In this document: positions 1-64,000 of the stretch, in pieces
Position numbering within the stretch: position 1 is the stretch's first letter
How the letters are laid out: each line of letters begins with the position of its first letter
NCBI RefSeq assembly: GCF_016907875.1
Contig: NZ_JAFBCU010000001.1
Coordinates: forward strand, 434,001-498,000
DNA: 64,000 bases
Direction of reading: 5' to 3'
DNA from: Arthrobacter roseus
GTDB taxonomy: Bacteria > Actinomycetota > Actinomycetes > Actinomycetales > Micrococcaceae
Made by a program: the position numbers and the translations under genes
Notes under the pieces: model-generated
Database searches by the model: none
What the model was told of the DNA's origin: nothing
The model's input: the letters and a program-made list of their open reading frames with translations, nothing else

Positions 1-953
1 ATGACGGCGTCGGCCTTTCCGTCCTGCAGGATCTGCTCCGCCTGCCGCGGCTCGGTGATGAGCCCGACGGCGCTGACCGGCAGCCCGCCGGTGCGGACGG
101 TTGCGGCGGCCTCCACCTGATAGCCGGGACCCACCGGAATCTTTGCCTTGACGTTGCCGCCGGTGGAGACATCGATCAGATCAGCTCCGGCGTCCTTCAG
201 CAGCGCTGCCGTGCGAGCTGATTCCTTGACGGTGATGCCGCCTTCGGTCCAGTCCGTTGCGGAGATCCGCACAAAGAGGGGCTTGTCTTTGGACCAGACC
301 TCCCGCACCGCGCGAGTGGTTTCGATGAGCAGCCTCGCACGGTTTTCATGGCTCCCGCCGTATTCGTCCGTGCGCTCATTGCTCAGTGGGGAGAGGAATT
401 CGTGCAGGAGATAGCCGTGAGCGGCGTGAAGTTCGACGACGTCGAACCCGGCTTCCAGCGATCGCCGGGCGGCGTCCGCGAAGAGACCAGGGAGGGCTTT
501 GATCTCATCGAGGCTGAGTTCGCGGGGCGCCTTGTAGCCGGGAAAGGGGACCGCGCTCGGCGCAACGGTGGTCCAGCCGCCGTCGTCGTTCGCTATGCTT
601 TCATGCCCGTCCCACGGCGCTGGCGTGGACGCTTTGCGGCCGGCATGGGCCAGCTGGACTCCGGCAGCCGCCCCGCGTGAGTGGATAAAGTCAACGGTTT
701 TCTTCCACTCACGGGTCTGCTCGTCATTCCAGATGCCCGTATCCGCTGGTGAGATACGCCCTTCGGGGACCACCGCCGTCGCCTCCGTCAAAACCAGTCC
801 AAAACCACCCGATGCGCGCGCGCCGAGATGCACAAGATGCCACTCATTCGGGACGCCGTCCACGGCGGAGTACTGGCACATGGGCGCCAGCCACACGCGA
901 TTACGGAACGTGAAGTTGCCAATGGTCAGCGGCTCGAAGAGCAAAGAGGTCAT
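1..953 (-). CDS. NADH:flavin oxidoreductase, Old Yellow Enzyme family (3' end outside window)
   Basis: Reads leftwards off the window edge; 317 codons are visible from the ATG at 951-953. The N-terminus (LFEPLTIGNFTFRNRV, then APMCQYSAVDG) is typical of the YqjM/xenobiotic-reductase branch of Old Yellow Enzymes, FMN TIM barrels that reduce activated C=C bonds with NAD(P)H. The substrate-anion binding pair HAAH is at His176/His179 and is followed by GYLLHEFLSPLSN. An FMN-contact stretch QLAHAGRKAS lies further upstream. No clear Shine-Dalgarno precedes the ATG. The visible part ends near the phosphate-binding region (PVSAVGLITEP), so perhaps 40-60 residues are missing. Substrate cannot be told from sequence. 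Confidence 0.9.
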   Translation of the reverse strand, partial: MTSLLFEPLTIGNFTFRNRVWLAPMCQYSAVDGVPNEWHLVHLGARASGGFGLVLTEATAVVPEGRISPADTGIWNDEQTREWKKTVDFIHSRGAAAGVQLAHAGRKASTPAPWDGHESIANDDGGWTTVAPSAVPFPGYKAPRELSLDEIKALPGLFADAARRSLEAGFDVVELHAAHGYLLHEFLSPLSNERTDEYGGSHENRARLLIETTRAVREVWSKDKPLFVRISATDWTEGGITVKESARTAALLKDAGADLIDVSTGGNVKAKIPVGPGYQVEAAATVRTGGLPVSAVGLITEPRQAEQILQDGKADAV

Positions 954-1065
954 AGTCCAAACCAACGCAGAGGGGTTGTTGGTTATGCCCGTGGAACTCG
1001 GTACGGCCTCAGAAATGCGGGGAGGGCCCTCGTCAAGTCTGTTTCGTCGCCGTTAGGATGGGCTC

Positions 1066-1348
1066 ATGACACTGAAGTTGGGCATGGTCACCATTGACAC
1101 TGAGGACGCCATGCCGCTCGCGGATTGGCGGGCTGCCCGTGATGCTGGCTTTCCAGAAGGTCGATAAACCTACCGCTGGCAAGAACAAAATCCACCTGGA
1201 TCTGGACGCGTCAGACCTCGACTCCGAGGTTGACCGTTTGGTCGCAGCCGGGGCGAGGCTCATCGAGCGGCGGGGTGACGAGAGCTTTCGATGGGTCACG
1301 TTCGCGGACCCTCAGGGCAACGAGTTTGACGTAGCCGAGCACGGCTGA
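1066..1348 (+). pseudogene. VOC (glyoxalase/bleomycin-resistance fold) protein, frameshifted with internal deletion
   Basis: The reading frame from the ATG at 1066 encodes a good VOC start (MTLKLGMVTIDTEDA...PLADW) but stops at TAA 1165-1167 after 33 codons. The rest of the protein, from GGLPVMLAFQKV through IHLDLDASDLDSEV to WVTFADPQGNEFDVAEHG, is in another frame and ends at 1348. In intact relatives about 20 residues usually lie between the ADWW-type segment and the LAFQKV segment; here the two are directly joined. That points to a small out-of-frame deletion near 1126-1130. A hexamer TAGGAT (1055-1060) five bases before the ATG suggests an originally leaderless mRNA. A TTG start at 1094 would open the second frame but gives an unrelated N-terminus. 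Confidence 0.75.
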
Positions 1349-1367
1349 GTACCGACTCAAACCGTGA

Positions 1368-2729
1368 TCAGGCTTCGTCCCGTCCCAGCTGGTGACGGAG
1401 CGACCCTTCAAGGTCGGGTTGCCGGAAACGATGGCCCGCGTGTTGGAGTTTGGTCGGCGTAACGTTTTGGCTGGCTTCGGCGAGTTCTTGTGAGCCTTCC
1501 TCCCCGAGTATCAACGTGGGCCCTGCGCTCGGCACAGGGAGCAGTGCTGGCCTTTTCAGGACACGGGCCAAAGTTTTCGCGTATTCCGAGTTACGTACCG
1601 GAGTGGGTGCCACGGCGTTGACTGGGCCTGAGAGTTCAGGGTCAAAGAGGGCTCGGTTGTAGATGTCGATGAGATCGTCAATATCGATCCAGGACAGCCA
1701 TTGTTTGCCGGTGGAGGTACGTCCGCCGAGGCCCAGAGAGAAGAGGGGCCGGAACAGTCGCAGGGTGCCACCACGGGGTGACTGCACTATGCCGGTGCGC
1801 ACATTCGTGACGCGGATACCAGCCTCTGTAGCCGGGCGAGTGGCATCTTCCCAGTCGGACACAACATTCGCGAGAAAACCGTCGCCGACTGAGCTGTCTT
1901 CGGTCAGAACCTCATCACCGCGTTGCGGCCCGTAGTAGCCAATGGCGGAGGCGGCCACCAGAATAAGCGGACCCGAGGGTGTTTTAGCTGCAAGCTCAGA
2001 GAGGAGCCGGGTCGGTTGAACCCGGCTTTCACGGACCGCTTTCTTATGTTCGCTGGTAAAGCGCCCAGCAATGGATTCGCCGGCAAGGTGCACAAGAGCG
2101 TCAATGTTCTCCAGCAAGGCTGGGTCCGGCTGCAGAGGATCCCACTGGCGCTCGTTAGGATTCTGAACCGGGTGCCGAACGAGACGAATCACCCGGTGTC
2201 CACCTGAGGTGAGGAACGCGCAGAGCGCCGTACCGACCAGGCCTGAAGATCCCGTCACAGCAATCGTCAATGGCTGTGCACCGTTTTCTTTTGCCCAACG
2301 GTGTGCTGAAAGGTCATCGGCAAGTTGTCGGTGCCGATATACGAACATCGGGCGTAACAACTTTAATCCGACGGGTGTTTCTACCCGGTCGATGATGCGC
2401 GTCCCTGCGCCGCCGTCGCATTCTGCAAATTCGTGCGTATGGCGCCATCGCAGGAGAGCCTTGACAGGCAGCGAGGTGATTCCGTTTGATGAGATGGTGT
2501 CCACGAACTGATGAGGTGGCCGGTACCCCTCCGGGTCATGCTGGGACACCCAGGTGAGGCCGCCAGGTAGAGAAAGTATGGCTTGGCCGTCTTTCAACGA
2601 CTCGCTCTCAGCGCGGAGGCTGACCGGCTGCCAAGGCGGTGACAGTCGCGTAAATGCTCCGGGCCGGGTGTGCCAGGCGAAAACTTCCTCAATAGGGGAG
2701 TTGACGGTACTGGAATGCGTGATTCCCAT
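1368..2729 (-). CDS. TIGR01777-family epimerase with N-terminal SRPBCC domain
   Basis: 453 residues. Residues 1-145 resemble an SRPBCC/polyketide-cyclase-like ligand-binding domain (starts MGITHSSTVNSPIEEVFAWH). From residue 153 an SDR Rossmann fold begins, with the nucleotide-binding GSSGLVG around residue 160. SDR landmarks follow: VHLAGESI, and AIGYYG containing the YxxxG-type region. This two-domain arrangement is common for TIGR01777 (YfcH-like) proteins in actinobacteria. Substrate and reaction are unknown for the family; a role as an NAD(P)-dependent epimerase or dehydratase is inferred from the fold only. It is transcribed away from the broken VOC gene, to which it is convergent. Confidence 0.85.
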   Translation of the reverse strand: MGITHSSTVNSPIEEVFAWHTRPGAFTRLSPPWQPVSLRAESESLKDGQAILSLPGGLTWVSQHDPEGYRPPHQFVDTISSNGITSLPVKALLRWRHTHEFAECDGGAGTRIIDRVETPVGLKLLRPMFVYRHRQLADDLSAHRWAKENGAQPLTIAVTGSSGLVGTALCAFLTSGGHRVIRLVRHPVQNPNERQWDPLQPDPALLENIDALVHLAGESIAGRFTSEHKKAVRESRVQPTRLLSELAAKTPSGPLILVAASAIGYYGPQRGDEVLTEDSSVGDGFLANVVSDWEDATRPATEAGIRVTNVRTGIVQSPRGGTLRLFRPLFSLGLGGRTSTGKQWLSWIDIDDLIDIYNRALFDPELSGPVNAVAPTPVRNSEYAKTLARVLKRPALLPVPSAGPTLILGEEGSQELAEASQNVTPTKLQHAGHRFRQPDLEGSLRHQLGRDEA

Positions 2730-2820
2730 GTGCCGACTCTAGTCCCAACTCCGCAGGTGTGCCTACGTCTGCGTGGGCCTGTGTAGCAGGGCACGCAAAT
2801 GAATCGTGCTCGGCGGTGTG

Positions 2821-3282
2821 TCAGTCCAGGCAGAACTCGTTGCCCTCGGGATCCGCCATGACGATGAAACCGGTGTTCATGGGAAGGTCAGGCTCGTGCC
2901 GCTGCAGCCTCGTCGCTCCTAGCGCGACCAGCCGTTCGCACTCTGCTTCGAATGCTGCCATCCGCTCGCTTCCTTGAAGGCCCGGAGCTGCTCGGATATC
3001 GAGGTGAAGCCGATTTTTGGCCACCTTGACTTCAGGCACTTGTTGGAAAAATAGCCGAGGGCCGCACTTTTCTGGGTCTTCGAGTGCTGAACTTGAGTTG
3101 CGGAGCTGTTTTGGGACGCCGGCTTGCTCCAGGAAGGTCGCCCACGCGGCCAGTGGATCCGTGCCTTCGGGTAAGTCCGCTCCGGGTGGAAACGGGTGGA
3201 CATAGCCCAGCGCATCTCGCCAGAAAATCGAAAGTGTCAGGGGGTCGTGGCAGTCGAACGTGACTTGGAATTCGCGGCTCAT
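2821..3282 (-). CDS. VOC family protein
   Basis: 153 residues. Two beta-alpha-beta-beta-beta halves can be followed: FQVTFDCHDPLTLSIFWRDALG at the N-terminus and KNRLHLDIRA...ADPEGNEFCLD at the C-terminus. This is the glyoxalase-like 'Glyoxalase_6' pattern seen in many actinobacterial VOC proteins. The candidate metal or ligand residues are the His in the first strand, His in LHLDI and the Glu in DPEGNEF. The gene ends 30 nt downstream of, and is on the same strand as, the TetR gene, so the two may be one transcript. Function (resistance, dioxygenase, lyase) cannot be assigned. Confidence 0.85.
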   Translation of the reverse strand: MSREFQVTFDCHDPLTLSIFWRDALGYVHPFPPGADLPEGTDPLAAWATFLEQAGVPKQLRNSSSALEDPEKCGPRLFFQQVPEVKVAKNRLHLDIRAAPGLQGSERMAAFEAECERLVALGATRLQRHEPDLPMNTGFIVMADPEGNEFCLD

Positions 3283-3312
3283 ATATTTGATCCTGTGTAG
3301 GTCTGTGGTCGG

Positions 3313-3897
3313 TTAAAGCATCGCCAGGTAGGCGTCCAGCGCCTCAATCTGTTGCGCGGGAGAGAATTCTGCCGGATAGAGAACCGCCATAACCTGGGCT
3401 CCCATGGTGGTCGATAGAAGATGACGGACAACCTGAATGTCCACAATCGGCTTGGTGATGATTCCCTCGTCGCGGGCCTGTTGTAGATAACCCAGCATGC
3501 GTGTCCGCCACTGATTCATGTCCTGCGCGTGCTGTTCTGCCTTCTCCGGGTCAGTCAGAGCCTTCTGCCAGAACGGGACCACGATTCTCGCTTCAAGGAT
3601 GCGGTCCTCATCCAGGGGAAGCACCTCGTGGCAGAAAGCACGCAGTGCCGCCAGACCCGACAGGTCTTTGGTGCTTCTCTCCGTCCTCTCATTGGTCAAG
3701 TTGAAGACGTGCTGAAATGACGCCGCCAAAAGATCGTCCTTGGAGGCGAAGTAGGGCTTAAGGGCGCCGTTGGCGAATCCTGCGTGGCTTGCTATTTCCC
3801 GCATGGTGGCACCATCGATACCGCTTTGAGCGATGACCCGCCAGGTGACTTCGACGAGTTCAAGACGCCGCGCATCATGGTCGACTACTTTCGGCAC
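3313..3897 (-). CDS. TetR/AcrR-family transcriptional regulator
   Basis: 194 residues with an N-terminal helix-turn-helix (about residues 10-56: RLELVEVTWRVIAQSGIDGA, then MREIASHAGFANGALKPYF). The pattern is TetR/BetI-like. The remaining about 135 residues form the usual all-helical effector-binding and dimerisation domain, of unknown ligand. It is divergent from the copper amine oxidase gene across 141 bp that contain a promoter-like sequence and an inverted repeat (see 3950-3996). The natural inference is that it represses the amine oxidase/permease pair and senses an amine or aldehyde, but this is not shown by the sequence. Confidence 0.9.
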   Translation of the reverse strand: MPKVVDHDARRLELVEVTWRVIAQSGIDGATMREIASHAGFANGALKPYFASKDDLLAASFQHVFNLTNERTERSTKDLSGLAALRAFCHEVLPLDEDRILEARIVVPFWQKALTDPEKAEQHAQDMNQWRTRMLGYLQQARDEGIITKPIVDIQVVRHLLSTTMGAQVMAVLYPAEFSPAQQIEALDAYLAML

Positions 3898-3949
3898 CGT
3901 ACCTCGACTTTCAGATCTTTTTTCGATTTTCCTAGCCAGCCCAGCTTAC

Positions 3950-3996
3950 TTGTGGTTATGATTCTCCGAACGTAGAAAATAAATGTGAGAAACATT
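3950..3996 (+). promoter_or_regulatory. Candidate promoter and operator between tetR and amine oxidase
   Basis: On the + strand TTGTGG (3950-3955) is followed after 17 nt by TAGAAA (3973-3978), an acceptable -35/-10 pair. Three bases downstream lies the inverted repeat AATGT (3982-3986) - GAGAA - ACATT (3992-3996). A perfect short palindrome touching the -10 region in a tetR-divergent gap is where a TetR operator would be expected. The arms are only 5 bp, so chance is possible. Confidence 0.4.
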
Positions 3997-4038
3997 ACAT
4001 AGCGCTGTGATGCACGACTCAAACCTAGGGAGGCAGTG

Positions 4039-5997
4039 ATGTCAGTTATTCCTGACACCAGCCAGTCAACGCAAGCAATGCTCAGCCGAGACGAACTCAT
4101 AGCGGCACGAGAACTTCTGCAAGAGGCCGGGTACGTTGAAGCTGACACTCGCTTCGCATACCTCGGAATACTCGAGCAGCAACGCCGCAGCACCCGCCGA
4201 GAAAGCTCTGGCAGCGACCACGCCGAGACTCACCAGGAGGAGCGCCGAGTCCGTGCTCTCCTTCACGACATTGGTGGCGGACACCCCCGGGATGTCATCG
4301 TGTCATTGACTAAGGGCGCGGTGGAGTCCGTGGTCGAGTTGGATACGAAAGACACCGGCGAACTACCCGTCCTTGATGAAGACTTCGAGGCCGTGGAACA
4401 GATTCTTTCCACGAATGAGGAATGGCTTGCTGCCCTGGCACGACGAGACCTTGACGTAGCAAAGGTGCGCGTTGCACCACTGTCAGCGGGCGTTTTCGAG
4501 TACCCAGAGGAGAAGGGTCGGCGGATCCTGCGAGGGCTTGCCTTCGTGCAGGAATTCGAAGAGGACAGTGCGTGGGCTCACCCGGTGGACGGCTTGGTCG
4601 CATATGTCGATACTGTCAATCGGTCGGTCGACAAGGTGCTCGACTTTGGATCAGTGCCGATACCCCCGGAGAGTGGCAACTTCACTGATCCTGACGTCAC
4701 CGGGCCTCTGCGGACCAGCCAGAAGCCCATCAGTATCACCCAACCGGAGGGCGTCAGCTTCACGGTTGAAGGCAACCACCTTGAATGGGAGAAATGGAAC
4801 TTCGACGTCGGCTTCGACGCCAGAGAAGGTCTCATCCTGCACAACATCGCCTTCCGTGATGGTGAGAAAAACCGTTCCATCATTAACAGGGCATCGATTG
4901 CCGAGATGGTTGTCCCCTACGGCGACCCCTCACCGGTGCGATCCTGGCAGAATTACTTCGACACCGGGGAATACCTGGTGGGCCGCTACGCCAATTCACT
5001 TGAGCTCGGCTGCGATTGCCTCGGTGAGATCACCTATCTCAGTCCTGTCATAGCCGATGAGCTCGGCAACCCACAGGAGATCCGCAACGGCATCTGCATT
5101 CATGAGGAAGATGCAGGCATCCTTGCCAAGCACAGCGACCTCTGGTCCGGAGTGGACTACACCCGCCGCAACCGCCGGCTGGTCATCTCCTTCTTCACAA
5201 CTGTTGGCAACTATGACTACGGCTTCTACTGGTACCTCTATCTCGACGGGACCATAGAGTTCGAGGCCAAGGCCACCGGCGTTGTCTTCACTAGCGCGTA
5301 TACCGGCAACGACGACTATGCCTCCGAAATGGCGCCAGGCCTCGGCGCCCCGTACCACCAGCACCTCTTCTGTGCACGGCTTGATATGGCTGTCGATGGT
5401 CTGGCGAACCGGGTCGAGGAGGAGGAAGTTCTCCGGGTGCCGATCTCGGAATCGAATCCGCGCGGAAACGCTTTCTCCCGCAAACGCACCGTCGTGAGCA
5501 CCGAATCCGAGGGTCTGCGGACGGCTGATCAGTCGAAGGGTCGCATCTGGCGTGTTTCCAACCCAGACGCGAAAAATCGGCTGGGCGAATCAGTGGCCTA
5601 CAACCTCTACCCAGCCGGGCTGCCAGCGCTACTGGCCGACGACGAGTCGTCGATCGCTCGACGCGCGGCGTTTGCCACCAAGGATCTCTGGGTGACCCGC
5701 TACGCGGAAACGGAACGCTACCCGGCAGGCGACTTTGTGAATCAGCACAGTGGAGGGTCCGGCCTTCCTGAATACGTGCAGCAGGATCGCGACGTCGATG
5801 GCCAGGACATCGTTCTGTGGCACAGCTTCGGGCTCACTCACTACCCGCGGACCGAGGACTGGCCGATCATGCCTGTCGATACCGTCGGCTTCAAGCTCAA
5901 GCCGTCCGGCTTCTTCGACCGCAATCCCACACTCGATGTTCCGCCGTCGTCCAGTGGCGAGTGCCACACCGAAGATGACGGGGGCGGTTGCCACTAA
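4039..5997 (+). CDS. Primary-amine oxidase (copper/topaquinone)
   Basis: 652 residues from the ATG at 4039, which sits 5 nt after AGGGAGG; an in-frame GTG at 4036 is too close to that site. It oxidises primary amines to aldehydes with release of NH3 and H2O2. The cofactor motif NYDY gives the topaquinone precursor Tyr392. Copper ligands are His440 and His442 (YHQHLF) and His601 ([12 protein letters not shown]). The catalytic base is Asp308 ([10 protein letters not shown]). All four sit 9-10 residues after their counterparts in the Arthrobacter globiformis phenylethylamine oxidase, as I remember its numbering (Tyr382, His431/433/592, Asp298). No signal peptide is seen, so it is probably cytoplasmic. 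The C-terminus is an odd Cys/His tail ([13 protein letters not shown]). The next gene is an APC permease, consistent with amine uptake and catabolism. Confidence 0.97.
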
Positions 5998-6115
5998 TCG
6001 GGCCCATGCGCCATCGGGGCATACACCCAGACCACGGACGTCTGGACGCACTACGACAATTCACCACAGGCACTCGCGCCTTTTGCCGCATTTAGCTCAA
6101 TGAGGGAGTAGCAAT

Positions 6116-7630
6116 ATGGAGAAAGTAATGGATCCTTCCGAGGAATCCACGACCGAGCTGCGCCGAGGCAGGCTCGGCGTTATCGGCGTCGTCTTCTTCG
6201 TCGTGGCCGCCGCCGCACCACTGGTTGGCATGACGGGGGCCGTGCCGATCGCCATCGTTCTGGGTAATGGGGCGGCAGCACCAGGCGCCTACCTCGCCGT
6301 CGGGCTAACGCTGCTGCTCTTCAGCGTTGGCTACGCGGCGATGAGCCAACGGGTGACGAATGCGGGGGCATTCTTCGCCTACATTGGCAGAGGGTTGGGT
6401 AAAAACCTCAGTCTAGGCTCGGCATTCGTGTCATTGATCGCCTATATTTCCATTCAATTGGCCATTTTTGGCTTCTTTGGTGGTCTGATGGCTGGTCAGA
6501 TGGGGGCACTTGGCCTTGAGCTGCCATGGTGGCTGTGGTCCTTGATTGCGTGGGCTATTGTCACAGTCCTGTCCCTGGCCAGTGTGGATGTCGGTGCGAA
6601 AGTACTGGGCATCCTGATGCTGCTCGAGGTGTTGTCGTTGGTGATCACCGCCGTTGCGATTCTGATCGACGGCGGCCCAGAGGGCTACAACTTTGCCGCC
6701 TCGTTCTCGCCGTCGGCCATCCTCGCGGGTGGATTGGCCGGTTCCGCCGGCATCGCCTTTGCCTTCGCCTTTGCGTCTTTTATCGGGTTCGAAGCGACGG
6801 CCATTTATGGCGAAGAATCGAAAAATCCCAAGCGCGTTGTTCCCCGTGCCACCTATCTTGCCGTTGGGTTGATTACCGCACTGTTCGCCATGACTGCTTT
6901 CGCGCTGGTGACAGGTATGGGCGCATCAACGGTGGTGGAAGCGACGGTGGAGTATTCGACCGTCGACGGCGTTCCGCTCGCCGATCCTGCCGCCGTACTG
7001 TTCGCGTTGGCTACCGACTATGTTGGCGGGTGGATGGCAACCGTCATGAGCGTTCTTGTGCTTTCCAGCCTGTTCGCGGGCCTGCTGGCTTTCCAGAATG
7101 CAGCTAGCCGCTACGTGTTTGCCCTCGGTCGCGGAGGCGTGCTTCCGGGCCGACTCGGTTCGGTGAATGCCCAGGGAGCCCCGCAACGAGCATCATTGAC
7201 GACGTCGGTCATCACCGGTGTGGTGATCTTGGTCTTCACGCTGTTCCAGCTGGAGCCTATTCTGAACATGTTCTACTGGTTCAGCGGGCTGGCTGTTGTC
7301 GCCATCGTGCTGATCGAAGCGCTGGTGTGTATCGCAGTTGTTGTCTTCTTCCGCGCAAATAAAGGCGAGGAGGGAATCTTCACGACCATAATCGCACCTG
7401 TGCTGGCGTTCATCGGTTTGCTCATTGGTGAGTACCTGTTGATGTCCAGGTTCGGGCTGCTGGCTGGAACCACCGCTGAGGGCGTCGACCCTTCGGTGAC
7501 CTCATGGGGACTGAGCCCACTCGGCTGGTTCCTGATCGCACTGCCGTTCATTGTGCTACTGGCCGGATACCTGTTCTCCAGGTTTGCCGGACAAGTAAAT
7601 GACGACTTCATCCGCGACGAATTGTCATAG
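6116..7630 (+). CDS. APC-family amino acid/polyamine permease
   Basis: 504 residues, about 12 hydrophobic segments, with a hydrophilic N-terminus rich in Glu. The start has GAGGGAG 7 nt upstream. TM1 carries the APC unwound-helix pattern ([19 protein letters not shown]), and the TM6 region [23 protein letters not shown] is the classic APC consensus. It lies 118 nt after the amine oxidase on the same strand with no obvious terminator between, so the two are probably co-transcribed. From context the cargo may be the primary amine oxidised by its neighbour; the sequence alone does not define it. Confidence 0.9.
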
Positions 7631-7674
7631 ACTCTCGCAGGGGGGAGCGTCAAGGGGTGGCGCCCACGAGCTTT

Positions 7675-7689
7675 CCCAGTAAAACTGGG
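7675..7689 (+). repeat. Short perfect hairpin before ligD start
   Basis: CCCAGT (7675-7680) and ACTGGG (7684-7689) form a 6-bp stem with an AAA loop, ending 3 nt before the preferred ATG at 7693. It would lie in the leader of the ligD message. There is no following T-run, so it is not a normal terminator. It could hinder ribosome entry. Confidence 0.4.
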
Positions 7690-7692
7690 CCT

Positions 7693-10215
7693 ATGGCGAC
7701 GTCGGACCGTAAACAGCAGAACGTGACCGTGGACGGTCACAAAATTAGGCTAACCAGTCTGGATAAAGTGCTGTATCCGGAAACGGGCGATACCAAGGCC
7801 GATGTGCTGTCCTACTTCGCCGGCATCGCCGAGCACCTGATCCGTCATGCGCGCAACCGTCCCGTGACGCGCAAACGCTGGGTCAACGGGGTAGGCACTC
7901 CGGAGAAGCCAGGACAAGTGTTCTTCCAGAAGAATTTGGACGAATCGGCGCCGAACTGGGTGAAGAGTTTCCCCATCGAGCACAAGGACCACACCAACGA
8001 CTATCCGGTCCTGAATGACCTCGCGACGCTGACCTGGCTGGGGCAGATTGCGGCTCTCGAAATCCACGTCCCGCAGTGGCAGTTCGGGCCGCGGGGCAAG
8101 ATCAACAATCCCGACCGCTTGGTGCTTGATCTCGATCCGGGGGAGGGGGCTGGACTTGCGGAGTGCGCCGAAGTGGCCCGGCACGCGCGCAGCATCCTGC
8201 TGGACATGGGTCTGGATCCCCGGCCGGTCACCTCGGGTTCCAAGGGGATTCATCTTTATGCCGCGCTGGACCGCAAGCAAACAGCGGAGCAGGTGTCCGC
8301 CGTCGCGCATGAACTGGCGCGCGCAATGGAAGCTGACCATCCGGAGCTGGCGGTCAGCGATATGAAGAAGACTCTGCGCAAGGGCAAGGTTCTCGTGGAC
8401 TGGTCGCAGAACAACCCCAACAAAACTACCGTTACCCCCTATTCGCTGCGTGGCCGGTTCCGCCCCATGGTTGCCGCGCCGCGAACGTGGGATGAGCTCG
8501 ATGACCCGAATCTAAACCAGCTCGACTACGAACAGGTGCTCGAACGGGTGGAGAAGGACGGCGACCTACTGGAGGGCATGGCGGCCGGAACCATGGAAGA
8601 GGACTCGCTCGACGACGCCGTGCAGGAGGCGCTACCCACCGACCGCCTGAGTAAATACCGGTCCATGCGAGACGCCGCGAAAACGCCGGAACCGGTTCCG
8701 GAGGCGGTGAATATGCACGACGACGAGTCGTTGCCCACGTTCGTCGTCCAGGAACATCACGCCTCGAACCTGCACTACGATTTTCGGCTGGAGCACGACG
8801 GCGTTCTGGTGTCCTGGGCGGTACCCAAGGGGCCGCCGTCGACGTCGGGCAAGAATCATCTGGCAGTGCAGACTGAGGATCATCCCCTGGAATACGGAAC
8901 ATTCGAGGGGAGTATTCCCAAAGGAGAATATGGTGCGGGCGAGGTCTACATCTGGGATCACGGCACCTATGAGAAAGAGAAGTGGCGCGAGGGCAAGGAA
9001 GTCATTTGCGTTGTTCACGGACAGCCCGACGGCGGCCTAGCAAAAGCCGGCTCGAGTGTGCGGAGATACGCCCTCATCCACACCGGCGGTGGCTCGTCCA
9101 AGAATGGAGGCAAAAGTGGCGAGAAGAATTGGCTCATTCACTTGATGAAAGACCAACCGGGCAAAACCGGAACGGGAGCGTCGCGTCCGCGGGCCACCGT
9201 GGGGATCGGCAAGGACACCAACCCGGACGAAGGGAAGTTGCCCTCGATCGAACCCATGCTGGCCAGCCTGGGCTCCGCTGCGGATGTTACCGACGAGGAT
9301 GACTGGGCGTTTGAGATGAAGTGGGACGGTATCCGCGCCATCGCGAACGTCACTCCCGGCGGAGTGAAGCTCATCAGCCGCAACGGCAACGACCTGACCG
9401 CTACTTACCCGGAACTCGCGGACCTCGGCCAACACGTCAGCGCAAAACAAGCGGTCCTCGACGGCGAGCTCGTGGCTCTCAATAAGGCGGGACGGCCGGA
9501 CTTCGGCCTGCTGCAAAAACGGATGAAGCTCACTAAGAAGGTTGAGATCGAGGCGGCTGCACGTAAGACTCCTGTGCATTTCATGGTGTTTGATCTGCTG
9601 CACCTGGATGGGCAGTCGACGCTTGCCTTGGAGTATTGCCAGCGCCGCGAAATACTGGAACAAGCGGTCGAAGCCACGGACGACTCTCACGTGCAGGTGC
9701 CCCCGGACATGGATGTTGCGCTTGCCGACGCAATCCAATCCAGTAAGGATCTGGAGCTGGAAGGCATCATGGCCAAACGAGTCGACAGCACGTATAGCCA
9801 GGGACGACGATCAAGGAGTTGGGTGAAGATCAAGAATCAGCTCACGCAGGAGGTAGTGGTCGTCGGTTGGAGGCCTGGTAAAGGTGCGCGGGAGCGAAAG
9901 GTCGGCTCGTTGCTGGTTGCGATTCCTGACGGTGTCGAGCTCCGGTATGTGGGCCGAGTGGGCTCGGGGCTCTCGGATAAGGAACGTGCCGAAGTGGGTG
10001 CCCGTCTGAAGAAGATGTCGAGGAAAACCCCTCCGCTCGACGACGTCCCCACCGCAGATGCCAAGGACGCGCAATGGGTGCGGCCGGCGCTTGTCGGTGA
10101 AGTGCAGTACTCGGAAAGGACTGACGGCGGTAAGCTCCGCCATCCGGTATGGCGCGGGTGGCGGCCGGACAAGAAGCCGTCCGACGTCGTCGTCGAACAG
10201 GTGCCGGAAACGTGA
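7693..10215 (+). CDS. ligD: Multifunctional DNA ligase D (polymerase - phosphoesterase - ATP-dependent ligase)
   Basis: 840 residues from the ATG at 7693. Domain order is as in mycobacterial LigD. The primase-polymerase domain is about residues 15-280, with metal-binding DLD at Asp146/Asp148. The 3'-phosphoesterase domain is about 345-480 ([31 protein letters not shown]). The ATP ligase is about 520-835, with the adenylated lysine Lys543 in EMKWDG. In the family, LigD repairs double-strand breaks by end joining with Ku. No ku gene is in the window although the two are often adjacent. An in-frame GTG at 7657 with AGGGGGGAG upstream would add 12 residues ([12 protein letters not shown]) not expected for the family, hence the 7693 choice; this is not certain. 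Confidence 0.95.
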
Positions 10216-10248
10216 ATAATTTTTCGCAGCGTAATCAAGGAGGACGGC

Positions 10249-12645
10249 ATGAACAATCTGAATGTTGACAGAATCCATCAGTGGTGGCGGGCAGCGAACT
10301 ACCTCTCCGTTGGGCAGATCTACCTTCGCGATAACCCTCTCCTACAGGAGGCGCTGAGGCCCGAGCACATCAAGGCGCGGTTGCTGGGCCATTGGGGCAC
10401 CACGCCGGGGCTCAACTTCATCTACGCGCACCTCAACCGTGTGATCGCGCGCGACAAGCGCAGCGTTCTCTTCGTCACTGGTCCCGGTCATGGTGGTCCG
10501 GCGAACGTGGCGAACGCCTACCTCGAGGGCACGTATTCGGAGATCTACACGCACATTCGGCAGGACAGGGAGGGGCTGCGAGAGCTGTTCAAGCAGTTCA
10601 GCTATCCTGGCGGGATTCCCTCGCACGCAGCGCCAGAGACACCAGGATCCATCAACGAGGGCGGGGAGTTAGGCTACTCGCTCGTGCACGCCTACGGCGC
10701 TGTCTTCGACAATCCTGGCCTTATTGCTGCCACAGTGATTGGCGACGGCGAGGCGGAGACTGGACCCCTTGCGGCGAGCTGGCACTCCAACACTTTCCTG
10801 GACCCGGCGCTCGATGGCGCGGTGCTGCCCATCCTGCACCTCAACGGTTACAAGATCGCGAACCCCACCATCCTGGCGCGCATGCCCGAGGACCAGCTGA
10901 AAGCACTCATGACCGGGTACGGGTACACTCCGCACTTTGTCACTGTGAAGGATCCGAAAGCGTTCGATCAGGCCCACCGCGAATTCGCCGAAACACTGGA
11001 CGCCTGCCTGCAGGAGATCGACGACATTCAGGCCGAGTATCGCAGCGGCGAGGGGCAAGGCGAGAAACACGACGCGAAGCATCCTCCGCGCTGGCCGATG
11101 ATCGTCCTGCGCTCGCCAAAGGGGTGGACCGGGCCCGACGTCGTTGACGGCAAGCAGGTGGAGGGCACCTGGCGTTCGCACCAGGTGCCCATTTCCGGGG
11201 TCTCGACGAATGAGGAGCACCTACAGTTGCTCGAGGACTGGATGCGGTCCTACCGGCCGGAGGAACTGTTCACGGACGACGGCGTCTTCCGTCCTGAGAT
11301 TCAGGAGCAGGCGCCCGATGGCGACCTCCGCATGAGCGCAACGCCGTATGCCAACGGCGGCCGGTTGTTGAAGGATCTGCGCCTCCCAGAGTATGAGGAT
11401 CACGCGGTTGCCGTGAAGCGCCCGGGTGAGGAAAAAGTCAGTCCCATGATCAACATCGGGAACTACCTGCGCGAGGTCATCGAGCTCAACCCGGACAATT
11501 TCCGCATCATGGGCCCGGATGAGACCGCGTCCAATAGGCTGCAGGCTGTCTATGACGTGACGGATAAGGTGTGGGAGCAGGACCTGCACGACGTCGATGA
11601 GCATCTTGCGCGGTCGGGGCGCGTCATGGAGGTCCTCAGCGAGCACCTGTGCCAGGGGTGGCTCGAAGGGTATCTGTTGACCGGTCGGCATGGTGTTTTC
11701 AACTGCTACGAGGCCTTTGTCCACATTGTTGACTCAATGTTCAACCAGCATGCCAAGTGGCTCAAGGTCCATCAGGACCTGCCGTGGCGGCAGCCCATCG
11801 CGTCGCTGAACTACATGCTCTCGAGCCACGTGTGGCAGCAGGATCACAATGGTTTCAGCCATCAGGATCCGGGCTTTATTGATCATGTGGTCAACAAGAA
11901 GGCCGACGTTATCCGGGTGTATCTGCCGCCGGATGCCAACACCATGGTGGCCGTTACGGAACATTGCCTTCAAACACGGGACACGGTCAACGTGATCGTC
12001 ACCGGAAAGCAGCCGACGTTGACATGGCTGGGGCCGGAGGAAGCCCGGCTGCACTTCGCCCGCGGGATCGGCACGTGGGATTTCGCCGGCAATGAAACCG
12101 AAGGTGAGGAGCCCGACGTCGTACTGGGTTGTGCCGGGGACGTACCAACACTGGAGGTGGTGGCCGCCGCGGGACTGCTGCGTGAACACTTACCGCAGCT
12201 GAAGGTTCGCGTGGTTAACGTGCTGGATCTGATGCGTCTACAGGACGCCGAAGAGCACCCGCACGGGCTCCAGCACCGGGACTTCGACACCCTGTTCACC
12301 GCAGACAAACCGGTCATTTTTGCCTACCACGGCTATCCCTGGATGATTCACCGTCTCACCTACCGCCGGACGAATCACGGAAATATTCACGTTCGGGGAT
12401 ATAAGGAGGAGGGCACCACCACGACTCCGTTCGACATGGCGATGATGAATCAGATCGACCGGTACCAACTGGCAATAGACGTCGTGGACCGTGTGCCGTC
12501 ACTGGGTGCGTCGCAGGCTGTTTTCCGTCAGTGGCTGCAGGATGAACGTCAACGAGCGTGGCAGTACACGCGCGATGAGGGCAAGGATCCGGACACCATC
12601 ATCGGTTGGACATTGGACGAATCGACCCCCGACGATGCACAGTAG
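10249..12645 (+). CDS. Xylulose-5-phosphate/fructose-6-phosphate phosphoketolase
   Basis: 798 residues, the full family length. A strong AAGGAGG lies 5-6 nt before the ATG. The enzyme is thiamine-diphosphate dependent and cleaves xylulose-5-P or fructose-6-P with phosphate to acetyl-P plus a sugar phosphate. Family signatures are visible: [21 protein letters not shown] near the N-terminus, the ThDP/Mg motif [16 protein letters not shown] and the following [21 protein letters not shown], and the pyrimidine domain segment around [11 protein letters not shown]. It begins 33 nt after ligD but serves central carbon metabolism, so co-transcription would be coincidental. The acetate kinase or phosphotransacetylase partner is not in the window. 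Confidence 0.96.
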
Positions 12646-12681
12646 GCTTATGGGACGACCCCTCGACAGAAGGAGCGAATA

Positions 12682-13146
12682 ATGTCAGAAACACGCATTA
12701 CGGCAACACGCACCATCGACGCAGCAGCAGCGGAAATCTTCAAGATCCTCTCAAATCCGGAGCGGCACGCTCAGATCGACGGCTCAGGTATGGTCCAGTC
12801 TGATGATGTTTCGGATCGCATCACTGGCACCGGTCAGATGTTCACCATGAACCAGAACTGGGACAAGTTGGGCGGCGACTACAAGACCGAGAATCATGTC
12901 ACTGGCTATGACGAGAACAAGCTGCTCGCATGGAAGACGGCAACGGCGGGGACCCAGCCTCCTGGCTGGGAGTGGGTCTGGGAGCTCCAGTCGGAGGGAC
13001 CGGATTCAACGAAGGTCTCCATTACCTATGACTGGAGCGACGTGACCGACAAAGAGGTACTGAAGAAGGTTTCGTTCCCGGCAGTGTCCAAGGAGGAGCT
13101 GGAAACTTCCCTGGGCAATCTTGCCGCGGCGGTCTCTGAAGCCTAG
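12682..13146 (+). CDS. SRPBCC-family (START-like) protein
   Basis: 154 residues, with AGAAGGAG before the ATG. The N-terminus ATRTIDAAAAEIFKILSNPERHAQIDGSG is the characteristic start of the polyketide-cyclase/SRPBCC helix-grip fold, a hydrophobic ligand-binding domain. The C-terminus contains TKVSITYDWSDVTDKEV, also typical. No catalytic assignment is possible. A TAGGCT hexamer at about 12644-12649 could be its -10 element. Its stop overlaps by 4 nt the stop of the convergent SMR gene. Confidence 0.8.
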   Translation: MSETRITATRTIDAAAAEIFKILSNPERHAQIDGSGMVQSDDVSDRITGTGQMFTMNQNWDKLGGDYKTENHVTGYDENKLLAWKTATAGTQPPGWEWVWELQSEGPDSTKVSITYDWSDVTDKEVLKKVSFPAVSKEELETSLGNLAAAVSEA

Positions 13147-13505
13147 TTTGCAGTTGCACTCCCGCGGGGCTCGGTTTTTCGGGCGTCGCGGGAGTCCACA
13201 AACTTCAGGCCTATGACGCACCCGATGATGCCGGCAAGGAACAGCACTTTCAGAATCCCAGCCGTTTCCTCGCCGAACGCCACGGCGTAGGTCACCGTGA
13301 GAACGGCGCCCAACCCTGTCCAGACCGCGTAGGCGGTTCCCACCGGGATACTCTTCATGGCGTAGGCTAGGCCCGCCATACTCAAGGCGAGCGCCACAAA
13401 GAAGATGAACGACGGCGTCGGCTGTGTCAACCCCGCAGACTCACCGAGGGCTGTGGCCCAGATAGCTTCCATGACTGCGCTGGCCAACAGAACGATCCAA
13501 TGCAC
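13143..13505 (-). CDS. SMR-family exporter, second partner of a pair
   Basis: 120 residues, four hydrophobic helices, SMR consensus (MHWIVLLASAVMEAIWATAL with the conserved TM1 Glu14; KSIPVGTAYAVWTGLGAV). SMR proteins export cationic compounds (quaternary ammonium, guanidinium) by proton antiport using that Glu. Positive charges lie in loop 2 (Lys in MKSIP) and in the long C-terminal tail (SRDARKTEPRG); loop 1 has none. By the positive-inside rule this predicts N- and C-termini in the cytoplasm. It starts 3 nt after the other SMR gene, so the two probably form an EbrAB/YkkCD-type heterodimer. Confidence 0.92.
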   Translation of the reverse strand: MHWIVLLASAVMEAIWATALGESAGLTQPTPSFIFFVALALSMAGLAYAMKSIPVGTAYAVWTGLGAVLTVTYAVAFGEETAGILKVLFLAGIIGCVIGLKFVDSRDARKTEPRGSATAN

Positions 13506-13508
13506 CGG

Positions 13509-13823
13509 TTACCCCACTACTTTCAGTCCAACAACGCAACCAATGATGCCCATCAGCAGCAGAACCTTGACGAACGTTGCTCTTTCTGCGCCGAAAGCCA
13601 TAGCGTAGGCGGCCGTCAAAACCGCGCCGATTCCCACCCAGACCGCGTACGCTGTACCCACGGGAATGCCCGTCATGGCGTACGCCAGCCCAGCCATGCT
13701 GAGAGCGAGGGATACGACGAACAGTAGGGTCGGCCTCAGCCGCCGAAAGTTATTAGAGGCAGAAAGAGCCGTCGCCCAGACCGCTTCGAGGACTCCGGCA
13801 AGAACCAGGACAACCCATTCCAT
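13509..13823 (-). CDS. SMR-family exporter, first partner of a pair
   Basis: 104 residues from the ATG at 13821-13823; the frame is open further upstream but that part lies inside the adenosyltransferase gene. TM1 carries the SMR Glu (MEWVVLVLAGVLEAVWATAL, Glu13), and TGIPVGTAYAVWVGIGAV is the family signature. Positive charges are in loop 1 (NNFRRLRP) and loop 3 (GAERATFVK), while loop 2 and the very short C-terminus have none. The predicted topology is therefore N- and C-termini outside, the reverse of its neighbour. The start is 7 nt after the adenosyltransferase stop with no own ribosome site visible, suggesting translational coupling. Confidence 0.92.
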   Translation of the reverse strand: MEWVVLVLAGVLEAVWATALSASNNFRRLRPTLLFVVSLALSMAGLAYAMTGIPVGTAYAVWVGIGAVLTAAYAMAFGAERATFVKVLLLMGIIGCVVGLKVVG

Positions 13824-13830
13824 ACGTGGA

Positions 13831-14442
13831 TCAGGAAGGGTTCTGCGGGTCCACCGGACGAACAGAAGCCCCGGGAACCCACGTGATGTCACCGTGCTCC
13901 GCATTGGCTCCACGCGCCAGAACAAACAGCAGGGACGAGAGGCGGTTCAGGTACTGGCCGATCAGCGGATTCTGAGCCTCAGGGTGCGCATCAACGGCTT
14001 GCCAGACAGCGCGCTCGGCCCTGCGGACGACACCACGAGCCTGATAGAGGACAGCAGCAGAGAGCGTTCCGCCAGGCAGGACCATCCCGCTGAGGTCCTT
14101 CGCTTGCTGCGCAAAGTGTTCAATGGCTCGCTCAAGCCGCTCTATATGTCCCTCAACAATGCGGACCGCAGACTTGGACTCGCCATTGACGGGCGTCATG
14201 AGATCAGCAAGGGCGTCGAACAGGTCGTTCTGCACACTGATCAGCGTGGTGGAGACCTCATTGGACAGCCCACCCAGGGCGATCGCAACACTTACGGACG
14301 CATTCGCCTCATCACACTCCGCATAGGCAGCAACTCGCACATCCTGTTTAGCCATCTCACCATGCTCGCCGAATGACGTTCTACCGTTGTCGCCTTCGCG
14401 GGTGTAATACGGATCCTCCAGCTTATTCTCGCGTTCAGTCAT
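13831..14442 (-). CDS. PduO-type ATP:cob(I)alamin adenosyltransferase
   Basis: 203 residues from the ATG at 14440-14442. It makes adenosylcobalamin from cob(I)alamin and ATP. The glycine-rich ATP motif is near the start (YYTREGDNGRTSFGEHG), and the C-terminal signature region is present (AVLYQARGVVRRAERAVW, NPLIGQYLNRLSSLLFVLAR). An in-frame extension upstream (MSGTAINILAT) is possible but not typical. TATACT (14455-14450, - strand) lies 7 nt before the ATG, which fits a leaderless start. It leads an operon with the two SMR genes; no functional link between cobalamin and SMR export is known to me. Confidence 0.92.
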   Translation of the reverse strand: MTERENKLEDPYYTREGDNGRTSFGEHGEMAKQDVRVAAYAECDEANASVSVAIALGGLSNEVSTTLISVQNDLFDALADLMTPVNGESKSAVRIVEGHIERLERAIEHFAQQAKDLSGMVLPGGTLSAAVLYQARGVVRRAERAVWQAVDAHPEAQNPLIGQYLNRLSSLLFVLARGANAEHGDITWVPGASVRPVDPQNPS

Positions 14443-14494
14443 AGTGGCCAGTATATTGATTGCAGTACCTGACATCGACAAGTGAGGAAAAAAC

Positions 14495-16219
14495 ATGTCC
14501 GAGGATCTAGCGGACGGTTCCATCGAAGCACGGCTGGGCGAACCCGAATCGGTTCCGCCCGCCAAGGGTTGGGCCACCGTGGACAAAACGGTTTTCGGTG
14601 TATCTGCGGGCATCATCGTTGTCGTTTGTCTCGTCGGCGTGTTGTTCACCACGGAGGTCTTCGACGCCACGACCGCCGCGCTTGGGTGGGTAACCAGCAA
14701 GTTCGGCTGGCTTTTCATCCTGAGTGCCACCGGCTTCGTGGTGTTCGCACTCGTTCTTGCCTTCGGGAAATACGGAAGCATTCCGTTGTCCCAAGAGGGC
14801 GAGAAAACCGAGTTCTCCACCATTTCGTGGGTGGCCATGATGTTCAGCGCCGGCATGGGAATTGGTCTCATGTTCTTCGGCGTGTACGAGCCCGTGACGC
14901 ACCTGGCCACTCCTCCGCCGTTCGTTGATGCTGCAGCGGGCAGTGCGGAAGCGGCGAGCTCGGCCATGGCCTACACGTTCTTCCACTGGGGCCTGCACCC
15001 GTGGGCCATCTACTCCGTCGTTGGCCTGGCGCTCGCGTACTCCACCTACCGTATGGGTCGCGGAAACCTGATGAGTTCGCCGTTCCAATCGATCTTCGGC
15101 AAGGAGCGCATCGAGAAAGGGTGGGGAAAGCCCATCGACATTCTCGCGATCATCTGCACCAAGTTTGGTTCGGCCACATCCCTTGGGCTAGGCGCTCTGC
15201 AGATCGCCGCCGGTATTGCGCTTCTGCGTACGGGTGAATTCAGTGACGATCCAGGGGTCGCGGTCCCCATCATCATTATCTGCGTCCTCACCGTGGGTGT
15301 TGTGTTCTCCGCTGCTAGCGGCGTTTCCAGGGGCATCAAATGGTTGAGCAACACCAATATGATTCTCGCCGCGGTTCTGCTGGTCTTCGTGTTCGTGGTG
15401 GGCCCAACCGTGTTCATCCTTGATCTGCTGCCGAATTCCATTGGTTCCTACTTCAACAACCTGGTATCGATGAGTTTCCACTCGGCCGTCTTTGGCGGCT
15501 CGGACTGGTTGGCCAGCTGGACCATCTTCTACTGGGCATGGTGGATCTCGTGGACGCCGTTCGTCGGGACGTTCATCGCCAAGATCTCTCGTGGGCGCAC
15601 TATCCGTGAGTTCGTGTTGGGCGTGCTGTTGGTACCCACATCAGTGAGTATGCTCTGGTTCGTCGTCTTTGGCGGTGCCGGCATCAACCTGCAATTGGGT
15701 GGGGTGGACATTGCCGGTACCGGCAACGAAGCGGCGGGCTTCTTTGCGGCGTTGCAGAATTACCCGTTCTTCATTGGGGCTGCGCTGATAGTCATGCTGT
15801 TGACCGCCGTTTTCTTCGTCAGCGGCGCAGATGCTGGTGCGTTGGTTCTGGGAACACTTTCGAGCTATGGACGCAAGGAGCCGTGGAAGCCGCTGGTGAT
15901 TCTGTGGGCTGTCCTGACTGGTGCTGTAGCCGCCGTGCTGTTGTTTGTTGGCGGGCTCGATGCGTTGCAGACCTTCACTATTCTGGCCGCCACCCCATTT
16001 GTGTTGGTGATACTGGGCCTATGTGTTGCTCTCTACGTTGACCTACGGCGCGATCCGCTACGGCAGCGCCGGTCCGGCCCTGTCCGTGGCGCCGCTATTG
16101 CACCTCGGACGGTTCCGTTCAGTGAGCAGGCGTTAGCTGAAAATGACAATGATGATGGGACTACTGCAGTACAGACGCCGCCGGATCCTGATGCAGGTTC
16201 CACCTCTTTGAGGACCTGA
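14495..16219 (+). CDS. BCCT-family betaine/carnitine/choline transporter
   Basis: 574 residues with about 12 membrane helices. AGTGAGGAAA stands 4 nt before the ATG. The BCCT signature is clear: GMGIGLMFFGVYEPVTHL, HWGLHPWAIYSVVGLALAY, and the Trp-rich SWTIFYWAWWISWTPFVG with FIAKISRGRTIREF after it. Family members import trimethylammonium osmolytes with Na+ or H+. The C-terminal tail is short and polar (ENDNDDGTTAVQTPPDPD), without the long regulatory extension of BetP. It is divergent from the adenosyltransferase gene with a 52-bp shared promoter region. Confidence 0.95.
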   Translation: MSEDLADGSIEARLGEPESVPPAKGWATVDKTVFGVSAGIIVVVCLVGVLFTTEVFDATTAALGWVTSKFGWLFILSATGFVVFALVLAFGKYGSIPLSQEGEKTEFSTISWVAMMFSAGMGIGLMFFGVYEPVTHLATPPPFVDAAAGSAEAASSAMAYTFFHWGLHPWAIYSVVGLALAYSTYRMGRGNLMSSPFQSIFGKERIEKGWGKPIDILAIICTKFGSATSLGLGALQIAAGIALLRTGEFSDDPGVAVPIIIICVLTVGVVFSAASGVSRGIKWLSNTNMILAAVLLVFVFVVGPTVFILDLLPNSIGSYFNNLVSMSFHSAVFGGSDWLASWTIFYWAWWISWTPFVGTFIAKISRGRTIREFVLGVLLVPTSVSMLWFVVFGGAGINLQLGGVDIAGTGNEAAGFFAALQNYPFFIGAALIVMLLTAVFFVSGADAGALVLGTLSSYGRKEPWKPLVILWAVLTGAVAAVLLFVGGLDALQTFTILAATPFVLVILGLCVALYVDLRRDPLRQRRSGPVRGAAIAPRTVPFSEQALAENDNDDGTTAVQTPPDPDAGSTSLRT

Positions 16220-16233
16220 CTCGATATCCTTCA

Positions 16234-16263
16234 TTGACCTTTTCACAGGGTACAAAGTATCCT
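16234..16263 (+). promoter_or_regulatory. Candidate promoter for the Cys-rich small protein
   Basis: TTGACC (16234-16239), an 18-nt spacer and TATCCT (16258-16263) form a recognisable -35/-10 pair about 125 nt before the ATG at 16388, giving a long leader of about 120 nt that contains the palindrome at 16313-16330. Confidence 0.4.
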
Positions 16264-16312
16264 TAGCAAACGGGTAAAGTAGCCGCCTGTGCACCTGGAG
16301 TGACGGATTGTA

Positions 16313-16330
16313 CGGGGCAACGTTGCCCCG
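16313..16330 (+). repeat. Perfect 18-bp palindrome in a leader region
   Basis: CGGGGCAACGTTGCCCCG is a perfect uninterrupted palindrome between the candidate promoter (16234-16263) and the start at 16388. As DNA it looks like an operator for a dimeric regulator. As RNA it would have no loop and fold less well, so a protein-binding site is the likelier reading. Confidence 0.6.
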
Positions 16331-16387
16331 ATTACACCACCGAACCCCCTCTCACAGTGTGCTGTTGAAAGCGTTTCTGGAGGTCCA

Positions 16388-16660
16388 ATGTCTATTGTTC
16401 ATGAGTCGGCACGGTCAACATCCGTGGCGGTGCATTATGGGGCCGGAACCATCGCAGCACCGGCGCAAGTGCCTACCTGCGACACCTGTGGCACGGACGA
16501 GCACCTCATTTACGAGGAGTACGTTCCAGCCCGCTTGGCTATTCGTGGAAGTGACGCGGAGCCTGCCAACGCAGCGTATTCCTGTTCCGAGTGCGGGCGT
16601 TTCAGCGCCCATGTTGTGCCTGCATCCTGGTGCCCGCCGAACTGGTCGTTCTACCGCTAG
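16388..16660 (+). CDS. Small Cys-rich protein, zinc-ribbon-like, function unknown
   Basis: 90 residues; GGAGG 4-5 nt before the ATG supports the start. Two CxxC pairs (CDTCG at about 31-35 and CSECG at about 66-70) could hold one zinc ion, as in zinc ribbons. A further Cys and an aromatic end follow (PASWCPPNWSFYR). Between the pairs lies HLIYEEYVPARLAI. I do not recognise a named family, but the pattern looks conserved rather than random. It follows a candidate promoter and a perfect palindrome and is followed by one of the dispersed hairpin elements. Confidence 0.7.
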   Translation: MSIVHESARSTSVAVHYGAGTIAAPAQVPTCDTCGTDEHLIYEEYVPARLAIRGSDAEPANAAYSCSECGRFSAHVVPASWCPPNWSFYR

Positions 16661-16673
16661 AATCCCCTTAGCG

Positions 16674-16740
16674 CGAAGTCACCCCTTGCCATCAAAATTG
16701 CCCCTGTGCGGGGTGATCTCGCGGGTAGGGGGTGACTTCG
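16674..16740 (+). repeat. Dispersed palindromic element, copy 1
   Basis: The outer arms CGAAGTCACCCC (16674-16685) and GGGGTGACTTCG (16729-16740) match perfectly over 12 bp. The right inner part (TGCGGGGTGATCTCGCGGGTAG, positions 16707-16728) is shared with copy 4, while the left inner arm is eroded, leaving only CCCC/GGGG around TGTGC. The right edge is 3 nt from the ATG of the next gene. Confidence 0.85.
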
Positions 16741-16743
16741 GCC

Positions 16744-18111
16744 ATGGAGAAATCTCAAAATTTGATAAGGGCGGGGAACGTGCACCAGTCGGAAGCAGCT
16801 GAGCAGGACCAGCGAGAGAGCAAGCTGAAAAAAGCGATCAGCGGGAAATTACTCTTCCTCTTCATCCTCGGTGACGTCCTTGGTGCCGGAATCTATGCGC
16901 TTGTGGGCGTGATAGCCGGGGAAGTGGGCGGCGCCATCTGGGTCCCCATGCTTATCGCATTGCTGTTAGCTCTGCTGACCGCTTCATCCTACGCGGAACT
17001 GGTCACCAAATACCCACGCGCAGGTGGAGCCGCGGTCTTCGCCGAACGCGCGTACCGGAAACCGATGATCTCCTTCCTGGTGGGCTACGCCATGCTCGCC
17101 GCCGGCGTCACCAGCGCAGCCGGACTGTCCATTGCTTTCGCAGGCTATTTCACGTCGTTCCTTCCCGGCTCACAACTCTTGATCACCACCGTCTTTCTGA
17201 TCGTCGTCGCCTTCCTGAATGCCCGCGGTATCAAGGAGTCGGTGCGGAGCAACGTGGTCATGACCGTCATCGAGGTATCCGGACTAATCCTTGTCATAGT
17301 CCTGGTAGCCCTCATGCTTGGTGCGGGCGACGGCGACATCAGCCGGGTCAATGATTTTCGCCAGGGCGTTAGTGCTCCCGTTGCCATCCTGGGAGCAGCG
17401 CTCATCGCGTACTACTCGTTTGTTGGCTTTGAAGTCTCGGCGAACGTTGCGGAAGAAGTCCGAAATGTCCGCAAGGTGTATCCCAGAGCGCTCTTCGGCG
17501 CTCTGCTCACTGCTGGCGTTGTCTACGTACTCATTGGGCTGGCCTCGAGTATCACCTTGTCACCAGAAGCGCTTCAGTCCTCTGATGGTCCGCTACTGGC
17601 TGTTGTCAAGGAAACGGGATTCGGAATTCCCCCGTGGCTCTTCGGAATTATTGCACTTATAGCCGTCGCGAACGGTGCACTCCTGACTATGATCATGGCC
17701 AGCCGCCTGGCTTATGGGATGGCAGAAGAGGGTCTGCTGCCGTCTGTGTTCGGTCGTGTCCTGCCGAACCGGCGCACCCCATGGGTGGCCATCGCGGTGA
17801 CAACCGCCGTCGCCATTGCCTTGACGTTCACGGGCGGGCTGGCAGCACTCGCTGAAACTGTGGTGCTGCTACTCCTCTTCGTCTTTGTCAGCACCAATGT
17901 TGCCGTCCTGGTGCTCCGCAAGGATCGCATCGAGGAGAAGCACTTCAAAGCTCCCACGATTGTCCCGGTACTGGCAATCATTTCCTGTCTGGTGCTGCTG
18001 ACACAGCAGGACGGTGCCGTCTGGCTGCGGGCAGGGATCCTCATGGCAGTGGGCGTGGGACTCTATTTCCTCACGAGAATTAGGGGTGGCGCAGCGCGTC
18101 AGCGCTCTTGA
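16744..18111 (+). CDS. APC-family amino acid permease
   Basis: 455 residues from the ATG at 16744, with about 12 membrane helices. TM1 is GKLLFLFILGDVLGAGIYAL, the YfnA/cationic-amino-acid-transporter style APC motif; TM6 contains YYSFVGFEVSANVAEEVRN. Substrate is not predictable. The start is ambiguous: the ATG at 16744 directly abuts a palindromic element whose GGGGGTGA is the only purine run upstream, while an in-frame GTG at 16780 follows TAAGGGCGGGG and would give VHQSEAAEQ as N-terminus. The 3' end overlaps the convergent RelA/SpoT-domain gene by 32 nt. Confidence 0.88.
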   Translation: MEKSQNLIRAGNVHQSEAAEQDQRESKLKKAISGKLLFLFILGDVLGAGIYALVGVIAGEVGGAIWVPMLIALLLALLTASSYAELVTKYPRAGGAAVFAERAYRKPMISFLVGYAMLAAGVTSAAGLSIAFAGYFTSFLPGSQLLITTVFLIVVAFLNARGIKESVRSNVVMTVIEVSGLILVIVLVALMLGAGDGDISRVNDFRQGVSAPVAILGAALIAYYSFVGFEVSANVAEEVRNVRKVYPRALFGALLTAGVVYVLIGLASSITLSPEALQSSDGPLLAVVKETGFGIPPWLFGIIALIAVANGALLTMIMASRLAYGMAEEGLLPSVFGRVLPNRRTPWVAIAVTTAVAIALTFTGGLAALAETVVLLLLFVFVSTNVAVLVLRKDRIEEKHFKAPTIVPVLAIISCLVLLTQQDGAVWLRAGILMAVGVGLYFLTRIRGGAARQRS

Positions 18112-19198
18112 ACGCCTTGATCTGACGGTGCCTGCGCAAAAGGCTGTCCCTGCGAGGGTGAACCTCCGACGACGTCGACTCGGCGGTCAGCTCAATGTGG
18201 TCTTTACCAAATCGCCACAGCAACACATCATCCAAGAGCCGGTCCGGTCCGGGGGAGTAACGGTGTTCCAGGGCCCTCCGGACTTTGGTAATGGTCTCGG
18301 CCTGCAGCAGGTCTGCCAACTGAATCGTGGTTTTCAGTCCATGGGCTGCGAGGAGTTCTGCGGCCCAACCCCAGTCGTCGTCTGACTTTCGGTCCACGTG
18401 CGGAAGCAGCGTCTCCCAGATATGCCGGATCCGGTTTGGGGTAAGAGGTTCCACTCCCTCGCCGTCCTCGTCCCAGAAACCCGTCACTGTCTCGTACCGG
18501 TCATACAGCTCCGCGAACGCCGACTCCACTGTCTCCAGCATGGCCGCCGTTGCCGTGAACTGCCGGTCAAAATACGGACTCCAGGCACGGGGGTCGGATG
18601 CCTTGAAGCGGATGTCGTGTTCAATCTCGCTCCACGCGTGGGCGAGGATGGTGCGGATCTGGACCTCGAACATGTAGCTTCCCGAGGCGTTCCCGTCCGG
18701 CTCGATGGTTTGCTGGAACCGCTTGACGACGTCGTTCTTGATGGTACGGAGAATCAGGTGGCGGCTGGAGTATCCGTAGGTTCCGGACTCGATGGAACCG
18801 ATGTCCTTCTCGCGGTCCCCGCGGCAATCGAAGTCGGAGCGATGACGTTTGATGAGGTTCGCAGCAAGGGCCACCTCGTGGGGAAGCGCCGTGATGACAC
18901 GTACCCCCACCACATCCGTCAGATTTCGTAGCGGATCCGGGAAGACCAAGGATGGCGGATCCTCCTCCGAAACAGGCTCCAACATGCGGGACGCCTTTTC
19001 ACGAAATGAATCCAGAGATTTGGTGCGGGCAGTAACGAATAGTGGATGGACCGCGGAGTCGGCAAATATATCCTGAATCTCCGCACGGACTTCCTGCGTC
19101 ACGAACTCCATGCTGCTGCGAATGCGCTCGAACTCGTCAACACTCGCCTGAACCAGAGGCCGCAGACTCTTATCCAGCTGTTCCCAGTTACTGCTCAT
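18080..19198 (-). CDS. RelA/SpoT-domain protein (single-domain alarmone synthetase-like) with C-terminal helical extension
   Basis: 372 residues from the ATG at 19198, 5 nt after AAAGGGAG (an in-frame GTG lies 6 nt earlier). Residues of about 60-230 form the nucleotidyltransferase domain that transfers pyrophosphate from ATP to GDP/GTP. Visible landmarks are LTDVVGVRVITAL, YGYSSRHLIL and the guanine-site motif EVQIRTILAHAWSEIEHDI. No HD hydrolase, TGS or ACT domain is present, so this is not the bifunctional Rel. About 140 residues after the synthetase domain (including DDDWGWAAELLAAHGL and DDVLLWRFGKDHIELT) look helical and match nothing I can name. It may make (p)ppGpp or pApp-like products or be a regulated toxin; activity is inferred. 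Confidence 0.85.
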   Translation of the reverse strand: MSSNWEQLDKSLRPLVQASVDEFERIRSSMEFVTQEVRAEIQDIFADSAVHPLFVTARTKSLDSFREKASRMLEPVSEEDPPSLVFPDPLRNLTDVVGVRVITALPHEVALAANLIKRHRSDFDCRGDREKDIGSIESGTYGYSSRHLILRTIKNDVVKRFQQTIEPDGNASGSYMFEVQIRTILAHAWSEIEHDIRFKASDPRAWSPYFDRQFTATAAMLETVESAFAELYDRYETVTGFWDEDGEGVEPLTPNRIRHIWETLLPHVDRKSDDDWGWAAELLAAHGLKTTIQLADLLQAETITKVRRALEHRYSPGPDRLLDDVLLWRFGKDHIELTAESTSSEVHPRRDSLLRRHRQIKAFKSADALRHP

Positions 19199-19309
19199 AT
19201 CCACTCCCTTTCCTGACCATCGCCAGCCTACCCGTCAGCACCGACAATGGGCAGGTAAGCTCGGTCCGGCACCGATACGAGTACCGAACACAGCAGCGAA
19301 GGGACAGCC

Positions 19310-20038
19310 GTGGAGCTCATCAATCAGTGGTGGCAGCAACTCCTCGCCGGCTTCGCACGAGCCCAGGTGCCAGAGGTTACGGCCATTGAACTTCTCATCA
19401 TCGCGCTCGCGGCGGCGGCGCTGTCCATTCCCGCCACGACCTGGCGATACTTTGGGCTGTTCACGACCGTGGTGCACGAGCTTGGCCACGCATTCACTGC
19501 CCTCATGACCGGGCGCCTCCTTACCGGAATCACGCTCAACCGTGACCATTCGGGCATGACCACCTCCTACGGCCGCGGCGGGTGGCGGACCGTGTGGTCG
19601 GGATTCTGGGGGTATCCGGTTCCTGCTGTCGTTGGAGCTGTCCTGGTGTGGGCGGGGCTTTCCGGCTGGGGTCCGGCGGCGACTTCGGTGGGCGCGCTGG
19701 TGTTATTGGCTACCATTTTGTTCATCCGTAACTGGATGGGACTGCTCATCATGATGGGAGCCGTCGTCGTCTCGGCCGTCCTGATTCTGGCAGTGCCTGC
19801 CTCGTTCACTGGGCACGTTGTTATCGGGCTCGGATTGGCGCTGCTGGTTGGCTCAGTCCGCGACCTGATCAACGTCATCACCGTGCACACCTCACGTCGA
19901 CGCAGCGTTGACCAGTCCGACGCCTACCTCCTTTACCGCCAGACTCATATCCCGTCAGTGGTCTGGCTGCTGTTGTTCACCGTCGTCGTCGGGCTGTCGT
20001 GGACTTTCGCCGGATACGTCATCAACAGCAGAATCTAG
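19310..20038 (+). CDS. M50-family-like membrane metallopeptidase
   Basis: 242 residues from a GTG with GAAGGGA upstream. His56-Glu57-xx-His60 (VVHELGHAF) is a zinc-protease motif at a membrane helix edge, as in site-2-type M50 peptidases. About six hydrophobic stretches follow. A second motif (LLVGSVRDLINV, with Asp) could give the third zinc ligand. No PDZ domain is present. Related actinobacterial proteins are annotated as M50 family peptidases, but no substrate is known. It is divergent from the RelA/SpoT-domain gene and 18 nt upstream of the hydrolase gene, with which it probably forms an operon. Confidence 0.8.
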   Translation: MELINQWWQQLLAGFARAQVPEVTAIELLIIALAAAALSIPATTWRYFGLFTTVVHELGHAFTALMTGRLLTGITLNRDHSGMTTSYGRGGWRTVWSGFWGYPVPAVVGAVLVWAGLSGWGPAATSVGALVLLATILFIRNWMGLLIMMGAVVVSAVLILAVPASFTGHVVIGLGLALLVGSVRDLINVITVHTSRRRSVDQSDAYLLYRQTHIPSVVWLLLFTVVVGLSWTFAGYVINSRI

Positions 20039-20056
20039 CCAACCGAAAGGAACGCC

Positions 20057-20869
20057 ATGCCGCAGCGCTACTCCTACGGGGATGATCCAAGCCAGTACGC
20101 TGACCTGTTCCTGCCCGCCGAACAGCGTCACCGTGCCGTCGTTGTCATCATCCATGGCGGTTACTGGCGTTCACAGTACGACGCCGGACTCGGCGTTCCC
20201 CTGGCCGAGGACCTTTCCGCGCGCGGCTATGCCTGCTGGAATCTGGAGTACCGCAGAGCTGGCAACGGTGGAGGGTGGCCGGAAACGTTCGACGACGTCG
20301 GCTCCGGCATCGATGCGCTGGTCCGCGCCGCTGTTGAGCATGAATTGGAGCTGGAGAACGTCATTGCCCTGGGCCATTCGGCGGGCGGACACCTGGCCGT
20401 GTGGGCAGCCGGGCGGGACACCATGCCGGACGGCGGCCGCAATGGCCCCAGTGACCCTACCGGCTCTGAATCAGATGGTTCCCGCGTGAAGCTGACCGGA
20501 GTCGTGAGTCAGTCTGGACTGCTCAATCTGCATATGGCGCACTCACTCGGGCTCAGTGGGGGTGCAGCAGAAAACCTCATGGGCGCGGCACCAGAGACAG
20601 ACCCGGAGCGGTGGAGGCTCGCGGATCCCATGAGCGCCATCCCGTTAAACGTTCCGGTCTTTGCCCTGCACGGGGAGGACGACGTCACAGTCCCGTTGAG
20701 TGAATCAACCAGCTACGTGGACGCGGCAGTTGCCGCCGGGGCCGACGTCGAACTCCGAATGATCCCGGGAGACCATTTCGGCATGATCACTGCGGATACC
20801 GCGGCTTGGGAGCAGGTGGTGACGGCGGTCGCGGACCTGGCGCAGGAGACGGACCCGGCGCCAGGTTAA
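20057..20869 (+). CDS. Alpha/beta hydrolase (esterase/kynurenine-formamidase-like)
   Basis: 270 residues. The oxyanion motif HGGYW is at residues 33-37, as in kynurenine formamidase and BD-FAE-like hydrolases, and the nucleophile elbow GHSAGG has Ser108. The acid is probably the second Asp in HGEDDVTVP and the base His in GDHFGMI. AAAGGA precedes the ATG. No signal peptide is present. A formamidase role would need tryptophan-catabolic neighbours, which are absent, so only 'esterase/amidase-type hydrolase' is supported. Confidence 0.88.
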   Translation: MPQRYSYGDDPSQYADLFLPAEQRHRAVVVIIHGGYWRSQYDAGLGVPLAEDLSARGYACWNLEYRRAGNGGGWPETFDDVGSGIDALVRAAVEHELELENVIALGHSAGGHLAVWAAGRDTMPDGGRNGPSDPTGSESDGSRVKLTGVVSQSGLLNLHMAHSLGLSGGAAENLMGAAPETDPERWRLADPMSAIPLNVPVFALHGEDDVTVPLSESTSYVDAAVAAGADVELRMIPGDHFGMITADTAAWEQVVTAVADLAQETDPAPG

Positions 20870-20878
20870 AAGAGGGAA

Positions 20879-20907
20879 CGGCCGGTCCCCCCCAACAGGA
20901 CCGGCCG
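20879..20907. terminator. GC-rich hairpin between convergent genes
   Basis: Arms CGGCCGGTCC (20879-20888) and GGACCGGCCG (20898-20907) pair perfectly over 10 bp with a 9-nt loop. It lies 9 nt after the hydrolase stop and ahead of the stop of a small minus-strand ORF, so it could act in both directions. No T-run follows on the + strand. Confidence 0.6.
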
Positions 20908-20933
20908 CTCCAGCTTCTCGTGGATCGAAGTGG

Positions 20934-21140
20934 TTACTTCATCCAGCCGATATTCGTCGTTGTCTTCGCATGTGGGCATCCACGGGTACAGAACTTCGGA
21001 GCCGGCAGCGGCTCTTCCCAATCCATGCCATCGAGCTGGATGTCCTGCAGCTGCTTCCGGTCCGTCGCCAGAGCGACGCTAGTGGCAATGTAAAGCATCA
21101 GCGTGTAAGAGATGCATCGTCGGACCATAAATTTCAGCAA
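20934..21140 (-). CDS. Small hypothetical protein (doubtful)
   Basis: 68 residues from a TTG at 21140 with AGAGG 9 nt upstream (an ATG gives 64). The first 26 residues (MLKFMVRRCISYTLMLYIAT) look like one membrane helix after a basic start. They resemble the N-terminus of DppB-type ABC permeases, so this may be a permease remnant. The rest contains EEPLPAPKFCTRGCPHAK with a CxxxC. The shared terminator-like hairpin at its 3' end argues for a transcribed unit. I do not recognise the whole protein. Confidence 0.35.
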   Translation of the reverse strand: MLKFMVRRCISYTLMLYIATSVALATDRKQLQDIQLDGMDWEEPLPAPKFCTRGCPHAKTTTNIGWMK

Positions 21141-21249
21141 GTCGTAGTACCTCTGGGCTTCTGCCGGGAGCTTCCGCGACCACTCTGACGCTGAAAGTAA
21201 CCCTCGATATCAACTCACGTCACTTTGCCAAGACTAAGTGACCGCTGTC

Positions 21250-21278
21250 ACGTTGCTAAGGCAACGATTTAGCAACGT
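21250..21278. repeat. Inverted repeat with internal third half-site
   Basis: ACGTTGCTAA (21250-21259) and TTAGCAACGT (21269-21278) are perfect 10-bp arms around a 9-nt centre that itself contains GCAACG, so GTTGC/GCAAC occurs three times. This is the look of an operator with an extra half-site. Confidence 0.6.
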
Positions 21279-21339
21279 CGCTTTCTAACTGCCGAATTCT
21301 CGGTGTTTATGGCCCAAAAAAGTTGAGGGACGCAGACGA

Positions 21340-21360
21340 AGTGTCCACGATGTGGACACT
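21340..21360. repeat. 21-bp inverted repeat
   Basis: AGTGTCCAC (21340-21348), GAT, GTGGACACT (21352-21360): perfect 9-bp arms around 3 nt. It stands 140 bp before the small membrane protein gene at 21500. It could be an operator or the remnant of a site-specific recombination or transposon end; no partner copy is seen in the window. Confidence 0.6.
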
Positions 21361-21499
21361 AGCTATCATGTCCGGTCTGTCAATTCGCAACTCAACTGAG
21401 GTCTCCAGCCTGTCGTGCAGGTCGCGGGGTATGCCAGAAGCACAGGCCCCGCGATCTGCCCTCCCTAGTGGCGTTCTGCTCGCGTGACAGAACTCGAAA

Positions 21500-21865
21500 A
21501 TGAACTTCATTGAGATCTTGGTCGTGCTGATAAGTGGTGGCGCTGTGGGCGCTCTTGGCACATGGGCGACAGCCACCCGTGACCTCGCGCTTCGTCGTCG
21601 AATGGAAACCACAGATGTATTCATGCGAGTTTCGGCACGGGCTCATGGCTACCGGGAGAATCACACTTCCAGCACAGTCGGAACGGGTGAACAAATGGCG
21701 GCTATGTTCTTGGTGGCTGATTTGGCCAACCGCGATAAATGGCTGAGGAAGGCCGCAGTCCAACTACTAGATGAGGAGTGTTACTGGTTAGAAGCTGGAT
21801 TTCCTGACCAGACGTGCGGTCGCTTATTAGTTGCGGCTAAGGAGGCACGAAGTCTCATCAAATAG
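21500..21865 (+). CDS. Small membrane-anchored protein, function unknown
   Basis: 121 residues. The first about 20 (MNFIEILVVLISGGAVGALG) form one membrane helix, followed by a basic stretch (DLALRRRMET) that would stay in the cytoplasm. The soluble part contains GTGEQMAAMFLVADLANRDKWLRKAA, likely helical. The ribosome site is weak. Codon choice is less GC-biased than in neighbours. The pattern of one anchor, a short basic linker and a helical region looks real, but no named family is recognised. Confidence 0.55.
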   Translation: MNFIEILVVLISGGAVGALGTWATATRDLALRRRMETTDVFMRVSARAHGYRENHTSSTVGTGEQMAAMFLVADLANRDKWLRKAAVQLLDEECYWLEAGFPDQTCGRLLVAAKEARSLIK

Positions 21866-22320
21866 AACAGTGCCGTTCGCGCCTATTCTCGAACGTCACG
21901 TTGACGCAGAGCGGCTAGGGCCACGCGGTGTCGGCGTCGGAAGGCAAGCGTGAACGGCTGGCCGTTTCGCGGTTTACGCGCGCAACGTGCGTCGTGTTTT
22001 CGTTCTCCTCCACAGCGATAACGTTATGACCTACGATGACGCCGACCGCTCCTGAGCTTCGGGCTCCGTTGGTGTCCAAAAGGGCTTAGAGAATCTGGAG
22101 AAACTGGTTATCCCCGTCGCCGCGGCTACGAAAGCGCGCTCACCTGCGCTGACGAATCGGGCTCGGATGGCCAGCGCAGAGCGCACCTCGGCCGGAGAGC
22201 AGGGAAAACTGCTCGACGTCAAACACGCCGCGATAGCCGCAGTGAGAACTCCACCCTGCTAAATGTCGGTTACAACGAATACGCTGAAGCAAAGGTCAGC
22301 AACCAGAGAGAAGGACCACC
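21866..22320. other. Gene-free stretch of 455 bp
   Basis: No ORF with family features on either strand. A 63-codon minus frame (22031-22222) and the reverse + frame lack start signals and resemble nothing I know. The last 30 nt contain the ribosome site (GAGAGAAGGACCACC) of the next gene. It could be degraded coding sequence. Confidence 0.5.
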
Positions 22321-22791
22321 ATGGGAATGATTCGCGGATTCATGAATGGCGCTTTAGCAGGGGCTGCCGGCACGACAGCTCTGAACGCCGTCACCTATCT
22401 GGACATGGTGATGCGTGCCCGCCCGGCCAGCAGCACCCCTGAGACGACCGTTAAAAAGCTGAGCGAGAGAGCCGATGTCCCGATTCCGGGGTCGGGCGAA
22501 GAACGACAGAACCGTATTTCAGGCCTGGGTCCGCTGTTTGGAATCGCCACGGGCATGGGCGTCGGCGCTATCCTTGGTGCAATCCAGGGGGCAGGGGCCA
22601 GGCCTCCCGCAGCCGTGACCATTCTCCTTGCAAGCGCTGGGGCCATGGCCGTGTCCATTCTCCCGATGACGCAGCTTGGGGTGACGGATCCGCGAAAGTG
22701 GCAGACCCAGGACTGGATCAGCGACGTCGTGCCTCATGTTGCATACGGCGCTGTCACAGCCCATGTGCTGGAGAATATGCGGGAACACTGA
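22321..22791 (+). CDS. Conserved-looking membrane protein, function unknown
   Basis: 156 residues, AGAAGGA upstream of the ATG. Helix 1 is about residues 5-30 (GFMNGALAGAAGTTALNAVTYL), a soluble loop carries KKLSERADVPIPGSGEERQNR, and two glycine-rich helices follow (IATGMGVGAILGAIQGAGA; VTILLASAGAMAVSILPM). It ends WQTQDWISDVVPHVAYGAVTAHVLENM. The Gly/Ala-rich helices and invariant-looking RISGLGPLFGIATG suggest an actinobacterial family of unknown role. It is 14 nt upstream of the PfkB kinase gene. Confidence 0.7.
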   Translation: MGMIRGFMNGALAGAAGTTALNAVTYLDMVMRARPASSTPETTVKKLSERADVPIPGSGEERQNRISGLGPLFGIATGMGVGAILGAIQGAGARPPAAVTILLASAGAMAVSILPMTQLGVTDPRKWQTQDWISDVVPHVAYGAVTAHVLENMREH

Positions 22792-22805
22792 AGTACGCTG
22801 GAGCT

Positions 22806-23741
22806 GTGCTAACAGTTATCGGGGAAGCCCTTGTAGACCGCGTGGTGAGCGACACTGCGCCAACGCGGTCTCACGTAGGAGGCAGCCCCATGAATGTGGC
22901 GGTGGGCGTCGCTCGTCTTGGCTATCCTGCCCAGTTCATCGGCCGGTACGGGAACGACGACGACGGTCGTCTCATCGCCGAACACCTGCGCGCCAACCGC
23001 GTGATTGACGCCTTGGGCCCGGATGACCACAGAACATCGGTAGCTGTTGCCACGCTGGACCCAGTGGGCAGCGCCGCTTACGCCTTCGATCTCGACTGGG
23101 ATCTGCCCGCACTCATTGCCCGCCTCCCGGAACTGCTGGATGGCACAACACTGCTGCACACCGGCTCCATCGCGTCGATGCTCACTCCCGGCGCACGCGA
23201 AGTCCTCACCGCCGTCGAACATGCCCGCCCAGCCGCCACCATTTCCTACGACCCCAACTGCCGTCCCACGATCATCACGGACCGTGACTACGCCCGGGGC
23301 CAAGCTGAGAAATTCGTTGCTCTCGCGGACATCGTCAAGGCATCGGATGAGGACCTTCAGTGGCTTTATCCGGAGCGCGACGCGCAGGAAACAGCCCGCG
23401 CGTGGCTTGCGATGGGGACGTGTGCGGTGGTTGTCACACGCGGCTCAAAAGGGCCGTGGGCGATCGCGGCGTCGGGCGAAGCCACGGTCAAGACTCCAGT
23501 GGTTGGTGTTGTGGACACTGTTGGTGCCGGCGACTCCTTCATGGCGGCTCTGCTCGCGGCCACCGTCCGTCAGGAGCTCGATGGCGGCCATCGACGCGAA
23601 CAGCTGCGCAGCATTACGGTGAAACAGTTGAAACAGGTTCTTACGTTTGCATCCGCGGCAGCTGCTGTCACCGTTTCGCGCGCAGGCGCCAACCCGCCAA
23701 ACCGAGCAGAGTTGAAGGCACAGTTAGGAGAGAACACATGA
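22806..23741 (+). CDS. PfkB-family carbohydrate kinase (fructokinase-like)
   Basis: 311 residues from the GTG at 22806, after CTGGAGC; longer in-frame starts would run into the preceding gene. The PfkB signature 1 region is [16 protein letters not shown], and signature 2 [14 protein letters not shown] has the catalytic base Asp243. Substrate residues suggest a sugar kinase of the fructokinase/2-keto-3-deoxygluconate group; which sugar is not clear, since no sugar genes are nearby. It overlaps the next gene by ATGA. Confidence 0.88.
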
Positions 23742-24271
23742 GTTCACGCGATCCGTACGCGGATCTTCCTCAGATTCCTGATTTCAGGGTGACCAGTGAT
23801 GACGTCCAGGATGGGGCGCCCCTCGATGCCGCTCAGGCGTCCGGCGTTATGGGTTCTGGCGGCCAGGACCGTTCTCCGCAACTGTCCTGGAGCGGGTTCC
23901 CTGAGGGCACTAAAAGTTTTGCGGTCACCGTCTATGACCCGGACGCGCCCACTGCCAGCGGTTTCTGGCACTGGGCAGTTGCAAACATCCCGGTTGGTAC
24001 CACGGAACTACCTGCAGGAGCTGGGTCTGAAGGCAGCTCAGCCTTGCCCAAGGGCGCCGTCGAGCTCAGGAACGACGCTGGATTCCAGGGATTCGTCGGT
24101 GCGGCGCCGCCTCCCGGTCACGGTCCGCACCGCTACTTCGTGGTGGTTCATGCCGTCGACGTCGAACAGCTCGATGTGGATGCGGACACCCCGTGCGCAA
24201 AGTTGGGTTTTAACCTGTTTAGCCATACTTTGGGCCGCGCACAGGTCATCGGTACTTACGAGCTGGGGTAG
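23738..24271 (+). CDS. YbhB/YbcL family (phosphatidylethanolamine-binding-like) protein
   Basis: 177 residues from the ATG at 23738, which overlaps the kinase stop; TTAGGAG stands 8 nt upstream. The PEBP fold is supported by [40 protein letters not shown] (the DPDxP and GxxHW motifs lining the anion pocket) and [16 protein letters not shown]. Bacterial members are soluble and bind small anions; physiological roles are unknown. Confidence 0.92.
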
Positions 24272-24313
24272 CCTGTCCAGCAAATGTCAAGGTTCAACCC
24301 CGTGGGACCGCAG

Positions 24314-24643
24314 TTAGCTGGCGAAGCCAAGGAATACGAGAAGCGCTCGGTTGAGCCGAACTAGATTGGCATCTTCAAGTCTCCCGAGTCGATCACGAAT
24401 ATTCGCCTGAGGGATAGTCGTTATCTTGTCGACCATGATGTGGCTTGGCCGTTCGATCCCCGTTACAGCCGTCGGCTCGACAGTGATCCGGATCAGTGGC
24501 GCTTCAATCTCGTTGGTCGTCAGGGGGCAAACGGTGATTGACGCGGTGGCGTCGAATCGATCATCCTGCACGATGACAACGGGTCTCGGCTTACCCGTAT
24601 AGGCACCTCGTGCAGCAGCGATATATATATCGCCTCGGCTCAT
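24314..24643 (-). CDS. PemK/MazF-family toxin (endoribonuclease)
   Basis: 109 residues. The fold markers are MSRGDIYIAAA, then GKPRPVVIVQDDRFD with the RPVVIVQ core strand, ITVCPLTTNE, and IMVDKITTIPQANIRDRLGRL, matching MazF-like mRNA interferases. The Arg in KPRPV and the Thr/Ser in the CPLTT loop are usual active-site positions. The start ATG overlaps a stop codon of an upstream open frame (ATGA) exactly as in a toxin-antitoxin operon, but that frame has no start (see 24640-24738). So the toxin looks intact while its antitoxin does not. Confidence 0.9.
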   Translation of the reverse strand: MSRGDIYIAAARGAYTGKPRPVVIVQDDRFDATASITVCPLTTNEIEAPLIRITVEPTAVTGIERPSHIMVDKITTIPQANIRDRLGRLEDANLVRLNRALLVFLGFAS

Positions 24644-24738
24644 TCGGGGAGTTCCGTTTTATCGTCCCAATCCATCGAGATGGCGTCGACGAAAGCCTGA
24701 TCGTCGACTTCATGCTCGCTGGCCGCGCTGCTTCGGTT
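24640..24738 (-). pseudogene. Antitoxin remnant upstream of PemK/MazF
   Basis: An open frame of 32 codons (ending EHEVDDQAFVDAISMDWDD, then KTELPE) runs into the toxin with an ATGA overlap. It is acidic, as the toxin-binding tails of antitoxins are. Directly upstream is an in-frame TGA (24741-24739), and there is no start codon that leaves more than 9 residues. An ATG one base out of frame (24742-24740) begins MKPKQRGQRA and stops after 10 codons. A frameshift or deletion that removed the DNA-binding half is the simplest reading. The identity as antitoxin rests on position, acidity and overlap, not on a recognised family. Confidence 0.5.
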
Positions 24739-24824
24739 TCATGAGAAACTGCAGAAGGACCGACGCCGATTCTGCGCAGACGAGTGCAGGCGGACAACTA
24801 TGACCAGTTCAACAGGAGCAACGT

Positions 24825-25640
24825 ATGCGGCTGGTGGCCAGCGACCTCGATGGAACGATCATCGGCCGTGATGGGAAGATCAGCGACCGCACCGTACGGG
24901 CATTTCACGCGTGCCGGAATGCTGGCATCGAGATCGTCTTCGTGACCGGACGGCCACCGCGCTGGCTGGATCCGTTGCGTGAGCAGATTGGCCACACGGG
25001 CAGGGTGATCTGCTCTAATGGGGCGGCGCTCTACGATCTCGAGAATGAGCGCGTCCTCACCACGCATCTACTCTCCTCTGAGAACGTCCTGGAGGCCCGG
25101 CGCATCATCAAGGGGTTGTACCCGGCTGCTACCTTCAGTGCCGAAATCGAGACCGGGTTCCGCATGGAGCACGGTTTTATGCAAGAACACTCCCCGGAGC
25201 TGCTGGGCACCATCGAACCGGCTCCGTTGAAACAGTCTCTCGTTGGGGTGGAGGGCGTTATCAAGTTTCTGGCCCGTGAGCCAACTGTTTCACCGGACGA
25301 ATTCCTGGCCACGGTGCGCCCCGCGATCAGTGATTTCGCGGCGACCACGCACTCGTCACCGGGCGTCGCGCTGTTGGAGATGTCGCTCAGCGGCATGGAT
25401 AAGGGCGTTGCCCTGGCCGACTATGCCCGGCAGCTGGACATTGACGCAAACGACGTCGTTGCGTTCGGCGATATGCCCAACGACATCCAGATGCTTACCT
25501 GGGCGGGCCACGGGTACGCCATGGAGTCCGGCCACGCGGACGCGAAGGCGGCAACAGATCTGTTGGCGCCCGCATTCGAGAACGACGGCGTCGCTCAGGT
25601 TCTGGAGGAACGCCTCGCGGCTCTGCGCAGGAACGACTAG
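24825..25640 (+). CDS. HAD-superfamily hydrolase, Cof type
   Basis: 271 residues, AACAGGAGC before the ATG. Motif I SDLDGT has Asp7 (nucleophile) and Asp9; motif II is in FVTGRPP; motif IV GDMPNDIQML. The large C2 cap between about residues 85 and 190 marks the Cof/YbiV group, which dephosphorylates sugar phosphates or FMN and similar. Its paralogue at 43829 has the same architecture. Confidence 0.9.
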   Translation: MRLVASDLDGTIIGRDGKISDRTVRAFHACRNAGIEIVFVTGRPPRWLDPLREQIGHTGRVICSNGAALYDLENERVLTTHLLSSENVLEARRIIKGLYPAATFSAEIETGFRMEHGFMQEHSPELLGTIEPAPLKQSLVGVEGVIKFLAREPTVSPDEFLATVRPAISDFAATTHSSPGVALLEMSLSGMDKGVALADYARQLDIDANDVVAFGDMPNDIQMLTWAGHGYAMESGHADAKAATDLLAPAFENDGVAQVLEERLAALRRND

Positions 25641-25662
25641 CAACGGTAGCGGCGTAGCTAAG

Positions 25663-25694
25663 ACCACCGCACCACCGCACCACCGCACCACCGG
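25663..25694 (+). repeat. Tandem repeat, 8 bp x 4
   Basis: ACCACCGC is repeated three times (25663-25686), with a fourth copy ending in G instead of C (25687-25694). It lies in the 68-bp gap between the HAD gene and the glycerophosphodiesterase gene, just upstream of the latter's weak ribosome site. Confidence 0.9.
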
Positions 25695-25708
25695 GTAAGG
25701 TTCAGACC

Positions 25709-26542
25709 GTGATCCAGAGAGCCCCATACTTACAGCTCCTTGACGCCGCAACCGGTGCGCAACGGCAACTCGCCCTGGCCCACCGCGGCTACTCCCAGGC
25801 TGGTCACGAGAACTCGATGGCAGCCTTCGCCGCCGCGGTCGAGCTCGGCTACGGATTCGTGGAAACGGACGTGAACACCACGGCCGACGGCGTCCTGATG
25901 GCCTTCCACGACGACGTTCTGGACCGCGTCACGGACGGTACGGGCCGGATAGCAGATTACACGCGAGAAGAGCTCAGGTCCATCCGGATCGGGGGAATGG
26001 AGCCCATCCCCACCCTTGAGGAAATCCTCGTCCGCTGGCCGGAGCTCCGCCTGAACGTAGACGTCAAAGACGAAGCCGCCGCCGTACTGCTGGCCGAACT
26101 CATGCACCAGCACCAGGCGTGCGAGCGCGTCCTCGTGGCCTCGTTCTCCGACCGGCGGAGACTGAAAACCCTCCGTACGCTGCGACGCCTGCGCAAGGAA
26201 CGCGGCCTGAACTCGCAGGGAGCCGTGGCCAGTTCACCCGGGTATTGGGTGATGGCCGCCGTCGTACTCCTGGGCCGGCTGGGTCTGGCCCGGATGATCG
26301 CTCGGATGGCACGGATTCAGTGCGTTCAGGTTCCGCTGACCTATAAGGGGATGCGAGTGGTCACAGCGGGGTTTGTGCGCCGCTGCCACCGGGCGGGACT
26401 GCAGGTACATGTGTGGACCATCAACGATTCCTCGTGCATGAATGAGCTGCTGGACATCGGCGTCGACGGCATTCTCACGGATCGGGCAGACATCCTGGCC
26501 GGTGTCATGCGTGAGCGCGGGAACTGGCCCCAGGCGACTTAG
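25709..26542 (+). CDS. Glycerophosphodiester phosphodiesterase family protein
   Basis: 277 residues, GTG start. The GDPD TIM-barrel motifs are present: LALAHRGYSQAGHENSMAAF (the HRG catalytic His and the ENS Glu), FVETDVNTTADGVLMAFHDD (metal-binding E-x-D and second catalytic His) and, late, VHVWTINDSS and GVDGILTDR. It hydrolyses glycerophosphodiesters to glycerol-3-phosphate and an alcohol. No signal peptide, so it is cytoplasmic. The residues 165-210 region is hydrophobic (YWVMAAVVLLGRLGLARMIA) and may touch the membrane. Confidence 0.92.
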   Translation: MIQRAPYLQLLDAATGAQRQLALAHRGYSQAGHENSMAAFAAAVELGYGFVETDVNTTADGVLMAFHDDVLDRVTDGTGRIADYTREELRSIRIGGMEPIPTLEEILVRWPELRLNVDVKDEAAAVLLAELMHQHQACERVLVASFSDRRRLKTLRTLRRLRKERGLNSQGAVASSPGYWVMAAVVLLGRLGLARMIARMARIQCVQVPLTYKGMRVVTAGFVRRCHRAGLQVHVWTINDSSCMNELLDIGVDGILTDRADILAGVMRERGNWPQAT

Positions 26543-27540
26543 AAGACTCCGAGCGGTTTCAGCAGGTTCCGCAGATTGTCCAGCATTTTTGGACCATAGC
26601 GGCGCAGGTTCCGCTCGTCCGCCTGTTGCAATAACCGCATCCAGGACGCATACCGGTTCAGGCGCGCAAAACACATGGCCGGTTCCAACATGTACCGCAG
26701 CTCCGTGATGGGCGCGTACTGGGTCCAGTGCTCCAGATAGGCGTTCATAACCCTGCGAATTCGAAGGTCGTTGGCCGGTGCACGCCATTCCTCCATCATC
26801 ACGTTCAGAGGAACCAGCATCGAAGACAGCGGGTGGGCGCGGAATGAATCGGCGAAGTCAAAGTACTTCAGCGGCTCAGTGGAACTACCCGGGATGAAGG
26901 CGTTGTTGTGGTGGAGATCGTTGTGTTCGAGGGTCAGCGGAATACCCACGGAGGCCAGGGCATCTGCCGCCGCCGAAATCTCCGGTAGCTCTGCAGCGAT
27001 GGACGCGATCTCATCCGCACCCAGATGAATGGGGTGGTCCGCGGGCATCATGGCGTGCATGCCGAGTTGGTTTTCCACCCGGTTGGCGGCCGACGCCGGA
27101 TCCAGGGTGAACAGACCCGACTGGAACAGCTTTTCCTCATGCGGGATCAGCTGCAATTGCAAGTCAGCGAAGTCTGACACCACGCGGGACCAGAGGGTGT
27201 AGTCCGTACTTTTCAGCGTGGCCAGAGTGGCGCCGTGGTCCGGCGAAAGCATCCAGCCGCGCTCGGGCTCAATGGCCAGCGGCATCACCACGTGTTCAGG
27301 AACCAGTTCCGCCATCGCGGAAACTACAAGTGCCTCTGAGAACTGTCCCGGATTATTTTCCTTGAACCACAATTTGCCATGATCTGTGGGTACAACCAGC
27401 AGGGTGGACCAGAACTTGAACGGAGGCTGCTCGGTAGGCTCGGTCTGCTTCAGACCATAACTATCCAGCACGACGCCGATCCACGCCTGTGCTTCCGCGC
27501 GCCACTCAGCGCCTGCCCACCGATCAACCAATTCCGTCAC
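26539..27540 (-). CDS. Aminoglycoside-phosphotransferase/choline-kinase-like protein
   Basis: 333 residues. The kinase-like C-lobe has the Brenner motif LEHNDLHHNNAF (catalytic Asp) and the metal-binding YFDFADSF. N-terminal lobe strands (KFWSTLLVVPTDHGKLWFKENN) provide the ATP lysine in WFKE. The family phosphorylates small alcohols or antibiotics; a resistance role is not implied. It is convergent with and overlaps the glycerophosphodiesterase gene by 4 nt. Confidence 0.85.
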   Translation of the reverse strand: MTELVDRWAGAEWRAEAQAWIGVVLDSYGLKQTEPTEQPPFKFWSTLLVVPTDHGKLWFKENNPGQFSEALVVSAMAELVPEHVVMPLAIEPERGWMLSPDHGATLATLKSTDYTLWSRVVSDFADLQLQLIPHEEKLFQSGLFTLDPASAANRVENQLGMHAMMPADHPIHLGADEIASIAAELPEISAAADALASVGIPLTLEHNDLHHNNAFIPGSSTEPLKYFDFADSFRAHPLSSMLVPLNVMMEEWRAPANDLRIRRVMNAYLEHWTQYAPITELRYMLEPAMCFARLNRYASWMRLLQQADERNLRRYGPKMLDNLRNLLKPLGVF

Positions 27541-27558
27541 AGGTTTGAGTCTATTGCG

Positions 27559-28866
27559 CTAGCCGAGCTTGCTTGGCACCCCGCCGGTATCATCGGGCGA
27601 ATCGACGGATTCGGTGCCCCGCCAACGGGCGATTGCCGTCATCCCGTGGAAGATCAGCAGGGCTGCCGCCGTACCGAGCGCAATGCCCTCAAACCGTAGA
27701 TCTCCCACCGTCCAGGTGAAGTTGGCGATGCCGATGATCAGCGAAACACCGGCTACGGAGAGGTTGATGGGGTTGGAGAAGTTGACCCGATTCTGAACCC
27801 AGATCCGTACCCCGAGGATGCCGATCATTCCGTACAGCACCACGCCCGCACCACCGAGTACGCCAGCTGGCACGGTAGCGATCACTGCCCCGAACTTTGG
27901 GAAGAGACTGAGTAGGACGGCCACTATCCCGGCCACCCAGTAGGCTGCCGTCGAGTACACGCGCGACGCCGCCATCACACCGATATTCTCGGCGTACGTG
28001 GTGGTTCCGGAGCCTCCGCCAGCACCGGCGAGCATAGTGGCAAGCCCATCGGCCATCAGCGCCCGGCCGGTCACAGGGTCCAGATCACGCCCGGTCATCG
28101 ACGCCACGGACTTCACATGGCCAATATTTTCGGCAACCAGGACCAACACCACGGGGACAAAAAGTCCGACGACGGACAGGTGGAATTCCGGTGTGTGGAA
28201 CTCCGGCAGACCCACCCAGGCGGCCTCATTGATGGCAGCGAAATTCACCTCTCCGCGCAGTATGGCCACTAGGTATCCCACCAGAACGCCGACCAGAATC
28301 GACAGTCGGCCCAGGATGCCGCGGAACAGCACGGTGGTCAGAAGGATGGCAATGACGGTTGCCAGCGCTGTAATTGGTGCCTTGTCGAAGCTGTCTTTGG
28401 CAGTGGGCGCCAGGTTCAGGCCGATCAGTGCCACGATGGAACCGGTGACGACCGGAGGCATGACCAGCTGAATCCAGTGCGGTCCGGCTTTGTGGACCAC
28501 AAGACCGATGAGCGCCAGAACAGCACCGGCCATGATGATGCCGCCCAGGGCACCGGCCATGCCGTAGTCCGACTGCGCTGCCGCAATGGGTGCGATGAAC
28601 GCAAAGCTCGAGCCCAGATAGCTCGGCACCCTACCCGCGGTAATCACCAGAAAAAGGATGGTGCCTACGCCGGAGAAAAACAGGGTGGTCGACGGCGGGA
28701 AACCCGTGATCAGGGGAACCAGAAAAGTGGCACCAAACATCGCAACAACATGTTGGGCGCCGATGCCGATGGTCCGCGGCCAGCTCAACCGCTCATCCGG
28801 TGCAACGTAACTATCCGGGCGAACTGTCTTCCCATCGCCGTGGAGAGTCCAGTTAGTACCCAGCAT
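27559..28866 (-). CDS. Uracil/nucleobase:cation symporter, NCS2 family
   Basis: 435 residues from the ATG at 28866, with GAAAGG 6 nt upstream; nine more in-frame codons upstream lack such a site. About 14 membrane segments. NCS2 landmarks are IGAQHVVAMFGATFLVPLITG in TM1, ENIGHVKSVASMTGRDLDP in TM8, and GAGGGSGTTTYAENIGVMA in TM10, where TTTYAENIG is the uracil-permease (UraA/PyrP/RutG) form. It probably imports uracil. A RutE-like reductase lies directly upstream on the same strand. Confidence 0.92.
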   Translation of the reverse strand: MLGTNWTLHGDGKTVRPDSYVAPDERLSWPRTIGIGAQHVVAMFGATFLVPLITGFPPSTTLFFSGVGTILFLVITAGRVPSYLGSSFAFIAPIAAAQSDYGMAGALGGIIMAGAVLALIGLVVHKAGPHWIQLVMPPVVTGSIVALIGLNLAPTAKDSFDKAPITALATVIAILLTTVLFRGILGRLSILVGVLVGYLVAILRGEVNFAAINEAAWVGLPEFHTPEFHLSVVGLFVPVVLVLVAENIGHVKSVASMTGRDLDPVTGRALMADGLATMLAGAGGGSGTTTYAENIGVMAASRVYSTAAYWVAGIVAVLLSLFPKFGAVIATVPAGVLGGAGVVLYGMIGILGVRIWVQNRVNFSNPINLSVAGVSLIIGIANFTWTVGDLRFEGIALGTAAALLIFHGMTAIARWRGTESVDSPDDTGGVPSKLG

Positions 28867-28937
28867 GTGATGCCTTTCGGTAGGTTTCCACAACGCCGCC
28901 AGTGGGCGCCGTCGAAAATCCTACCGTGCCGGAGAGG

Positions 28938-29570
28938 CTAGACCGTTGTTGTTGCCACCTCGTAGTCAAGCCGGGGGCGCCGGTCATGCCAGGCATTCTC
29001 ACCGGGCTTGCCGAGGTTGATCACCATGAAGGTCTGGTTGGTAGTGCCGCCGTGGAAATCGGCGTCGACCCCCAAGGTGTTAAAGCCGGCCATGGGACCG
29101 GCCGCGAGGCCCACCGTACGAGCGGCCATGATGAAGTAGGCGGCCTGAAGATGGCCGTTGTCGTTGCCCATGGACAGTCGTGCAGCCTCGTTGTCATCAA
29201 ACGCGGCCTTGCGCTCGGCTGCGTGCGGGAACAGCGCAGGAAGATGCTCGTGCCAGTGGGTGTCGAAGCTCAGGATCGCCGCCATGGGAGCAGCCGCAGT
29301 TTTTGCAGCGTTACCGCCAGCCATGTGCGAGACCAGAGTTGCACGTGCCGTCTCCGACTTCACCCAGGTGATGCGCATCGGCTGGATATTCATGGCAGTG
29401 GGCCCCATTTTGGTGAGCTCGTAGATGGCGCGCATCTGCTCCTCCGTCACGGGTTCATCTGTGAAGGCGTTGGCCGTGCGTGCTTCCAGGAACAGAGTGT
29501 CCACTGCCTCACTGTTCAGGATCAGCTGGTCCTGAAGGATGAACTCGTCCACGATCACATCGACGCTCAT
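28938..29570 (-). CDS. Malonic semialdehyde reductase-like nitroreductase (RutE/HadB family)
   Basis: 210 residues from the ATG at 29568-29570 (AAAGG upstream; the in-frame codons before it lack a site). It is an FMN nitroreductase-fold protein with FLEARTANAFTDEPVTEEQM, MGPTAMNIQPMRITWV and, near the end, FMVINLGKPGENAWHDRRPR, the RutE-type ending. In E. coli RutE reduces malonic semialdehyde from pyrimidine breakdown to 3-hydroxypropionate. The gene is followed after 71 nt by the uracil-type permease; no other rut gene is in the window. Confidence 0.85.
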   Translation of the reverse strand: MSVDVIVDEFILQDQLILNSEAVDTLFLEARTANAFTDEPVTEEQMRAIYELTKMGPTAMNIQPMRITWVKSETARATLVSHMAGGNAAKTAAAPMAAILSFDTHWHEHLPALFPHAAERKAAFDDNEAARLSMGNDNGHLQAAYFIMAARTVGLAAGPMAGFNTLGVDADFHGGTTNQTFMVINLGKPGENAWHDRRPRLDYEVATTTV

Positions 29571-29687
29571 GGTGCTGCCTTTCACTGGAGAAAATCATCT
29601 CGCTAGTGGCAGCGTCCACGGGCGGGGCCTGATTCCTGGCCCGGGTGTGAATTGGTTCACCTAGCACTACGGCCGCGTATAGTTCTT

Positions 29688-30701
29688 CTATTCCTTCCGT
29701 GACTCGGAGTCAATCGGCATGGGTGTATTGGGACGTGGTGGGTTTCCGCGCGTCTTGAGCAGGCTAGCGACAGTGGCTACGGCGATCGTGGCGCCGATGA
29801 AGAGCAGTGAAAACGAGATGGGGATCTCGGGGACCCACAGCAGGGGATGCCCGTCGTTGATGAACGACAACTCGTTGACGTGCAGGGCGTGGAAGACTAG
29901 CTTTACACCGATGAACGCGAGGATGACCGCGAGGCCCTGTGCGAGGTAGACCAGACGCTGGAGCAATCCGCCGATGAGGAAGAACAGCTGTCGAAGCCCC
30001 ATCAGTGCGAACGCGTTAGCGGTGAACACAATGTACGCCTCGCTGGTGAGCCCGTAGATGGCAGGGATCGAATCGACCGCGAAGATGAGGTCGACGAAGC
30101 CGATAGCGACGATGGTGAGCAGCATCGGGGTGACAAACCGTTTACCGTCCTTCTTTACGGTGAGTTTGTCTTCGTGGTACTCGTCGGTCACCGCGAGGTG
30201 GCGGCGCACGAAGCGCATAAAACGGTTATTAGCAGGGTCTGTTTCGTGGCTGGAGAATGCCTGCCGGTAGGCCAGAAAAAGCAGCAGAGCGCCGAAGATG
30301 TAAAAGATCCAGGATAGATTCTCAATCAGAGTGGCGCCGACCGCGATGAAACCACCGCGGAGGATAAGAGCAATGATGATACCGATCATCAGCACCTTCT
30401 GCTGGTAGATCTTCGGTACGGCGAACGCGCCCATGACAAGCAGGAACACGAAGAGGTTGTCGATCGAGAGGGCCTTCTCGGTGAGGTATCCGGCAAAGTA
30501 CTCGCCGCCGAATGTCCAACCAGAGACCACACCGATGCCGATGCCGAATAGCAGCGCAAGCCCGATGTAGAACGCCGACCAGCGCGCAGACTCACCGATA
30601 GTCGGCTCGTGGGGTTTACGAACGTGGGCGAAGAACTCGTAGACGAAGAAGACGATCGTCACAGCAATAGTGATGACCCAGACCAAGAGTGTGACCTGCA
30701 T
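29688..30701 (-). CDS. TerC/Alx-family metal-handling membrane protein
   Basis: 337 residues from the ATG at 30699-30701, 7 nt after TTTGGAG (the in-frame TTG at 30713 is less likely). About nine helices. Family landmarks are EYFAGYLTEKALSIDNLFVFLLVM, with acidic residues in the membrane helices, and DLIFAVDSIPAIYGLT, with the paired Asp motif. TerC/Alx/MeeF-type proteins export Mn2+ or load it onto secreted proteins. The yybP-ykoY riboswitch at 30738-30849 directly upstream supports Mn2+ control and a manganese-homeostasis role. Confidence 0.95.
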   Translation of the reverse strand: MQVTLLVWVITIAVTIVFFVYEFFAHVRKPHEPTIGESARWSAFYIGLALLFGIGIGVVSGWTFGGEYFAGYLTEKALSIDNLFVFLLVMGAFAVPKIYQQKVLMIGIIIALILRGGFIAVGATLIENLSWIFYIFGALLLFLAYRQAFSSHETDPANNRFMRFVRRHLAVTDEYHEDKLTVKKDGKRFVTPMLLTIVAIGFVDLIFAVDSIPAIYGLTSEAYIVFTANAFALMGLRQLFFLIGGLLQRLVYLAQGLAVILAFIGVKLVFHALHVNELSFINDGHPLLWVPEIPISFSLLFIGATIAVATVASLLKTRGNPPRPNTPMPIDSESRKE

Positions 30702-30718
30702 GGGGTGCTCCAAAGCAA

Positions 30719-30739
30719 TTGGCGTGGATATGGCGCCAA
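30719..30739 (-). promoter_or_regulatory. Hairpin overlapping the riboswitch P1 3' strand (putative expression platform)
   Basis: In the message TTGGCG (30739-30734) can pair with CGCCAA (30724-30719) across a 9-nt loop; the sequence then runs TTGCTTTGGAGC, with the terC ribosome site. The 5' arm includes the last bases of the riboswitch closing helix (ACCUUGG), so P1 and this hairpin exclude each other. Whether it ends transcription or only masks the ribosome site is not clear; the T content after it is modest. Confidence 0.5.
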
Positions 30740-30849
30740 GGTCTCCTCCGTTCAGACCGGATTAAATGAGTCCAGTTCAGAACCGGTGGCCCGGAATGCA
30801 GTGGTGCATTCGTATTGACGGGCCGACCGCGGGCGGGAGTACTCCCCTT
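30738..30849 (-). promoter_or_regulatory. yybP-ykoY (Mn2+-sensing) riboswitch upstream of terC
   Basis: In the message the element begins AAGGGGAGTA (30849-30840) and ends CTGAACGGAGGAGACCTT (30755-30738). The closing helix AAGG/CCTT, the GGGGAGTA loop L1, the internal GTCAATACG segment and the L3 loop GGAGGAGA are the conserved parts of this class, in which L1 and L3 dock around Mn2+. The length of 112 nt is normal. It begins 20 nt after the pgm stop and precedes a TerC-family gene, the usual target. Ligand Mn2+ is established for the class; function here is inferred. Confidence 0.88.
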
Positions 30850-30869
30850 GTTCTATGACAGTCTAACTA

Positions 30870-32510
30870 CTAGCCGATGGCGTCGTCCACCAGAGCCTTT
30901 GCCTCAGCCTGCACTTGAGCCAGGTGTTCATCACCTCGGAAAGACTCCGCATAAATTTTATAGACGTCCTCCGTTCCCGAGGGCCGCGCCGCAAACCAGG
31001 CGTTCTCGGTGGTCACCTTCAACCCGCCGATCGCGGCACCGTTCCCCGGCGCCTCCGTCAACCGTGCAGTAATTTCTTCGCCCGCCAGTGTGGACACGGA
31101 AACGTCCGACGGCGATAGCCGGCCCAACGCGGCCTTCTGCTCGCGGGTGGCGGCAGCATCAACGCGGGCGTACGACGGCGACCCAAACTCAGTGGTCAGC
31201 CCTGCGTACCGCTGCGACGGGGATTCTCCCGTGACCGCTGTTATTTCGGCGGCGAGCAGCGCCAGCAGAATACCGTCCTTATCCGTGGTCCACGGGGTGC
31301 CATCGAGTCTCAAGAATGACGCCCCCGCCGATTCCTCGCCGCCGAAAGCACCCTCTCCGGACAGCAGCCCCGGAACGAACCACTTGAACCCCACCGGAAC
31401 CTCCACCAGCCTGCGGCCCAGTTTCCCGGCAACTCTGTCGATCATCGACGACGATACAAGGGTCTTGCCCACCGACGCATCTGACCTCCAGCCTTCACGG
31501 TTCCGGTACAGGTAATCGATAGCCACGGCCAGATAGTGATTCGGATTCATCAGGCCCGCGTCCGGGGTGACGATCCCGTGCCGGTCGGCGTCGGCGTCGT
31601 TCCCCGTGGCAATGTCGTAGCCCGCGCCCCCGGACATCGTCTGGATGAGTGAGGCCATGGCCGACGGCGAAGAACAATCCATCCGGATCTTCCCGTCCCA
31701 GTCCAACGTCATGAAACCCCACTGCGGATCTACTTTCGGGTTCACGACCGTCAAATCAAGGTTGTGGCGCTCGCCGATAGCACCCCAGTAATCAACGGAC
31801 GCTCCGCCCATGGGGTCTGCTCCAATGCGGATCCCGGCGTTCCGCACCGCATCCAGATTCAGAACTGAGGGAAGATCTTCTACGTAGTTCTGGAGGAAAT
31901 CGTAGGTTCCAACATGATCAGATTTCCGGGCTTCGGCCAGCGGTATCCGCAGCACATGGCCAAGACCGGATTCCAGGTGCTCATTGGCGCGGGCAGCTAT
32001 CCATGAGGTGGCGTCCGAATCTGCGGGGCCGCCGTGCGGTGGGTTGTATTTGAAGCCGCCGTCTCCCGGGGGATTGTGCGACGGCGTCACCACGATTCCG
32101 TCGGCCTGTTCCCTCTGCGACGAGTTGTGTTGAAGGATGGCGTGTGAAACAGCCGGTGTGGGGGTGAAACCATTGCGGGCGTCCACGAGCACGCGGACAC
32201 GGTTGGCCGCAAGAACCTCAAGGGCAGTGTTCTCTGCCGGCTCACTCAGGGCGTGCGTATCCTTGCCCATGAACAAGGGGCCGGTGATGCCTTGTCCCTG
32301 TCGGTACTCAATGATCGCTTGCGTGGTCGCAGCAATATGAGCCTCGTTGAAGGACCGTTTAAGCGATGAACCGCGATGGCCTGATGTTCCGAACGCCACC
32401 CTCTCATCCGGGTTCGACGTGTCTGGGACGTCGTCGAAATACGCGTCCAGGAGAGCGGAGATATCGACGAGGTCGCTGGGCTGGGCTACGGTGCCTGCAC
32501 GTTTATCCAT
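30870..32510 (-). CDS. pgm: Phosphoglucomutase (alpha-D-glucose phosphate-specific)
   Basis: 546 residues from the ATG at 32508-32510, the usual length; the frame stays open upstream but only over the divergent DUF4190 gene. It interconverts glucose-1-P and glucose-6-P. The active-site phosphoserine is Ser144 in [10 protein letters not shown]; the metal loop is [10 protein letters not shown]; the sugar-binding loop [10 protein letters not shown] and the phosphate-binding [12 protein letters not shown] are all present. FGTSGHRG near residue 40 is the N-terminal signature. No clear Shine-Dalgarno is seen. Confidence 0.97.
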
Positions 32511-32585
32511 GGGATCAGCATGCCAAAGAATTGCTCCAGATGCTGCGGATAGACTGGAGAGGATTTGTATCAGCGGAGGGACAGC

Positions 32586-33095
32586 ATGAGCAGCAGTACT
32601 AACGAGCCGAGCGGCGGGGACGGGCACGACGACGCCTCTGCGCCTCCGCACCCGCATTCCAACCCTTATGCCGAGCAGGGGTACCAGGGCCAGTCTTACC
32701 AAGGACAGTCTTATCAGGGTCCGCCTCCCGGTGAGAACCAGTACCAGCAGTACCCGCAGCAGTACGGGCCGCAGCCGGGTTATTACCCACCGGCGTACGG
32801 GCAGCCCGTATACATGATGCCGCCAGCGGCACCGAAGAATCTGAGCATCACATCGCTGGTCCTCGGCGTCGCATCCATGGTGGGATTCGCATTCTTTCTG
32901 GTCCCGCAGGTGCTGGCCGTCATTTTTGGGCATCTTGGTTTGAAGCGCGAGCCCGAGGGCAGGGGCATGGCTATTGGCGGTCTTGTCATGGGGTATATCT
33001 GCATCGCCGGATGGCTCGCCGTCGTGATCTTGTACGCCTTGATTATCGGTATGGCGCTGAGTACCTCGGAGATCAGCGACTCGTACAACACCTAG
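32586..33095 (+). CDS. DUF4190-type membrane protein with Tyr/Gln/Pro-rich N-terminus
   Basis: 169 residues from the ATG at 32586, 4 nt after CGGAGGGA. The first about 90 residues are low complexity, with a short repeat ([12 protein letters not shown]) and many Pro, Gln, Tyr. The second half has two membrane helices ([26 protein letters not shown], then [24 protein letters not shown]) with [19 protein letters not shown] between, which is the DUF4190 pattern. Role unknown; such proteins are abundant in actinobacterial membranes. Confidence 0.85.
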
Positions 33096-33108
33096 CCCTC
33101 CCCTCCAG

Positions 33109-33177
33109 CCGAAGTCACCCTTTGTCGACGAGGTCACCCCGGCGCGGGGTGTCCTCGCGGCTCAGGGGTGACCTCGG
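33109..33177 (+). repeat. Dispersed palindromic element, copy 2 (best preserved)
   Basis: The outer arms CCGAAGTCACCC (33109-33120) and GGGTGACCTCGG (33166-33177) pair with one mismatch. Inside, CGAGGTCACCCCG (33129-33141) and CGGGGTGTCCTCG (33145-33157) pair with one T-T mismatch around a 3-nt loop. The result is a hairpin nested within a longer hairpin. It lies between the stops of two convergent genes. Confidence 0.9.
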
Positions 33178-33192
33178 CCGGGGCGGACAGAG

Positions 33193-34716
33193 CTAGAGGA
33201 TGATCTCGCGCTTGAGGATCTTGCCGGTCGGGCCCTTCGGCAGCTCATCCGTCAGCACAATTCGCCGCGGGTACTTGTACGCAGCAACCCGTTCCTTGGC
33301 GAAGTCCTGGATTTCCTGCAGCAGGGTTTCCGTCGCCGAATCGCTGTCTGGCCGGTATTCCGGCTTCAGCCCGACGACGGCCACAATCTCCTCGCCCTGC
33401 ATATCATCCGGCACGCCAATGACGGCAGCTTCGGCGACGGCGGGGTGGCTGTACAGGACTTCCTCAACCTCGCGCGGATAAACGTTGTATCCGCCGCGAA
33501 GGATCATGTCTTTCTTGCGGTCGACGATGAAAATGTTCCCCGCCTCATCGAAGCGAGCAAGGTCACCGGTGCGGAACCAGCCATCAGGGATAGCGGCGGC
33601 CGTAGCGTCGTCGTTGTTCCAGTACCCCTTCATGACGCACTCGCCGCGGACGGACAGTTCCCCGACGTCGCCCGTTGCCACATCGTTGCCGTCTCCGTCA
33701 AGCATGCGTACCTCCACACCCTGCACTGGAGTCCCGATGGAACCGGGCTGACGCTCACGGTCCTTCCGATTGAAGCTGACGACGGGAGACGTCTCGGACA
33801 GGCCGTAGCCCTCAAGCAGGTCCGCGCCGAAGACCTCTTCGAATTCGCGCAGGATCTCCACCGGCAGGGCAGAGCCCCCGGAGACAGCAGTTTTCAGGGA
33901 CGAGACATCCGCGCTCTTTATCGACGGATGCCGCAGCATGGCAATGTACATCGTGGGCACACCCGCGAAGATCGTGACCGCGTCCCGTTTGATGACCTCG
34001 AGTGCCTTGGCCGGGTCGAACCGCGGCATCAACGTCACCGTTGCGCCAGTGGCAACAGCGGCGTTGAGGGCGCACGTCTGCCCGAAGACGTGGAAGAACG
34101 GGAGACCACCGAAAATCACTTCGCCAGCGTCGATGCCAATGAGCTGACCCGAAACGGAGGCGTTGGATATGAGGTTCGCGTGCGTCAGTGCCGCGCCCTT
34201 GGGGCGACCGGTGGTGCCGGACGTGTAAAGGAGCACCGCGACGTCGTCGTCTGCTGCTTCTGCCACTTCAGGCCGTGGGGCGGCCTGCATGAGTTGCTGC
34301 ATGAACGTTCCGCCGTCGACGGTGATGACTTCGATGGGACCGCCCTGGTCCGCTGAGGAGGTCTCGGCGCCGCTGAGCACTTCCGCAGCGACGCCGTCCC
34401 AGGCAAATACCACGCGCGCGCCCGAATCCGTGAGGTGGTAGGCGACTTCTCGGGCCTTGAGCAGTGGGTTCATGGGGACCACCACCGCCCCGTATCGCAA
34501 CACCCCGTAGTAAATGAATGCCATCTGAGGGATGTTAGGCATGATGAGCGCAACCCGATCGCCCGGTTTGACGCCCTTCTGCCCCAGAACCGTGGAAACC
34601 CGCTGGCTCATTTGCTCCAGCGCAGCATACGACAGTTCGACGTCGTCGAGCTTGATCGCGACAGTTTCCGGGTATTTCGCTGCGGTAGAAACAAGGTTAG
34701 TGGCGAGGTTGGGCAT
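33193..34716 (-). CDS. Long-chain fatty-acid--CoA ligase / AMP-dependent synthetase
   Basis: 507 residues from the ATG at 34714-34716, 6 nt after CAGGAGA; the longer in-frame start has no such site. ANL-superfamily motifs are present: P-loop LLYTSGTTGRPKGAAL, LLEGYGLSETSPV, GWFRTGDLARFDEAGNIFIVDRKKDMI and GGYNVYPREVEE, with the C-terminal catalytic Lys in GPTGKILKREI. It activates an acyl chain with ATP and CoA. It is similar to FadD-type ligases; substrate chain length is not resolved. It is downstream of the POT transporter on the same strand but separated by a perfect hairpin. Confidence 0.92.
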   Translation of the reverse strand: MPNLATNLVSTAAKYPETVAIKLDDVELSYAALEQMSQRVSTVLGQKGVKPGDRVALIMPNIPQMAFIYYGVLRYGAVVVPMNPLLKAREVAYHLTDSGARVVFAWDGVAAEVLSGAETSSADQGGPIEVITVDGGTFMQQLMQAAPRPEVAEAADDDVAVLLYTSGTTGRPKGAALTHANLISNASVSGQLIGIDAGEVIFGGLPFFHVFGQTCALNAAVATGATVTLMPRFDPAKALEVIKRDAVTIFAGVPTMYIAMLRHPSIKSADVSSLKTAVSGGSALPVEILREFEEVFGADLLEGYGLSETSPVVSFNRKDRERQPGSIGTPVQGVEVRMLDGDGNDVATGDVGELSVRGECVMKGYWNNDDATAAAIPDGWFRTGDLARFDEAGNIFIVDRKKDMILRGGYNVYPREVEEVLYSHPAVAEAAVIGVPDDMQGEEIVAVVGLKPEYRPDSDSATETLLQEIQDFAKERVAAYKYPRRIVLTDELPKGPTGKILKREIIL

Positions 34717-34786
34717 GTGGGTCTCCTGAGCGTGGATGCATCCTACTAATGAGTAACATTCTGTGTCATGCCTCACATCCGCGCAA

Positions 34787-34826
34787 CTCTGAGGTCACCC
34801 CTCAACAATAGGGGGTGACCTCAGAG
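34787..34826 (-). repeat. Dispersed palindromic element, copy 3 (single hairpin)
   Basis: CTCTGAGGTCACCCC (34787-34801) and GGGGTGACCTCAGAG (34812-34826) pair perfectly over 15 bp with a 10-nt loop. It has the same GAGGTCACCCC core as the other copies but lacks the inner part. It lies between the stop of the POT gene and the start of the acyl-CoA ligase gene on the same strand, and could act as a terminator or attenuator. Confidence 0.85.
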
Positions 34827-34869
34827 AAAGACCCTGACTTCAAGAACCGAAAAGCACCAGCAGGAGCGT

Positions 34870-36339
<1,470 letters not shown>

Positions 36340-36405
36340 TTCTACTATGTTGCCACTCACCTTGTGGACTGTCATATCCCTTTTCATGAGGAGGCATTAT
36401 GCTGG

Positions 36406-37836
36406 CTAGTTCTGTACGGTCGTTATTCCTTCGGTGAAGTGACGCTCAAGCCGCGCCGAAACGCTCAGCAGGGTAGCTTCGGAGCTCGGCCGCCCTATGA
36501 GTTGAATCCCCATGGAAAGCCCCTTCGGTGTTGTGTGGGTAGGGATGGTCAACGCTGGCAGGCCGCACACGTTGACCATGGATGTGTAGGGCGTGTATTG
36601 GCATTGCCGCACGTAGTCCGTGTCGCCGTCGTCGGTTGTGTACCAACCAATAGGCCGCGGGGTCATGGCCATCGCTGGGGTGAGGATCAGATCACATTGG
36701 GCGTACTGGGCAATAGTGTCCTCCTCGAATGTGCGCAGGATTCCGATGGCCTCGGCAAGGTCCGCGGCGCTCCTTGTGAGCGCCCGACGCCGGAGGGTTC
36801 GCGTGATCGGAGTGAGCGCGGCTTCCCGGTCAGATGCGATTGGTGCCTGGCTGAGTCCTGCAGTCCATACGGTCTGAAAGGCGTGGTGGTATCGGTTGTC
36901 GTAGCGGAGTTCCGCTTCAACAACGTCGTGCCCGATGGCGGTAAGCGCCTTCTCACCGCTGTCCAGTGCAGTCCTGGCGGCTTCTTCGAGCGTGATGTCC
37001 ATGGTGCTGTCGAAGGGGGATGCGGTACTGAGGCCTATGCGTAGCTTTGTTCTGCCCGCGTTCCTGGATTCAAGGAGAGCGCCGAGGAAGGTGCCGTGCC
37101 CTTCGCGCGCGGCGCTGGTGGCATGGAAATTCGGTGCGTCCACCATGGCGTCCAGCAGAAGTGCTGCGTCTGTGGTTGTTCTGGCGAGTGGTCCGGCAAC
37201 GACGAACTGGCCAAGATCGGATTGCCCGGAGCCGCCCGGGACCCGGCCGCGATTGGGTTTGAGACCGATCAGACCGGTGGCCGACGCTGGAATGCGCACA
37301 GATCCACCGCCATCGGTTCCGGGTGCGAAGGGGAGCATTCCAGCAGTCACTGCAGCGGCGCTCCCGCCCGAGGAACCACCGGGGCTCAAAGCGGGGTCCA
37401 GCGGATTGCGCGCTGGAGCGGCAATGAGATTTTCGCTATAGCAGCTGAGCCCGAACTCGGGAACCTGAGTTTTGCCGAGGCTGATGGCTCCGGCCTGTCG
37501 CAGGAGGGCGACCAGCGGCGAATCGGCGTCCGCAAGGGGATGGTCGACGGCGGCGGAACCGTACGTGGTCCTTACACCGGCGACGTCGGTGAGGTCCTTG
37601 TGCGCGAGCGGCAGCCCGTGGAGAAGGGTCAGTGGTTCTCCGGCGGCCTGCCGTTCATCAGCTGCGGCAGCTTCGACCATCGCGGACTCGGCGGTGACCG
37701 TGATGAAGGACCCCAAGTCAGGGTTGAGTTCCTCGATCCGGCGCAGATAGTGCTCGGTGAGTTCGCGAGCGCTGAGTTCACCGGCAGCTACAGCGTCCCG
37801 TTGCTGGAGGGCGGTGAGCTCGTGGATCTCACTCAT
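36406..37836 (-). CDS. Amidase (amidase-signature family)
   Basis: 476 residues. The Ser-cisSer-Lys triad can be placed: Lys80 in LAHKD, cis-Ser at 155/156 in PGGSSGGSAAA, and nucleophile Ser179 in GTDGGGSVRIPAS. The start follows GGGGGAGC by 7 nt and overlaps the stop of the upstream peptidase gene (ATGA), so translation is coupled. It hydrolyses a C-N amide; it is not GatA because no gatC/gatB are adjacent and the length and context differ. Substrate unknown. Confidence 0.92.
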   Translation of the reverse strand: MSEIHELTALQQRDAVAAGELSARELTEHYLRRIEELNPDLGSFITVTAESAMVEAAAADERQAAGEPLTLLHGLPLAHKDLTDVAGVRTTYGSAAVDHPLADADSPLVALLRQAGAISLGKTQVPEFGLSCYSENLIAAPARNPLDPALSPGGSSGGSAAAVTAGMLPFAPGTDGGGSVRIPASATGLIGLKPNRGRVPGGSGQSDLGQFVVAGPLARTTTDAALLLDAMVDAPNFHATSAAREGHGTFLGALLESRNAGRTKLRIGLSTASPFDSTMDITLEEAARTALDSGEKALTAIGHDVVEAELRYDNRYHHAFQTVWTAGLSQAPIASDREAALTPITRTLRRRALTRSAADLAEAIGILRTFEEDTIAQYAQCDLILTPAMAMTPRPIGWYTTDDGDTDYVRQCQYTPYTSMVNVCGLPALTIPTHTTPKGLSMGIQLIGRPSSEATLLSVSARLERHFTEGITTVQN

Positions 37837-38573
37837 GCAGGTGCTCCCCCGAGGAATCGTGGTTCGAGTCGTTCTTCTGTGACAGAGCCGTCATCGGACC
37901 TGCGCACAATATAGGCGCCCTTGCCGCGAATCTCACTTACGGCCTCGCTCAGGTGGGTCCGGCGATAAACAAGGCCAACGCCGTCGTCCGTGCAGTGCGT
38001 TTCACCGAGCACGCCGTCGGCCACCAACCGGTGAATCAAGGGGCGTCTGCCCGGCTCGCTGTCGTAGTGGACACCGTTGTCATAGGGGAGCAAGGCTAGT
38101 CCGTTGGTGAGCGGTCGCAGCTCCGGCCCAAATGAATCCGTGGCCCCGCCGCGGAACCAGCAGATGGATCCTGCCGAGATTCCAGCGAGCACCACGCCCG
38201 CTTCCCACACTCGGCGAAGCATGGAATCGAGACCGTGTACCCGCCAGACGGCCAGCAAATTCGCCACCGAACCGCCATTGACCCAGACCACATCCTGTTC
38301 AAGCAGGTGTCCTTCCATGTCCTCGAGGTTAGGCATGGGGAAAAGGCTGAGGTGCGTCATCCCGAAACCGGCGATGCGCGCGGCCTCATCCATGTCGCGC
38401 TGAAAGGACGGCAGATCGCCGGTGGCGGTCCCCACGTTCGTGATGCGCGGAGCGCCGCCCACCCCGGAAAGTTCGACGGCGTGGCGAACCAGGTGGTCCA
38501 ATTCGAACCTGACTCTCCTGCTTGGCTTGTATCCGCCGGAGGTGGCGAGGATGGTCGGCTCTCTGGTTGGCAT
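37833..38573 (-). CDS. Peptidase E-like protein (S51 family)
   Basis: 246 residues from the ATG at 38573. The nucleophile Ser133 is in LAGISAGSICW, the S51/class-I-glutaminase-like elbow, and VWVNGGSVANLLA matches the conserved GG(S/T)xNLL segment. In the family, peptidase E cleaves Asp-X dipeptides, and relatives act as cyanophycinase. It is the first gene of a pair with the amidase; the POT transporter is next on the same strand, suggesting a peptide scavenging set. Confidence 0.88.
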   Translation of the reverse strand: MPTREPTILATSGGYKPSRRVRFELDHLVRHAVELSGVGGAPRITNVGTATGDLPSFQRDMDEAARIAGFGMTHLSLFPMPNLEDMEGHLLEQDVVWVNGGSVANLLAVWRVHGLDSMLRRVWEAGVVLAGISAGSICWFRGGATDSFGPELRPLTNGLALLPYDNGVHYDSEPGRRPLIHRLVADGVLGETHCTDDGVGLVYRRTHLSEAVSEIRGKGAYIVRRSDDGSVTEERLEPRFLGGAPA

Positions 38574-38642
38574 GGGTCCACTATAGGCTTGGAGCACCTT
38601 TCCAACGACGGCAGAATACAGGCGAGACCAAGGGAGAGCAGC

Positions 38643-38969
38643 ATGAGCGACGTAGAGAACGTATCAGTAGGTACCATCGGCGAGGACGCGAAAATCCTTG
38701 ATGTGCGCGAGGACTATGAGTGGGAAGCTGGCCATGCCACGGGGGCAGTCCACATTCCCATGGATCAGATTCCCCAACGGCTGGATGAACTGGACCCGGA
38801 CGAGGACCTGCACGTGGTGTGCCGAAGCGGCGGACGCTCTGCGCAGGTCACCCAGTGGCTGAGTTCCAACGGTTACTCCGCGGTCAACGTCGAGGGCGGT
38901 ATGGGTGCTTGGCTGGAGGCTGGAAAGCCCATGGAGTCCGAAAACAGTCAGGACCCGACCGTCCGATGA
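38643..38969 (+). CDS. Single-domain rhodanese-like sulfurtransferase
   Basis: 108 residues; AAGGGAGA stands before the ATG. ILDVREDYEWEAGHATGAVHIPM is the rhodanese CH2A motif, and the active-site loop CRSGGRS has Cys60. It carries persulfide sulfur. A TATAGGCT sequence at about 38582-38589 could be the -10 element. Its stop overlaps the pheA start (ATGA). Confidence 0.92.
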   Translation: MSDVENVSVGTIGEDAKILDVREDYEWEAGHATGAVHIPMDQIPQRLDELDPDEDLHVVCRSGGRSAQVTQWLSSNGYSAVNVEGGMGAWLEAGKPMESENSQDPTVR

Positions 38970-39892
38970 CGCCCCGGTACGCGTTCCTGGGCCCAGAAGG
39001 AACTTTCACGGAAGCCGCACTCCTGCAGATCCCTGGTGCAGATGCGGCGACGAGAATCCCGGCGTCAAACGTCAACGCTGCGCTGTACCTGGTCCGCTCC
39101 GGCGAGGCCGACGCCGCGATGGTACCGGTTGAGAATTCCGTGGAGGGTGGCGTAACGGCTACCCTCGATGCCATCGCCACGGGCCAAGAGTTGCGCATTA
39201 CCCGCGAGGTACTGGTTCCGATCAGCTTTGTACTGGTTGCTGCCCGCGACATGTCACTAACCGACGTGCGGTCTGTTTCGACTCACGGCCATGCCTGGGC
39301 ACAGTGTCGGCGATGGGCCCATTCTAATATTCCGACAGCGGAATACGTGCCGGGGACCTCCACGGCGGCAGCCGCCGTCGGGCTCCTGGAGAGTGGTGCG
39401 GAATATGATGCAGCCATTTGCTCCCCACTGGTGGCCCGCGCTCGCGGACTCACGGTCCTGGCGGACAATATCGCTGACGTGCCGGACGCCGTGACACGCT
39501 TCATCCTGCTCGAGCGGCCAGGCCAACTGCCTGCACCGACGGGCACGGACAAAACCACCCTCGTCATCCCCCTGCCGGAGGACCGGCCGGGTGCTCTGAT
39601 GGACATTCTGGACCAGTTCGGCACGCGCGGTGTGAACTTGAGCCGGATCGAGTCGCGTCCAACGGGGTCGTTCCTCGGAGACTATTTCTTCAGCATCGAC
39701 GCCGAAGGGCACGTTGCTGACGCGCGCGTCGCAGACGCGCTGCGTGGACTTCACCGTCTCAGCCCTGGGCTGCGGTTCCTGGGGTCCTATGCGCGGGCGG
39801 ACCGTTCGGAGTATGCGGTGGCGGGCCATACGGCAGATGATGCTTTCCAGGCCGCGGATCACTGGGTGAATCAAATTATCGGCAAGCAGTAG
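38966..39892 (+). CDS. pheA: Prephenate dehydratase
   Basis: 308 residues starting within the rhodanese stop (ATGA). It converts prephenate to phenylpyruvate in phenylalanine synthesis. The catalytic domain shows YAFLGPEGTFTEAAL, VPVENSVEGGV and the TRF motif (DAVTRFILL). The ACT domain from about residue 205 has PGALMDILDQFGTRGVNLSRI and the phenylalanine-binding ESRP motif, so feedback inhibition by Phe is expected. No chorismate mutase domain is fused, the usual actinobacterial form. Confidence 0.96.
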   Translation: MTPRYAFLGPEGTFTEAALLQIPGADAATRIPASNVNAALYLVRSGEADAAMVPVENSVEGGVTATLDAIATGQELRITREVLVPISFVLVAARDMSLTDVRSVSTHGHAWAQCRRWAHSNIPTAEYVPGTSTAAAAVGLLESGAEYDAAICSPLVARARGLTVLADNIADVPDAVTRFILLERPGQLPAPTGTDKTTLVIPLPEDRPGALMDILDQFGTRGVNLSRIESRPTGSFLGDYFFSIDAEGHVADARVADALRGLHRLSPGLRFLGSYARADRSEYAVAGHTADDAFQAADHWVNQIIGKQ

Positions 39893-39958
39893 TTCAAGCC
39901 TCTTCTGATCAGTAGGCTTAGCAGTCAGATTGTGCTCTGCTGATGAAACGAGGTGGCC

Positions 39959-40933
39959 ATGCCGAGACTGCGTCGCAGTGCCGTGGATAAGCCAGGCATC
40001 AGGCGACGTCGTAGAGGTAAGGGTTTCAGCTACACCGACGAGAACGGCAACACCGTCCGGGATCCCGAAACGCTGCAACGGCTCAGGGATCTCGTGGTCC
40101 CGCCAGCTTGGACAGACGTCTGGTTAGCAACCCACGCCAACGACCACATTCAGGCTCTGGGGACGGACGCAGCTGGCCGACGCCAGTACATGTATCACCA
40201 AAAGTGGCGGGAGACCAAGGACCGCGAAAAGTTTGACAGGGCCCTCGAATTCGCAAGTACGTTGCCGTCCGCCCGTCGGACGATCACCCGGCACCTACGT
40301 GCTGACGAAATTACCCGGGAACGCGCATTTGCTGCCGCCCTACGCATTGTCGACTCGGGAGCGCTAAGGGTCGGCTCCGCCCAATACGCACAAGCCAATG
40401 GCTCGTTTGGCGTGACCACGCTCCTTGGCAAACACGTCAAGCTCCGCGGCAACAGCATCGGGTTCGACTTCCCCGGCAAAAGCGGTCAACGGTGGCACAT
40501 CACCCTGGAGGATGAAGACCTTGCCCGGGCGCTTAAACCGATGCTCCGCCGCAACGCCGAAGAGCGGGTTCTGTCCTACAAAGACGACGACGGCGCCTGG
40601 CACAGCGTGGACGGCAACCAACTCAATGAATTCCTGAGGCAAGTCACCGGCGGGGACTTCACGGCCAAAGACTTCCGGACCTGGCAGGCAACCGTGTCCG
40701 CTGCCATGGAACTCGCCCGTGCAGACGCTGGCGCTTCCAGTGACACGGCCCGGCGCAAAGCCGTCACCGACATGATGAAAACCGTGGCTGAACACCTAGG
40801 AAACACACCCGCCGTCGTCCGTAGTTCCTACGTTGACCCGCGGCTTGTCGAGATGTTCATGAGAGGTGAGGCGATCCAGACCTGTGGAATCTCGACCTCC
40901 GAACGGGCTGTTCAGGATCTTCTCAACGGTTAA
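39959..40933 (+). CDS. DNA topoisomerase IB (poxvirus-like bacterial type)
   Basis: 324 residues from the ATG at 39959, 5 nt after GAGG (an in-frame GTG 6 nt earlier is too close). It relaxes supercoils through a 3'-phosphotyrosine. The N-terminal domain has GKGFSYTDENGNTVRD and LVVPPAWTDVWL; the catalytic domain has FDFPGKSGQ (Lys), KDFRTWQATV (Arg), and Tyr291 in VRSSYVDPRL. All are standard for bacterial TopIB. A TAGGCT hexamer at 39913-39918 may be its -10 element. Confidence 0.95.
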   Translation: MPRLRRSAVDKPGIRRRRRGKGFSYTDENGNTVRDPETLQRLRDLVVPPAWTDVWLATHANDHIQALGTDAAGRRQYMYHQKWRETKDREKFDRALEFASTLPSARRTITRHLRADEITRERAFAAALRIVDSGALRVGSAQYAQANGSFGVTTLLGKHVKLRGNSIGFDFPGKSGQRWHITLEDEDLARALKPMLRRNAEERVLSYKDDDGAWHSVDGNQLNEFLRQVTGGDFTAKDFRTWQATVSAAMELARADAGASSDTARRKAVTDMMKTVAEHLGNTPAVVRSSYVDPRLVEMFMRGEAIQTCGISTSERAVQDLLNG

Positions 40934-40971
40934 GGCTTTCCATCAACCCTATTCATCATTAGGCTTTCCAT
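40933..40971 (+). repeat. Direct repeat of 11 bp
   Basis: AGGCTTTCCAT occurs at 40933-40943 and again at 40961-40971, 28 bp apart, between topoisomerase IB and the acidic protein gene. The second copy is preceded by T, giving TAGGCT, which resembles the -10 hexamers before other genes here. Confidence 0.7.
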
Positions 40972-41012
40972 AACGCGGTCTAACGCGCATCCCATCTCGA
41001 GGAGGCAGCATC

Positions 41013-41279
41013 ATGACGGAACAGGACAACACGGATCCCCGCAAGCCAGGCGAAGGAGCCACCGCTGATTCAGAATGGCGTGGCGACGCAGGCGATCAGG
41101 GAAATGACCTGCGCTTCGGCGAAGAGCAGCAACTGATTGAGGAGCAGTCCAAGGCGAACGCGCCCGAGGGCGAGCAGGATCAGGCTGACAGCTCCCAGGG
41201 CTACACAAGCCACCAGGACCGGCATCATCCCGGCGGGTACACGGACCGCGACGAGGAAAGCTCGGACGACGGGAAGTAA
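41013..41279 (+). CDS. Small acidic, probably disordered protein
   Basis: 88 residues with a strong GAGGAGG before the ATG. Composition is dominated by Asp, Glu, Gln, Gly and Ser with no hydrophobic core (for example GEEQQLIEEQSKANAPEGEQ). No family recognised. The good ribosome site and the position 79 nt after topoisomerase IB make translation likely. Its stop is 2 nt from the stop of the convergent lipid kinase gene. Confidence 0.65.
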   Translation: MTEQDNTDPRKPGEGATADSEWRGDAGDQGNDLRFGEEQQLIEEQSKANAPEGEQDQADSSQGYTSHQDRHHPGGYTDRDEESSDDGK

Positions 41280-41281
41280 AG

Positions 41282-42334
41282 CTAGCTGGCCCCGCGGACC
41301 AGTAGCGCACCGGCTTCAACCTCTACACTGAGCGACGTCACGGCCCCCATGGGGTCGCCGTCGAGCTGTGTCTCCAGGGGTTCAGGAACGGAAATTTGGA
41401 CCTTACGCGCCACATGTAGCTCCATGACAGGTATAGGTCGTGGGTGGCGGAAAACAACTTTTCCGGCCATCCACGCCCAGCCGAGTGCCGTCCTGGGGCT
41501 GATGATCACAATATCGAGCGTGCCATCATCGAGCACGGCATTCGGGATGAAATCCACTCCACCAGGCAGTTTGCCGCAGTTGACGAAGAGAACACTTCGC
41601 ACTTTTCGAACCTGCTCCGGGCCGTCGTCAATGCTGATGGACACGCGTTTGCGGCGGCCGGGAAGGTTGCGCAGACCCGACTCGCTGTAGGCGAGCCACC
41701 CAACGCTGCGCTTGAGTTCGTCTCGTGTATCCGACACCATTTTCGCGTCCAGCCCGATCCCGCCGATCACCAAGAACCCATGCGTTGAGTGGGCTCCTGT
41801 TTCCCTGTTCACCAGTTGGATTCGGGCCATGTCGATATAGCGTTGCGCGCCGTGGAGAGCCATTCGGATGTTGTGCTGCAGTTCCGTCACGTTCAAGTCC
41901 AGGTTTCTGGCCAGCAGATTGCCTGTGCCCAGCGGGACCACACCCATTGGCGTACCCGAGTGTGCCAGTTCCTGGCCAACAACCCGCACGGTGCCATCGC
42001 CGCCCCCCACCAATACGACGTCGCACCGGAGCTCCATTGCCCGCCGGGCCTGCGAGTAGCCCGGATCTACGACGGTAGTTTCAAGGATTACGGGCGGGTC
42101 CCAGCCTGCTGCCCGGCATTCCTCCGCCACGATAGTGCGAGCCTTTTCCGCATTGAATTTGATGGGGTTGACAACAAAGGCAACCCGTTGATGGCCGCGA
42201 CTGGACGTCACTGGGATTGCAGCAAGTGTCAGCCGGGTGCGGCGCCGTCGGATCAGTACGACGGCGACCACGACCATGGCGAGCAGCAGTAGCACTGTGG
42301 CTATCGCTGGCACAAGCACAGATACGGAGGTCAT
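41282..42334 (-). CDS. YegS/DAGK-like lipid kinase with N-terminal membrane anchor
   Basis: 350 residues. An N-terminal helix (residues about 8-28) is followed by RRRR, so the catalytic part is cytoplasmic. The diacylglycerol-kinase catalytic domain starts near residue 50; GGGDGTV (110-116) is the nucleotide loop and VPLGTGNLLARNL the second conserved motif. VEVEAGALLVRG ends the C-terminal beta-sandwich. It phosphorylates a lipid or sphingosine-like alcohol; the true substrate is unknown. Confidence 0.9.
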   Translation of the reverse strand: MTSVSVLVPAIATVLLLLAMVVVAVVLIRRRRTRLTLAAIPVTSSRGHQRVAFVVNPIKFNAEKARTIVAEECRAAGWDPPVILETTVVDPGYSQARRAMELRCDVVLVGGGDGTVRVVGQELAHSGTPMGVVPLGTGNLLARNLDLNVTELQHNIRMALHGAQRYIDMARIQLVNRETGAHSTHGFLVIGGIGLDAKMVSDTRDELKRSVGWLAYSESGLRNLPGRRKRVSISIDDGPEQVRKVRSVLFVNCGKLPGGVDFIPNAVLDDGTLDIVIISPRTALGWAWMAGKVVFRHPRPIPVMELHVARKVQISVPEPLETQLDGDPMGAVTSLSVEVEAGALLVRGAS

Positions 42335-42399
42335 TGTGCTTCCCAGCCTACAGTTCAGAAGGCACGTGATCCGCCGTCGTTCTTCTGTAGTCTTGGAGG

Positions 42400-43686
42400 G
42401 TGATCGACATCAATGACCTCCGCGACAGCCCGGAAAAGTACCGCCAGTCCCAGCGCGCACGCCGTGCCGATGAGTCGTTGGTGGAGCAGATCATCTCGGC
42501 TGACATGCTTCGCCGTGAAGCGATCAATCGGCATGAATCTCTGCGGGCTGAACAGAACGCGTTTGGCAAGAAAGTCGCTGCGGCCAATGGTGATGAAAAG
42601 CAGGAACTGCTGGCATCGGTGAAAGAACTTGCTGCTTCGGTGAAAGTTGAGGGTGCGCGGGCGGAGTCGATGAAGGCTGAGCAGGAGGCGCTCGTGCGGA
42701 GCCTGCCCAACCTCATTGAGGAAGGGGTGCCGTCCGGCGGTGAGGATGATTTCGACGTCGTCAAGACCGTGGGAACGCCCCGGGACTTCTCGGCGGAGGG
42801 ATTCGAACCGCGTGATCACCTGGAGATCGGCGAACTGCTGGGCGCGATTGATATGGAGCGTGGCGCCAAGGTTTCCGGGTCGCGTTTTTATTTTTTGAAA
42901 GGCGTCGGAGCCCGGCTGGAACTGGCCCTGCTGAACATGGCCATGGAGCAGGCCATCGCCGCGGGCTTCACCCCGATGATCACCCCAACCCTGGTTCGTC
43001 CCGAAACGATGCAGGGCACCGGGTTTGACGTGGCACACGACGCCGAGATCTACCGTCTCGCCGAGGACGACCTCTATCTTGTGGGTACTTCAGAAGTGCC
43101 ACTGGCGGGGTATCACTCGGACGAGATCATTGACCTGTCCGCAGGACCCACACGCTACGCGGGCTGGTCATCCTGCTATCGTCGCGAGGCTGGATCTCAT
43201 GGCAAGGACACTCGCGGCATCATCCGCGTGCATCAGTTCAACAAAGTGGAGATGTTCTCCTATATCTCACCAGAGGACTCCGGCGCGGAGCACCTGCGCA
43301 TGCTCGCATGGGAGGAGGAGATGCTGGCCAAGGTGGAATTACCGTATCGGGTCATCCACACCGCTGCCGGGGATCTGGGTATGTCCGCTGCCCGAAAGTA
43401 CGACTGCGAGGCATGGGTCCCCACCCAGAACGCGTTCCGCGAACTGACGTCCACCTCCAGCTGCACCACTTTCCAGGCACGCCGTCTGAACATCCGCGAA
43501 CGGGTTATGAAGGACGACGGCAGCAAGGGCGGGACCCGCGCCGTCGCTACGCTCAACGGAACGTTGGCCACCACCCGCTGGATAGTCGCGATCCTCGAGC
43601 ACCACCAGAACGCGGACGGCTCCGTCAACGTGCCCGTTGCACTGCGTCCGTATCTCGGCGGTCTGGAAGTCCTGCCCGTCCTCTAG
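42400..43686 (+). CDS. serS: Seryl-tRNA synthetase
   Basis: 428 residues, GTG start giving the family N-terminus [18 protein letters not shown]. The N-terminal coiled-coil arm spans about residues 30-105. Class II motif 2 is [20 protein letters not shown], followed by FNKVEMF, and motif 3 is [24 protein letters not shown] touches the GTG directly, which is too close to act as a ribosome site, while TAGTCT (42388-42393) lies 6 nt upstream, so a leaderless message is plausible. Confidence 0.97.
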
Positions 43687-43699
43687 CGAAACCTTCCCG

Positions 43700-43768
43700 C
43701 CGAGATCACCCCCTACCCGCCAAATCAACCGTGTGCGGGGTGATCTCGCAGGCAGAGGGTGACGTCGG
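43700..43768 (+). repeat. Dispersed palindromic element, copy 4
   Basis: It begins CCGAGATCACCC (43700-43711) and ends GGGTGACGTCGG (43757-43768). The left arm GAGATCACCCC also pairs perfectly with the inner GGGGTGATCTC, so two alternative folds exist. The inner right part TGCGGGGTGATCTCGC is shared with copy 1. It starts 14 nt after the serS stop. Confidence 0.85.
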
Positions 43769-43828
43769 GGACGTGGACTGTGATCTACGCACTAGTCTGA
43801 GCGGCGCGCTTTCTGGTTCACTGGTCCC

Positions 43829-44716
43829 ATGACGATTACAGCAAAATCAGGCAACGAAGACCTGCTGACAACAAATGAAATCCAACTGGTTGCTCTTGAT
43901 GTGGATGGCACCCTTGTAGATCACGATGGTCGGATGTCCGACGGCGTACGGGAAACCGCATCAGCAGTGGTGAAGAGCGGACGCGACGTCATTATCGCCA
44001 CCGGTCGGTCGCTTGGAGCCACTCTTCCCATTATTCAGATGATCGGAATGACGCGTGGGTACTGCGTCTGCTCCAACGGCGCCATTACGCTTCGCATCGA
44101 CACGTCTCTTCCAGACGGCTACGAAGTCGTTTCCAGAGTGGTGTTCGACCCGGCCCCGGCGCTGCGGGCACTGCGGGAGCGCCTTCCAACCGCGAAATAT
44201 GCTCTTGAGAATGACAAGGGCGAGTTCCTCGCCACCGAACGTTTCCAAGACGCAAGTTTCGGTGCGGCGACCAACGTCGTCGATTTCGAGCAGATGATGG
44301 AGGCAACTGCGGTCCGTGTGGTGGTTTTCAGTACCGACAGCAGCGCTGAGGAGTTCGGGGAAGTTGTCGGCTCGATTGGGCTGCACGGTGTCACATACTC
44401 CGTGGGCTGGACTGCGTGGCTGGATATCGCGGCCGCGGGCGTCACCAAGGCCAGCGCGCTCGAGGAACTCCGCCGTCACCTGGAGGTGGATCCGTCGCGG
44501 ACCCTCGCAATCGGGGATGGCCGCAACGACATAGAGATGCTCGGTTGGGCAGCGCAGGGCGTTGCCATGGGCCAGGCGCCTCAGGAGGTCATGGACGCGG
44601 CAAACGCGGTGACGGAGACCGTTTACGACGACGGGGCGGCGCTGGTATTGCAGTCGCTACTCAAGGACGGTCGAGTTGAAACCGACACCGCCGATTCTTC
44701 GGATGACAACGACTGA
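43829..44716 (+). CDS. HAD-superfamily hydrolase, Cof type
   Basis: 295 residues. Motif I ALDVDGTLVDHDG, motif II IATGRSLG, and motif IV IGDGRNDIEML, with a C2 cap in between. It is a paralogue of the gene at 24825. There is an extra N-terminal stretch (MTITAKSGNEDLLTTNE) and no clear ribosome site, so the real start could be later. The last 94 nt overlap the end of the convergent HAD gene. Confidence 0.88.
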   Translation: MTITAKSGNEDLLTTNEIQLVALDVDGTLVDHDGRMSDGVRETASAVVKSGRDVIIATGRSLGATLPIIQMIGMTRGYCVCSNGAITLRIDTSLPDGYEVVSRVVFDPAPALRALRERLPTAKYALENDKGEFLATERFQDASFGAATNVVDFEQMMEATAVRVVVFSTDSSAEEFGEVVGSIGLHGVTYSVGWTAWLDIAAAGVTKASALEELRRHLEVDPSRTLAIGDGRNDIEMLGWAAQGVAMGQAPQEVMDAANAVTETVYDDGAALVLQSLLKDGRVETDTADSSDDND

Positions 44717-45387
44717 TCAGTCCGTCTCGAAAGCTCATTCACTCCGGAAAGTAACGGCCAAACGTGGTCCATGCGCTCGAACACTTCGGCTCCGGCAGCT
44801 TCCAGCGCCGCGCGGTCGCTGAGACCGCCGCCGTAACCCAGAACACGCATACCAGCGGCCCGTGCGGCACGAACTCCGTTGACACTGTCCTCAATGACAA
44901 CGCATTGTTCCGCTGGAACGCCCTCGGACGCGGCAGCGTGAAGGAATATATCCGGTGCTGGTTTGCCCCGGGGAACCTCGGTGGCACTGTAGATCCGTCC
45001 TTCGAACCGGGAGCGTAGGCCGGTCAGACCCAGGGTCCGCTTCATTTTCGCGTGCGAACCACTGGAGGCGACACAGGTGCGCACGCCGTTGTCATCAAGC
45101 GCGTCCAGCAGTGCCGGGATGCCCGGCACCACCGCCAGTGACGAATCGAATGACTCATGAATTTGCGCGGTGGAATCGGCGTCGAACTGGTCAGCTAGCT
45201 CGGCGCCCATCATGGCCTCCAGCAGTCCAGCGACTTCAGCAGCGCTGCGCCCCATGTACTGGTCAACGACGTCCTGAACGGTATGCGGGTACCCAAGCTC
45301 GGTGAGCAATTGTGCTTCCACCGCTGTTGTGAGCGTTTCGCTGTCCACGAGCACGCCGTCGCAGTCAAAGATGATCAAAGATTCCAC
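44623..45387 (-). CDS. HAD-superfamily phosphatase (beta-phosphoglucomutase-like subgroup)
   Basis: 254 residues. FDCDGVLVDSE is motif I; the small helical C1 cap follows; motif II is CVASSGSHAKMKR; motif III RGKPAPDIFL; motif IV VIEDSVNGVRAA. The family core ends near residue 222. The remaining about 32 residues (RRTDQSLSSEESAVSVSTRP and on) are encoded opposite the end of the neighbouring HAD gene and look like read-through into non-evolved sequence after loss of an earlier stop. It lies 3 nt after the SatD-like gene, so probably co-transcribed. Confidence 0.88.
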   Translation of the reverse strand: MESLIIFDCDGVLVDSETLTTAVEAQLLTELGYPHTVQDVVDQYMGRSAAEVAGLLEAMMGAELADQFDADSTAQIHESFDSSLAVVPGIPALLDALDDNGVRTCVASSGSHAKMKRTLGLTGLRSRFEGRIYSATEVPRGKPAPDIFLHAAASEGVPAEQCVVIEDSVNGVRAARAAGMRVLGYGGGLSDRAALEAAGAEVFERMDHVWPLLSGVNELSRRTDQSLSSEESAVSVSTRPSLSSDCNTSAAPSS

Positions 45388-45390
45388 ACG

Positions 45391-46026
45391 CTATCTTTCG
45401 TAGGGGAGTGAGGAAACCGGCAGCGAAGCGGGGCCGTACACGAGGTCCAGCAACCGCGCTGCCGCGGGCCGGCACGCCCATTCCTCGGCCCAGTGTGACC
45501 GGACCACGGCCTTGCTGACGGCCTGGGTGGTGATGCCGAGCTCCTCGCCAATGAGTTTTTGTTGCCCGCGCACACCGGGCGTGAGTAGATCCAGTACATT
45601 CCATTCAGCCTCCGTGCGGGTGGCCACAATCTGCCCCAGCAGCCGCAACACCGCTTCTGCCTCCGCGGCGACGTCGTCGTCTGGTCCTGAAACGGCAAGG
45701 GGAATACGTTCACCCGTCTTCTGCGCACGGTTCACGGCGCGGCGTGCGTAGACGAGCCCGTAGCCCTCGGCCTCGAGGATGTTCTCGGGGATCGGTACGT
45801 GGAGCTCACCAACGCCAACGCCGACATGCCAACGCCGGTGGCGGATCGCGGTGAGTGCGACGTCGACCGCTGTTTTTGCGTTGGCGACGACGCCCTGCGC
45901 TTCATCGCCAACGGAGCGCTGAAATGGCACGACGGTGGGGAGGTGCCGGAGTGCTTTGATCAGCTCGGGCACCATGTCCCCGACCTCGCGGGAATCCCGC
46001 TGATTGATGGTCAGCACAAACAACAT
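45391..46026 (-). CDS. SatD-like protein with C-terminal helix-turn-helix
   Basis: 211 residues. The start (MLFVLTINQRDSREVGDMVPEL), PFQRSVGDEAQGVV and RHRRWHVGVGVGEL follow the SatD-type pattern. The C-terminal segment QQKLIGEELGITTQAVSKAVV is a helix-turn-helix. It may be a DNA-binding regulator. It is followed by the HAD phosphatase gene; a functional link is unknown. I am moderately sure of the family name. Confidence 0.6.
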   Translation of the reverse strand: MLFVLTINQRDSREVGDMVPELIKALRHLPTVVPFQRSVGDEAQGVVANAKTAVDVALTAIRHRRWHVGVGVGELHVPIPENILEAEGYGLVYARRAVNRAQKTGERIPLAVSGPDDDVAAEAEAVLRLLGQIVATRTEAEWNVLDLLTPGVRGQQKLIGEELGITTQAVSKAVVRSHWAEEWACRPAAARLLDLVYGPASLPVSSLPYER

Positions 46027-46061
46027 GCGTTTAGTATGCCCGATGGGCGGCAGTGAGAGGG

Positions 46062-46628
46062 CTAGCGACCCTGGGGCTGCACGTCCGTGTTCTCGGCGTT
46101 GTCCTCAACGTCGCGGCCCTGCGGCTGGTCCTCATCGCTGCGCTCGCCCTCAGCCTTGAACCGCTCCAGGGAAGCTTCAACTTCAGTTTCGGCAGCTGCG
46201 CGGTCAGCCCAGCCCGCCGCCTCTACCCACTTGCCCGGTTCCAGATCCTTGTACTTCGTGAAGAAGTGCTTGATCTCGTCCAAAAGGAAGTCGGAAACGT
46301 CGGAGAGTTCCTTGATGTGGTCAAAGCGCGCGTCCATGGGGACGCACAAAACCTTGGCGTCTCCGCCGCCGTCGTCGACCATGTTGAACACGCCAATAGG
46401 GCGAGACTCCACCAGTACGCCGGGGATGAGGTCGTAGTCCTGTAGCAGCAGGAGGGCGTCCAACGGGTCGCCGTCTTCACCCAGGGTGTTCTCGAAGTAG
46501 CCGTAGTGCGTGGGGTACTGCATCGAGGTGAACAGCACGCGGTCCAATCGGAGCCTGTGCGTCTCGTGGTCGATTTCGTACTTGACGCGGGAACCCCTGG
46601 GGATTTCGATAGTCACGTCGATATTCAT
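46062..46628 (-). CDS. ppa: Inorganic pyrophosphatase
   Basis: 188 residues with CAGGAG 8 nt before the ATG. Family I soluble pyrophosphatase, splitting PPi to phosphate. The metal-binding motif is [11 protein letters not shown], and [12 protein letters not shown] and the [16 protein letters not shown] region are standard. The C-terminus carries about 20 extra acidic residues with QPQGR twice ([20 protein letters not shown]), beyond the normal fold of about 165 residues. It is divergent from the D-Ala-D-Ala carboxypeptidase gene. Confidence 0.96.
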
Positions 46629-46738
46629 GTGGCTGACTCCTGGATAAGCGGGAAGGGGCGTGGAAAAGGCAATACCAATGTATCTGCCCGCGCCGTTTAG
46701 TCTTAAACATATATGTCTTGTCCAGTGAAGGGGAGCCG

Positions 46739-48175
46739 ATGACGCCCACAGCCCGGCGCCTCACGGCGGTTCTGCTAGCGATGGTGCTCGCTGTCTTGGT
46801 AGTGCCCCTGGCTGTTTATGCCGGTCCTGCGGTGATCTCGTCCGTGATTCCCAAGGACCCGCGGCCGACGACGGTCCCTACACCTGCGATTCAGCTGGCC
46901 CCAACGGAAGTCACCATGCCCACGGTGGTCACCGGGCTCAACGCGGATGCGCCCCGGCCCTCAAGGAAGGCTTTGACCGCGCTCCTTCCGCCACTCTTGA
47001 AGGTCGACGGCGAAGGTGACTTCACCGGCGTCGTGCTGGACGCCCGAGGCGGTGATGTCCTTTTTGACCAGTTGGCAGCGGAACCAAGGATCCCGGCGTC
47101 CAACCAGAAGCTACTGACTGCCACTGCTGTGGTTTCCACGCTGGGACCAGATCGGCGTTTCGAGACATCGGTGTATTACGGCGCGGAACCGGGAAGTGTG
47201 GCGCTGCGTGGCGGTGGCGATGTGCTGCTCGGGTCGGGGAAGTCCAAGCCCAACGCCGTCGTGGGGCATGCGGGTCTGCAAACTCTGGCAGAGCGCACAG
47301 TGACGGCGCTGACGCAGGGCGGAAAGCCTCCCGGGGAGGCTCTGAGGGTGGTCGTGGATGATTCACTCTTCACGGGTCCGGTGTTGCACCCCAGCTGGCA
47401 GCAACCGGATATCGACTCCGGGCAGATCGCGCCCATCTATCCGCTGGCCCTGAACTCGGCCTGGCTTGAAGGCGCAAACCCGAATGACGAACGCCACCGT
47501 GACCCAGCACTTGCTGCTGCCCAAGCGTTCCGGGACGCGCTGTCAGCGGCGGGGAAGGCCCAGGGTGTGACAGTCGCGGAGGGCGTTACCCGTGGAGCCG
47601 CGGATAAAGACTCCGACAGGCTGGCCTTCGTCGGGTCGGCCCGCGTGGTGGACCAGGCGGAGCACATGCTGCTCGTCTCGGATAACTACCTCGCTGAAGC
47701 GCTGGCACGAATGACGGCCATCGGTGCCGGCGAAGTGCCCTCATTTGCCGGTGGAACGGGCGCGGTGGTGGCGGCCGTGGCCAGACTGGGGGTTTCTGTA
47801 GATGGGCTGGTGCTCGCCGATGCTTCCGGGCTGTCGCTGCGGAACGCAATGAGCGCGGCGCAGCTTGCCGCCGTCGTGCGCACCATGATCAATAGTGACC
47901 GGCCCGGCCTGCAGGAAGTCCTCGACGGCCTGCCGGTTGCATCCCTGGATGGCTCGCTCGCGGAGCGATTCGATGACGCGGCAGGGGCCGGCGTCGTCCG
48001 CGCGAAGACTGGCACACTGTTCACGGCGACGTCGCTGAGTGGGTACGTTGTGGACCGCGATGGTCGGTTGCTCGTTTTTTCGTTCATCGGCAACGGGCTT
48101 GCCTCAAATACGCTTCAGGCGCGCGCTGCGGTTGACGCAGCGGCGTCCGCTCTGGCTGGTTGCGGCTGCCGCTAG
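46739..48175 (+). CDS. dacB: D-alanyl-D-alanine carboxypeptidase/endopeptidase (S13, PBP4 type)
   Basis: 478 residues from the ATG at 46739, after GAAGGGGAG. An N-terminal helix ([20 protein letters not shown]) anchors or exports the protein. Penicillin-binding motifs: SxxK at Ser121-Lys124 (PASNQKLL), SxN at Ser314 ([10 protein letters not shown]) and KTG at Lys423 ([10 protein letters not shown]). Between the first two lies the extra domain of the S13 family. It trims or cleaves peptidoglycan peptides outside the membrane. Confidence 0.93.
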
Positions 48176-48225
48176 CATTCACCGGTGGGCGAACTGCCGC
48201 CGCATGGCCGAGTTTTTGTGGTCTG

Positions 48226-49362
48226 ATGGGAAACATGGAGACCACATCTGAGCCTGCCACCGTCCAACTGGTCAACTGGGAACTTGCTGCTAGCACGGCG
48301 GCAAAGCTTGCCCCGGCTGGTCCATCCCTGTCCAAGCGAGAGATCGCCGACGTCGTGGCCAGCCTGCGCGAAGCGGCTGAAGTCTCTGTTGAGCACGTTC
48401 ACCGCATCACCGGGCTGGAGGCTGCGCGGGACCTACGCGACTCTCAGGTATTGGTGGTGGACAGGGCATCGTGGGCCAAGGCCAACTCGCAGAGCTTTCA
48501 GGCACTCCTGCAGCCAACGATGGACAAGTTGGCGAAATCAAAGTCGGAACAGTTGCAGAGTACGGTCGCTGAACTCGGTGGAACCGTCACCGGCGCCCAG
48601 TTCGGCGCCATCCTCGCGTTCCTCTCCTCCAAGGTCCTTGGCCAGTACGACCCCTTTGCCTCCGTCGGAGACGCCGCTGCCCCGCCCTCGGCCGGACGCC
48701 TGCTGCTGGTGGCGCCCAACGTTGTCAGCATCGAGCGCGAATTGAACGTTGATCCCGCCGATTTCCGGCTCTGGGTCTGCTTGCACGAACAAACCCACCG
48801 GGTGCAGTTCGCCGCTGCACCATGGCTCCGGGACCACATGGTGAACCAGATCAGCCAGCTCTCCGGCGGCCTCATGGACAAGGCAGACACCCTGCAGGAA
48901 CGTCTTGGCCAGCTCGTGAAGAACCTCGGCTCGGCGCGGGGCCAAGAAGTTGAGGGCGTACCGTCGCAGCCAGCCGGGCTGATGTCGTTGCTGCAGGACT
49001 CAGAGGACAAGGCGCGCATGTCGCATCTGACAGCCGTCATGAGCCTGCTTGAGGGCCACGCCAACGTGGTCATGGATGCCGTGGACGCCAGTATCGTCCC
49101 CTCCGTTATAACTATTCGCCAACGCTTCAACGCCCGCGGCAAAACCCGTAGCCCGCTGGACAAGTTCATCCGCCGTGTCATGGGGCTGGATGCCAAAATG
49201 CGTCAGTACAGCGACGGCGCGCGATTTGTCCGTGCCGTCGTCAAGGAAGTAGGTATGGAGGGCTTCAACCGTGTGTGGGAACGGGAGGAAAACCTGCCCA
49301 CGGAGAAGGAAATCCATACCCCGAAGCTGTGGATGGAGCGTATGGCGCTCGACGCCGGGTGA
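48226..49362 (+). CDS. Zinc-dependent metalloprotease, DUF2342 family
   Basis: 378 residues from the ATG at 48226; another ATG at 48235 is equally possible, and neither has a strong ribosome site. The zinc motif is His187-Glu188-x-x-His191 (LHEQTHRVQF). The family is restricted to actinobacteria and related groups, sits next to dacB and tilS as here, and is sometimes named a coenzyme F420 biosynthesis-associated protein without proof. A later Glu in LLEGHANVVMDAV is probably the third zinc ligand. No signal peptide. The stop overlaps the tilS start (GTGA). Confidence 0.88.
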   Translation: MGNMETTSEPATVQLVNWELAASTAAKLAPAGPSLSKREIADVVASLREAAEVSVEHVHRITGLEAARDLRDSQVLVVDRASWAKANSQSFQALLQPTMDKLAKSKSEQLQSTVAELGGTVTGAQFGAILAFLSSKVLGQYDPFASVGDAAAPPSAGRLLLVAPNVVSIERELNVDPADFRLWVCLHEQTHRVQFAAAPWLRDHMVNQISQLSGGLMDKADTLQERLGQLVKNLGSARGQEVEGVPSQPAGLMSLLQDSEDKARMSHLTAVMSLLEGHANVVMDAVDASIVPSVITIRQRFNARGKTRSPLDKFIRRVMGLDAKMRQYSDGARFVRAVVKEVGMEGFNRVWEREENLPTEKEIHTPKLWMERMALDAG

Positions 49363-50480
49363 GTCAGCGTCCACGCGGACGTCTCAACCCGCTCATAGGG
49401 AAGGCCCGTCATCAACTGAGGCAGGCGTTGGCGGAGTACACGCCCGCCGCCGGCTCCCGGACGGGTGTAGCGCACGCCGGGGATCGCCCTCTGATTTTGG
49501 TGGCCTGCAGCGGCGGACCTGACTCCTTGGCCCTGGCCTTTATCGCTTCGTTCTTTGCCAGCCGGGGAGATTATCGTGTTGGCGCCGTCGTCGTCGATCA
49601 TGGGCTCCAGGACGTCAGTGCCAAGGTGGCTGCCACCACTGCGACCAAACTTCAGGACCTGGGCCTGTCTCCCGTTGAGGTCCGGACCGTGACTGTCGCG
49701 CAGACGGGCATGGGACCGGAAGCGGCAGCCAGATCCTCTCGGTATAACGCTCTGGACGCAGCCATTGAAGAGCACGGCGCCGTAGCCGTTCTCTTGGGGC
49801 ACACCCTCGATGACCAAGCAGAACAAGTGCTCTTGGGCCTTGCACGTGGTTCAGGTACCCGCTCTCTGGCGGGCATGCCTGCCAGACGGGGCAAATATTT
49901 ACGGCCGTTCTTGGAGCTCCGCAGGCACGAAACACTCGAAATTTGTGACCTCGAAAATCTGGACCCATGGCATGACCCCACCAACACAGACCCACGATTT
50001 GCCCGAACCCGGGTCCGCAGCGACATCCTGCCGCTCCTCGAAGACCAGCTGGGGCCGGGCATCGCTGAGGCGCTGTACCGGTCATCGAAAATCCTTGCGC
50101 AGGATGCGCAGTACCTGGACTCCCTTGCGCAGGACCATTATGTTCGCATGCGCACCGTCGATGAGGGTGAGATACATCTCAGTGAAGTGGAACTCCGTGA
50201 GCTTCCCGCGTCGCTACGCCAACGCATCATGGCGCTCGCCGTCGCTGAGCTAACTGGCTCGCGGCCGCCTTTCGAACGCCTGATGGCGGCAGAGTCGCTG
50301 CTCAAGCGGCAGGGCTCTGCCGGGCCGGTGGAAGTGGGTGGGCATGTCCGCGTCTACCGAGAATCCCTCAGTCAGCGTGTTCCCCGGGCAGGCCGTGCCT
50401 GTGGCACTCTAGTGTTTATCAAGAACCCCAAAATTAAGACTCCGGGAGCATGTGGTGGAATCCAACGACGTTCAGGCTGA
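49359..50480 (+). CDS. tilS: tRNA(Ile)-lysidine synthase
   Basis: 373 residues from a GTG that overlaps the preceding stop. It modifies C34 of tRNA-Ile(CAU) to lysidine. The PP-loop ACSGGPDSLALA has SGGPDS from residue 51; AVVVDHGLQ, GHTLDDQAEQVL and RPFLELRR follow. The C-terminal domain is short, as in actinobacteria. The last about 10 codons overlap the hpt start, and the very end (KIKTPGACGGIQRRSG) is unlikely to be conserved. Confidence 0.94.
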   Translation: MSQRPRGRLNPLIGKARHQLRQALAEYTPAAGSRTGVAHAGDRPLILVACSGGPDSLALAFIASFFASRGDYRVGAVVVDHGLQDVSAKVAATTATKLQDLGLSPVEVRTVTVAQTGMGPEAAARSSRYNALDAAIEEHGAVAVLLGHTLDDQAEQVLLGLARGSGTRSLAGMPARRGKYLRPFLELRRHETLEICDLENLDPWHDPTNTDPRFARTRVRSDILPLLEDQLGPGIAEALYRSSKILAQDAQYLDSLAQDHYVRMRTVDEGEIHLSEVELRELPASLRQRIMALAVAELTGSRPPFERLMAAESLLKRQGSAGPVEVGGHVRVYRESLSQRVPRAGRACGTLVFIKNPKIKTPGACGGIQRRSG

Positions 50481-51006
50481 TCTCAAGCACGTTCTGTATA
50501 CCCGGGAACAAATTGAGGGCAGAGTCAGGGAACTGGCCGATGAAATCGACCGGGACTACGAAGGCCGTGATCTGCTGATCGTGGGCGTCCTCAAGGGTGC
50601 CGTCATGATCATGGCAGACCTGGCGCGGGCACTTCACAGCCACGTCACGATGGATTGGATGGCGGTGTCCTCCTACGGTTCTGGAACACAGTCATCCGGC
50701 GTTGTCCGCATCCTGAAGGATCTGGAAACAGACCTCATGGGCAAGCACGTCCTCATCGTCGAGGACATCATCGACTCCGGTCTGACGTTGTCCTGGTTGA
50801 AGGCCAACCTGCAGTCACGGGGACCGGCGTCGTTGGAAATCTGTACACTCCTGCGCAAGCCTGAGGGTGCAAAGGTTGAAATCGACGTCAAGTACGTCGG
50901 TTATGACATTCCCAACGAGTTCGTTGTGGGCTACGGTCTGGACTTCGCCGAGAAGTACCGCAACCTGGACTTCATCGGCACTCTGGCTCCGCATATCTAC
51001 GAGTAG
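50452..51006 (+). CDS. hpt: Hypoxanthine phosphoribosyltransferase
   Basis: 184 residues. It salvages hypoxanthine and guanine with PRPP. The PRPP motif is VLIVEDIIDSGLTL, and VGVLKGAVMIMADL and MAVSSYGSGTQSSG are family-typical. Tandem GTG codons (50452 and 50455) both fit; GGGAG upstream is better spaced for the second. It overlaps tilS by 29 nt. The gene order tilS-hpt-ftsH is conserved widely in bacteria. Confidence 0.96.
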   Translation: MVESNDVQADLKHVLYTREQIEGRVRELADEIDRDYEGRDLLIVGVLKGAVMIMADLARALHSHVTMDWMAVSSYGSGTQSSGVVRILKDLETDLMGKHVLIVEDIIDSGLTLSWLKANLQSRGPASLEICTLLRKPEGAKVEIDVKYVGYDIPNEFVVGYGLDFAEKYRNLDFIGTLAPHIYE

Positions 51007-51153
51007 CCGGACTGCAGGTTTCTGTACGCCCAGAGGGAACTATTGGCCACCGCCGTGCGTGGTGGGTGGCATAGAGTGTATAGCTAGTCGTCGGGCGTGT
51101 CCCCCAAGGGCCGCGCCATCATCCATGCTTGTCAGCAGGAGGGATGGGCAGAG

Positions 51154-53247
51154 GTGCCCTCAAAGCGCATGAAATTCAAGAATGTCTTCAAGGGCCCGAT
51201 CATCTGGATCGTCCTCGCGGTGGCCGCACTCCTGCTCATATTCCCCACGATTTCCGGCAGCGGCGCCGTGCGCGTGGACACGTCTGTTGGCCTGGAGCTA
51301 CTCCAGGACAACAAAGTCAAGGAAGCCAAGATCTACGACGGCGAGCAGCGCGTGGATCTGACGCTCACTGAGGGCTACAAGGATCAGGGCAAGAGCGTCC
51401 AGTTCTTCTTCAGCACGGCCCGCGCTGAGGGCGTTGTCGACGCCATAAGTGCATCGGATGTGGAGGGTTTCACTGACCAGCCGGCTGAGGACAACTGGTT
51501 CCTTGGATTCTTGGGACTGATTTTCCCCATCCTCATTCTCGGTGCCATCTTCTGGTTCCTGCTTTCGCGTATGCAGGGTGGCGGCTCCAAGATCATGCAG
51601 TTTGGCAAGTCCAAAGCCAAGATGATGAACAAGGACATGCCCCAGGTAACGTTCAATGACATCGCTGGCGCAGATGAGGCCGTGGAGGAACTCCACGAGA
51701 TCAAAGACTTTCTCCAGGAACCAGCCAAATTCCAGGCAGTTGGCGCCAAGATTCCCAAGGGCGTCTTGCTTTACGGACCTCCTGGGACGGGTAAAACGCT
51801 ACTGGCCCGCGCTGTCGCCGGCGAGGCCGGCGTTCCTTTCTACTCAATCTCCGGTTCTGACTTCGTCGAAATGTTCGTCGGGGTGGGCGCCTCGCGTGTC
51901 CGCGACCTCTTCGAACAGGCCAAGGCCAATGCTCCGGCGATCATCTTCGTAGACGAAATTGACGCCGTCGGACGCCACCGTGGTGCCGGCGTTGGTGGGG
52001 GCAATGATGAGCGCGAACAGACGCTCAACCAGCTACTGGTGGAGATGGACGGCTTCGACGGTAATGCGAACGTCATCCTCATCGCAGCAACCAACCGTCC
52101 AGATGTTCTGGATCCAGCGCTATTGCGTCCAGGCCGCTTCGATCGCCAAATAGCGGTGGAGGCGCCGGACCGTCTGGGCAGGCAGCGCATCCTCGAAGTC
52201 CATGCCAAGGGCAAGCCGATGGCGCCGGACGTCGACCTCGGTTCCCTGGCCAAGCGGGCACCAGGTTTTACCGGTGCCGATCTCGCCAACGTCCTGAACG
52301 AGGCAGCACTGCTCACGGCACGCTCCAACGCTCAGCTCATCGACGACCGCGCACTGGATGAAGCGATCGATCGTGTCATGGCCGGGCCGCAGAAGCGTTC
52401 GCGCGTCATGAAAGAACTGGAGCGCAAAATCACTGCCTATCACGAGGGCGGACACGCACTCGTTGCCGCGGCTCTGCGCAACACGTCGCCGGTTACGAAG
52501 ATCACTATCCTGCCTCGTGGGCGCGCTCTGGGCTACACCATGGTTGTGCCGGAGGATGATAAGTACTCCATCACCCGCAACGAACTGTTGGACCAGTTGG
52601 CGTACGCCATGGGTGGCCGGGTGGCCGAGGAGATTGTCTTCCACGACCCGTCTACCGGGGCGTCAAATGACATCGAGAAGGCCACGTCAATAGCTCGTCA
52701 GATGGTGACTCAATACGGTATGAGCGAACGGGTAGGCGCGGTCAAGCTCGGCCAGGGCGGCGGCGAACCGTTCCTTGGCAGGGACCTGGGTCACGAGCGC
52801 AATTATTCCGATGACCTGGCGTTTGTTGTAGACCAGGAAATCCGTGAGCTCATCGATACGGCGCATGATGAGGCGTACGCGGTGCTCACAGAGAACCGCG
52901 ACGTTCTGGACCGGCTGGCTCTTGAACTCCTTGAGAGGGAGACTCTCAATCAAGCGGACATCGCGGAAGTCTTCAGCGACGTGCGCATGCGGGACCTACG
53001 TGAGGTCTGGCTATCCAAGCCGTCGCGCCCAGTTCACAGTGAACCGCCGGTGGTTACAGCGAAGGAACGCGCACAGGCTGTGGCAGAGAACGCCCCGGAC
53101 CCGGTTGATGTGCCGCCGCAGGATCAGATCGCGCACGCTGACATCCCCCAGGACTTCGATGTGGAGGAGAGTAAGCTGCCCGCTCCCGAATCGACAGATT
53201 CGGAGCACGGCGGAGGTACTCCCGGCGGCGTCGCGGGCGGCAATTGA
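51154..53247 (+). CDS. ftsH: ATP-dependent zinc metalloprotease FtsH
   Basis: 697 residues from the GTG at 51154, which has AGGAGGG 10-11 nt upstream. The ATG at 51169 gives the N-terminus seen in relatives ([15 protein letters not shown]) but has no ribosome site. Two membrane helices (about 14-32 and 115-135) enclose an extracytoplasmic domain. The AAA+ part has Walker A GPPGTGKT from residue 208 and Walker [12 protein letters not shown]. The protease has His430-Glu431-x-x-His434 (HEGGH) with Asp506 as third ligand. The last about 80 residues are an acidic, Pro-rich tail. It degrades membrane and regulatory proteins. Confidence 0.97.
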
Positions 53248-53271
53248 GGCCGGCCGCGACCGCTGACGCGC

Positions 53272-53277
53272 TAGGAT
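53272..53277 (+). promoter_or_regulatory. Putative -10 element for leaderless folE
   Basis: TAGGAT ends 7 nt before the GTG start, so transcription would begin at or next to the start codon. No Shine-Dalgarno is visible and no good -35 hexamer lies at 16-18 nt upstream. Confidence 0.35.
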
Positions 53278-53284
53278 CTGCATT

Positions 53285-53902
53285 GTGACTGACATTGATG
53301 ACGAGCTCGCTGCGGCCGAAATAGCAGATGCGGTTGGCAAGGTGGATCAACCCAGGATTCAGCGGGCTGTTCGCGAGATTCTCCTCGCTATCGGGGAGGA
53401 CCCCACCAGGGATGGTTTGCTCGATACGCCCAAGCGCGTAGGGAAGGCCTATGCGGAGTTCTTTTCGGGTCTGCATCAAGACCCGGGCGAGCTTCTAGCA
53501 ACCACTTTCGATATTGAGCACGAAGAGATGGTCCTGGTCAAGGACATTGCCTTCTACTCAACCTGCGAACATCATCTGGTGCCGTTTCATGGCAGAGCCC
53601 ACATTGGCTACATCCCGTCCTCTGAAGGTAAGGTGACCGGGCTGAGTAAACTGGCTCGGCTGGTCGAAGTTTTCGCCCGGCGCCCACAGGTCCAGGAACG
53701 TCTCACCACGCAGATCGTGGAAGCGCTCGTGGAGCATCTACAGCCCAACGGCGCCATCGTGGTCATAGAGTGCGAGCACCTGTGCATGTCCATGAGGGGC
53801 GTGCGCAAGCCCGGAGCTATGACCATTACCTCTGCTGTCCGGGGTCAGTTGCGCGAACCAGCCACCCGCGCGGAAGCAATGTCACTGATCCTCGGAAGAT
53901 AA
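53285..53902 (+). CDS. folE: GTP cyclohydrolase I
   Basis: 205 residues, GTG start. It converts GTP to dihydroneopterin triphosphate, the first step of folate synthesis. Zinc ligands are the Cys and second His of [12 protein letters not shown] and the later Cys in [36 protein letters not shown] is the family core. It is the zinc-dependent IA type. First gene of the folE-folP-folB-folK group. Confidence 0.97.
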
Positions 53903-53915
53903 TACGGAAGGCACC

Positions 53916-54821
53916 ATGGATTCACTCGCTGCAACACCTGGAACCGGTCCTGCGACTTCTCCGTTGCCGGTCATCCGGGCCGCAAGAAAACAGCGGACCT
54001 TCGAGGATCTGCCAACGGATCGGACCGTGGTTCTTGGAGTCCTGAACGTAACTCCGGATTCCTTCAGCGATGGGGGCAGATTTGCCCGCCCCGACGACGC
54101 TGTGGCCGCTGGGTTGCGCATGCTCTACGGCGGAGCGGACATTATCGATGTCGGCGGTGAATCGACCCGTCCCAACGCGGTTCCGGTGGACCCGGCTGAA
54201 GAGCAGAAGCGTGTTCTCCCGGTCATCGAGACCCTCGCCAAAGCTGGTGCCCTGATCAGTATCGACACCATGAATGCTTCTACGGCTGCGCTTGCGCTGG
54301 ACGCAGGCGCGGGGATCGTCAATGACGTTTCCGGAACGGACATGGATCCTGACATGCCGGCGCTCATCGCAGAGCGGGGCGTCCCGTACGTTCTGATGCA
54401 CGGCCGCGGGGATGCCCGCACCATGAGTGGTCTCGCGGAATACAAAGACGTCGTCGAGGACGTCCTCGCCGAAATCATGGAGGTCCGCGATCGCCTGTAC
54501 AACGGCGGAGTCTCCCCTGAACAGATCATCGTTGATCCGGGACTTGGTTTTGCAAAAACGGAGGAACACAACTGGGCACTGCTTCGCTCGTTGGACCGCT
54601 TCGACGTTTTGGGTCACCGCCTGCTGATCGGCACGTCAAGGAAACGTTTCCTCGGCACGCTCCTGTCGACGTCGGGCAAAGCGGCCCCACCCGAAGAACG
54701 CGACAGCGCCACAGTGGCTACCACCGCCCTTGCTGCTGCGGCGGGCGTGTGGGGTGTGCGCGTACACGACGTCGCCGCGAACCTTGATGCTGTCAAGGTT
54801 TCCGCAGCGTGGAACGGCTGA
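53916..54821 (+). CDS. folP: Dihydropteroate synthase
   Basis: 301 residues, GGAAGGC before the ATG, 13 nt after folE. It joins 6-hydroxymethyl-dihydropterin-PP with p-aminobenzoate; it is the sulfonamide target. Signatures: VLGVLNVTPDSFSDGGRF, DVGGESTRPNA (phosphate loop), IDTMNA, IVNDVSG, DPGLGFAKT and LIGTSRKRFLG. The N-terminus is about 30 residues longer than the core. Confidence 0.97.
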   Translation: MDSLAATPGTGPATSPLPVIRAARKQRTFEDLPTDRTVVLGVLNVTPDSFSDGGRFARPDDAVAAGLRMLYGGADIIDVGGESTRPNAVPVDPAEEQKRVLPVIETLAKAGALISIDTMNASTAALALDAGAGIVNDVSGTDMDPDMPALIAERGVPYVLMHGRGDARTMSGLAEYKDVVEDVLAEIMEVRDRLYNGGVSPEQIIVDPGLGFAKTEEHNWALLRSLDRFDVLGHRLLIGTSRKRFLGTLLSTSGKAAPPEERDSATVATTALAAAAGVWGVRVHDVAANLDAVKVSAAWNG

Positions 54822-54822
54822 C

Positions 54823-55200
54823 GTGACGCACGCGCCGATGCTGGATCGCATCACTCTCAGTGGGATCAAAGCCGTCGGTTATCACGGGGTATTTGAGCAT
54901 GAACGTCGCAATGGGCAGCCGTTCATGGTGGACGTGGTTCTGCACACTGATATTCGTGCGGCCGCGGCGTCAGATGATATTGAGGAGACCTCCAACTATG
55001 GGGAACTTGCCGAGCAGGTCAAGAGCATCATTACCGGGGAACCGTGCAATCTGATTGAAACCCTGGCCGAGCGTATTGCCTCCAGCATCCTGGCCTCCTT
55101 TGACGTCGCTGCCGTTGATGTGACGGTGCACAAGCCAAAGGCTCCCATCGAGGTTCCGTTCGGCGACGTTTCGGTGAGCATTTCGAGGGGCCGGGCATGA
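54823..55200 (+). CDS. folB: Dihydroneopterin aldolase
   Basis: 125 residues from the GTG at 54823, one base after the folP stop. DRITLSGIKAVGYHGVFEHE is the family start with the Glu/Tyr active-site region, and NLIETLAERIASSIL plus VHKPKAPIEVPFGDVSV with the catalytic Lys follow. It cleaves dihydroneopterin to 6-hydroxymethyl-dihydropterin and glycolaldehyde. It overlaps folK by ATGA. Confidence 0.95.
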   Translation: MTHAPMLDRITLSGIKAVGYHGVFEHERRNGQPFMVDVVLHTDIRAAAASDDIEETSNYGELAEQVKSIITGEPCNLIETLAERIASSILASFDVAAVDVTVHKPKAPIEVPFGDVSVSISRGRA

Positions 55201-55715
55201 CAACACCGGAAACTGTCATTCTCGCCCTTGGAAGCAACCTCGGAGATAGTGCTGAAACACTCGCCGCCGCTGTTCGAGACATTGCCGACTATCCGGGGAT
55301 AAGCCTGACGCGTCTGTCACCGGTGGCGCAGACCAAGCCGGTGGGCGGTCCAGAGCAGCCGGACTACCTGAACATGGTCATAGAAGTGGTCACAGAACTC
55401 GCACCGCTGGAGGTCTTGGATCTTTGTCAGGAGACCGAAGTTCGCCATCACCGCGAACGTAAAGAACGATGGGGCGCGCGAACGCTGGACGTGGACGTCA
55501 TCGTGCACGGAAATCACCAGTGCAATGACGAACGACTCACCCTTCCTCATCCGAGGGCAGCGGAAAGGGCTTTCGTACTGGAACCGTGGCTGTGGATGGA
55601 TCCTGACGCTCAGCTTCGGGGGCGGTCCGTGGCGGAACTCGCGGCGCTGGCACCGGACCGGGACGGGATCAGGCGCTATGAGCCGTCGTCCTCCGGCGAA
55701 TCCGCCGAGGCCTAG
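55197..55715 (+). CDS. folK: 2-amino-4-hydroxy-6-hydroxymethyldihydropteridine pyrophosphokinase
   Basis: 172 residues. ALGSNLGD is the N-terminal signature, and ERWGARTLDVDVIVHG contains the metal-binding DxD and catalytic Arg/Trp segment; LPHPRAAERAFVLEP is also standard. It pyrophosphorylates hydroxymethyl-dihydropterin for folP. Confidence 0.95.
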   Translation: MTTPETVILALGSNLGDSAETLAAAVRDIADYPGISLTRLSPVAQTKPVGGPEQPDYLNMVIEVVTELAPLEVLDLCQETEVRHHRERKERWGARTLDVDVIVHGNHQCNDERLTLPHPRAAERAFVLEPWLWMDPDAQLRGRSVAELAALAPDRDGIRRYEPSSSGESAEA

Positions 55716-55720
55716 CCCTC

Positions 55721-56236
55721 ATGCGTAGCATTAGGTACAGCTGGCTGACGACCATGGCTGTCGTGGCGGCACTTGCCGGCTGGATCCTGAACCTACTGGC
55801 AACCAGCTACGGATTCCCGGCTCCCAGCCTTCACCTCGTATCGCTATTGACCATGGCTTTTATTGTGGTCTTGACTCTCGGCCTGGGGCTGAAAGTGCGC
55901 GCCTGGCGCAACGGCAAACGTAACAAAGCGTTGGATCCGATTCTGGCTACGCGCACCCTGATTCTGGCTCAAGCGTGCGCCTATACCGGTGCGTTGATGT
56001 TCGGCTGGCACCTGGGAATTCTGGTGGATCAGTTCACCCTTGTGCAGGTTCGCGGGGTCACCGGAGGAATCTGGGGTTCGCTGGCCACCATTGCCGGTGG
56101 TGCTGCGATGATTGTCATTGGTCTCCTGGTAGAGCGGTTCTGTACCTTGCCGCCAGACGACGACGCTTTCACGAAAGATTCAGATGGTGCAGGGAACAGG
56201 CGTTCCGCGCGTGGTGATGAGGGGGAATATGCCTAG
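55721..56236 (+). CDS. DUF3180 membrane protein
   Basis: 171 residues with four helices (WLTTMAVVAALAGWILNLLA; LHLVSLLTMAFIVVLTLGLGL; LILAQACAYTGALMFGWHLG; GIWGSLATIAGGAAMIVIGLL). The family is actinobacterial and lies after folK in many genomes; its role is unknown. It starts 5 nt after folK. It ends in an acidic, polar tail and overlaps the next gene by 8 nt. Confidence 0.9.
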   Translation: MRSIRYSWLTTMAVVAALAGWILNLLATSYGFPAPSLHLVSLLTMAFIVVLTLGLGLKVRAWRNGKRNKALDPILATRTLILAQACAYTGALMFGWHLGILVDQFTLVQVRGVTGGIWGSLATIAGGAAMIVIGLLVERFCTLPPDDDAFTKDSDGAGNRRSARGDEGEYA

Positions 56237-56741
56237 TGAACCGATCGATCCGCACGGTGTTGTGTGGACTGGAGTATCGCCAAAGTATTTGACGGTCCGG
56301 CTCCTTGGATGGTTGCTGTCCACGGTGATCTGGCTGATAGTGCTGGGCATTCCGCTCGTACTCGTTCTGACGGGCGTATGGACGTGGTTGGCCCCCTGGA
56401 TCATCTGGTCCCTCGTCGCTTTAGAGGTCATTATCGCCGCTTGGACCGGTCTGCTGATACCGCGTCAGGTCCGCGCCATCGGTTATGCGGAACGTGATGA
56501 TGACCTATTGATCCGCAGCGGCCTGTTCTTCCAACGTGCCATGGTGGTCCCGTACGGCCGCATGCAGTATGTGGATGTTGCTGTCGGACCGGTGCAACGG
56601 GCTTTCGGGCTCTGTTCCCTTAAGCTGCACACGGCTGCGCCTGGAACCAACGCGGAAATTCCGGGACTTCCCGCGGACGAGGGTGCCCGCTTGCGAGAGC
56701 AGTTGAGCGCCCGCGGCGAGGCGAGGCTGGCCGGGCTGTGA
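56229..56741 (+). CDS. PH-domain (bPH2/DUF304) membrane protein, YdbS-like
   Basis: 170 residues from the ATG at 56229 (GGGGGA 2-7 nt upstream). Two membrane helices are followed by a bacterial PH domain (GYAERDDDLLIRSGLFFQRA, then MVVPYGRMQYVDV and GPVQRAFGLCSLKLHTA). In Bacillus, YdbS and YdbT act together. Here the partner gene follows with a GTGA overlap, so the two probably form a complex in the membrane. Confidence 0.88.
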   Translation: MPSEPIDPHGVVWTGVSPKYLTVRLLGWLLSTVIWLIVLGIPLVLVLTGVWTWLAPWIIWSLVALEVIIAAWTGLLIPRQVRAIGYAERDDDLLIRSGLFFQRAMVVPYGRMQYVDVAVGPVQRAFGLCSLKLHTAAPGTNAEIPGLPADEGARLREQLSARGEARLAGL

Positions 56742-58219
56742 GTGTTCCGGCGGAGGAACAGAGTTCTGATCCCTCATTGACCAAGACCTCCGAGGACGTC
56801 TGGCACCGAGTCCACCCGATCTCGCCGATGGTGCGTGGGTGGCTCGCTATTCTTGCGGTCCTCTTTGTCTTCGGCCGCGACCGAGTTGAAGGTATTTTTA
56901 CTGGGGATGTGCAGGATATTCCGTCTGAGGCGATCTGGTGGATTGTCGGTGCGGGGTCAGCGACCGTTTTGATCATTGCCTTGATCTTTTATCTGTCGTG
57001 GCGGTTCACGCGCTATCAGGTGACGGCTGAGCACGTGAAGGTCAACAGCGGTGTCCTGTTCCGCCAGCAGCGGCAAGCACGGTTGGACCGGGTCCAGGCA
57101 ATTGACCTGGGCCAGCCTCTGCTGGCCAGGATCTTCGGGCTCGCAGAGCTGAAATTTGAAGTCGCGGATGCGGGAGAGTCTGCCGTCAAGCTGTCATTTT
57201 TGAAGCTGCAGGACGCGCGGAGGTTGCGGGCAACCATTCTGAGTAGGGCAAGTGGTGATGAGTCTCCGGAATCGCCGGACCAGCCGGAGGAAGCTGAACG
57301 GCCCATTCTCAAGCTGACTGCCGGTCGTGTGCTCGGGGCTACCCTGTTATCCGGTGCAACGGTGTTTCTCATCCTCCTCGCGGCGATCGCCGTCACGTTG
57401 TCCGTGGTGTTCGAGCAGCCGCTGGTGATTACCGGCCTGCTGCCGGTGCTCATTGGTATAGCGGCAAGTTACTGGACCATGTTCAGCAATTCCTTCAACT
57501 TTCGGGTCTCTGTCCTCGAAGACGGAATCCGCCTTCGCTACGGGTTGTTGGATACCCGGACGCAGACCATTCCGCCCGGACGCGTTCAGGCGGTAGGCGT
57601 GATGCAGTCGCCGTTGTGGAGACTCACGGGCTGGTACAAGGTCTCGCTCAACGTGGCTGGCTATGGCGGCGCGGCCGGCGGAGAGTCAGGCGGCCGCAGT
57701 ACGCTCCTGCCCGTGGGCACGCGGCAGGAAGTCATGGAGCTGCTGGCACTGGTGCTTCCAGACCCGGGGACGGAAGATCCGATGGGCCTGTTCCACGCGG
57801 GCCTCGAGGGGAAGAACGACGACGGCGGCTTCACCACCAGCCCACGTCGTGTCCGGTGGATCAGCCCACTGACGTGGCGGCGCAACGGGTTCGTGGTGAC
57901 GCGCACTGCTCTCGTCGCGCGTTCGGGTGCATTCTGGCGGTATCTGGCGGTTGTCCCGCATGAACGTACCCAGTCGATGGCGCTGGAACGGGGGCCGTTG
58001 AGCCGCAGGTTCCACGCGATGGATCTGGTGCTTCACACCACTCCGGGCCCCGTCGCACTGCGTGTCCGTCAGATGGACAACCGAACGGCTGTGGAACTTT
58101 TCGATCTCCAGTCAGCCCGGGCGGCCGAGGCGAGAAAGCACAGCATCGGCGACCGTTGGCGTGAACGCCCCGCCAGCCGAGATGATGCTGCGCGATCGGA
58201 GGAGGACCCTCATGACTGA
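56738..58219 (+). CDS. PH-domain (bPH2/DUF304) membrane protein, YdbT-like
   Basis: 493 residues. Repeated bPH2 domains alternate with pairs of helices: the first PH segment YQVTAEHVKVNSGVLFRQQR and DLGQPLLARIFGLAELKFEV, the second LRYGLLDTRTQTIPPGRVQAV, the third FVVTRTALVARSGAFWRYLA. The C-terminal tail is charged ([20 protein letters not shown]). The start overlaps the YdbS-like stop (GTGA) and the end overlaps the DUF2520 gene by 8 nt. Role unknown; B. subtilis homologues relate to cell-envelope stress. Confidence 0.88.
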   Translation: MSVPAEEQSSDPSLTKTSEDVWHRVHPISPMVRGWLAILAVLFVFGRDRVEGIFTGDVQDIPSEAIWWIVGAGSATVLIIALIFYLSWRFTRYQVTAEHVKVNSGVLFRQQRQARLDRVQAIDLGQPLLARIFGLAELKFEVADAGESAVKLSFLKLQDARRLRATILSRASGDESPESPDQPEEAERPILKLTAGRVLGATLLSGATVFLILLAAIAVTLSVVFEQPLVITGLLPVLIGIAASYWTMFSNSFNFRVSVLEDGIRLRYGLLDTRTQTIPPGRVQAVGVMQSPLWRLTGWYKVSLNVAGYGGAAGGESGGRSTLLPVGTRQEVMELLALVLPDPGTEDPMGLFHAGLEGKNDDGGFTTSPRRVRWISPLTWRRNGFVVTRTALVARSGAFWRYLAVVPHERTQSMALERGPLSRRFHAMDLVLHTTPGPVALRVRQMDNRTAVELFDLQSARAAEARKHSIGDRWRERPASRDDAARSEEDPHD

Positions 58220-59117
58220 GCCAGCACGCAAACCGGGCCGACTGGGCGTGGGAATCATTGGAGCAGGAAAAGTCGGCGCGGTGCTCGGCTCCGCATTACG
58301 CGCGGCCGGTCACGCCGTCGTCGGGGTTTCCGCTGTATCTGACGCCAGCTTGGAGCGTGCAGAGAATCTGTTGCCGGGCGTTCCGGTGCTGGACGTCCCG
58401 GACGTCGTGGAGCGGTCCGAACTGGTGTTGCTGGCTGTCCCGGATGATGCCCTTGAACAGCTGGTTTCAGGGCTCGCCGCAACTCGAACGTGGCAGGCTG
58501 GGCAGATTGTGGCTCACACCTCGGGACGGTTCGGAACAGGCGTTCTTGCGCCGGCCAACGCCATGGGCGTGATCGGGCTGGCGTTACACCCAGCCATGAC
58601 GTTCACCGGGATGAGCCTGGACCTCTCGCGGTTGCCCGACTGCACGTTCGCGGTCACCGCGCCGGCGGCGGTGCTGCCGATTGCGCAGGCACTCGTTGTG
58701 GAGATGGGCGCCGAACCGATCGTCCTGGGCGAAGCGGACCGCGTCATCTACCACATGGCCCTTGCCCATGCCTCGAACCACCTGGTGACCATCACCGCCC
58801 AGTCCGCCGAACTGCTCAAAAGTATCGGTGTGGAGGACCCGTCGCGGCTTCTCGGTCCGCTCCTGCGTGCCTCCCTGGAGAATGCGTTGGCCAGCGGAGA
58901 AACAGCGCTCACCGGTCCGGTGGTACGCGGCGATCTCGGCACGGTCCGTGCGCACACGGATGCTCTCGCGTCCGTTCAATCCGAAGACATCCGCCATGCC
59001 TACCGGGAACTGGCCAAAGCAACCGCCGCGCGGGCCGCAGGACGGGGCACTCTCAAACCGGACCAGGCCAGAGCGATCCTGGACATACTCTCCGGCGGGA
59101 ACGCAGGATCATCATGA
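58212..59117 (+). CDS. Rossmann/DUF2520 NAD(P)-binding protein next to panC
   Basis: 301 residues. The N-terminal Rossmann motif [21 protein letters not shown] and [17 protein letters not shown] resemble the ketopantoate-reductase/6-phosphogluconate-dehydrogenase superfamily; the C-terminal helical DUF2520 domain begins near residue 150 ([20 protein letters not shown]). It overlaps panC by ATGA. The family has no established reaction. A role in pantothenate synthesis is a guess from position; no panE is in the window. Confidence 0.87.
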
Positions 59118-60019
59118 CTGAACCGGTCCTGATCACTACCAGGGGCGCACTAAAGGAAGCCATCCGGCGTCATGAAGGATCGTCCCTTGGGCTCGTCCCC
59201 ACCATGGGCGCGCTGCATGAAGGCCACGAAGCGCTCGTCCGTGCAGTAAGGGAAGCGAACGTCGTCGTCGTCGTCACCATCTTTGTGAACCCTCTTCAGT
59301 TCGGTGAGCCGCAGGATCTGGAGCGGTACCCGCGCACCCTCGATGAAGACCTCGAGCTGCTGGCCCGTAGCGGCGCGGATCTGGTCTTTGCCCCGTCGGC
59401 GGAGGAGATGTACCCCCAAGGGGAACCACTCGTGGGGCTCGACGCCGGCCGCCTCGGCAAGCGGTTCGAAGGGGCTTCCCGGCCTGGACATTTCAACGGC
59501 ATGCTCACCGTGGTCAGCAAATTGTTCCACCTCGCCCAGCCCGCGCCGGAGTGCGCCTACCGCGCCTATTTCGGACAGAAGGACGCGCAGCAACTGGCCC
59601 TGATCAGAGCGATGGTCCATGACCTCAACTTCCCTATTGAGGTCGTGGCAGTTCCAACGGTTCGCAATGCCGACGGGCTGGCCCTGTCCAGCCGCAACCG
59701 CCGCCTATCCCGTGAGCAGCAGGAAGCAGCCCTGGTCCTCTCGCGTGCCCTCCGTCTCCTGGAAGCAAGGGCGGACGCCCACGAACCGTTGGACCCGGAC
59801 TCCGCCGTCGCGCTGGTCAACAGCCAGAACCTGGTGGACCTTGACTACCTTGAGGTAGTGGATCCGGACACGCTCGAAGCGCTCGCCTTCAATTGTCACC
59901 AGACACCTTTTACCGGCACTGCGCTTGCTTTGATAGCAGCCCGTGTAGGCAATGTTCGGCTGATCGACAATCTTCCACTCGGTAGTGTGGACCCGCATCC
60001 GGGGTCCTGCGAGGCATAG
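59114..60019 (+). CDS. panC: Pantoate--beta-alanine ligase
   Basis: 301 residues, start overlapping the DUF2520 stop. It makes pantothenate from pantoate and beta-alanine with [20 protein letters not shown] contains the nucleotidyl-transferase HxGH motif, and [30 protein letters not shown] and SSRNRRLS are family-specific. Neither panB nor panD is in the window. Confidence 0.96.
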
Positions 60020-60058
60020 AACATTCCTTAACGCCCATACCCGGTAACCTTATATACC

Positions 60059-61564
60059 GTGACGACTGATAAAGGAACCCCCAGCGAAACAGCCGAGTTC
60101 GACGAGCAAATGCGCGTTCGCATGGACAAGCGCACCAAACTGATCGAAGGAGGCCGCGAGGCATACCCTGTTGGCGTCGCCAGGACGCATTCGCTCAAAG
60201 AGGTCCGAGAAAAACACGATGGCCTCAATCCGGACGAAGCTACCGGCGAAATGGTGGGTGTCACCGGTCGCGTTGTCTTTGTCCGCAATACTGGGAAACT
60301 CTGCTTCGCCACGCTCCAGGAGGGCAACGGAACCCGCCTCCAAGCCATGCTCAGCCTCGCCGTCATCGGTGCGGAAGCGCTCGCGGACTGGAAGTCGCTC
60401 GTGGATCTGGGGGACCACGTGTTCATCCACGGTGAGGTCATCTCGTCCCGACGAGGCGAACTCTCCATCATGGCCGACACCTGGCAGATGGCCTCCAAAG
60501 CGCTGCGCCCTCTACCAATTCTGCACGCGGACCTCAACGAGGAAACTCGTGTCCGCCGCCGTTATGTTGACCTGATGGTCCGGGATGAAGCCCGCGAAAT
60601 GGTGTATCGACGCGCCGCTATCACCAGAGCTGTCCGTGAATCTCTCCATTCACACGGTTATGTCGAAGTGGAGACGCCCATTTTGCAACTCATGCATGGT
60701 GGTGCAACTGCCAGGCCTTTTGAAACGCACCTTAATGCGTTTGATCAGAAAATGACTCTGCGTATTGCTTTGGAGCTATACCTGAAGCGTGCGGTTGTTG
60801 GCGGCATAGATCGCGTCTACGAAATTGGCCGGATTTTCCGCAATGAAGGCGTCGACTCCTCGCACAGTCCAGAGTTCACCATGCTGGAGTGCTACGAAGC
60901 ATGGGCAGATCAATTCGTGATGGCTGAGCGGATGAAGGAGATCATTCTCAGGTGTGCTGATCTGTTGGGGTCCAGGACCATTGAAACCGAGGCCGGTACC
61001 ATCAACCTCGACGGGGACTGGAAATGGTTGGCGGTGCATACGGGTCTCTCCGATGCAGTCGGTGAAGAAATTACTCCGCAGACCAGTGCCGAACGTCTGC
61101 GCGAGATTGCTGAGAAGCATGAAGTGGGTATTTCTGCTGAATGGAACGCCGAGAAACTGGTGATGGAATTATTCAGCGAAATAGTTGAACCAACACTGAT
61201 TCAGCCTACGTTTGTGTACGATTACCCGCCACTGGCTCAACCACTGGCACGTCCGCATCGCGAAAAGCCGGACCTGATCGAAGCGTGGGACCTGATCATC
61301 GGCGGTATGGAGCGGGGCACGGCCTTCAGTGAGCTCATCGACCCCGTGATTCAGCGGGAGCGACTCACACGCCAGTCACTCATGGCGACCGCGGGGGACG
61401 ACGAGGCAATGCAGTTGGACGAGGACTTCCTGCGCGCACTCGAACACGGTGCGCCGCCGATGGGTGGAATTGGTCTAGGAATAGACCGCCTTGTCATGCT
61501 GTTTACGCAGGCAGGAATTCGGGAGAGTATTCTCTTTCCCCTCCTCAAACCGGAAGTCGGATAG
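60059..61564 (+). CDS. lysS: Lysyl-tRNA synthetase (class II)
   Basis: 501 residues, GTG start. The N-terminal OB-fold anticodon domain covers about residues 65-150 (VTGRVVFVRNTGKLCFATLQ). Class II motif 2 is VYEIGRIFRNEGVDSSHSPE, then FTMLECYEAWAD; motif 3 is GIGLGIDRLVMLF. TAACCT (60045-60050) lies 8 nt before the GTG, without Shine-Dalgarno, so a leaderless start is possible. Confidence 0.97.
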   Translation: MTTDKGTPSETAEFDEQMRVRMDKRTKLIEGGREAYPVGVARTHSLKEVREKHDGLNPDEATGEMVGVTGRVVFVRNTGKLCFATLQEGNGTRLQAMLSLAVIGAEALADWKSLVDLGDHVFIHGEVISSRRGELSIMADTWQMASKALRPLPILHADLNEETRVRRRYVDLMVRDEAREMVYRRAAITRAVRESLHSHGYVEVETPILQLMHGGATARPFETHLNAFDQKMTLRIALELYLKRAVVGGIDRVYEIGRIFRNEGVDSSHSPEFTMLECYEAWADQFVMAERMKEIILRCADLLGSRTIETEAGTINLDGDWKWLAVHTGLSDAVGEEITPQTSAERLREIAEKHEVGISAEWNAEKLVMELFSEIVEPTLIQPTFVYDYPPLAQPLARPHREKPDLIEAWDLIIGGMERGTAFSELIDPVIQRERLTRQSLMATAGDDEAMQLDEDFLRALEHGAPPMGGIGLGIDRLVMLFTQAGIRESILFPLLKPEVG

Positions 61565-61568
61565 ATCC

Positions 61569-61718
61569 ATGGAGTACCTGGCCGTTATCCTTCCCTCGCT
61601 GTGCGTGGGCTTAGTGTTTTACTTTGTGATGAAAGCAATCTTCAACGCTGACCGTTCCGAAAGGGAGGCGATGGCGGAAGCCGACCGCCGCGACGAAGAA
61701 GAGTCAGCTAACCACTAA
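61569..61718 (+). CDS. Small membrane protein (49 aa), function unknown
   Basis: Starts 4 nt after the lysS stop. One membrane helix (LAVILPSLCVGLVFYFVMKAIF) is followed by a strongly charged tail (NADRSEREAMAEADRRDEEE). The tidy helix-plus-charged-tail layout and tight spacing suggest a real gene co-transcribed with lysS. No family known to me. Confidence 0.65.
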   Translation: MEYLAVILPSLCVGLVFYFVMKAIFNADRSEREAMAEADRRDEEESANH

Positions 61719-61732
61719 GAAACAAATTTTTA

Positions 61733-61761
61733 TTGCGTCATTCGCCCTTTACAGAGATAAT
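61733..61761 (+). promoter_or_regulatory. Probable lsr2 promoter
   Basis: TTGCGT (61733-61738), a 17-nt spacer and GATAAT (61756-61761) form a good -35/-10 pair in an AT-rich gap, about 70 nt before the lsr2 ATG. Confidence 0.6.
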
Positions 61762-61831
61762 CGTACGGGGCGGGGATATTCTCCGGAAAATGACTAGGCC
61801 CTCAGGGCCGATCCGAAGAAAGGCTTGACTA

Positions 61832-62152
61832 ATGGCGCAAAAAGTAGAAGTAATTCTGATCGATGATCTCGATGAAGGTCACGCAGATGAGACAATCCGC
61901 TTTGGTGTGGACGGATCTGAGTATGAAATAGATCTCTCATCGGCTCACGCGGACGAGTTCCGTTCAGCAGTGCGGACATACGTGGACGCTGCCAGAAAGA
62001 TCAGCCGCGCCAAGAGTGCCCCTGCGGCAACACGGAATCAGGACACGGCAAAAATCCGCGAATGGGCCCGTAAGAACGGGCGCAAGGTTTCCTCACGTGG
62101 CCGCATCAGTGCTGACATTGCAGAGGCCTACCGCGCAGCGCAGGGTCACTAG
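61832..62152 (+). CDS. lsr2: Lsr2-family nucleoid-associated protein (H-NS-like xenogeneic silencer)
   Basis: 106 residues, GAAAGG upstream. The N-terminal oligomerisation domain is MAQKVEVILIDDLDEGHADE through residue about 60; the C-terminal DNA-binding domain has IREWARKNGRKVSSRGRIS with the AT-hook-like RGR, and ends IAEAYRAAQ. It bridges and silences AT-rich DNA. It has its own promoter and a strong terminator hairpin downstream. Confidence 0.96.
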   Translation: MAQKVEVILIDDLDEGHADETIRFGVDGSEYEIDLSSAHADEFRSAVRTYVDAARKISRAKSAPAATRNQDTAKIREWARKNGRKVSSRGRISADIAEAYRAAQGH

Positions 62153-62178
62153 GGCTCTCGTACTGGCATTCAGGTGTA

Positions 62179-62207
62179 AACGGCCGCGGGCCTGACCCGC
62201 GGCCGTT
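62179..62207 (+). terminator. Terminator hairpin after lsr2
   Basis: AACGGCCGCGGG (62179-62190), loop CCTGA, CCCGCGGCCGTT (62196-62207): 12 bp perfect stem, followed by only TC rather than a T-run. It lies 27 nt after the lsr2 stop and ahead of the clpC leader. Confidence 0.75.
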
Positions 62208-62285
62208 CACCCGATGGCGAACACGCCCCACGATTGGCTGACGGCCCCGTAGCATCGGAGTACATGTTAGCTAGGAGTGTGCCTC

Positions 62286-64000
62286 ATGTTTGAGAGATTT
62301 ACTGATCGTGCCCGTCGGGTTGTTGTGCTGGCTCAGGAAGAAGCCCGCATGCTCAACCACAACTACATCGGCACCGAGCACATCCTGCTTGGCCTCATCC
62401 ATGAGGGCGAAGGTGTCGCTGCCAAAGCTCTGGAGTCCCTGGGTATTTCGCTGGGGGCAGTCCGGGAACAGGTGCAGGAGATCATCGGCCAGGGCCAGCA
62501 GGCTCCCTCGGGCCACATCCCCTTTACACCACGCGCCAAGAAGGTCCTGGAACTGTCACTGCGCGAGGCGCTGCAGCTTGGCCACAATTACATCGGTACC
62601 GAGCACATCCTGCTGGGCCTCATTCGCGAGGGTGAAGGCGTTGCCGCCCAGGTCCTCGTCAAGCTTGGTGCTGATCTGAATCGGGTTCGCCAGCAGGTTA
62701 TCCAGCTCCTGTCCGGGTACCAGGGCAAGGAGCCGGTGTCCTCTGGAAGCCAGCAGGCTGAAGGCACGCCTGCGGGCTCTGTGGTGCTGGACCAGTTTGG
62801 TCGCAACCTCACGCAGGCCGCCCGCGAGTCCAAGCTTGATCCAGTCATTGGCCGTGAGCATGAGATGGAACGCGTCATGCAGGTCCTCTCTCGCCGTACC
62901 AAGAACAACCCGGTTCTCATCGGTGAGCCCGGTGTCGGGAAGACGGCCGTCGTTGAGGGGCTTGCCCAAGCCATAGTGCGCGGAGACGTGCCGGAGACCA
63001 TCAAGGACAAGCAGGTCTACACCCTTGACCTCGGTTCTCTCGTTGCGGGTTCCCGCTACCGTGGTGATTTTGAGGAGCGATTGAAGAAGGTCCTCAAGGA
63101 GATCCGTACGCGCGGTGACATCATCCTCTTCATCGACGAGATCCACACTCTTGTTGGAGCTGGCGCGGCGGAGGGTGCCATCGACGCGGCGTCAATTCTG
63201 AAGCCGATGCTCGCTCGTGGAGAGCTGCAGACCATTGGTGCAACAACTCTGGACGAGTACCGCAAGCACATTGAAAAGGATGCCGCGCTGGAGCGTCGTT
63301 TCCAGCCCATTCAGGTCAGTGAGCCCACGGTTGCGCTGTCCATCGAGATCTTGAAGGGGTTGCGAGACCGCTATGAGGCGCACCATCGTGTGTCCATCAC
63401 CGATGGCGCGCTGACCGCTGCAGCGACGCTGGCCGAACGCTACATCTCGGATCGGTTCCTGCCAGACAAGGCGATCGATCTCATCGACGAAGCCGGCGCA
63501 CGTCTGCGCATTCGCCGGATGACCGCGCCACCGGAGCTCAAGGAGATCGACGAACGCATTGCCGAAGTGCGGAAAGAAAAAGAATCCGCCATTGACGCCC
63601 AGGACTTCGAGGGTGCAGCGGGCTTGCGGGACAAAGAACAGAAACTGCAAGAAGAGCGCTCCGAGAAGGAGCAACAGTGGAAGTCCGGCGGCCTCGATGA
63701 CATCGCGGAGGTGGATGAGGAACTGATCGCGGAAGTCCTCGCCAACTCCACGGGCATCCCTGTGTTGAAGCTCACCGAGGAAGAGTCCTCGCGTCTGCTC
63801 AACATGGAAGATGAGCTGCACAAGCGGGTAGTCGGCCAGGACGAGGCCATCAAGTCTCTTTCGCAGGCCATCCGCCGCACGCGGGCGGGCTTGAAAGATC
63901 CCAAGCGTCCAGGTGGGTCGTTCATCTTCGCTGGACCCACCGGCGTCGGAAAGACGGAGCTCGCAAAGGCTCTGGCTGAGTTCTTGTTTGGTGAAGAGGA
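62286..64000 (+). CDS. clpC: ATP-dependent Clp protease ATPase subunit ClpC (3' end outside window)
   Basis: 571 codons are visible; AGGAG 8 nt before the ATG. The Clp-N repeats (two copies of [14 protein letters not shown], about residues 25 and 100) come first. AAA+ domain 1 has Walker A GEPGVGKT and Walker [12 protein letters not shown]. The middle UVR-type region is [20 protein letters not shown], the mark of ClpC rather than ClpA or ClpB. The window ends just after the domain 2 Walker [17 protein letters not shown]. It unfolds proteins for ClpP. Confidence 0.97.

What the first reader, a model, noticed from the sequence alone, without database searches (positions are those of the whole stretch)
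16674..43768. Family of four dispersed intergenic palindromic elements with a nested-hairpin design
Seen in sequence: 16674-16740, 33109-33177, 34787-34826 and 43700-43768 share a GAGGTCACCC / GGGTGACCTC core and are 67-69 bp long, except the 40-bp third copy. The best copy (33109) has outer arms of 12 bp enclosing an inner 13-bp hairpin, each with one mismatch. The inner right part TGCGGGGTGATCTCGC is shared by copies 1 and 4. All lie between genes, in three different contexts: between convergent stops, between co-directional genes, and against a start codon. This resembles REP/BIME or MITE-like repeats. No encoded transposase is present here, so mobilisation in trans would be needed.
Basis: partly seen in the sequence, partly recalled or inferred. 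Interest (0 to 1): 0.7.

Follow-up and report, generated by a model that had tools for sequence, protein, structure and literature searches.

The report
Fixed-geometry palindromic elements at gene ends
Short palindromic DNA elements of constant size, built from four evenly spaced short boxes, lie scattered mostly behind genes in this bacterium and in some of its close and distant relatives, each species with its own version of the sequence, which points to an unidentified DNA-binding protein that reads them.

Summary
In detail: the four palindromes are real and belong to a dispersed family (34 places found in this 3.08-Mb genome, 35 fetched in its sister species). The element is stricter than described: about 72 bp, four 11-bp boxes (two direct, two inverted), neighbours about 8 bp apart (19-bp pitch). 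A pattern fixing only four CGAR tetramers at that spacing matches 63 of 396 genomes of the order (438 matches; reversed control 6). Stem sequence differs between genomes and subfamilies, yet the two arms of a copy match far better than shuffled arms. G-U and A-C mismatches are equally common in the sense strand, so the symmetry is not kept by RNA pairing rules. Elements favour convergent gaps, avoid divergent ones, and are present or absent at orthologous gaps; a few positions are shared across genera. REP/RAYT and classical MITE readings fail defining tests: no Y1 transposase over cut-off in 8 genomes, no target duplication, no separated ends in this genome. Best reading: an order-wide REP-like family of DNA recognition sites for an unidentified protein, amplified per lineage and often retained behind genes. 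The protein and its effect are inferred, not shown.

The parts
16672..16742 (+). Copy 1 (71 bp). Boxes 16674-16684, 16693-16703 (degenerate), 16711-16721, 16730-16740
   Evidence: Model hit 76.4 bits, genome 450672-450742; boxes
33108..33178 (+). Copy 2 (71 bp), between convergent stops. Boxes 33110-33120, 33129-33139, 33147-33157, 33166-33176; spacers 8, 7, 8
   Evidence: Model hit 76.1 bits, genome 467108-467178; boxes
34788..34842 (+). Copy 3, atypical: inner pair of boxes 34790-34800 and 34813-34823 plus a degenerate right outer box 34832-34842; left outer box not recognisable
   Evidence: Model hit 25.7 bits on 34788-34825; extension; sequence
43699..43769 (+). Copy 4 (71 bp) between a seryl-tRNA synthetase and a HAD-family hydrolase. 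Boxes 43701-43711, 43720-43730 (degenerate), 43738-43748, 43757-43767
   Evidence: Model hit 72 bits, genome 477699-477769; neighbours by Pfam
42400..43686 (+). Upstream neighbour of copy 4: seryl-tRNA synthetase
   Evidence: PF00587, PF02403
43829..44716 (+). Downstream neighbour of copy 4: HAD-type hydrolase
   Evidence: PF08282
33193..34716 (-). Gene between copies 2 and 3: AMP-binding (acyl-CoA ligase type) enzyme
   Evidence: PF00501, PF13193
32814..33095 (+). Left convergent neighbour of copy 2: DUF4190 protein
   Evidence: PF13828
34870..36273 (-). Right neighbour of copy 3: POT-family transporter
   Evidence: PF00854
16780..18111 (+). Downstream neighbour of copy 1: amino-acid permease
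   Evidence: PF13520

Best explanation
The elements are chromosomal DNA recognition sites of fixed geometry. Shown: about 68-72 bp, four boxes beginning CGAR at a 19-bp pitch (two direct, then two inverted), arms that stay complementary within a copy although the sequence changes between genomes, bias to convergent and away from divergent gaps, presence/absence at orthologous gaps, and no RNA-strand bias of mismatches. Inferred: an unidentified sequence- and geometry-specific protein binds the four boxes as duplex or as extruded hairpin; its specificity drifts per lineage and the copies follow. The family was amplified by copying in separate lineages, and copies that lie behind genes are tolerated or kept, probably because the bound protein or the hairpin limits transcription running from one gene into the next. 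The amplifying enzyme and the effect on transcription are not shown.
For: 34 places in this genome and 35 fetched places in the sister species; 32 of 34 and 34 of 35 are 71-73 bp (lengths). Pattern fixing only four CGAR/YTCG at fixed spacing: 63 of 396 order genomes, 438 matches by my tally, against 6 genomes with one control match each. At pairs the pattern did not fix, the 91 plus-strand matches printed pair at 0.82/0.72/0.70 (rest of first box/spacer/rest of second box); in genomes with three or more printed copies 0.84/0.74/0.73 against 0.63/0.59/0.60 when right halves are swapped within a genome, and 0.33/0.42/0.33 when swapped between genomes. Sense-strand mismatches in co-directional contexts: GU 72, AC 69 (from, counts of the two orientations combined) and GU 35, AC 38. 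In 15 orthologous copies boxes are 85% identical, spacers and loops 67%; non-orthologous copies 78%, 55% and 52%. Gene context: 30 of 67 convergent and 3 of 67 divergent, against 78 and 108 of 536 element-free gaps (Fisher P 4e-8 and 7e-4). The gap downstream of scpB is occupied in 4 of 27 genomes of one genus with three different box types. Sinomonas has the same box in nested inverted arrays; all printed two-box matches there have a 21-bp pitch.
Against: No binding protein was identified. In this genus the stem is imperfect: the outer CCC/GGG triplets of the two arms vary independently and the first ten-copy alignment showed no covariation excess. Agreement between arms could come from template-switch correction of palindromes rather than selection. 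The family is patchy (model R1: 18 of 395 family genomes; 31 of 39 relatives had no match), so it is dispensable. In a smaller set of 40 order-wide elements the context (14 convergent, 19 co-directional, 4 divergent, 2 inside genes, 1 unclear) hardly differs from all gaps of the same loci (29, 45, 17, element gaps included). No expression or binding data exist here.
Confidence: 0.5

Rival explanations
1. Bidirectional transcription terminators or mRNA 3'-end hairpins acting as RNA (U-less or Rho-assisted), repeated because they spread.
For: Tight packing between convergent stops; C-rich, G-poor DNA before the element on both strands (C 0.46, G 0.21 in 43 flanks of convergent copies, against 0.33 and 0.29 in 33 control convergent gaps); three other genera have terminator-like hairpins of other sequence in the same trkA/proC gap (L267, L270, L272).
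Against: No excess of G-U over A-C mismatches in the sense strand; fixed total length and fixed CGAR boxes are not needed by a terminator; T-rich sequence just after the hairpin on 7 of 230 sides, A-rich by the same rule on 13; no Rfam match at gathering score in the window.
Confidence: 0.17
2. REP/REPIN-type elements moved by a RAYT (Y1 tyrosine transposase).
For: Dispersed intergenic palindromes, tens of copies, per-genome sequence families, rarely between divergent genes.
Against: No PF01797 match over cut-off in 8 genomes, six of them carriers (one sub-threshold partial match in G008); no constant unpaired tetranucleotide foot; length about twice that given for REPs in PMC3733652 (20-40 bp, abstract seen).
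Confidence: 0.06
3. MITEs: two transposon ends joined, moved in trans by a DDE-type transposase binding repeated end sites.
For: Inverted arms carrying repeated sites; empty sites in the sister species; an in-frame copy inside menD of G361.
Against: No target duplication: over 111 copies, k=4-9 and six offsets gave a single match; the box-pair pattern finds no separated ends in this genome (44 of 47 hits lie in known copies); one element used as blastn query had no match in plasmids or phages, and viral contigs showed no excess.
Confidence: 0.1
4. Chromosome-organising sites (like the sites of nucleoid-occlusion or macrodomain proteins), spread over the chromosome and sparse near the terminus.
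For: One 0.70-Mb stretch (1.42-2.12 Mb) of this genome has no copy; P=0.027 by random placement with clusters counted once; sampled GC skew is mixed before it and mostly negative after it.
Against: Weak, chosen after seeing the data; the origin was not located; by coordinate offset the sister species has two copies in the matching part of one contig; patchy among species.
Confidence: 0.1
5. Hairpin sites for a tyrosine-type recombinase, as integron attC sites are (recalled): structure conserved, sequence free, two boxes per arm about 8 bp apart.
For: Box-8-box geometry and within-copy arm covariation.
Against: Copies are solitary and dispersed in G000; boxes are direct, not inverted, along a folded arm; the attC end sequence as recalled is absent; no recombinase was searched for.
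Confidence: 0.05

Closest known systems
REP / BIME / REPIN elements (GTAG- and CGTC-tagged families)
   Same: Dispersed, intergenic, palindromic, families differ between species; CGTC families also lack a dedicated transposase (PMC3733652, passages seen)
   Different: Fixed 68-72 bp with four boxes at a 19-bp pitch; only CGAR is constant and it is paired; no Y1 transposase over cut-off in 8 genomes; 'Actinobacteria' has 0 occurrences in that paper
MITEs (features recalled)
   Same: Short, non-coding, inverted arms, presence/absence between species
   Different: No target duplication; no transposon with the same ends found in this genome
Integron attC sites (features recalled)
   Same: Structure kept while sequence is free; two boxes per arm
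   Different: Other box sequence, solitary and dispersed
Intrinsic or Rho-dependent bidirectional terminators (features recalled)
   Same: Hairpin between convergent genes with C-rich flanks
   Different: Repeated sequence family with fixed geometry; symmetry not biased to RNA pairing rules; no T tract as a rule
Rickettsia palindromic elements (mentioned in passages of PMC3733652, otherwise recalled)
   Same: A palindromic repeat can lie inside a gene (menD of G361)
   Different: Here mainly intergenic; sequences were not compared

Membership tests
REP/RAYT | Many dispersed intergenic palindromic copies in one genome | tested here: met
   34 places in G000, 35 fetched in G001
REP/RAYT | 20-40 bp hairpin with an unpaired GTAG/GGAG or CGTC foot | tested here: not met
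   68-72 bp; the constant tetramer is CGAR, inside the paired region
REP/RAYT | Y1 transposase (RAYT) in the genome | tested here: not met
   0 of 8 genomes over the PF01797 cut-off (six carriers, two without model hits); the control rang in 6 of 14 named genomes
MITE | Terminal inverted repeats | tested here: met
   Arms of about 30 nt, imperfect in this genus
MITE | Target-site duplication | tested here: not met
   111 copies, k=2-9, offsets 0-5: no excess at k>=4 (one match, at k=5); k=3 offset 2 gave 5 against 0.9 expected, one of 48 combinations
MITE | Resident transposon with the same ends | tested here: not met
   Box-pair pattern with 2 mismatches: 47 hits, 44 in known copies, 3 isolated two-mismatch hits, control 2; own genome only
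Intrinsic terminator | Hairpin followed by a U tract | tested here: not met
   7 of 230 downstream sides T-rich, 13 A-rich by the same rule, in 115 copies
Intrinsic terminator | Symmetry maintained by RNA pairing rules (G-U tolerated more than A-C) | tested here: not met
   GU 72 vs AC 69; GU 35 vs AC 38 in 26 elements
Integron attC | Integrase and cassette array | not tested
   No integrase search was run
DNA-binding-protein site | A protein that binds it | not testable with these tools
   Needs pull-down or ChIP

The most novel reading that the evidence does not exclude
An order-wide class of sites whose geometry is fixed (four CGAR boxes at a 19-bp pitch, two direct and two inverted) while the rest of the stem is free and differs per subfamily: a structure-read DNA element with its own unknown recognition and copying machinery in Actinobacteria, used by the host behind genes, and not a REP, MITE, attC site or terminator.
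Probability: 0.3. Interest if true: 0.82.

Novelty: new variant of a known kind. Interest (0 to 1): 0.6.

Why it matters
Ten full-text searches of the open library listed no description of such a palindrome family in Actinobacteria of this order. An element with fixed geometry but free stem sequence in 63 of 396 sampled genomes suggests one conserved machine that reads it. That makes the machine findable, by co-occurrence across genomes or by pull-down, and asks what it does behind genes.

Tried and rejected
Rfam gathering searches of the window and of four loci gave nothing. A plasmid search with a 1.9-kb window stretch gave only two Streptomyces gene matches; one element as query gave no match in plasmids or phages. 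In viral contigs the architecture pattern (with CGAG/CTCG) gave 8 stretches against 9 for the control; only L413 pairs well, 0.73. The first half-site pattern was mis-spaced by one base; its 5 hits are in effect a chance level, and one search is the corrected search. RNA hairpins were tested twice and dropped as the main reading. Covariation: none in the first 10 copies or at the CCC/GGG positions, weak in G000 (86 of 1000 shuffles reach it), more in G001, G256 and G308 (4 to 9 of 1000), clear order-wide. Terminus depletion is reported but weak. ARAGORN was run on six loci. Papers: search listings only; passages of PMC3733652; subscription journals are not in that library.

Rows dropped: the TSD test used 111 copies and left out copies under 70 bp, the G148/G134 arrays and the second copy of L111; one search used 15 of the 16 orthologous pairs (L043/L062 left out as short); one search used all 91 plus-strand matches that one search printed, whose list is cut, chance-like ones (such as G657, G453, G593, G531) included; one search counted 40 of 53 loci (9 of low pairing and 4 without the pattern dropped, among them real variants such as L350 and L351); one search counted 72 of 82 loci (pairing under 0.6 dropped).
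Full report
WHAT IS THERE. The window lies at 434001-498000 of a one-contig genome of 3,076,990 bases (G000). An alignment of ten copies gave a covariance model R1 that finds 34 distinct places in this genome (a lower bound, since 150 of 3005 candidates were scored). In the only other genome of the genus returned, G001 (an uncultured Micrococcaceae isolate, by contig-length match), 35 places were fetched and confirmed. 32 of 34 and 34 of 35 are 71-73 bp (lengths).

ANATOMY. Each typical copy has four 11-bp boxes, consensus CGARRTCACCC in this genus: two direct boxes on the left, two inverted boxes on the right. About 8 bp lie between neighbouring boxes, so the pitch is 19 bp. Single boxes are often degenerate, as in window copies 1 and 4. 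The triplet after CGARRTCA can be CCC or GGG, and the states of the two outer boxes vary independently, so a perfect stem is not required here. The outer state is mostly, not always, the same in orthologous copies (L035/L070 differ).

HOW WIDE. R1 matched 8 of 39 relatives at E<=0.001, 18 of 395 genomes of the family at E<=1e-5 and 15 of 396 of the order at E<=1e-6, this genome included. The hits keep the length but have other boxes, for example CGAGGTAGCCC, CGAGTTCGCACC, CGAGGTCGTCAC. A pattern that fixes only CGAR-15-CGAR-22-YTCG-15-YTCG matched 63 of 396 genomes: 438 matches by my tally, 33 genomes with three or more, 19 with one. The reversed control matched 6 genomes once each, so some of the single matches are chance. 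On the 91 plus-strand matches printed, positions left free by the pattern pair at 0.75 overall and 78 of 91 reach 60%. In genomes with three or more printed copies the three regions pair at 0.84, 0.74 and 0.73, against 0.63, 0.59 and 0.60 after swapping right arms within a genome; over all 91 they pair at 0.82, 0.72 and 0.70, against 0.33, 0.42 and 0.33 after swapping between genomes. Geometry and symmetry are kept while sequence is not.

DNA OR RNA. In co-directional gaps of the first-round genomes (G000, G001 and others) the sense strand has 72 G-U and 69 A-C mismatches (48+24 and 54+15, the second term being the copies whose model orientation opposes transcription). In 26 further elements it has 35 and 38. 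An RNA hairpin under selection should favour G-U. It does not, so the constraint acts on DNA or arises when the DNA is copied.

WHERE. In G000 and G001 together 30 of 67 classified copies lie between convergent genes, 34 between co-directional and 3 between divergent genes (simple gene caller). In 536 element-free gaps of at least 1 base in the fetched stretches the numbers are 78, 350 and 108; Fisher P is 4e-8 for convergent and 7e-4 for divergent, and similar against gaps of at least 75 bases. Other genomes give 31 convergent, 26 co-directional, 5 divergent and 10 other. A subset of 40 order-wide elements gave 14, 19 and 4, 2 inside genes, 1 unclear, close to the 29, 45 and 17 of all gaps in the same loci, element gaps included, so outside this genus the bias is not established. 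The last 30 bases before an element in convergent gaps are C 0.46 and G 0.21, against C 0.33 and G 0.29 in the first 30 after the stop in 33 control gaps; order-wide 0.41 and 0.32. This fits C-rich Rho-loading RNA on both strands or a target preference. T-rich sequence directly after the hairpin is rare (7 of 230 sides).

HISTORY. At least 16 of the 34 G000 sites have a copy at the orthologous place in G001. In 15 of these pairs boxes are 85% identical, spacers and loops 67%; random non-orthologous pairs give 78%, 55% and 52%. At 8 of 8 examined G000-only sites G001 shows no recognisable element; of 4 examined G001-only sites, G000 has none at 3 and a decayed remnant at 1 (alignments judged by eye). 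In several the missing stretch is longer than the element, so clean insertion junctions were not seen. The other ten G000 sites were not resolved. Across genera: of 30 loci fetched for the trkA/proC gap, 18 have the two genes next to each other. The element is in G000 and G001, a 61-65 bp palindrome with similar ends in two genomes of genus g20, and nothing similar in the other 14, three of which have terminator-like hairpins. A site with both flanks matching is shared by G000, G001 and Sinomonas (L043, L062, L091). Downstream of scpB an element sits in 4 of 27 genomes of genus g6, with box types GTGAGATCACC (two genomes), GAGACCACACC and GCGACCACACC; none was seen in the 200 bases downstream in the other 23 (one locus is cut short). 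In G361 a copy is translated in frame in a variable linker of menD. So the family has gained or lost sites and also kept some sites over long times with its sequence replaced.

WHAT IT IS NOT. No PF01797 match over cut-off in 8 genomes. No target duplication in 111 copies. No separated ends in this genome. No match of one element in plasmids or phages and no excess in viral contigs. No Rfam family at gathering score in the window or four loci.

MECHANISM. Best-supported: a protein reads the four boxes on DNA. Shown are geometry, symmetry, lack of RNA-strand bias and location; the protein, its oligomeric form, the way the element is copied and an effect on transcription behind genes are inference. 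A purely selfish, REP-like life with an unknown enzyme is the closest alternative and is compatible with most of the data; the retention of geometry at conserved positions is what tips the balance. The 0.70-Mb element-free stretch is a weak hint of a chromosome-scale role (P=0.027, post hoc).

NOVELTY. Ten full-text searches listed no description of such elements; the nearest paper is PMC3733652, of which I saw passages. I call it a new variant of dispersed palindromic repeats, with a fair chance that it is a class of its own.

Noticed in passing
   Followed up: partly
G000 genome 1.42-2.12 Mb: The longest stretch without any copy found, near where sampled GC skew turns mostly negative.
   Followed up: partly
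L099 1001-1072 (G361): A copy lies in frame inside menD, in a linker that is variable between genera.
   Followed up: yes
L111 and L113, positions 1003-1005 (G256): The element's CGTGA start supplies the stop codon of the upstream reading frame.
   Followed up: no
L325, downstream of scpB (G050): A long, very C-rich and G-poor stretch precedes the element, like a Rho loading site.
   Followed up: partly
L274, L275 (genus g20), trkA/proC gap: A 61-65 bp near-perfect palindrome whose loop is inverted between the two species, as if the element had flipped.
   Followed up: no
L019, L028, L032 (G000): Three copies lie within about 75 bp of tRNA genes (Ala, Tyr, Leu).
   Followed up: no
G500, G601, G417, G680: Single genomes carry several subfamilies with different stems but the same geometry.
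   Followed up: partly
L183 (Saccharophagus sp. K07): Two two-box matches 42 bp apart in a gammaproteobacterium; may be an unrelated tandem array.
   Followed up: no
L369 (G681): The flanks of one copy are themselves long inverted repeats of each other, as if a larger palindrome enclosed the element.
   Followed up: no

Follow-up and report, generated by a model that had tools for sequence, protein, structure and literature searches.

We analysed a window of 64,000 nucleotides from the genome of Arthrobacter roseus, in which a small insert interrupts a pfkB-PEBP-HAD-GDPD operon (22698-26542) that is conserved in several family members. The operon begins with a pfkB-family sugar kinase gene whose start codon is uncertain (22698-23741, forward strand), followed by genes for a PEBP-like protein (PF01161; 23738-24271, forward) and a HAD hydrolase (PF08282; 24825-25640, forward), and ends with a glycerophosphodiester phosphodiesterase gene (GDPD, PF03009; 25709-26542, forward). 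The insert lies antisense to the operon between the PEBP and HAD genes. Compared with the empty site in the same genus it occupies 24276-24810, with breaks at 24275 and 24811, and about 535 bp replace ~12 bp. In the one other same-genus genome compared, PEBP and HAD are adjacent and the toxin described below is missing; family members that have both genes also carry them side by side with no toxin between, so the empty site represents the ancestral state. G+C content of the insert is about 0.56, compared with 0.60-0.65 in its surroundings. Inspection of its edges by eye revealed neither a transposase nor a target-site duplication. The AGGAG ribosome site of the HAD gene is preserved, and the antisense insert may influence how HAD and GDPD are expressed.

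The main gene of the insert (24314-24643, reverse strand) codes for a PemK/MazF-family toxin of 109 aa. Its frame is intact, as the original prediction had stated: an ORF check found no internal stop in the 109 codons, and the product matches PF02452 (PemK_toxin) with an E-value of 1.5e-22 and 80.3 bits (cut-off 23.1 bits) over model positions 2-108 of 109. Translation starts with ATG in place of the GTG used by close relatives. An alignment with related toxins identified 30 conserved columns, defined as the same in at least 93% of sequences, and the A. roseus toxin deviates at none of them, which argues against the suggestion that the toxin had been weakened. The catalytic residues of PemK/MazF proteins are an Arg in strand 2 and a Thr in strand 3 (PMC11130411); R20 and T42, which begin strand 2 and end strand 3, respectively, align with them and are invariant in 37 aligned toxins. 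The AlphaFold model (pLDDT 87), based on an alignment from which one row derived from a plasmid record was left out, predicts a MazF/CcdB-like fold. The best 50 PDB matches to this model are all MazF-type toxins, with TM scores of 0.76-0.85 by query length, and solved MazF structures were also matched in a PDB sequence search. An NCBIfam search gave no useful family for either the toxin or the antitoxin remnant beside it. Judged from its sequence, the toxin is probably still catalytically competent, with a predicted RNase activity.

Immediately upstream on the same strand lies a beheaded antitoxin frame (24640-24738, reverse; 32 codons plus stop, NRSSAASEHEVDDQAFVDAISMDWDDKTELPE). Its stop overlaps the toxin start as ATGA, an in-frame TGA (24741-24739, reverse) closes it upstream, and it has no start codon, exactly as first described. 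The first ATG/GTG/TTG is an internal ATG at 24675 (codon 22 of 32), from which only MDWDDKTELPE could be made. The homologous part lies at about 24652-24735, and the frame comprises the last ~28 antitoxin codons and a few unrelated ones. The remnant scored 25.4 bits with a profile built from related antitoxins; when the upstream DNA was shuffled 2000 times, the highest score was 12.1 bits, and the resemblance is therefore not due to chance. A tblastn search of the whole genome with an intact antitoxin also matched the remnant, with an E-value of 9.2e-7 and 68% identity over residues 44-71, and gave no other credible match. What these profile and tblastn comparisons recognise is the C-terminal third alone; the 32-codon frame has no Pfam match and does not reach the PF11455 family model. 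The remnant keeps the conserved DDQAFVDAIS segment and has the tail TELPE where AEPxE is usual. It corresponds to positions 53-74 of 74 in the antitoxin profile, and the proposed loss of the N-terminal, presumably DNA-binding, half was borne out.

We further examined related loci. Where toxins are 65-84% identical to that of A. roseus, they are preceded by a 72-76-codon antitoxin of PF11455, a MazE-like family formerly known as DUF3018. These antitoxins contain LRPVQIWVPDVRAPEFVAEAHRQSAAIAASEHEADDQAFVDAISVDWD and end with E before a stop codon whose overlap with the toxin start has the register seen in A. roseus, which supports the original assignment of a toxin-antitoxin (TA) junction. One such relative, on a Rhodococcus megaplasmid, is annotated as 'antitoxin MazE family protein'. 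The PF11455-PemK pair of Rhodococcus ruber plasmid pmega_1 (Rruber_RS27180-27185) has a toxin ~80% identical to that of A. roseus, the same start/stop overlap and the same antitoxin C-terminal sequence; what the A. roseus locus does not share with this pair are the ~43 N-terminal antitoxin codons, the start codon and a 12-bp palindrome, GTTACATGTAAC. The QIWVPD core found in relatives is missing as well.

Among 108 distinct loci, 3 at contig edges were left out, and 105 had enough upstream DNA. The short antitoxin form is not normal in this group, as a full antitoxin with a near end-to-end profile match was present in 101 of the 105. The four exceptions are the A. roseus locus and three others, which we count as independent cases of antitoxin damage in favour of decay. 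In Arthrobacter sp. H41 (L034:2801-3330 / L108) only the last ~15 antitoxin codons are kept, a 67-codon frame with an ATG reads in frame into them, and the toxin frame is open. As in A. roseus, the palindrome has been lost and the beheading affects the same toxin family, independently; the H41 locus differs in that it lies at another genomic site and retains a strong toxin Shine-Dalgarno sequence, and its toxin is altered in a usually conserved P-S segment. In the second case (L120) the antitoxin N-terminus is frame-shifted and the catalytic Arg of the toxin is replaced with Trp, and from these sequences both halves of the module appear to be damaged. The third, from a Candidatus Nanopelagicales MAG (L155, the same as L037), has an open toxin frame, an antitoxin spread over two frames and a near-intact palindrome (GTTACATGTCAC); the split antitoxin could be an assembly error or early decay.

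The palindrome GTTACATGTAAC occurs 5' of the antitoxin start in 88 of the 101 intact PF11455-PemK operons, which belong to several phyla (for example, L022, L107 and L125), compared with a single match in 2020 shuffled controls. It is absent from the A. roseus and Arthrobacter sp. H41 loci, and also from the entire 3.08-Mb A. roseus genome. It is probably the operator of PF11455 (DUF3018) antitoxins; the literature searched contained nothing relevant on a named operator for this family. Thus, of the features of a complete type II operon, the A. roseus locus has neither an antitoxin ORF with its own start overlapping the toxin nor, if the palindrome is indeed the operator, a recognisable operator/promoter region.

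On the HAD side of the remnant, the insert contains ~70 bp without assigned identity (24742-24810, reverse) in the place where relatives have the antitoxin N-terminal half, start codon and operator. Similarity of this segment to the upstream regions of the relatives' antitoxins was at the level of shuffled DNA, and neither TTACATGT nor the LRPVQIWVPDVRxPEF core of PF11455 antitoxins was present upstream of the remnant. It has no other copy in the rest of the genome, with matches of at most 19 nt. Two candidates were dropped on account of the same shuffled-level scores: a degenerate antitoxin N-terminal homology in the ~75 bp upstream of the remnant, and HETEAARPA, a by-eye match in another frame that resembled an antitoxin helix.

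A sequencing error that hides a full antitoxin had been named as grounds for refuting the original prediction. A base-calling error is excluded, because the loss comprises ~43 codons plus the operator and the remnant lies only ~90 bp from the HAD start codon. A broader version, in which an assembly or sequencing artefact conceals an intact antitoxin, draws on the fact that the locus is known from a single genome, and is extremely unlikely: the assembly is a complete single contig (99.99% complete), the operon is collinear with that of the sister genome, with a clean end at the HAD ribosome site, and the antitoxin could be restored only by adding more than 120 bp of DNA, which goes beyond correcting bases.

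Pairwise comparisons were used to assess selection. The mean pN/pS of the toxin versus its relatives is 0.213, mid-range among the 0.16-0.27 of intact relatives, and that of the remnant is 0.176 (intact relatives, 0.09-0.28). Because neither sequence shows relaxed selection, the beheading is probably a recent event on the scale of the toxin's divergence (mean pS about 0.6). The synonymous branch of the toxin is long (mean pS 0.63), and together with normal constraint it only shows that selection acted over most of the toxin's history, not that it has acted since the break.

The unraised pN/pS and the retained DDQAFVDAIS segment would also fit a remnant that is still a working mini-antitoxin, a C-terminal peptide whose translation would rely on frameshifting or on a non-canonical start and which would neutralise the toxin without autoregulation. 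MazE-type antitoxins usually bind the toxin C-terminally (PMC4803016), and there are crystal structures of MazF with fragments of antitoxins (7du4, 7du5). However, no in-frame ATG/GTG/TTG precedes codon 22 of 32, the TGA stands directly upstream, the usual tail AEPxE has changed to TELPE, and PF11455 antitoxins have no solved relative, so a C-terminal toxin-binding site is assigned here by analogy only. The original prediction had looked to an unrecognised start or frameshift near the ATG at 24742, but this codon opens a 10-codon frame (MKPKQRGQRA and stop) with almost no Shine-Dalgarno pairing (-2.4 kcal/mol), a +1 shift would be needed to enter the antitoxin frame, and the DNA upstream shows no antitoxin similarity. 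We consider such a peptide unlikely. Still harder to accept, and quite improbable in our view, is the extended proposal that the beheaded frame, read from an unconventional start, is a minimal antitoxin free of DNA binding, forming a stripped-down, non-autoregulated TA pair that was reached independently in Arthrobacter sp. H41.

We also searched for partners elsewhere in the genome. Neither the family profile nor tblastn with an intact antitoxin detected another PF11455 protein in the complete 3.08-Mb genome, which leaves no cognate antitoxin for the neutralisation in trans that had been suggested. The locus thus fits an orphan toxin left by TA decay: the toxin is intact, and a complete cognate antitoxin was found neither in cis nor in the rest of the genome. 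Another PemK toxin, the second in the genome (G000:C1:254886-255191, L101), was found with the family profile and missed with the toxin sequence, which places it in another branch; an intact ribbon-helix-helix-like antitoxin lies upstream of it. This non-cognate antitoxin might neutralise an expressed orphan toxin, and cross-talk between antitoxin families of the MazF-type toxin fold has been documented (PMC7354431). However, rescue of this kind is very unlikely given the absence of PF11455 proteins elsewhere, the separate branch of the second toxin and an antitoxin unrelated to the PF11455 remnant.

With regard to expression, no sigma-70-like promoter was found in 22400-25000 with a scan limited to the sigma-70 consensus, which is a weak guide for actinobacteria. 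The predicted Shine-Dalgarno pairing of the toxin is -3.5 kcal/mol, compared with -7.3 in most relatives. These data bear on whether the toxin has come under new control and now serves as a stress RNase or solitary regulator. Solitary MazF proteins have precedent (PMC4803016, PMC2701414), and such a role would fit a toxin whose catalytic residues are intact and whose constraint is normal; like MazF-mx of Myxococcus xanthus, the A. roseus protein is an intact MazF-type toxin without a complete antitoxin gene. Unlike MazF-mx, it retains an antitoxin stump and shows no sign of new regulation, and the locus looks like decay. Recruitment is unlikely, considering that the toxin is missing from the one other same-genus genome compared, that no promoter was found in the sigma-70 scan, that the ribosome site is weak and the gene lies antisense inside an operon, and that the still recognisable antitoxin codons point to a recent accident rather than to a settled new use.

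We therefore favour, with a probability of roughly 75%, the view that the locus is a decaying relic of a horizontally spread type II TA operon (PF11455 antitoxin and PemK toxin) whose toxin is barely expressed. The computational results show that the antitoxin is truncated and the palindrome lost, that an empty site exists in the same genus, that the catalytic residues are intact and that the genome has no partner elsewhere. In this view, a fragment with the entire toxin gene and the final third of the antitoxin gene would have come to sit in antisense orientation within a housekeeping operon; it was captured on its own, or a complete pair landed and was then trimmed. With the operator and, presumably, the native promoter gone, the toxin would no longer be driven; with nothing to start translation of the remnant, it would also lose translational coupling to the antitoxin, and its own translation would proceed without a strong ribosome site. 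Read-through of the host operon would in addition produce RNA antisense to the toxin. An apparently active RNase may thus be tolerated because control sequences, coupling and a strong ribosome site were lost and because antisense transcription probably occurs. That the toxin is not meaningfully expressed is the likeliest answer to how the cell withstands it, and one that the original prediction overlooked. Two observations weigh against a relic: an open and unaltered toxin frame is equally expected under continued use, and the ATG in place of GTG favours translation of the toxin on its own.

Solo toxins are common in surveys (PMC2701414, PMC10790755), and the A. roseus locus is ordinary in kind and an unusually clean relic. 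It offers a clear and apparently recent snapshot of the death of an addiction module, in which the antidote was lost first and the cell survived, apparently owing to the control sequences that were lost together with the antidote. For annotators, it is a caution against presenting such a locus as a functional toxin or as a new orphan regulator. The conserved palindrome of the PF11455-PemK operons may prove more useful than the relic itself, as it provides a testable candidate operator of PF11455 antitoxins that is common to several phyla.
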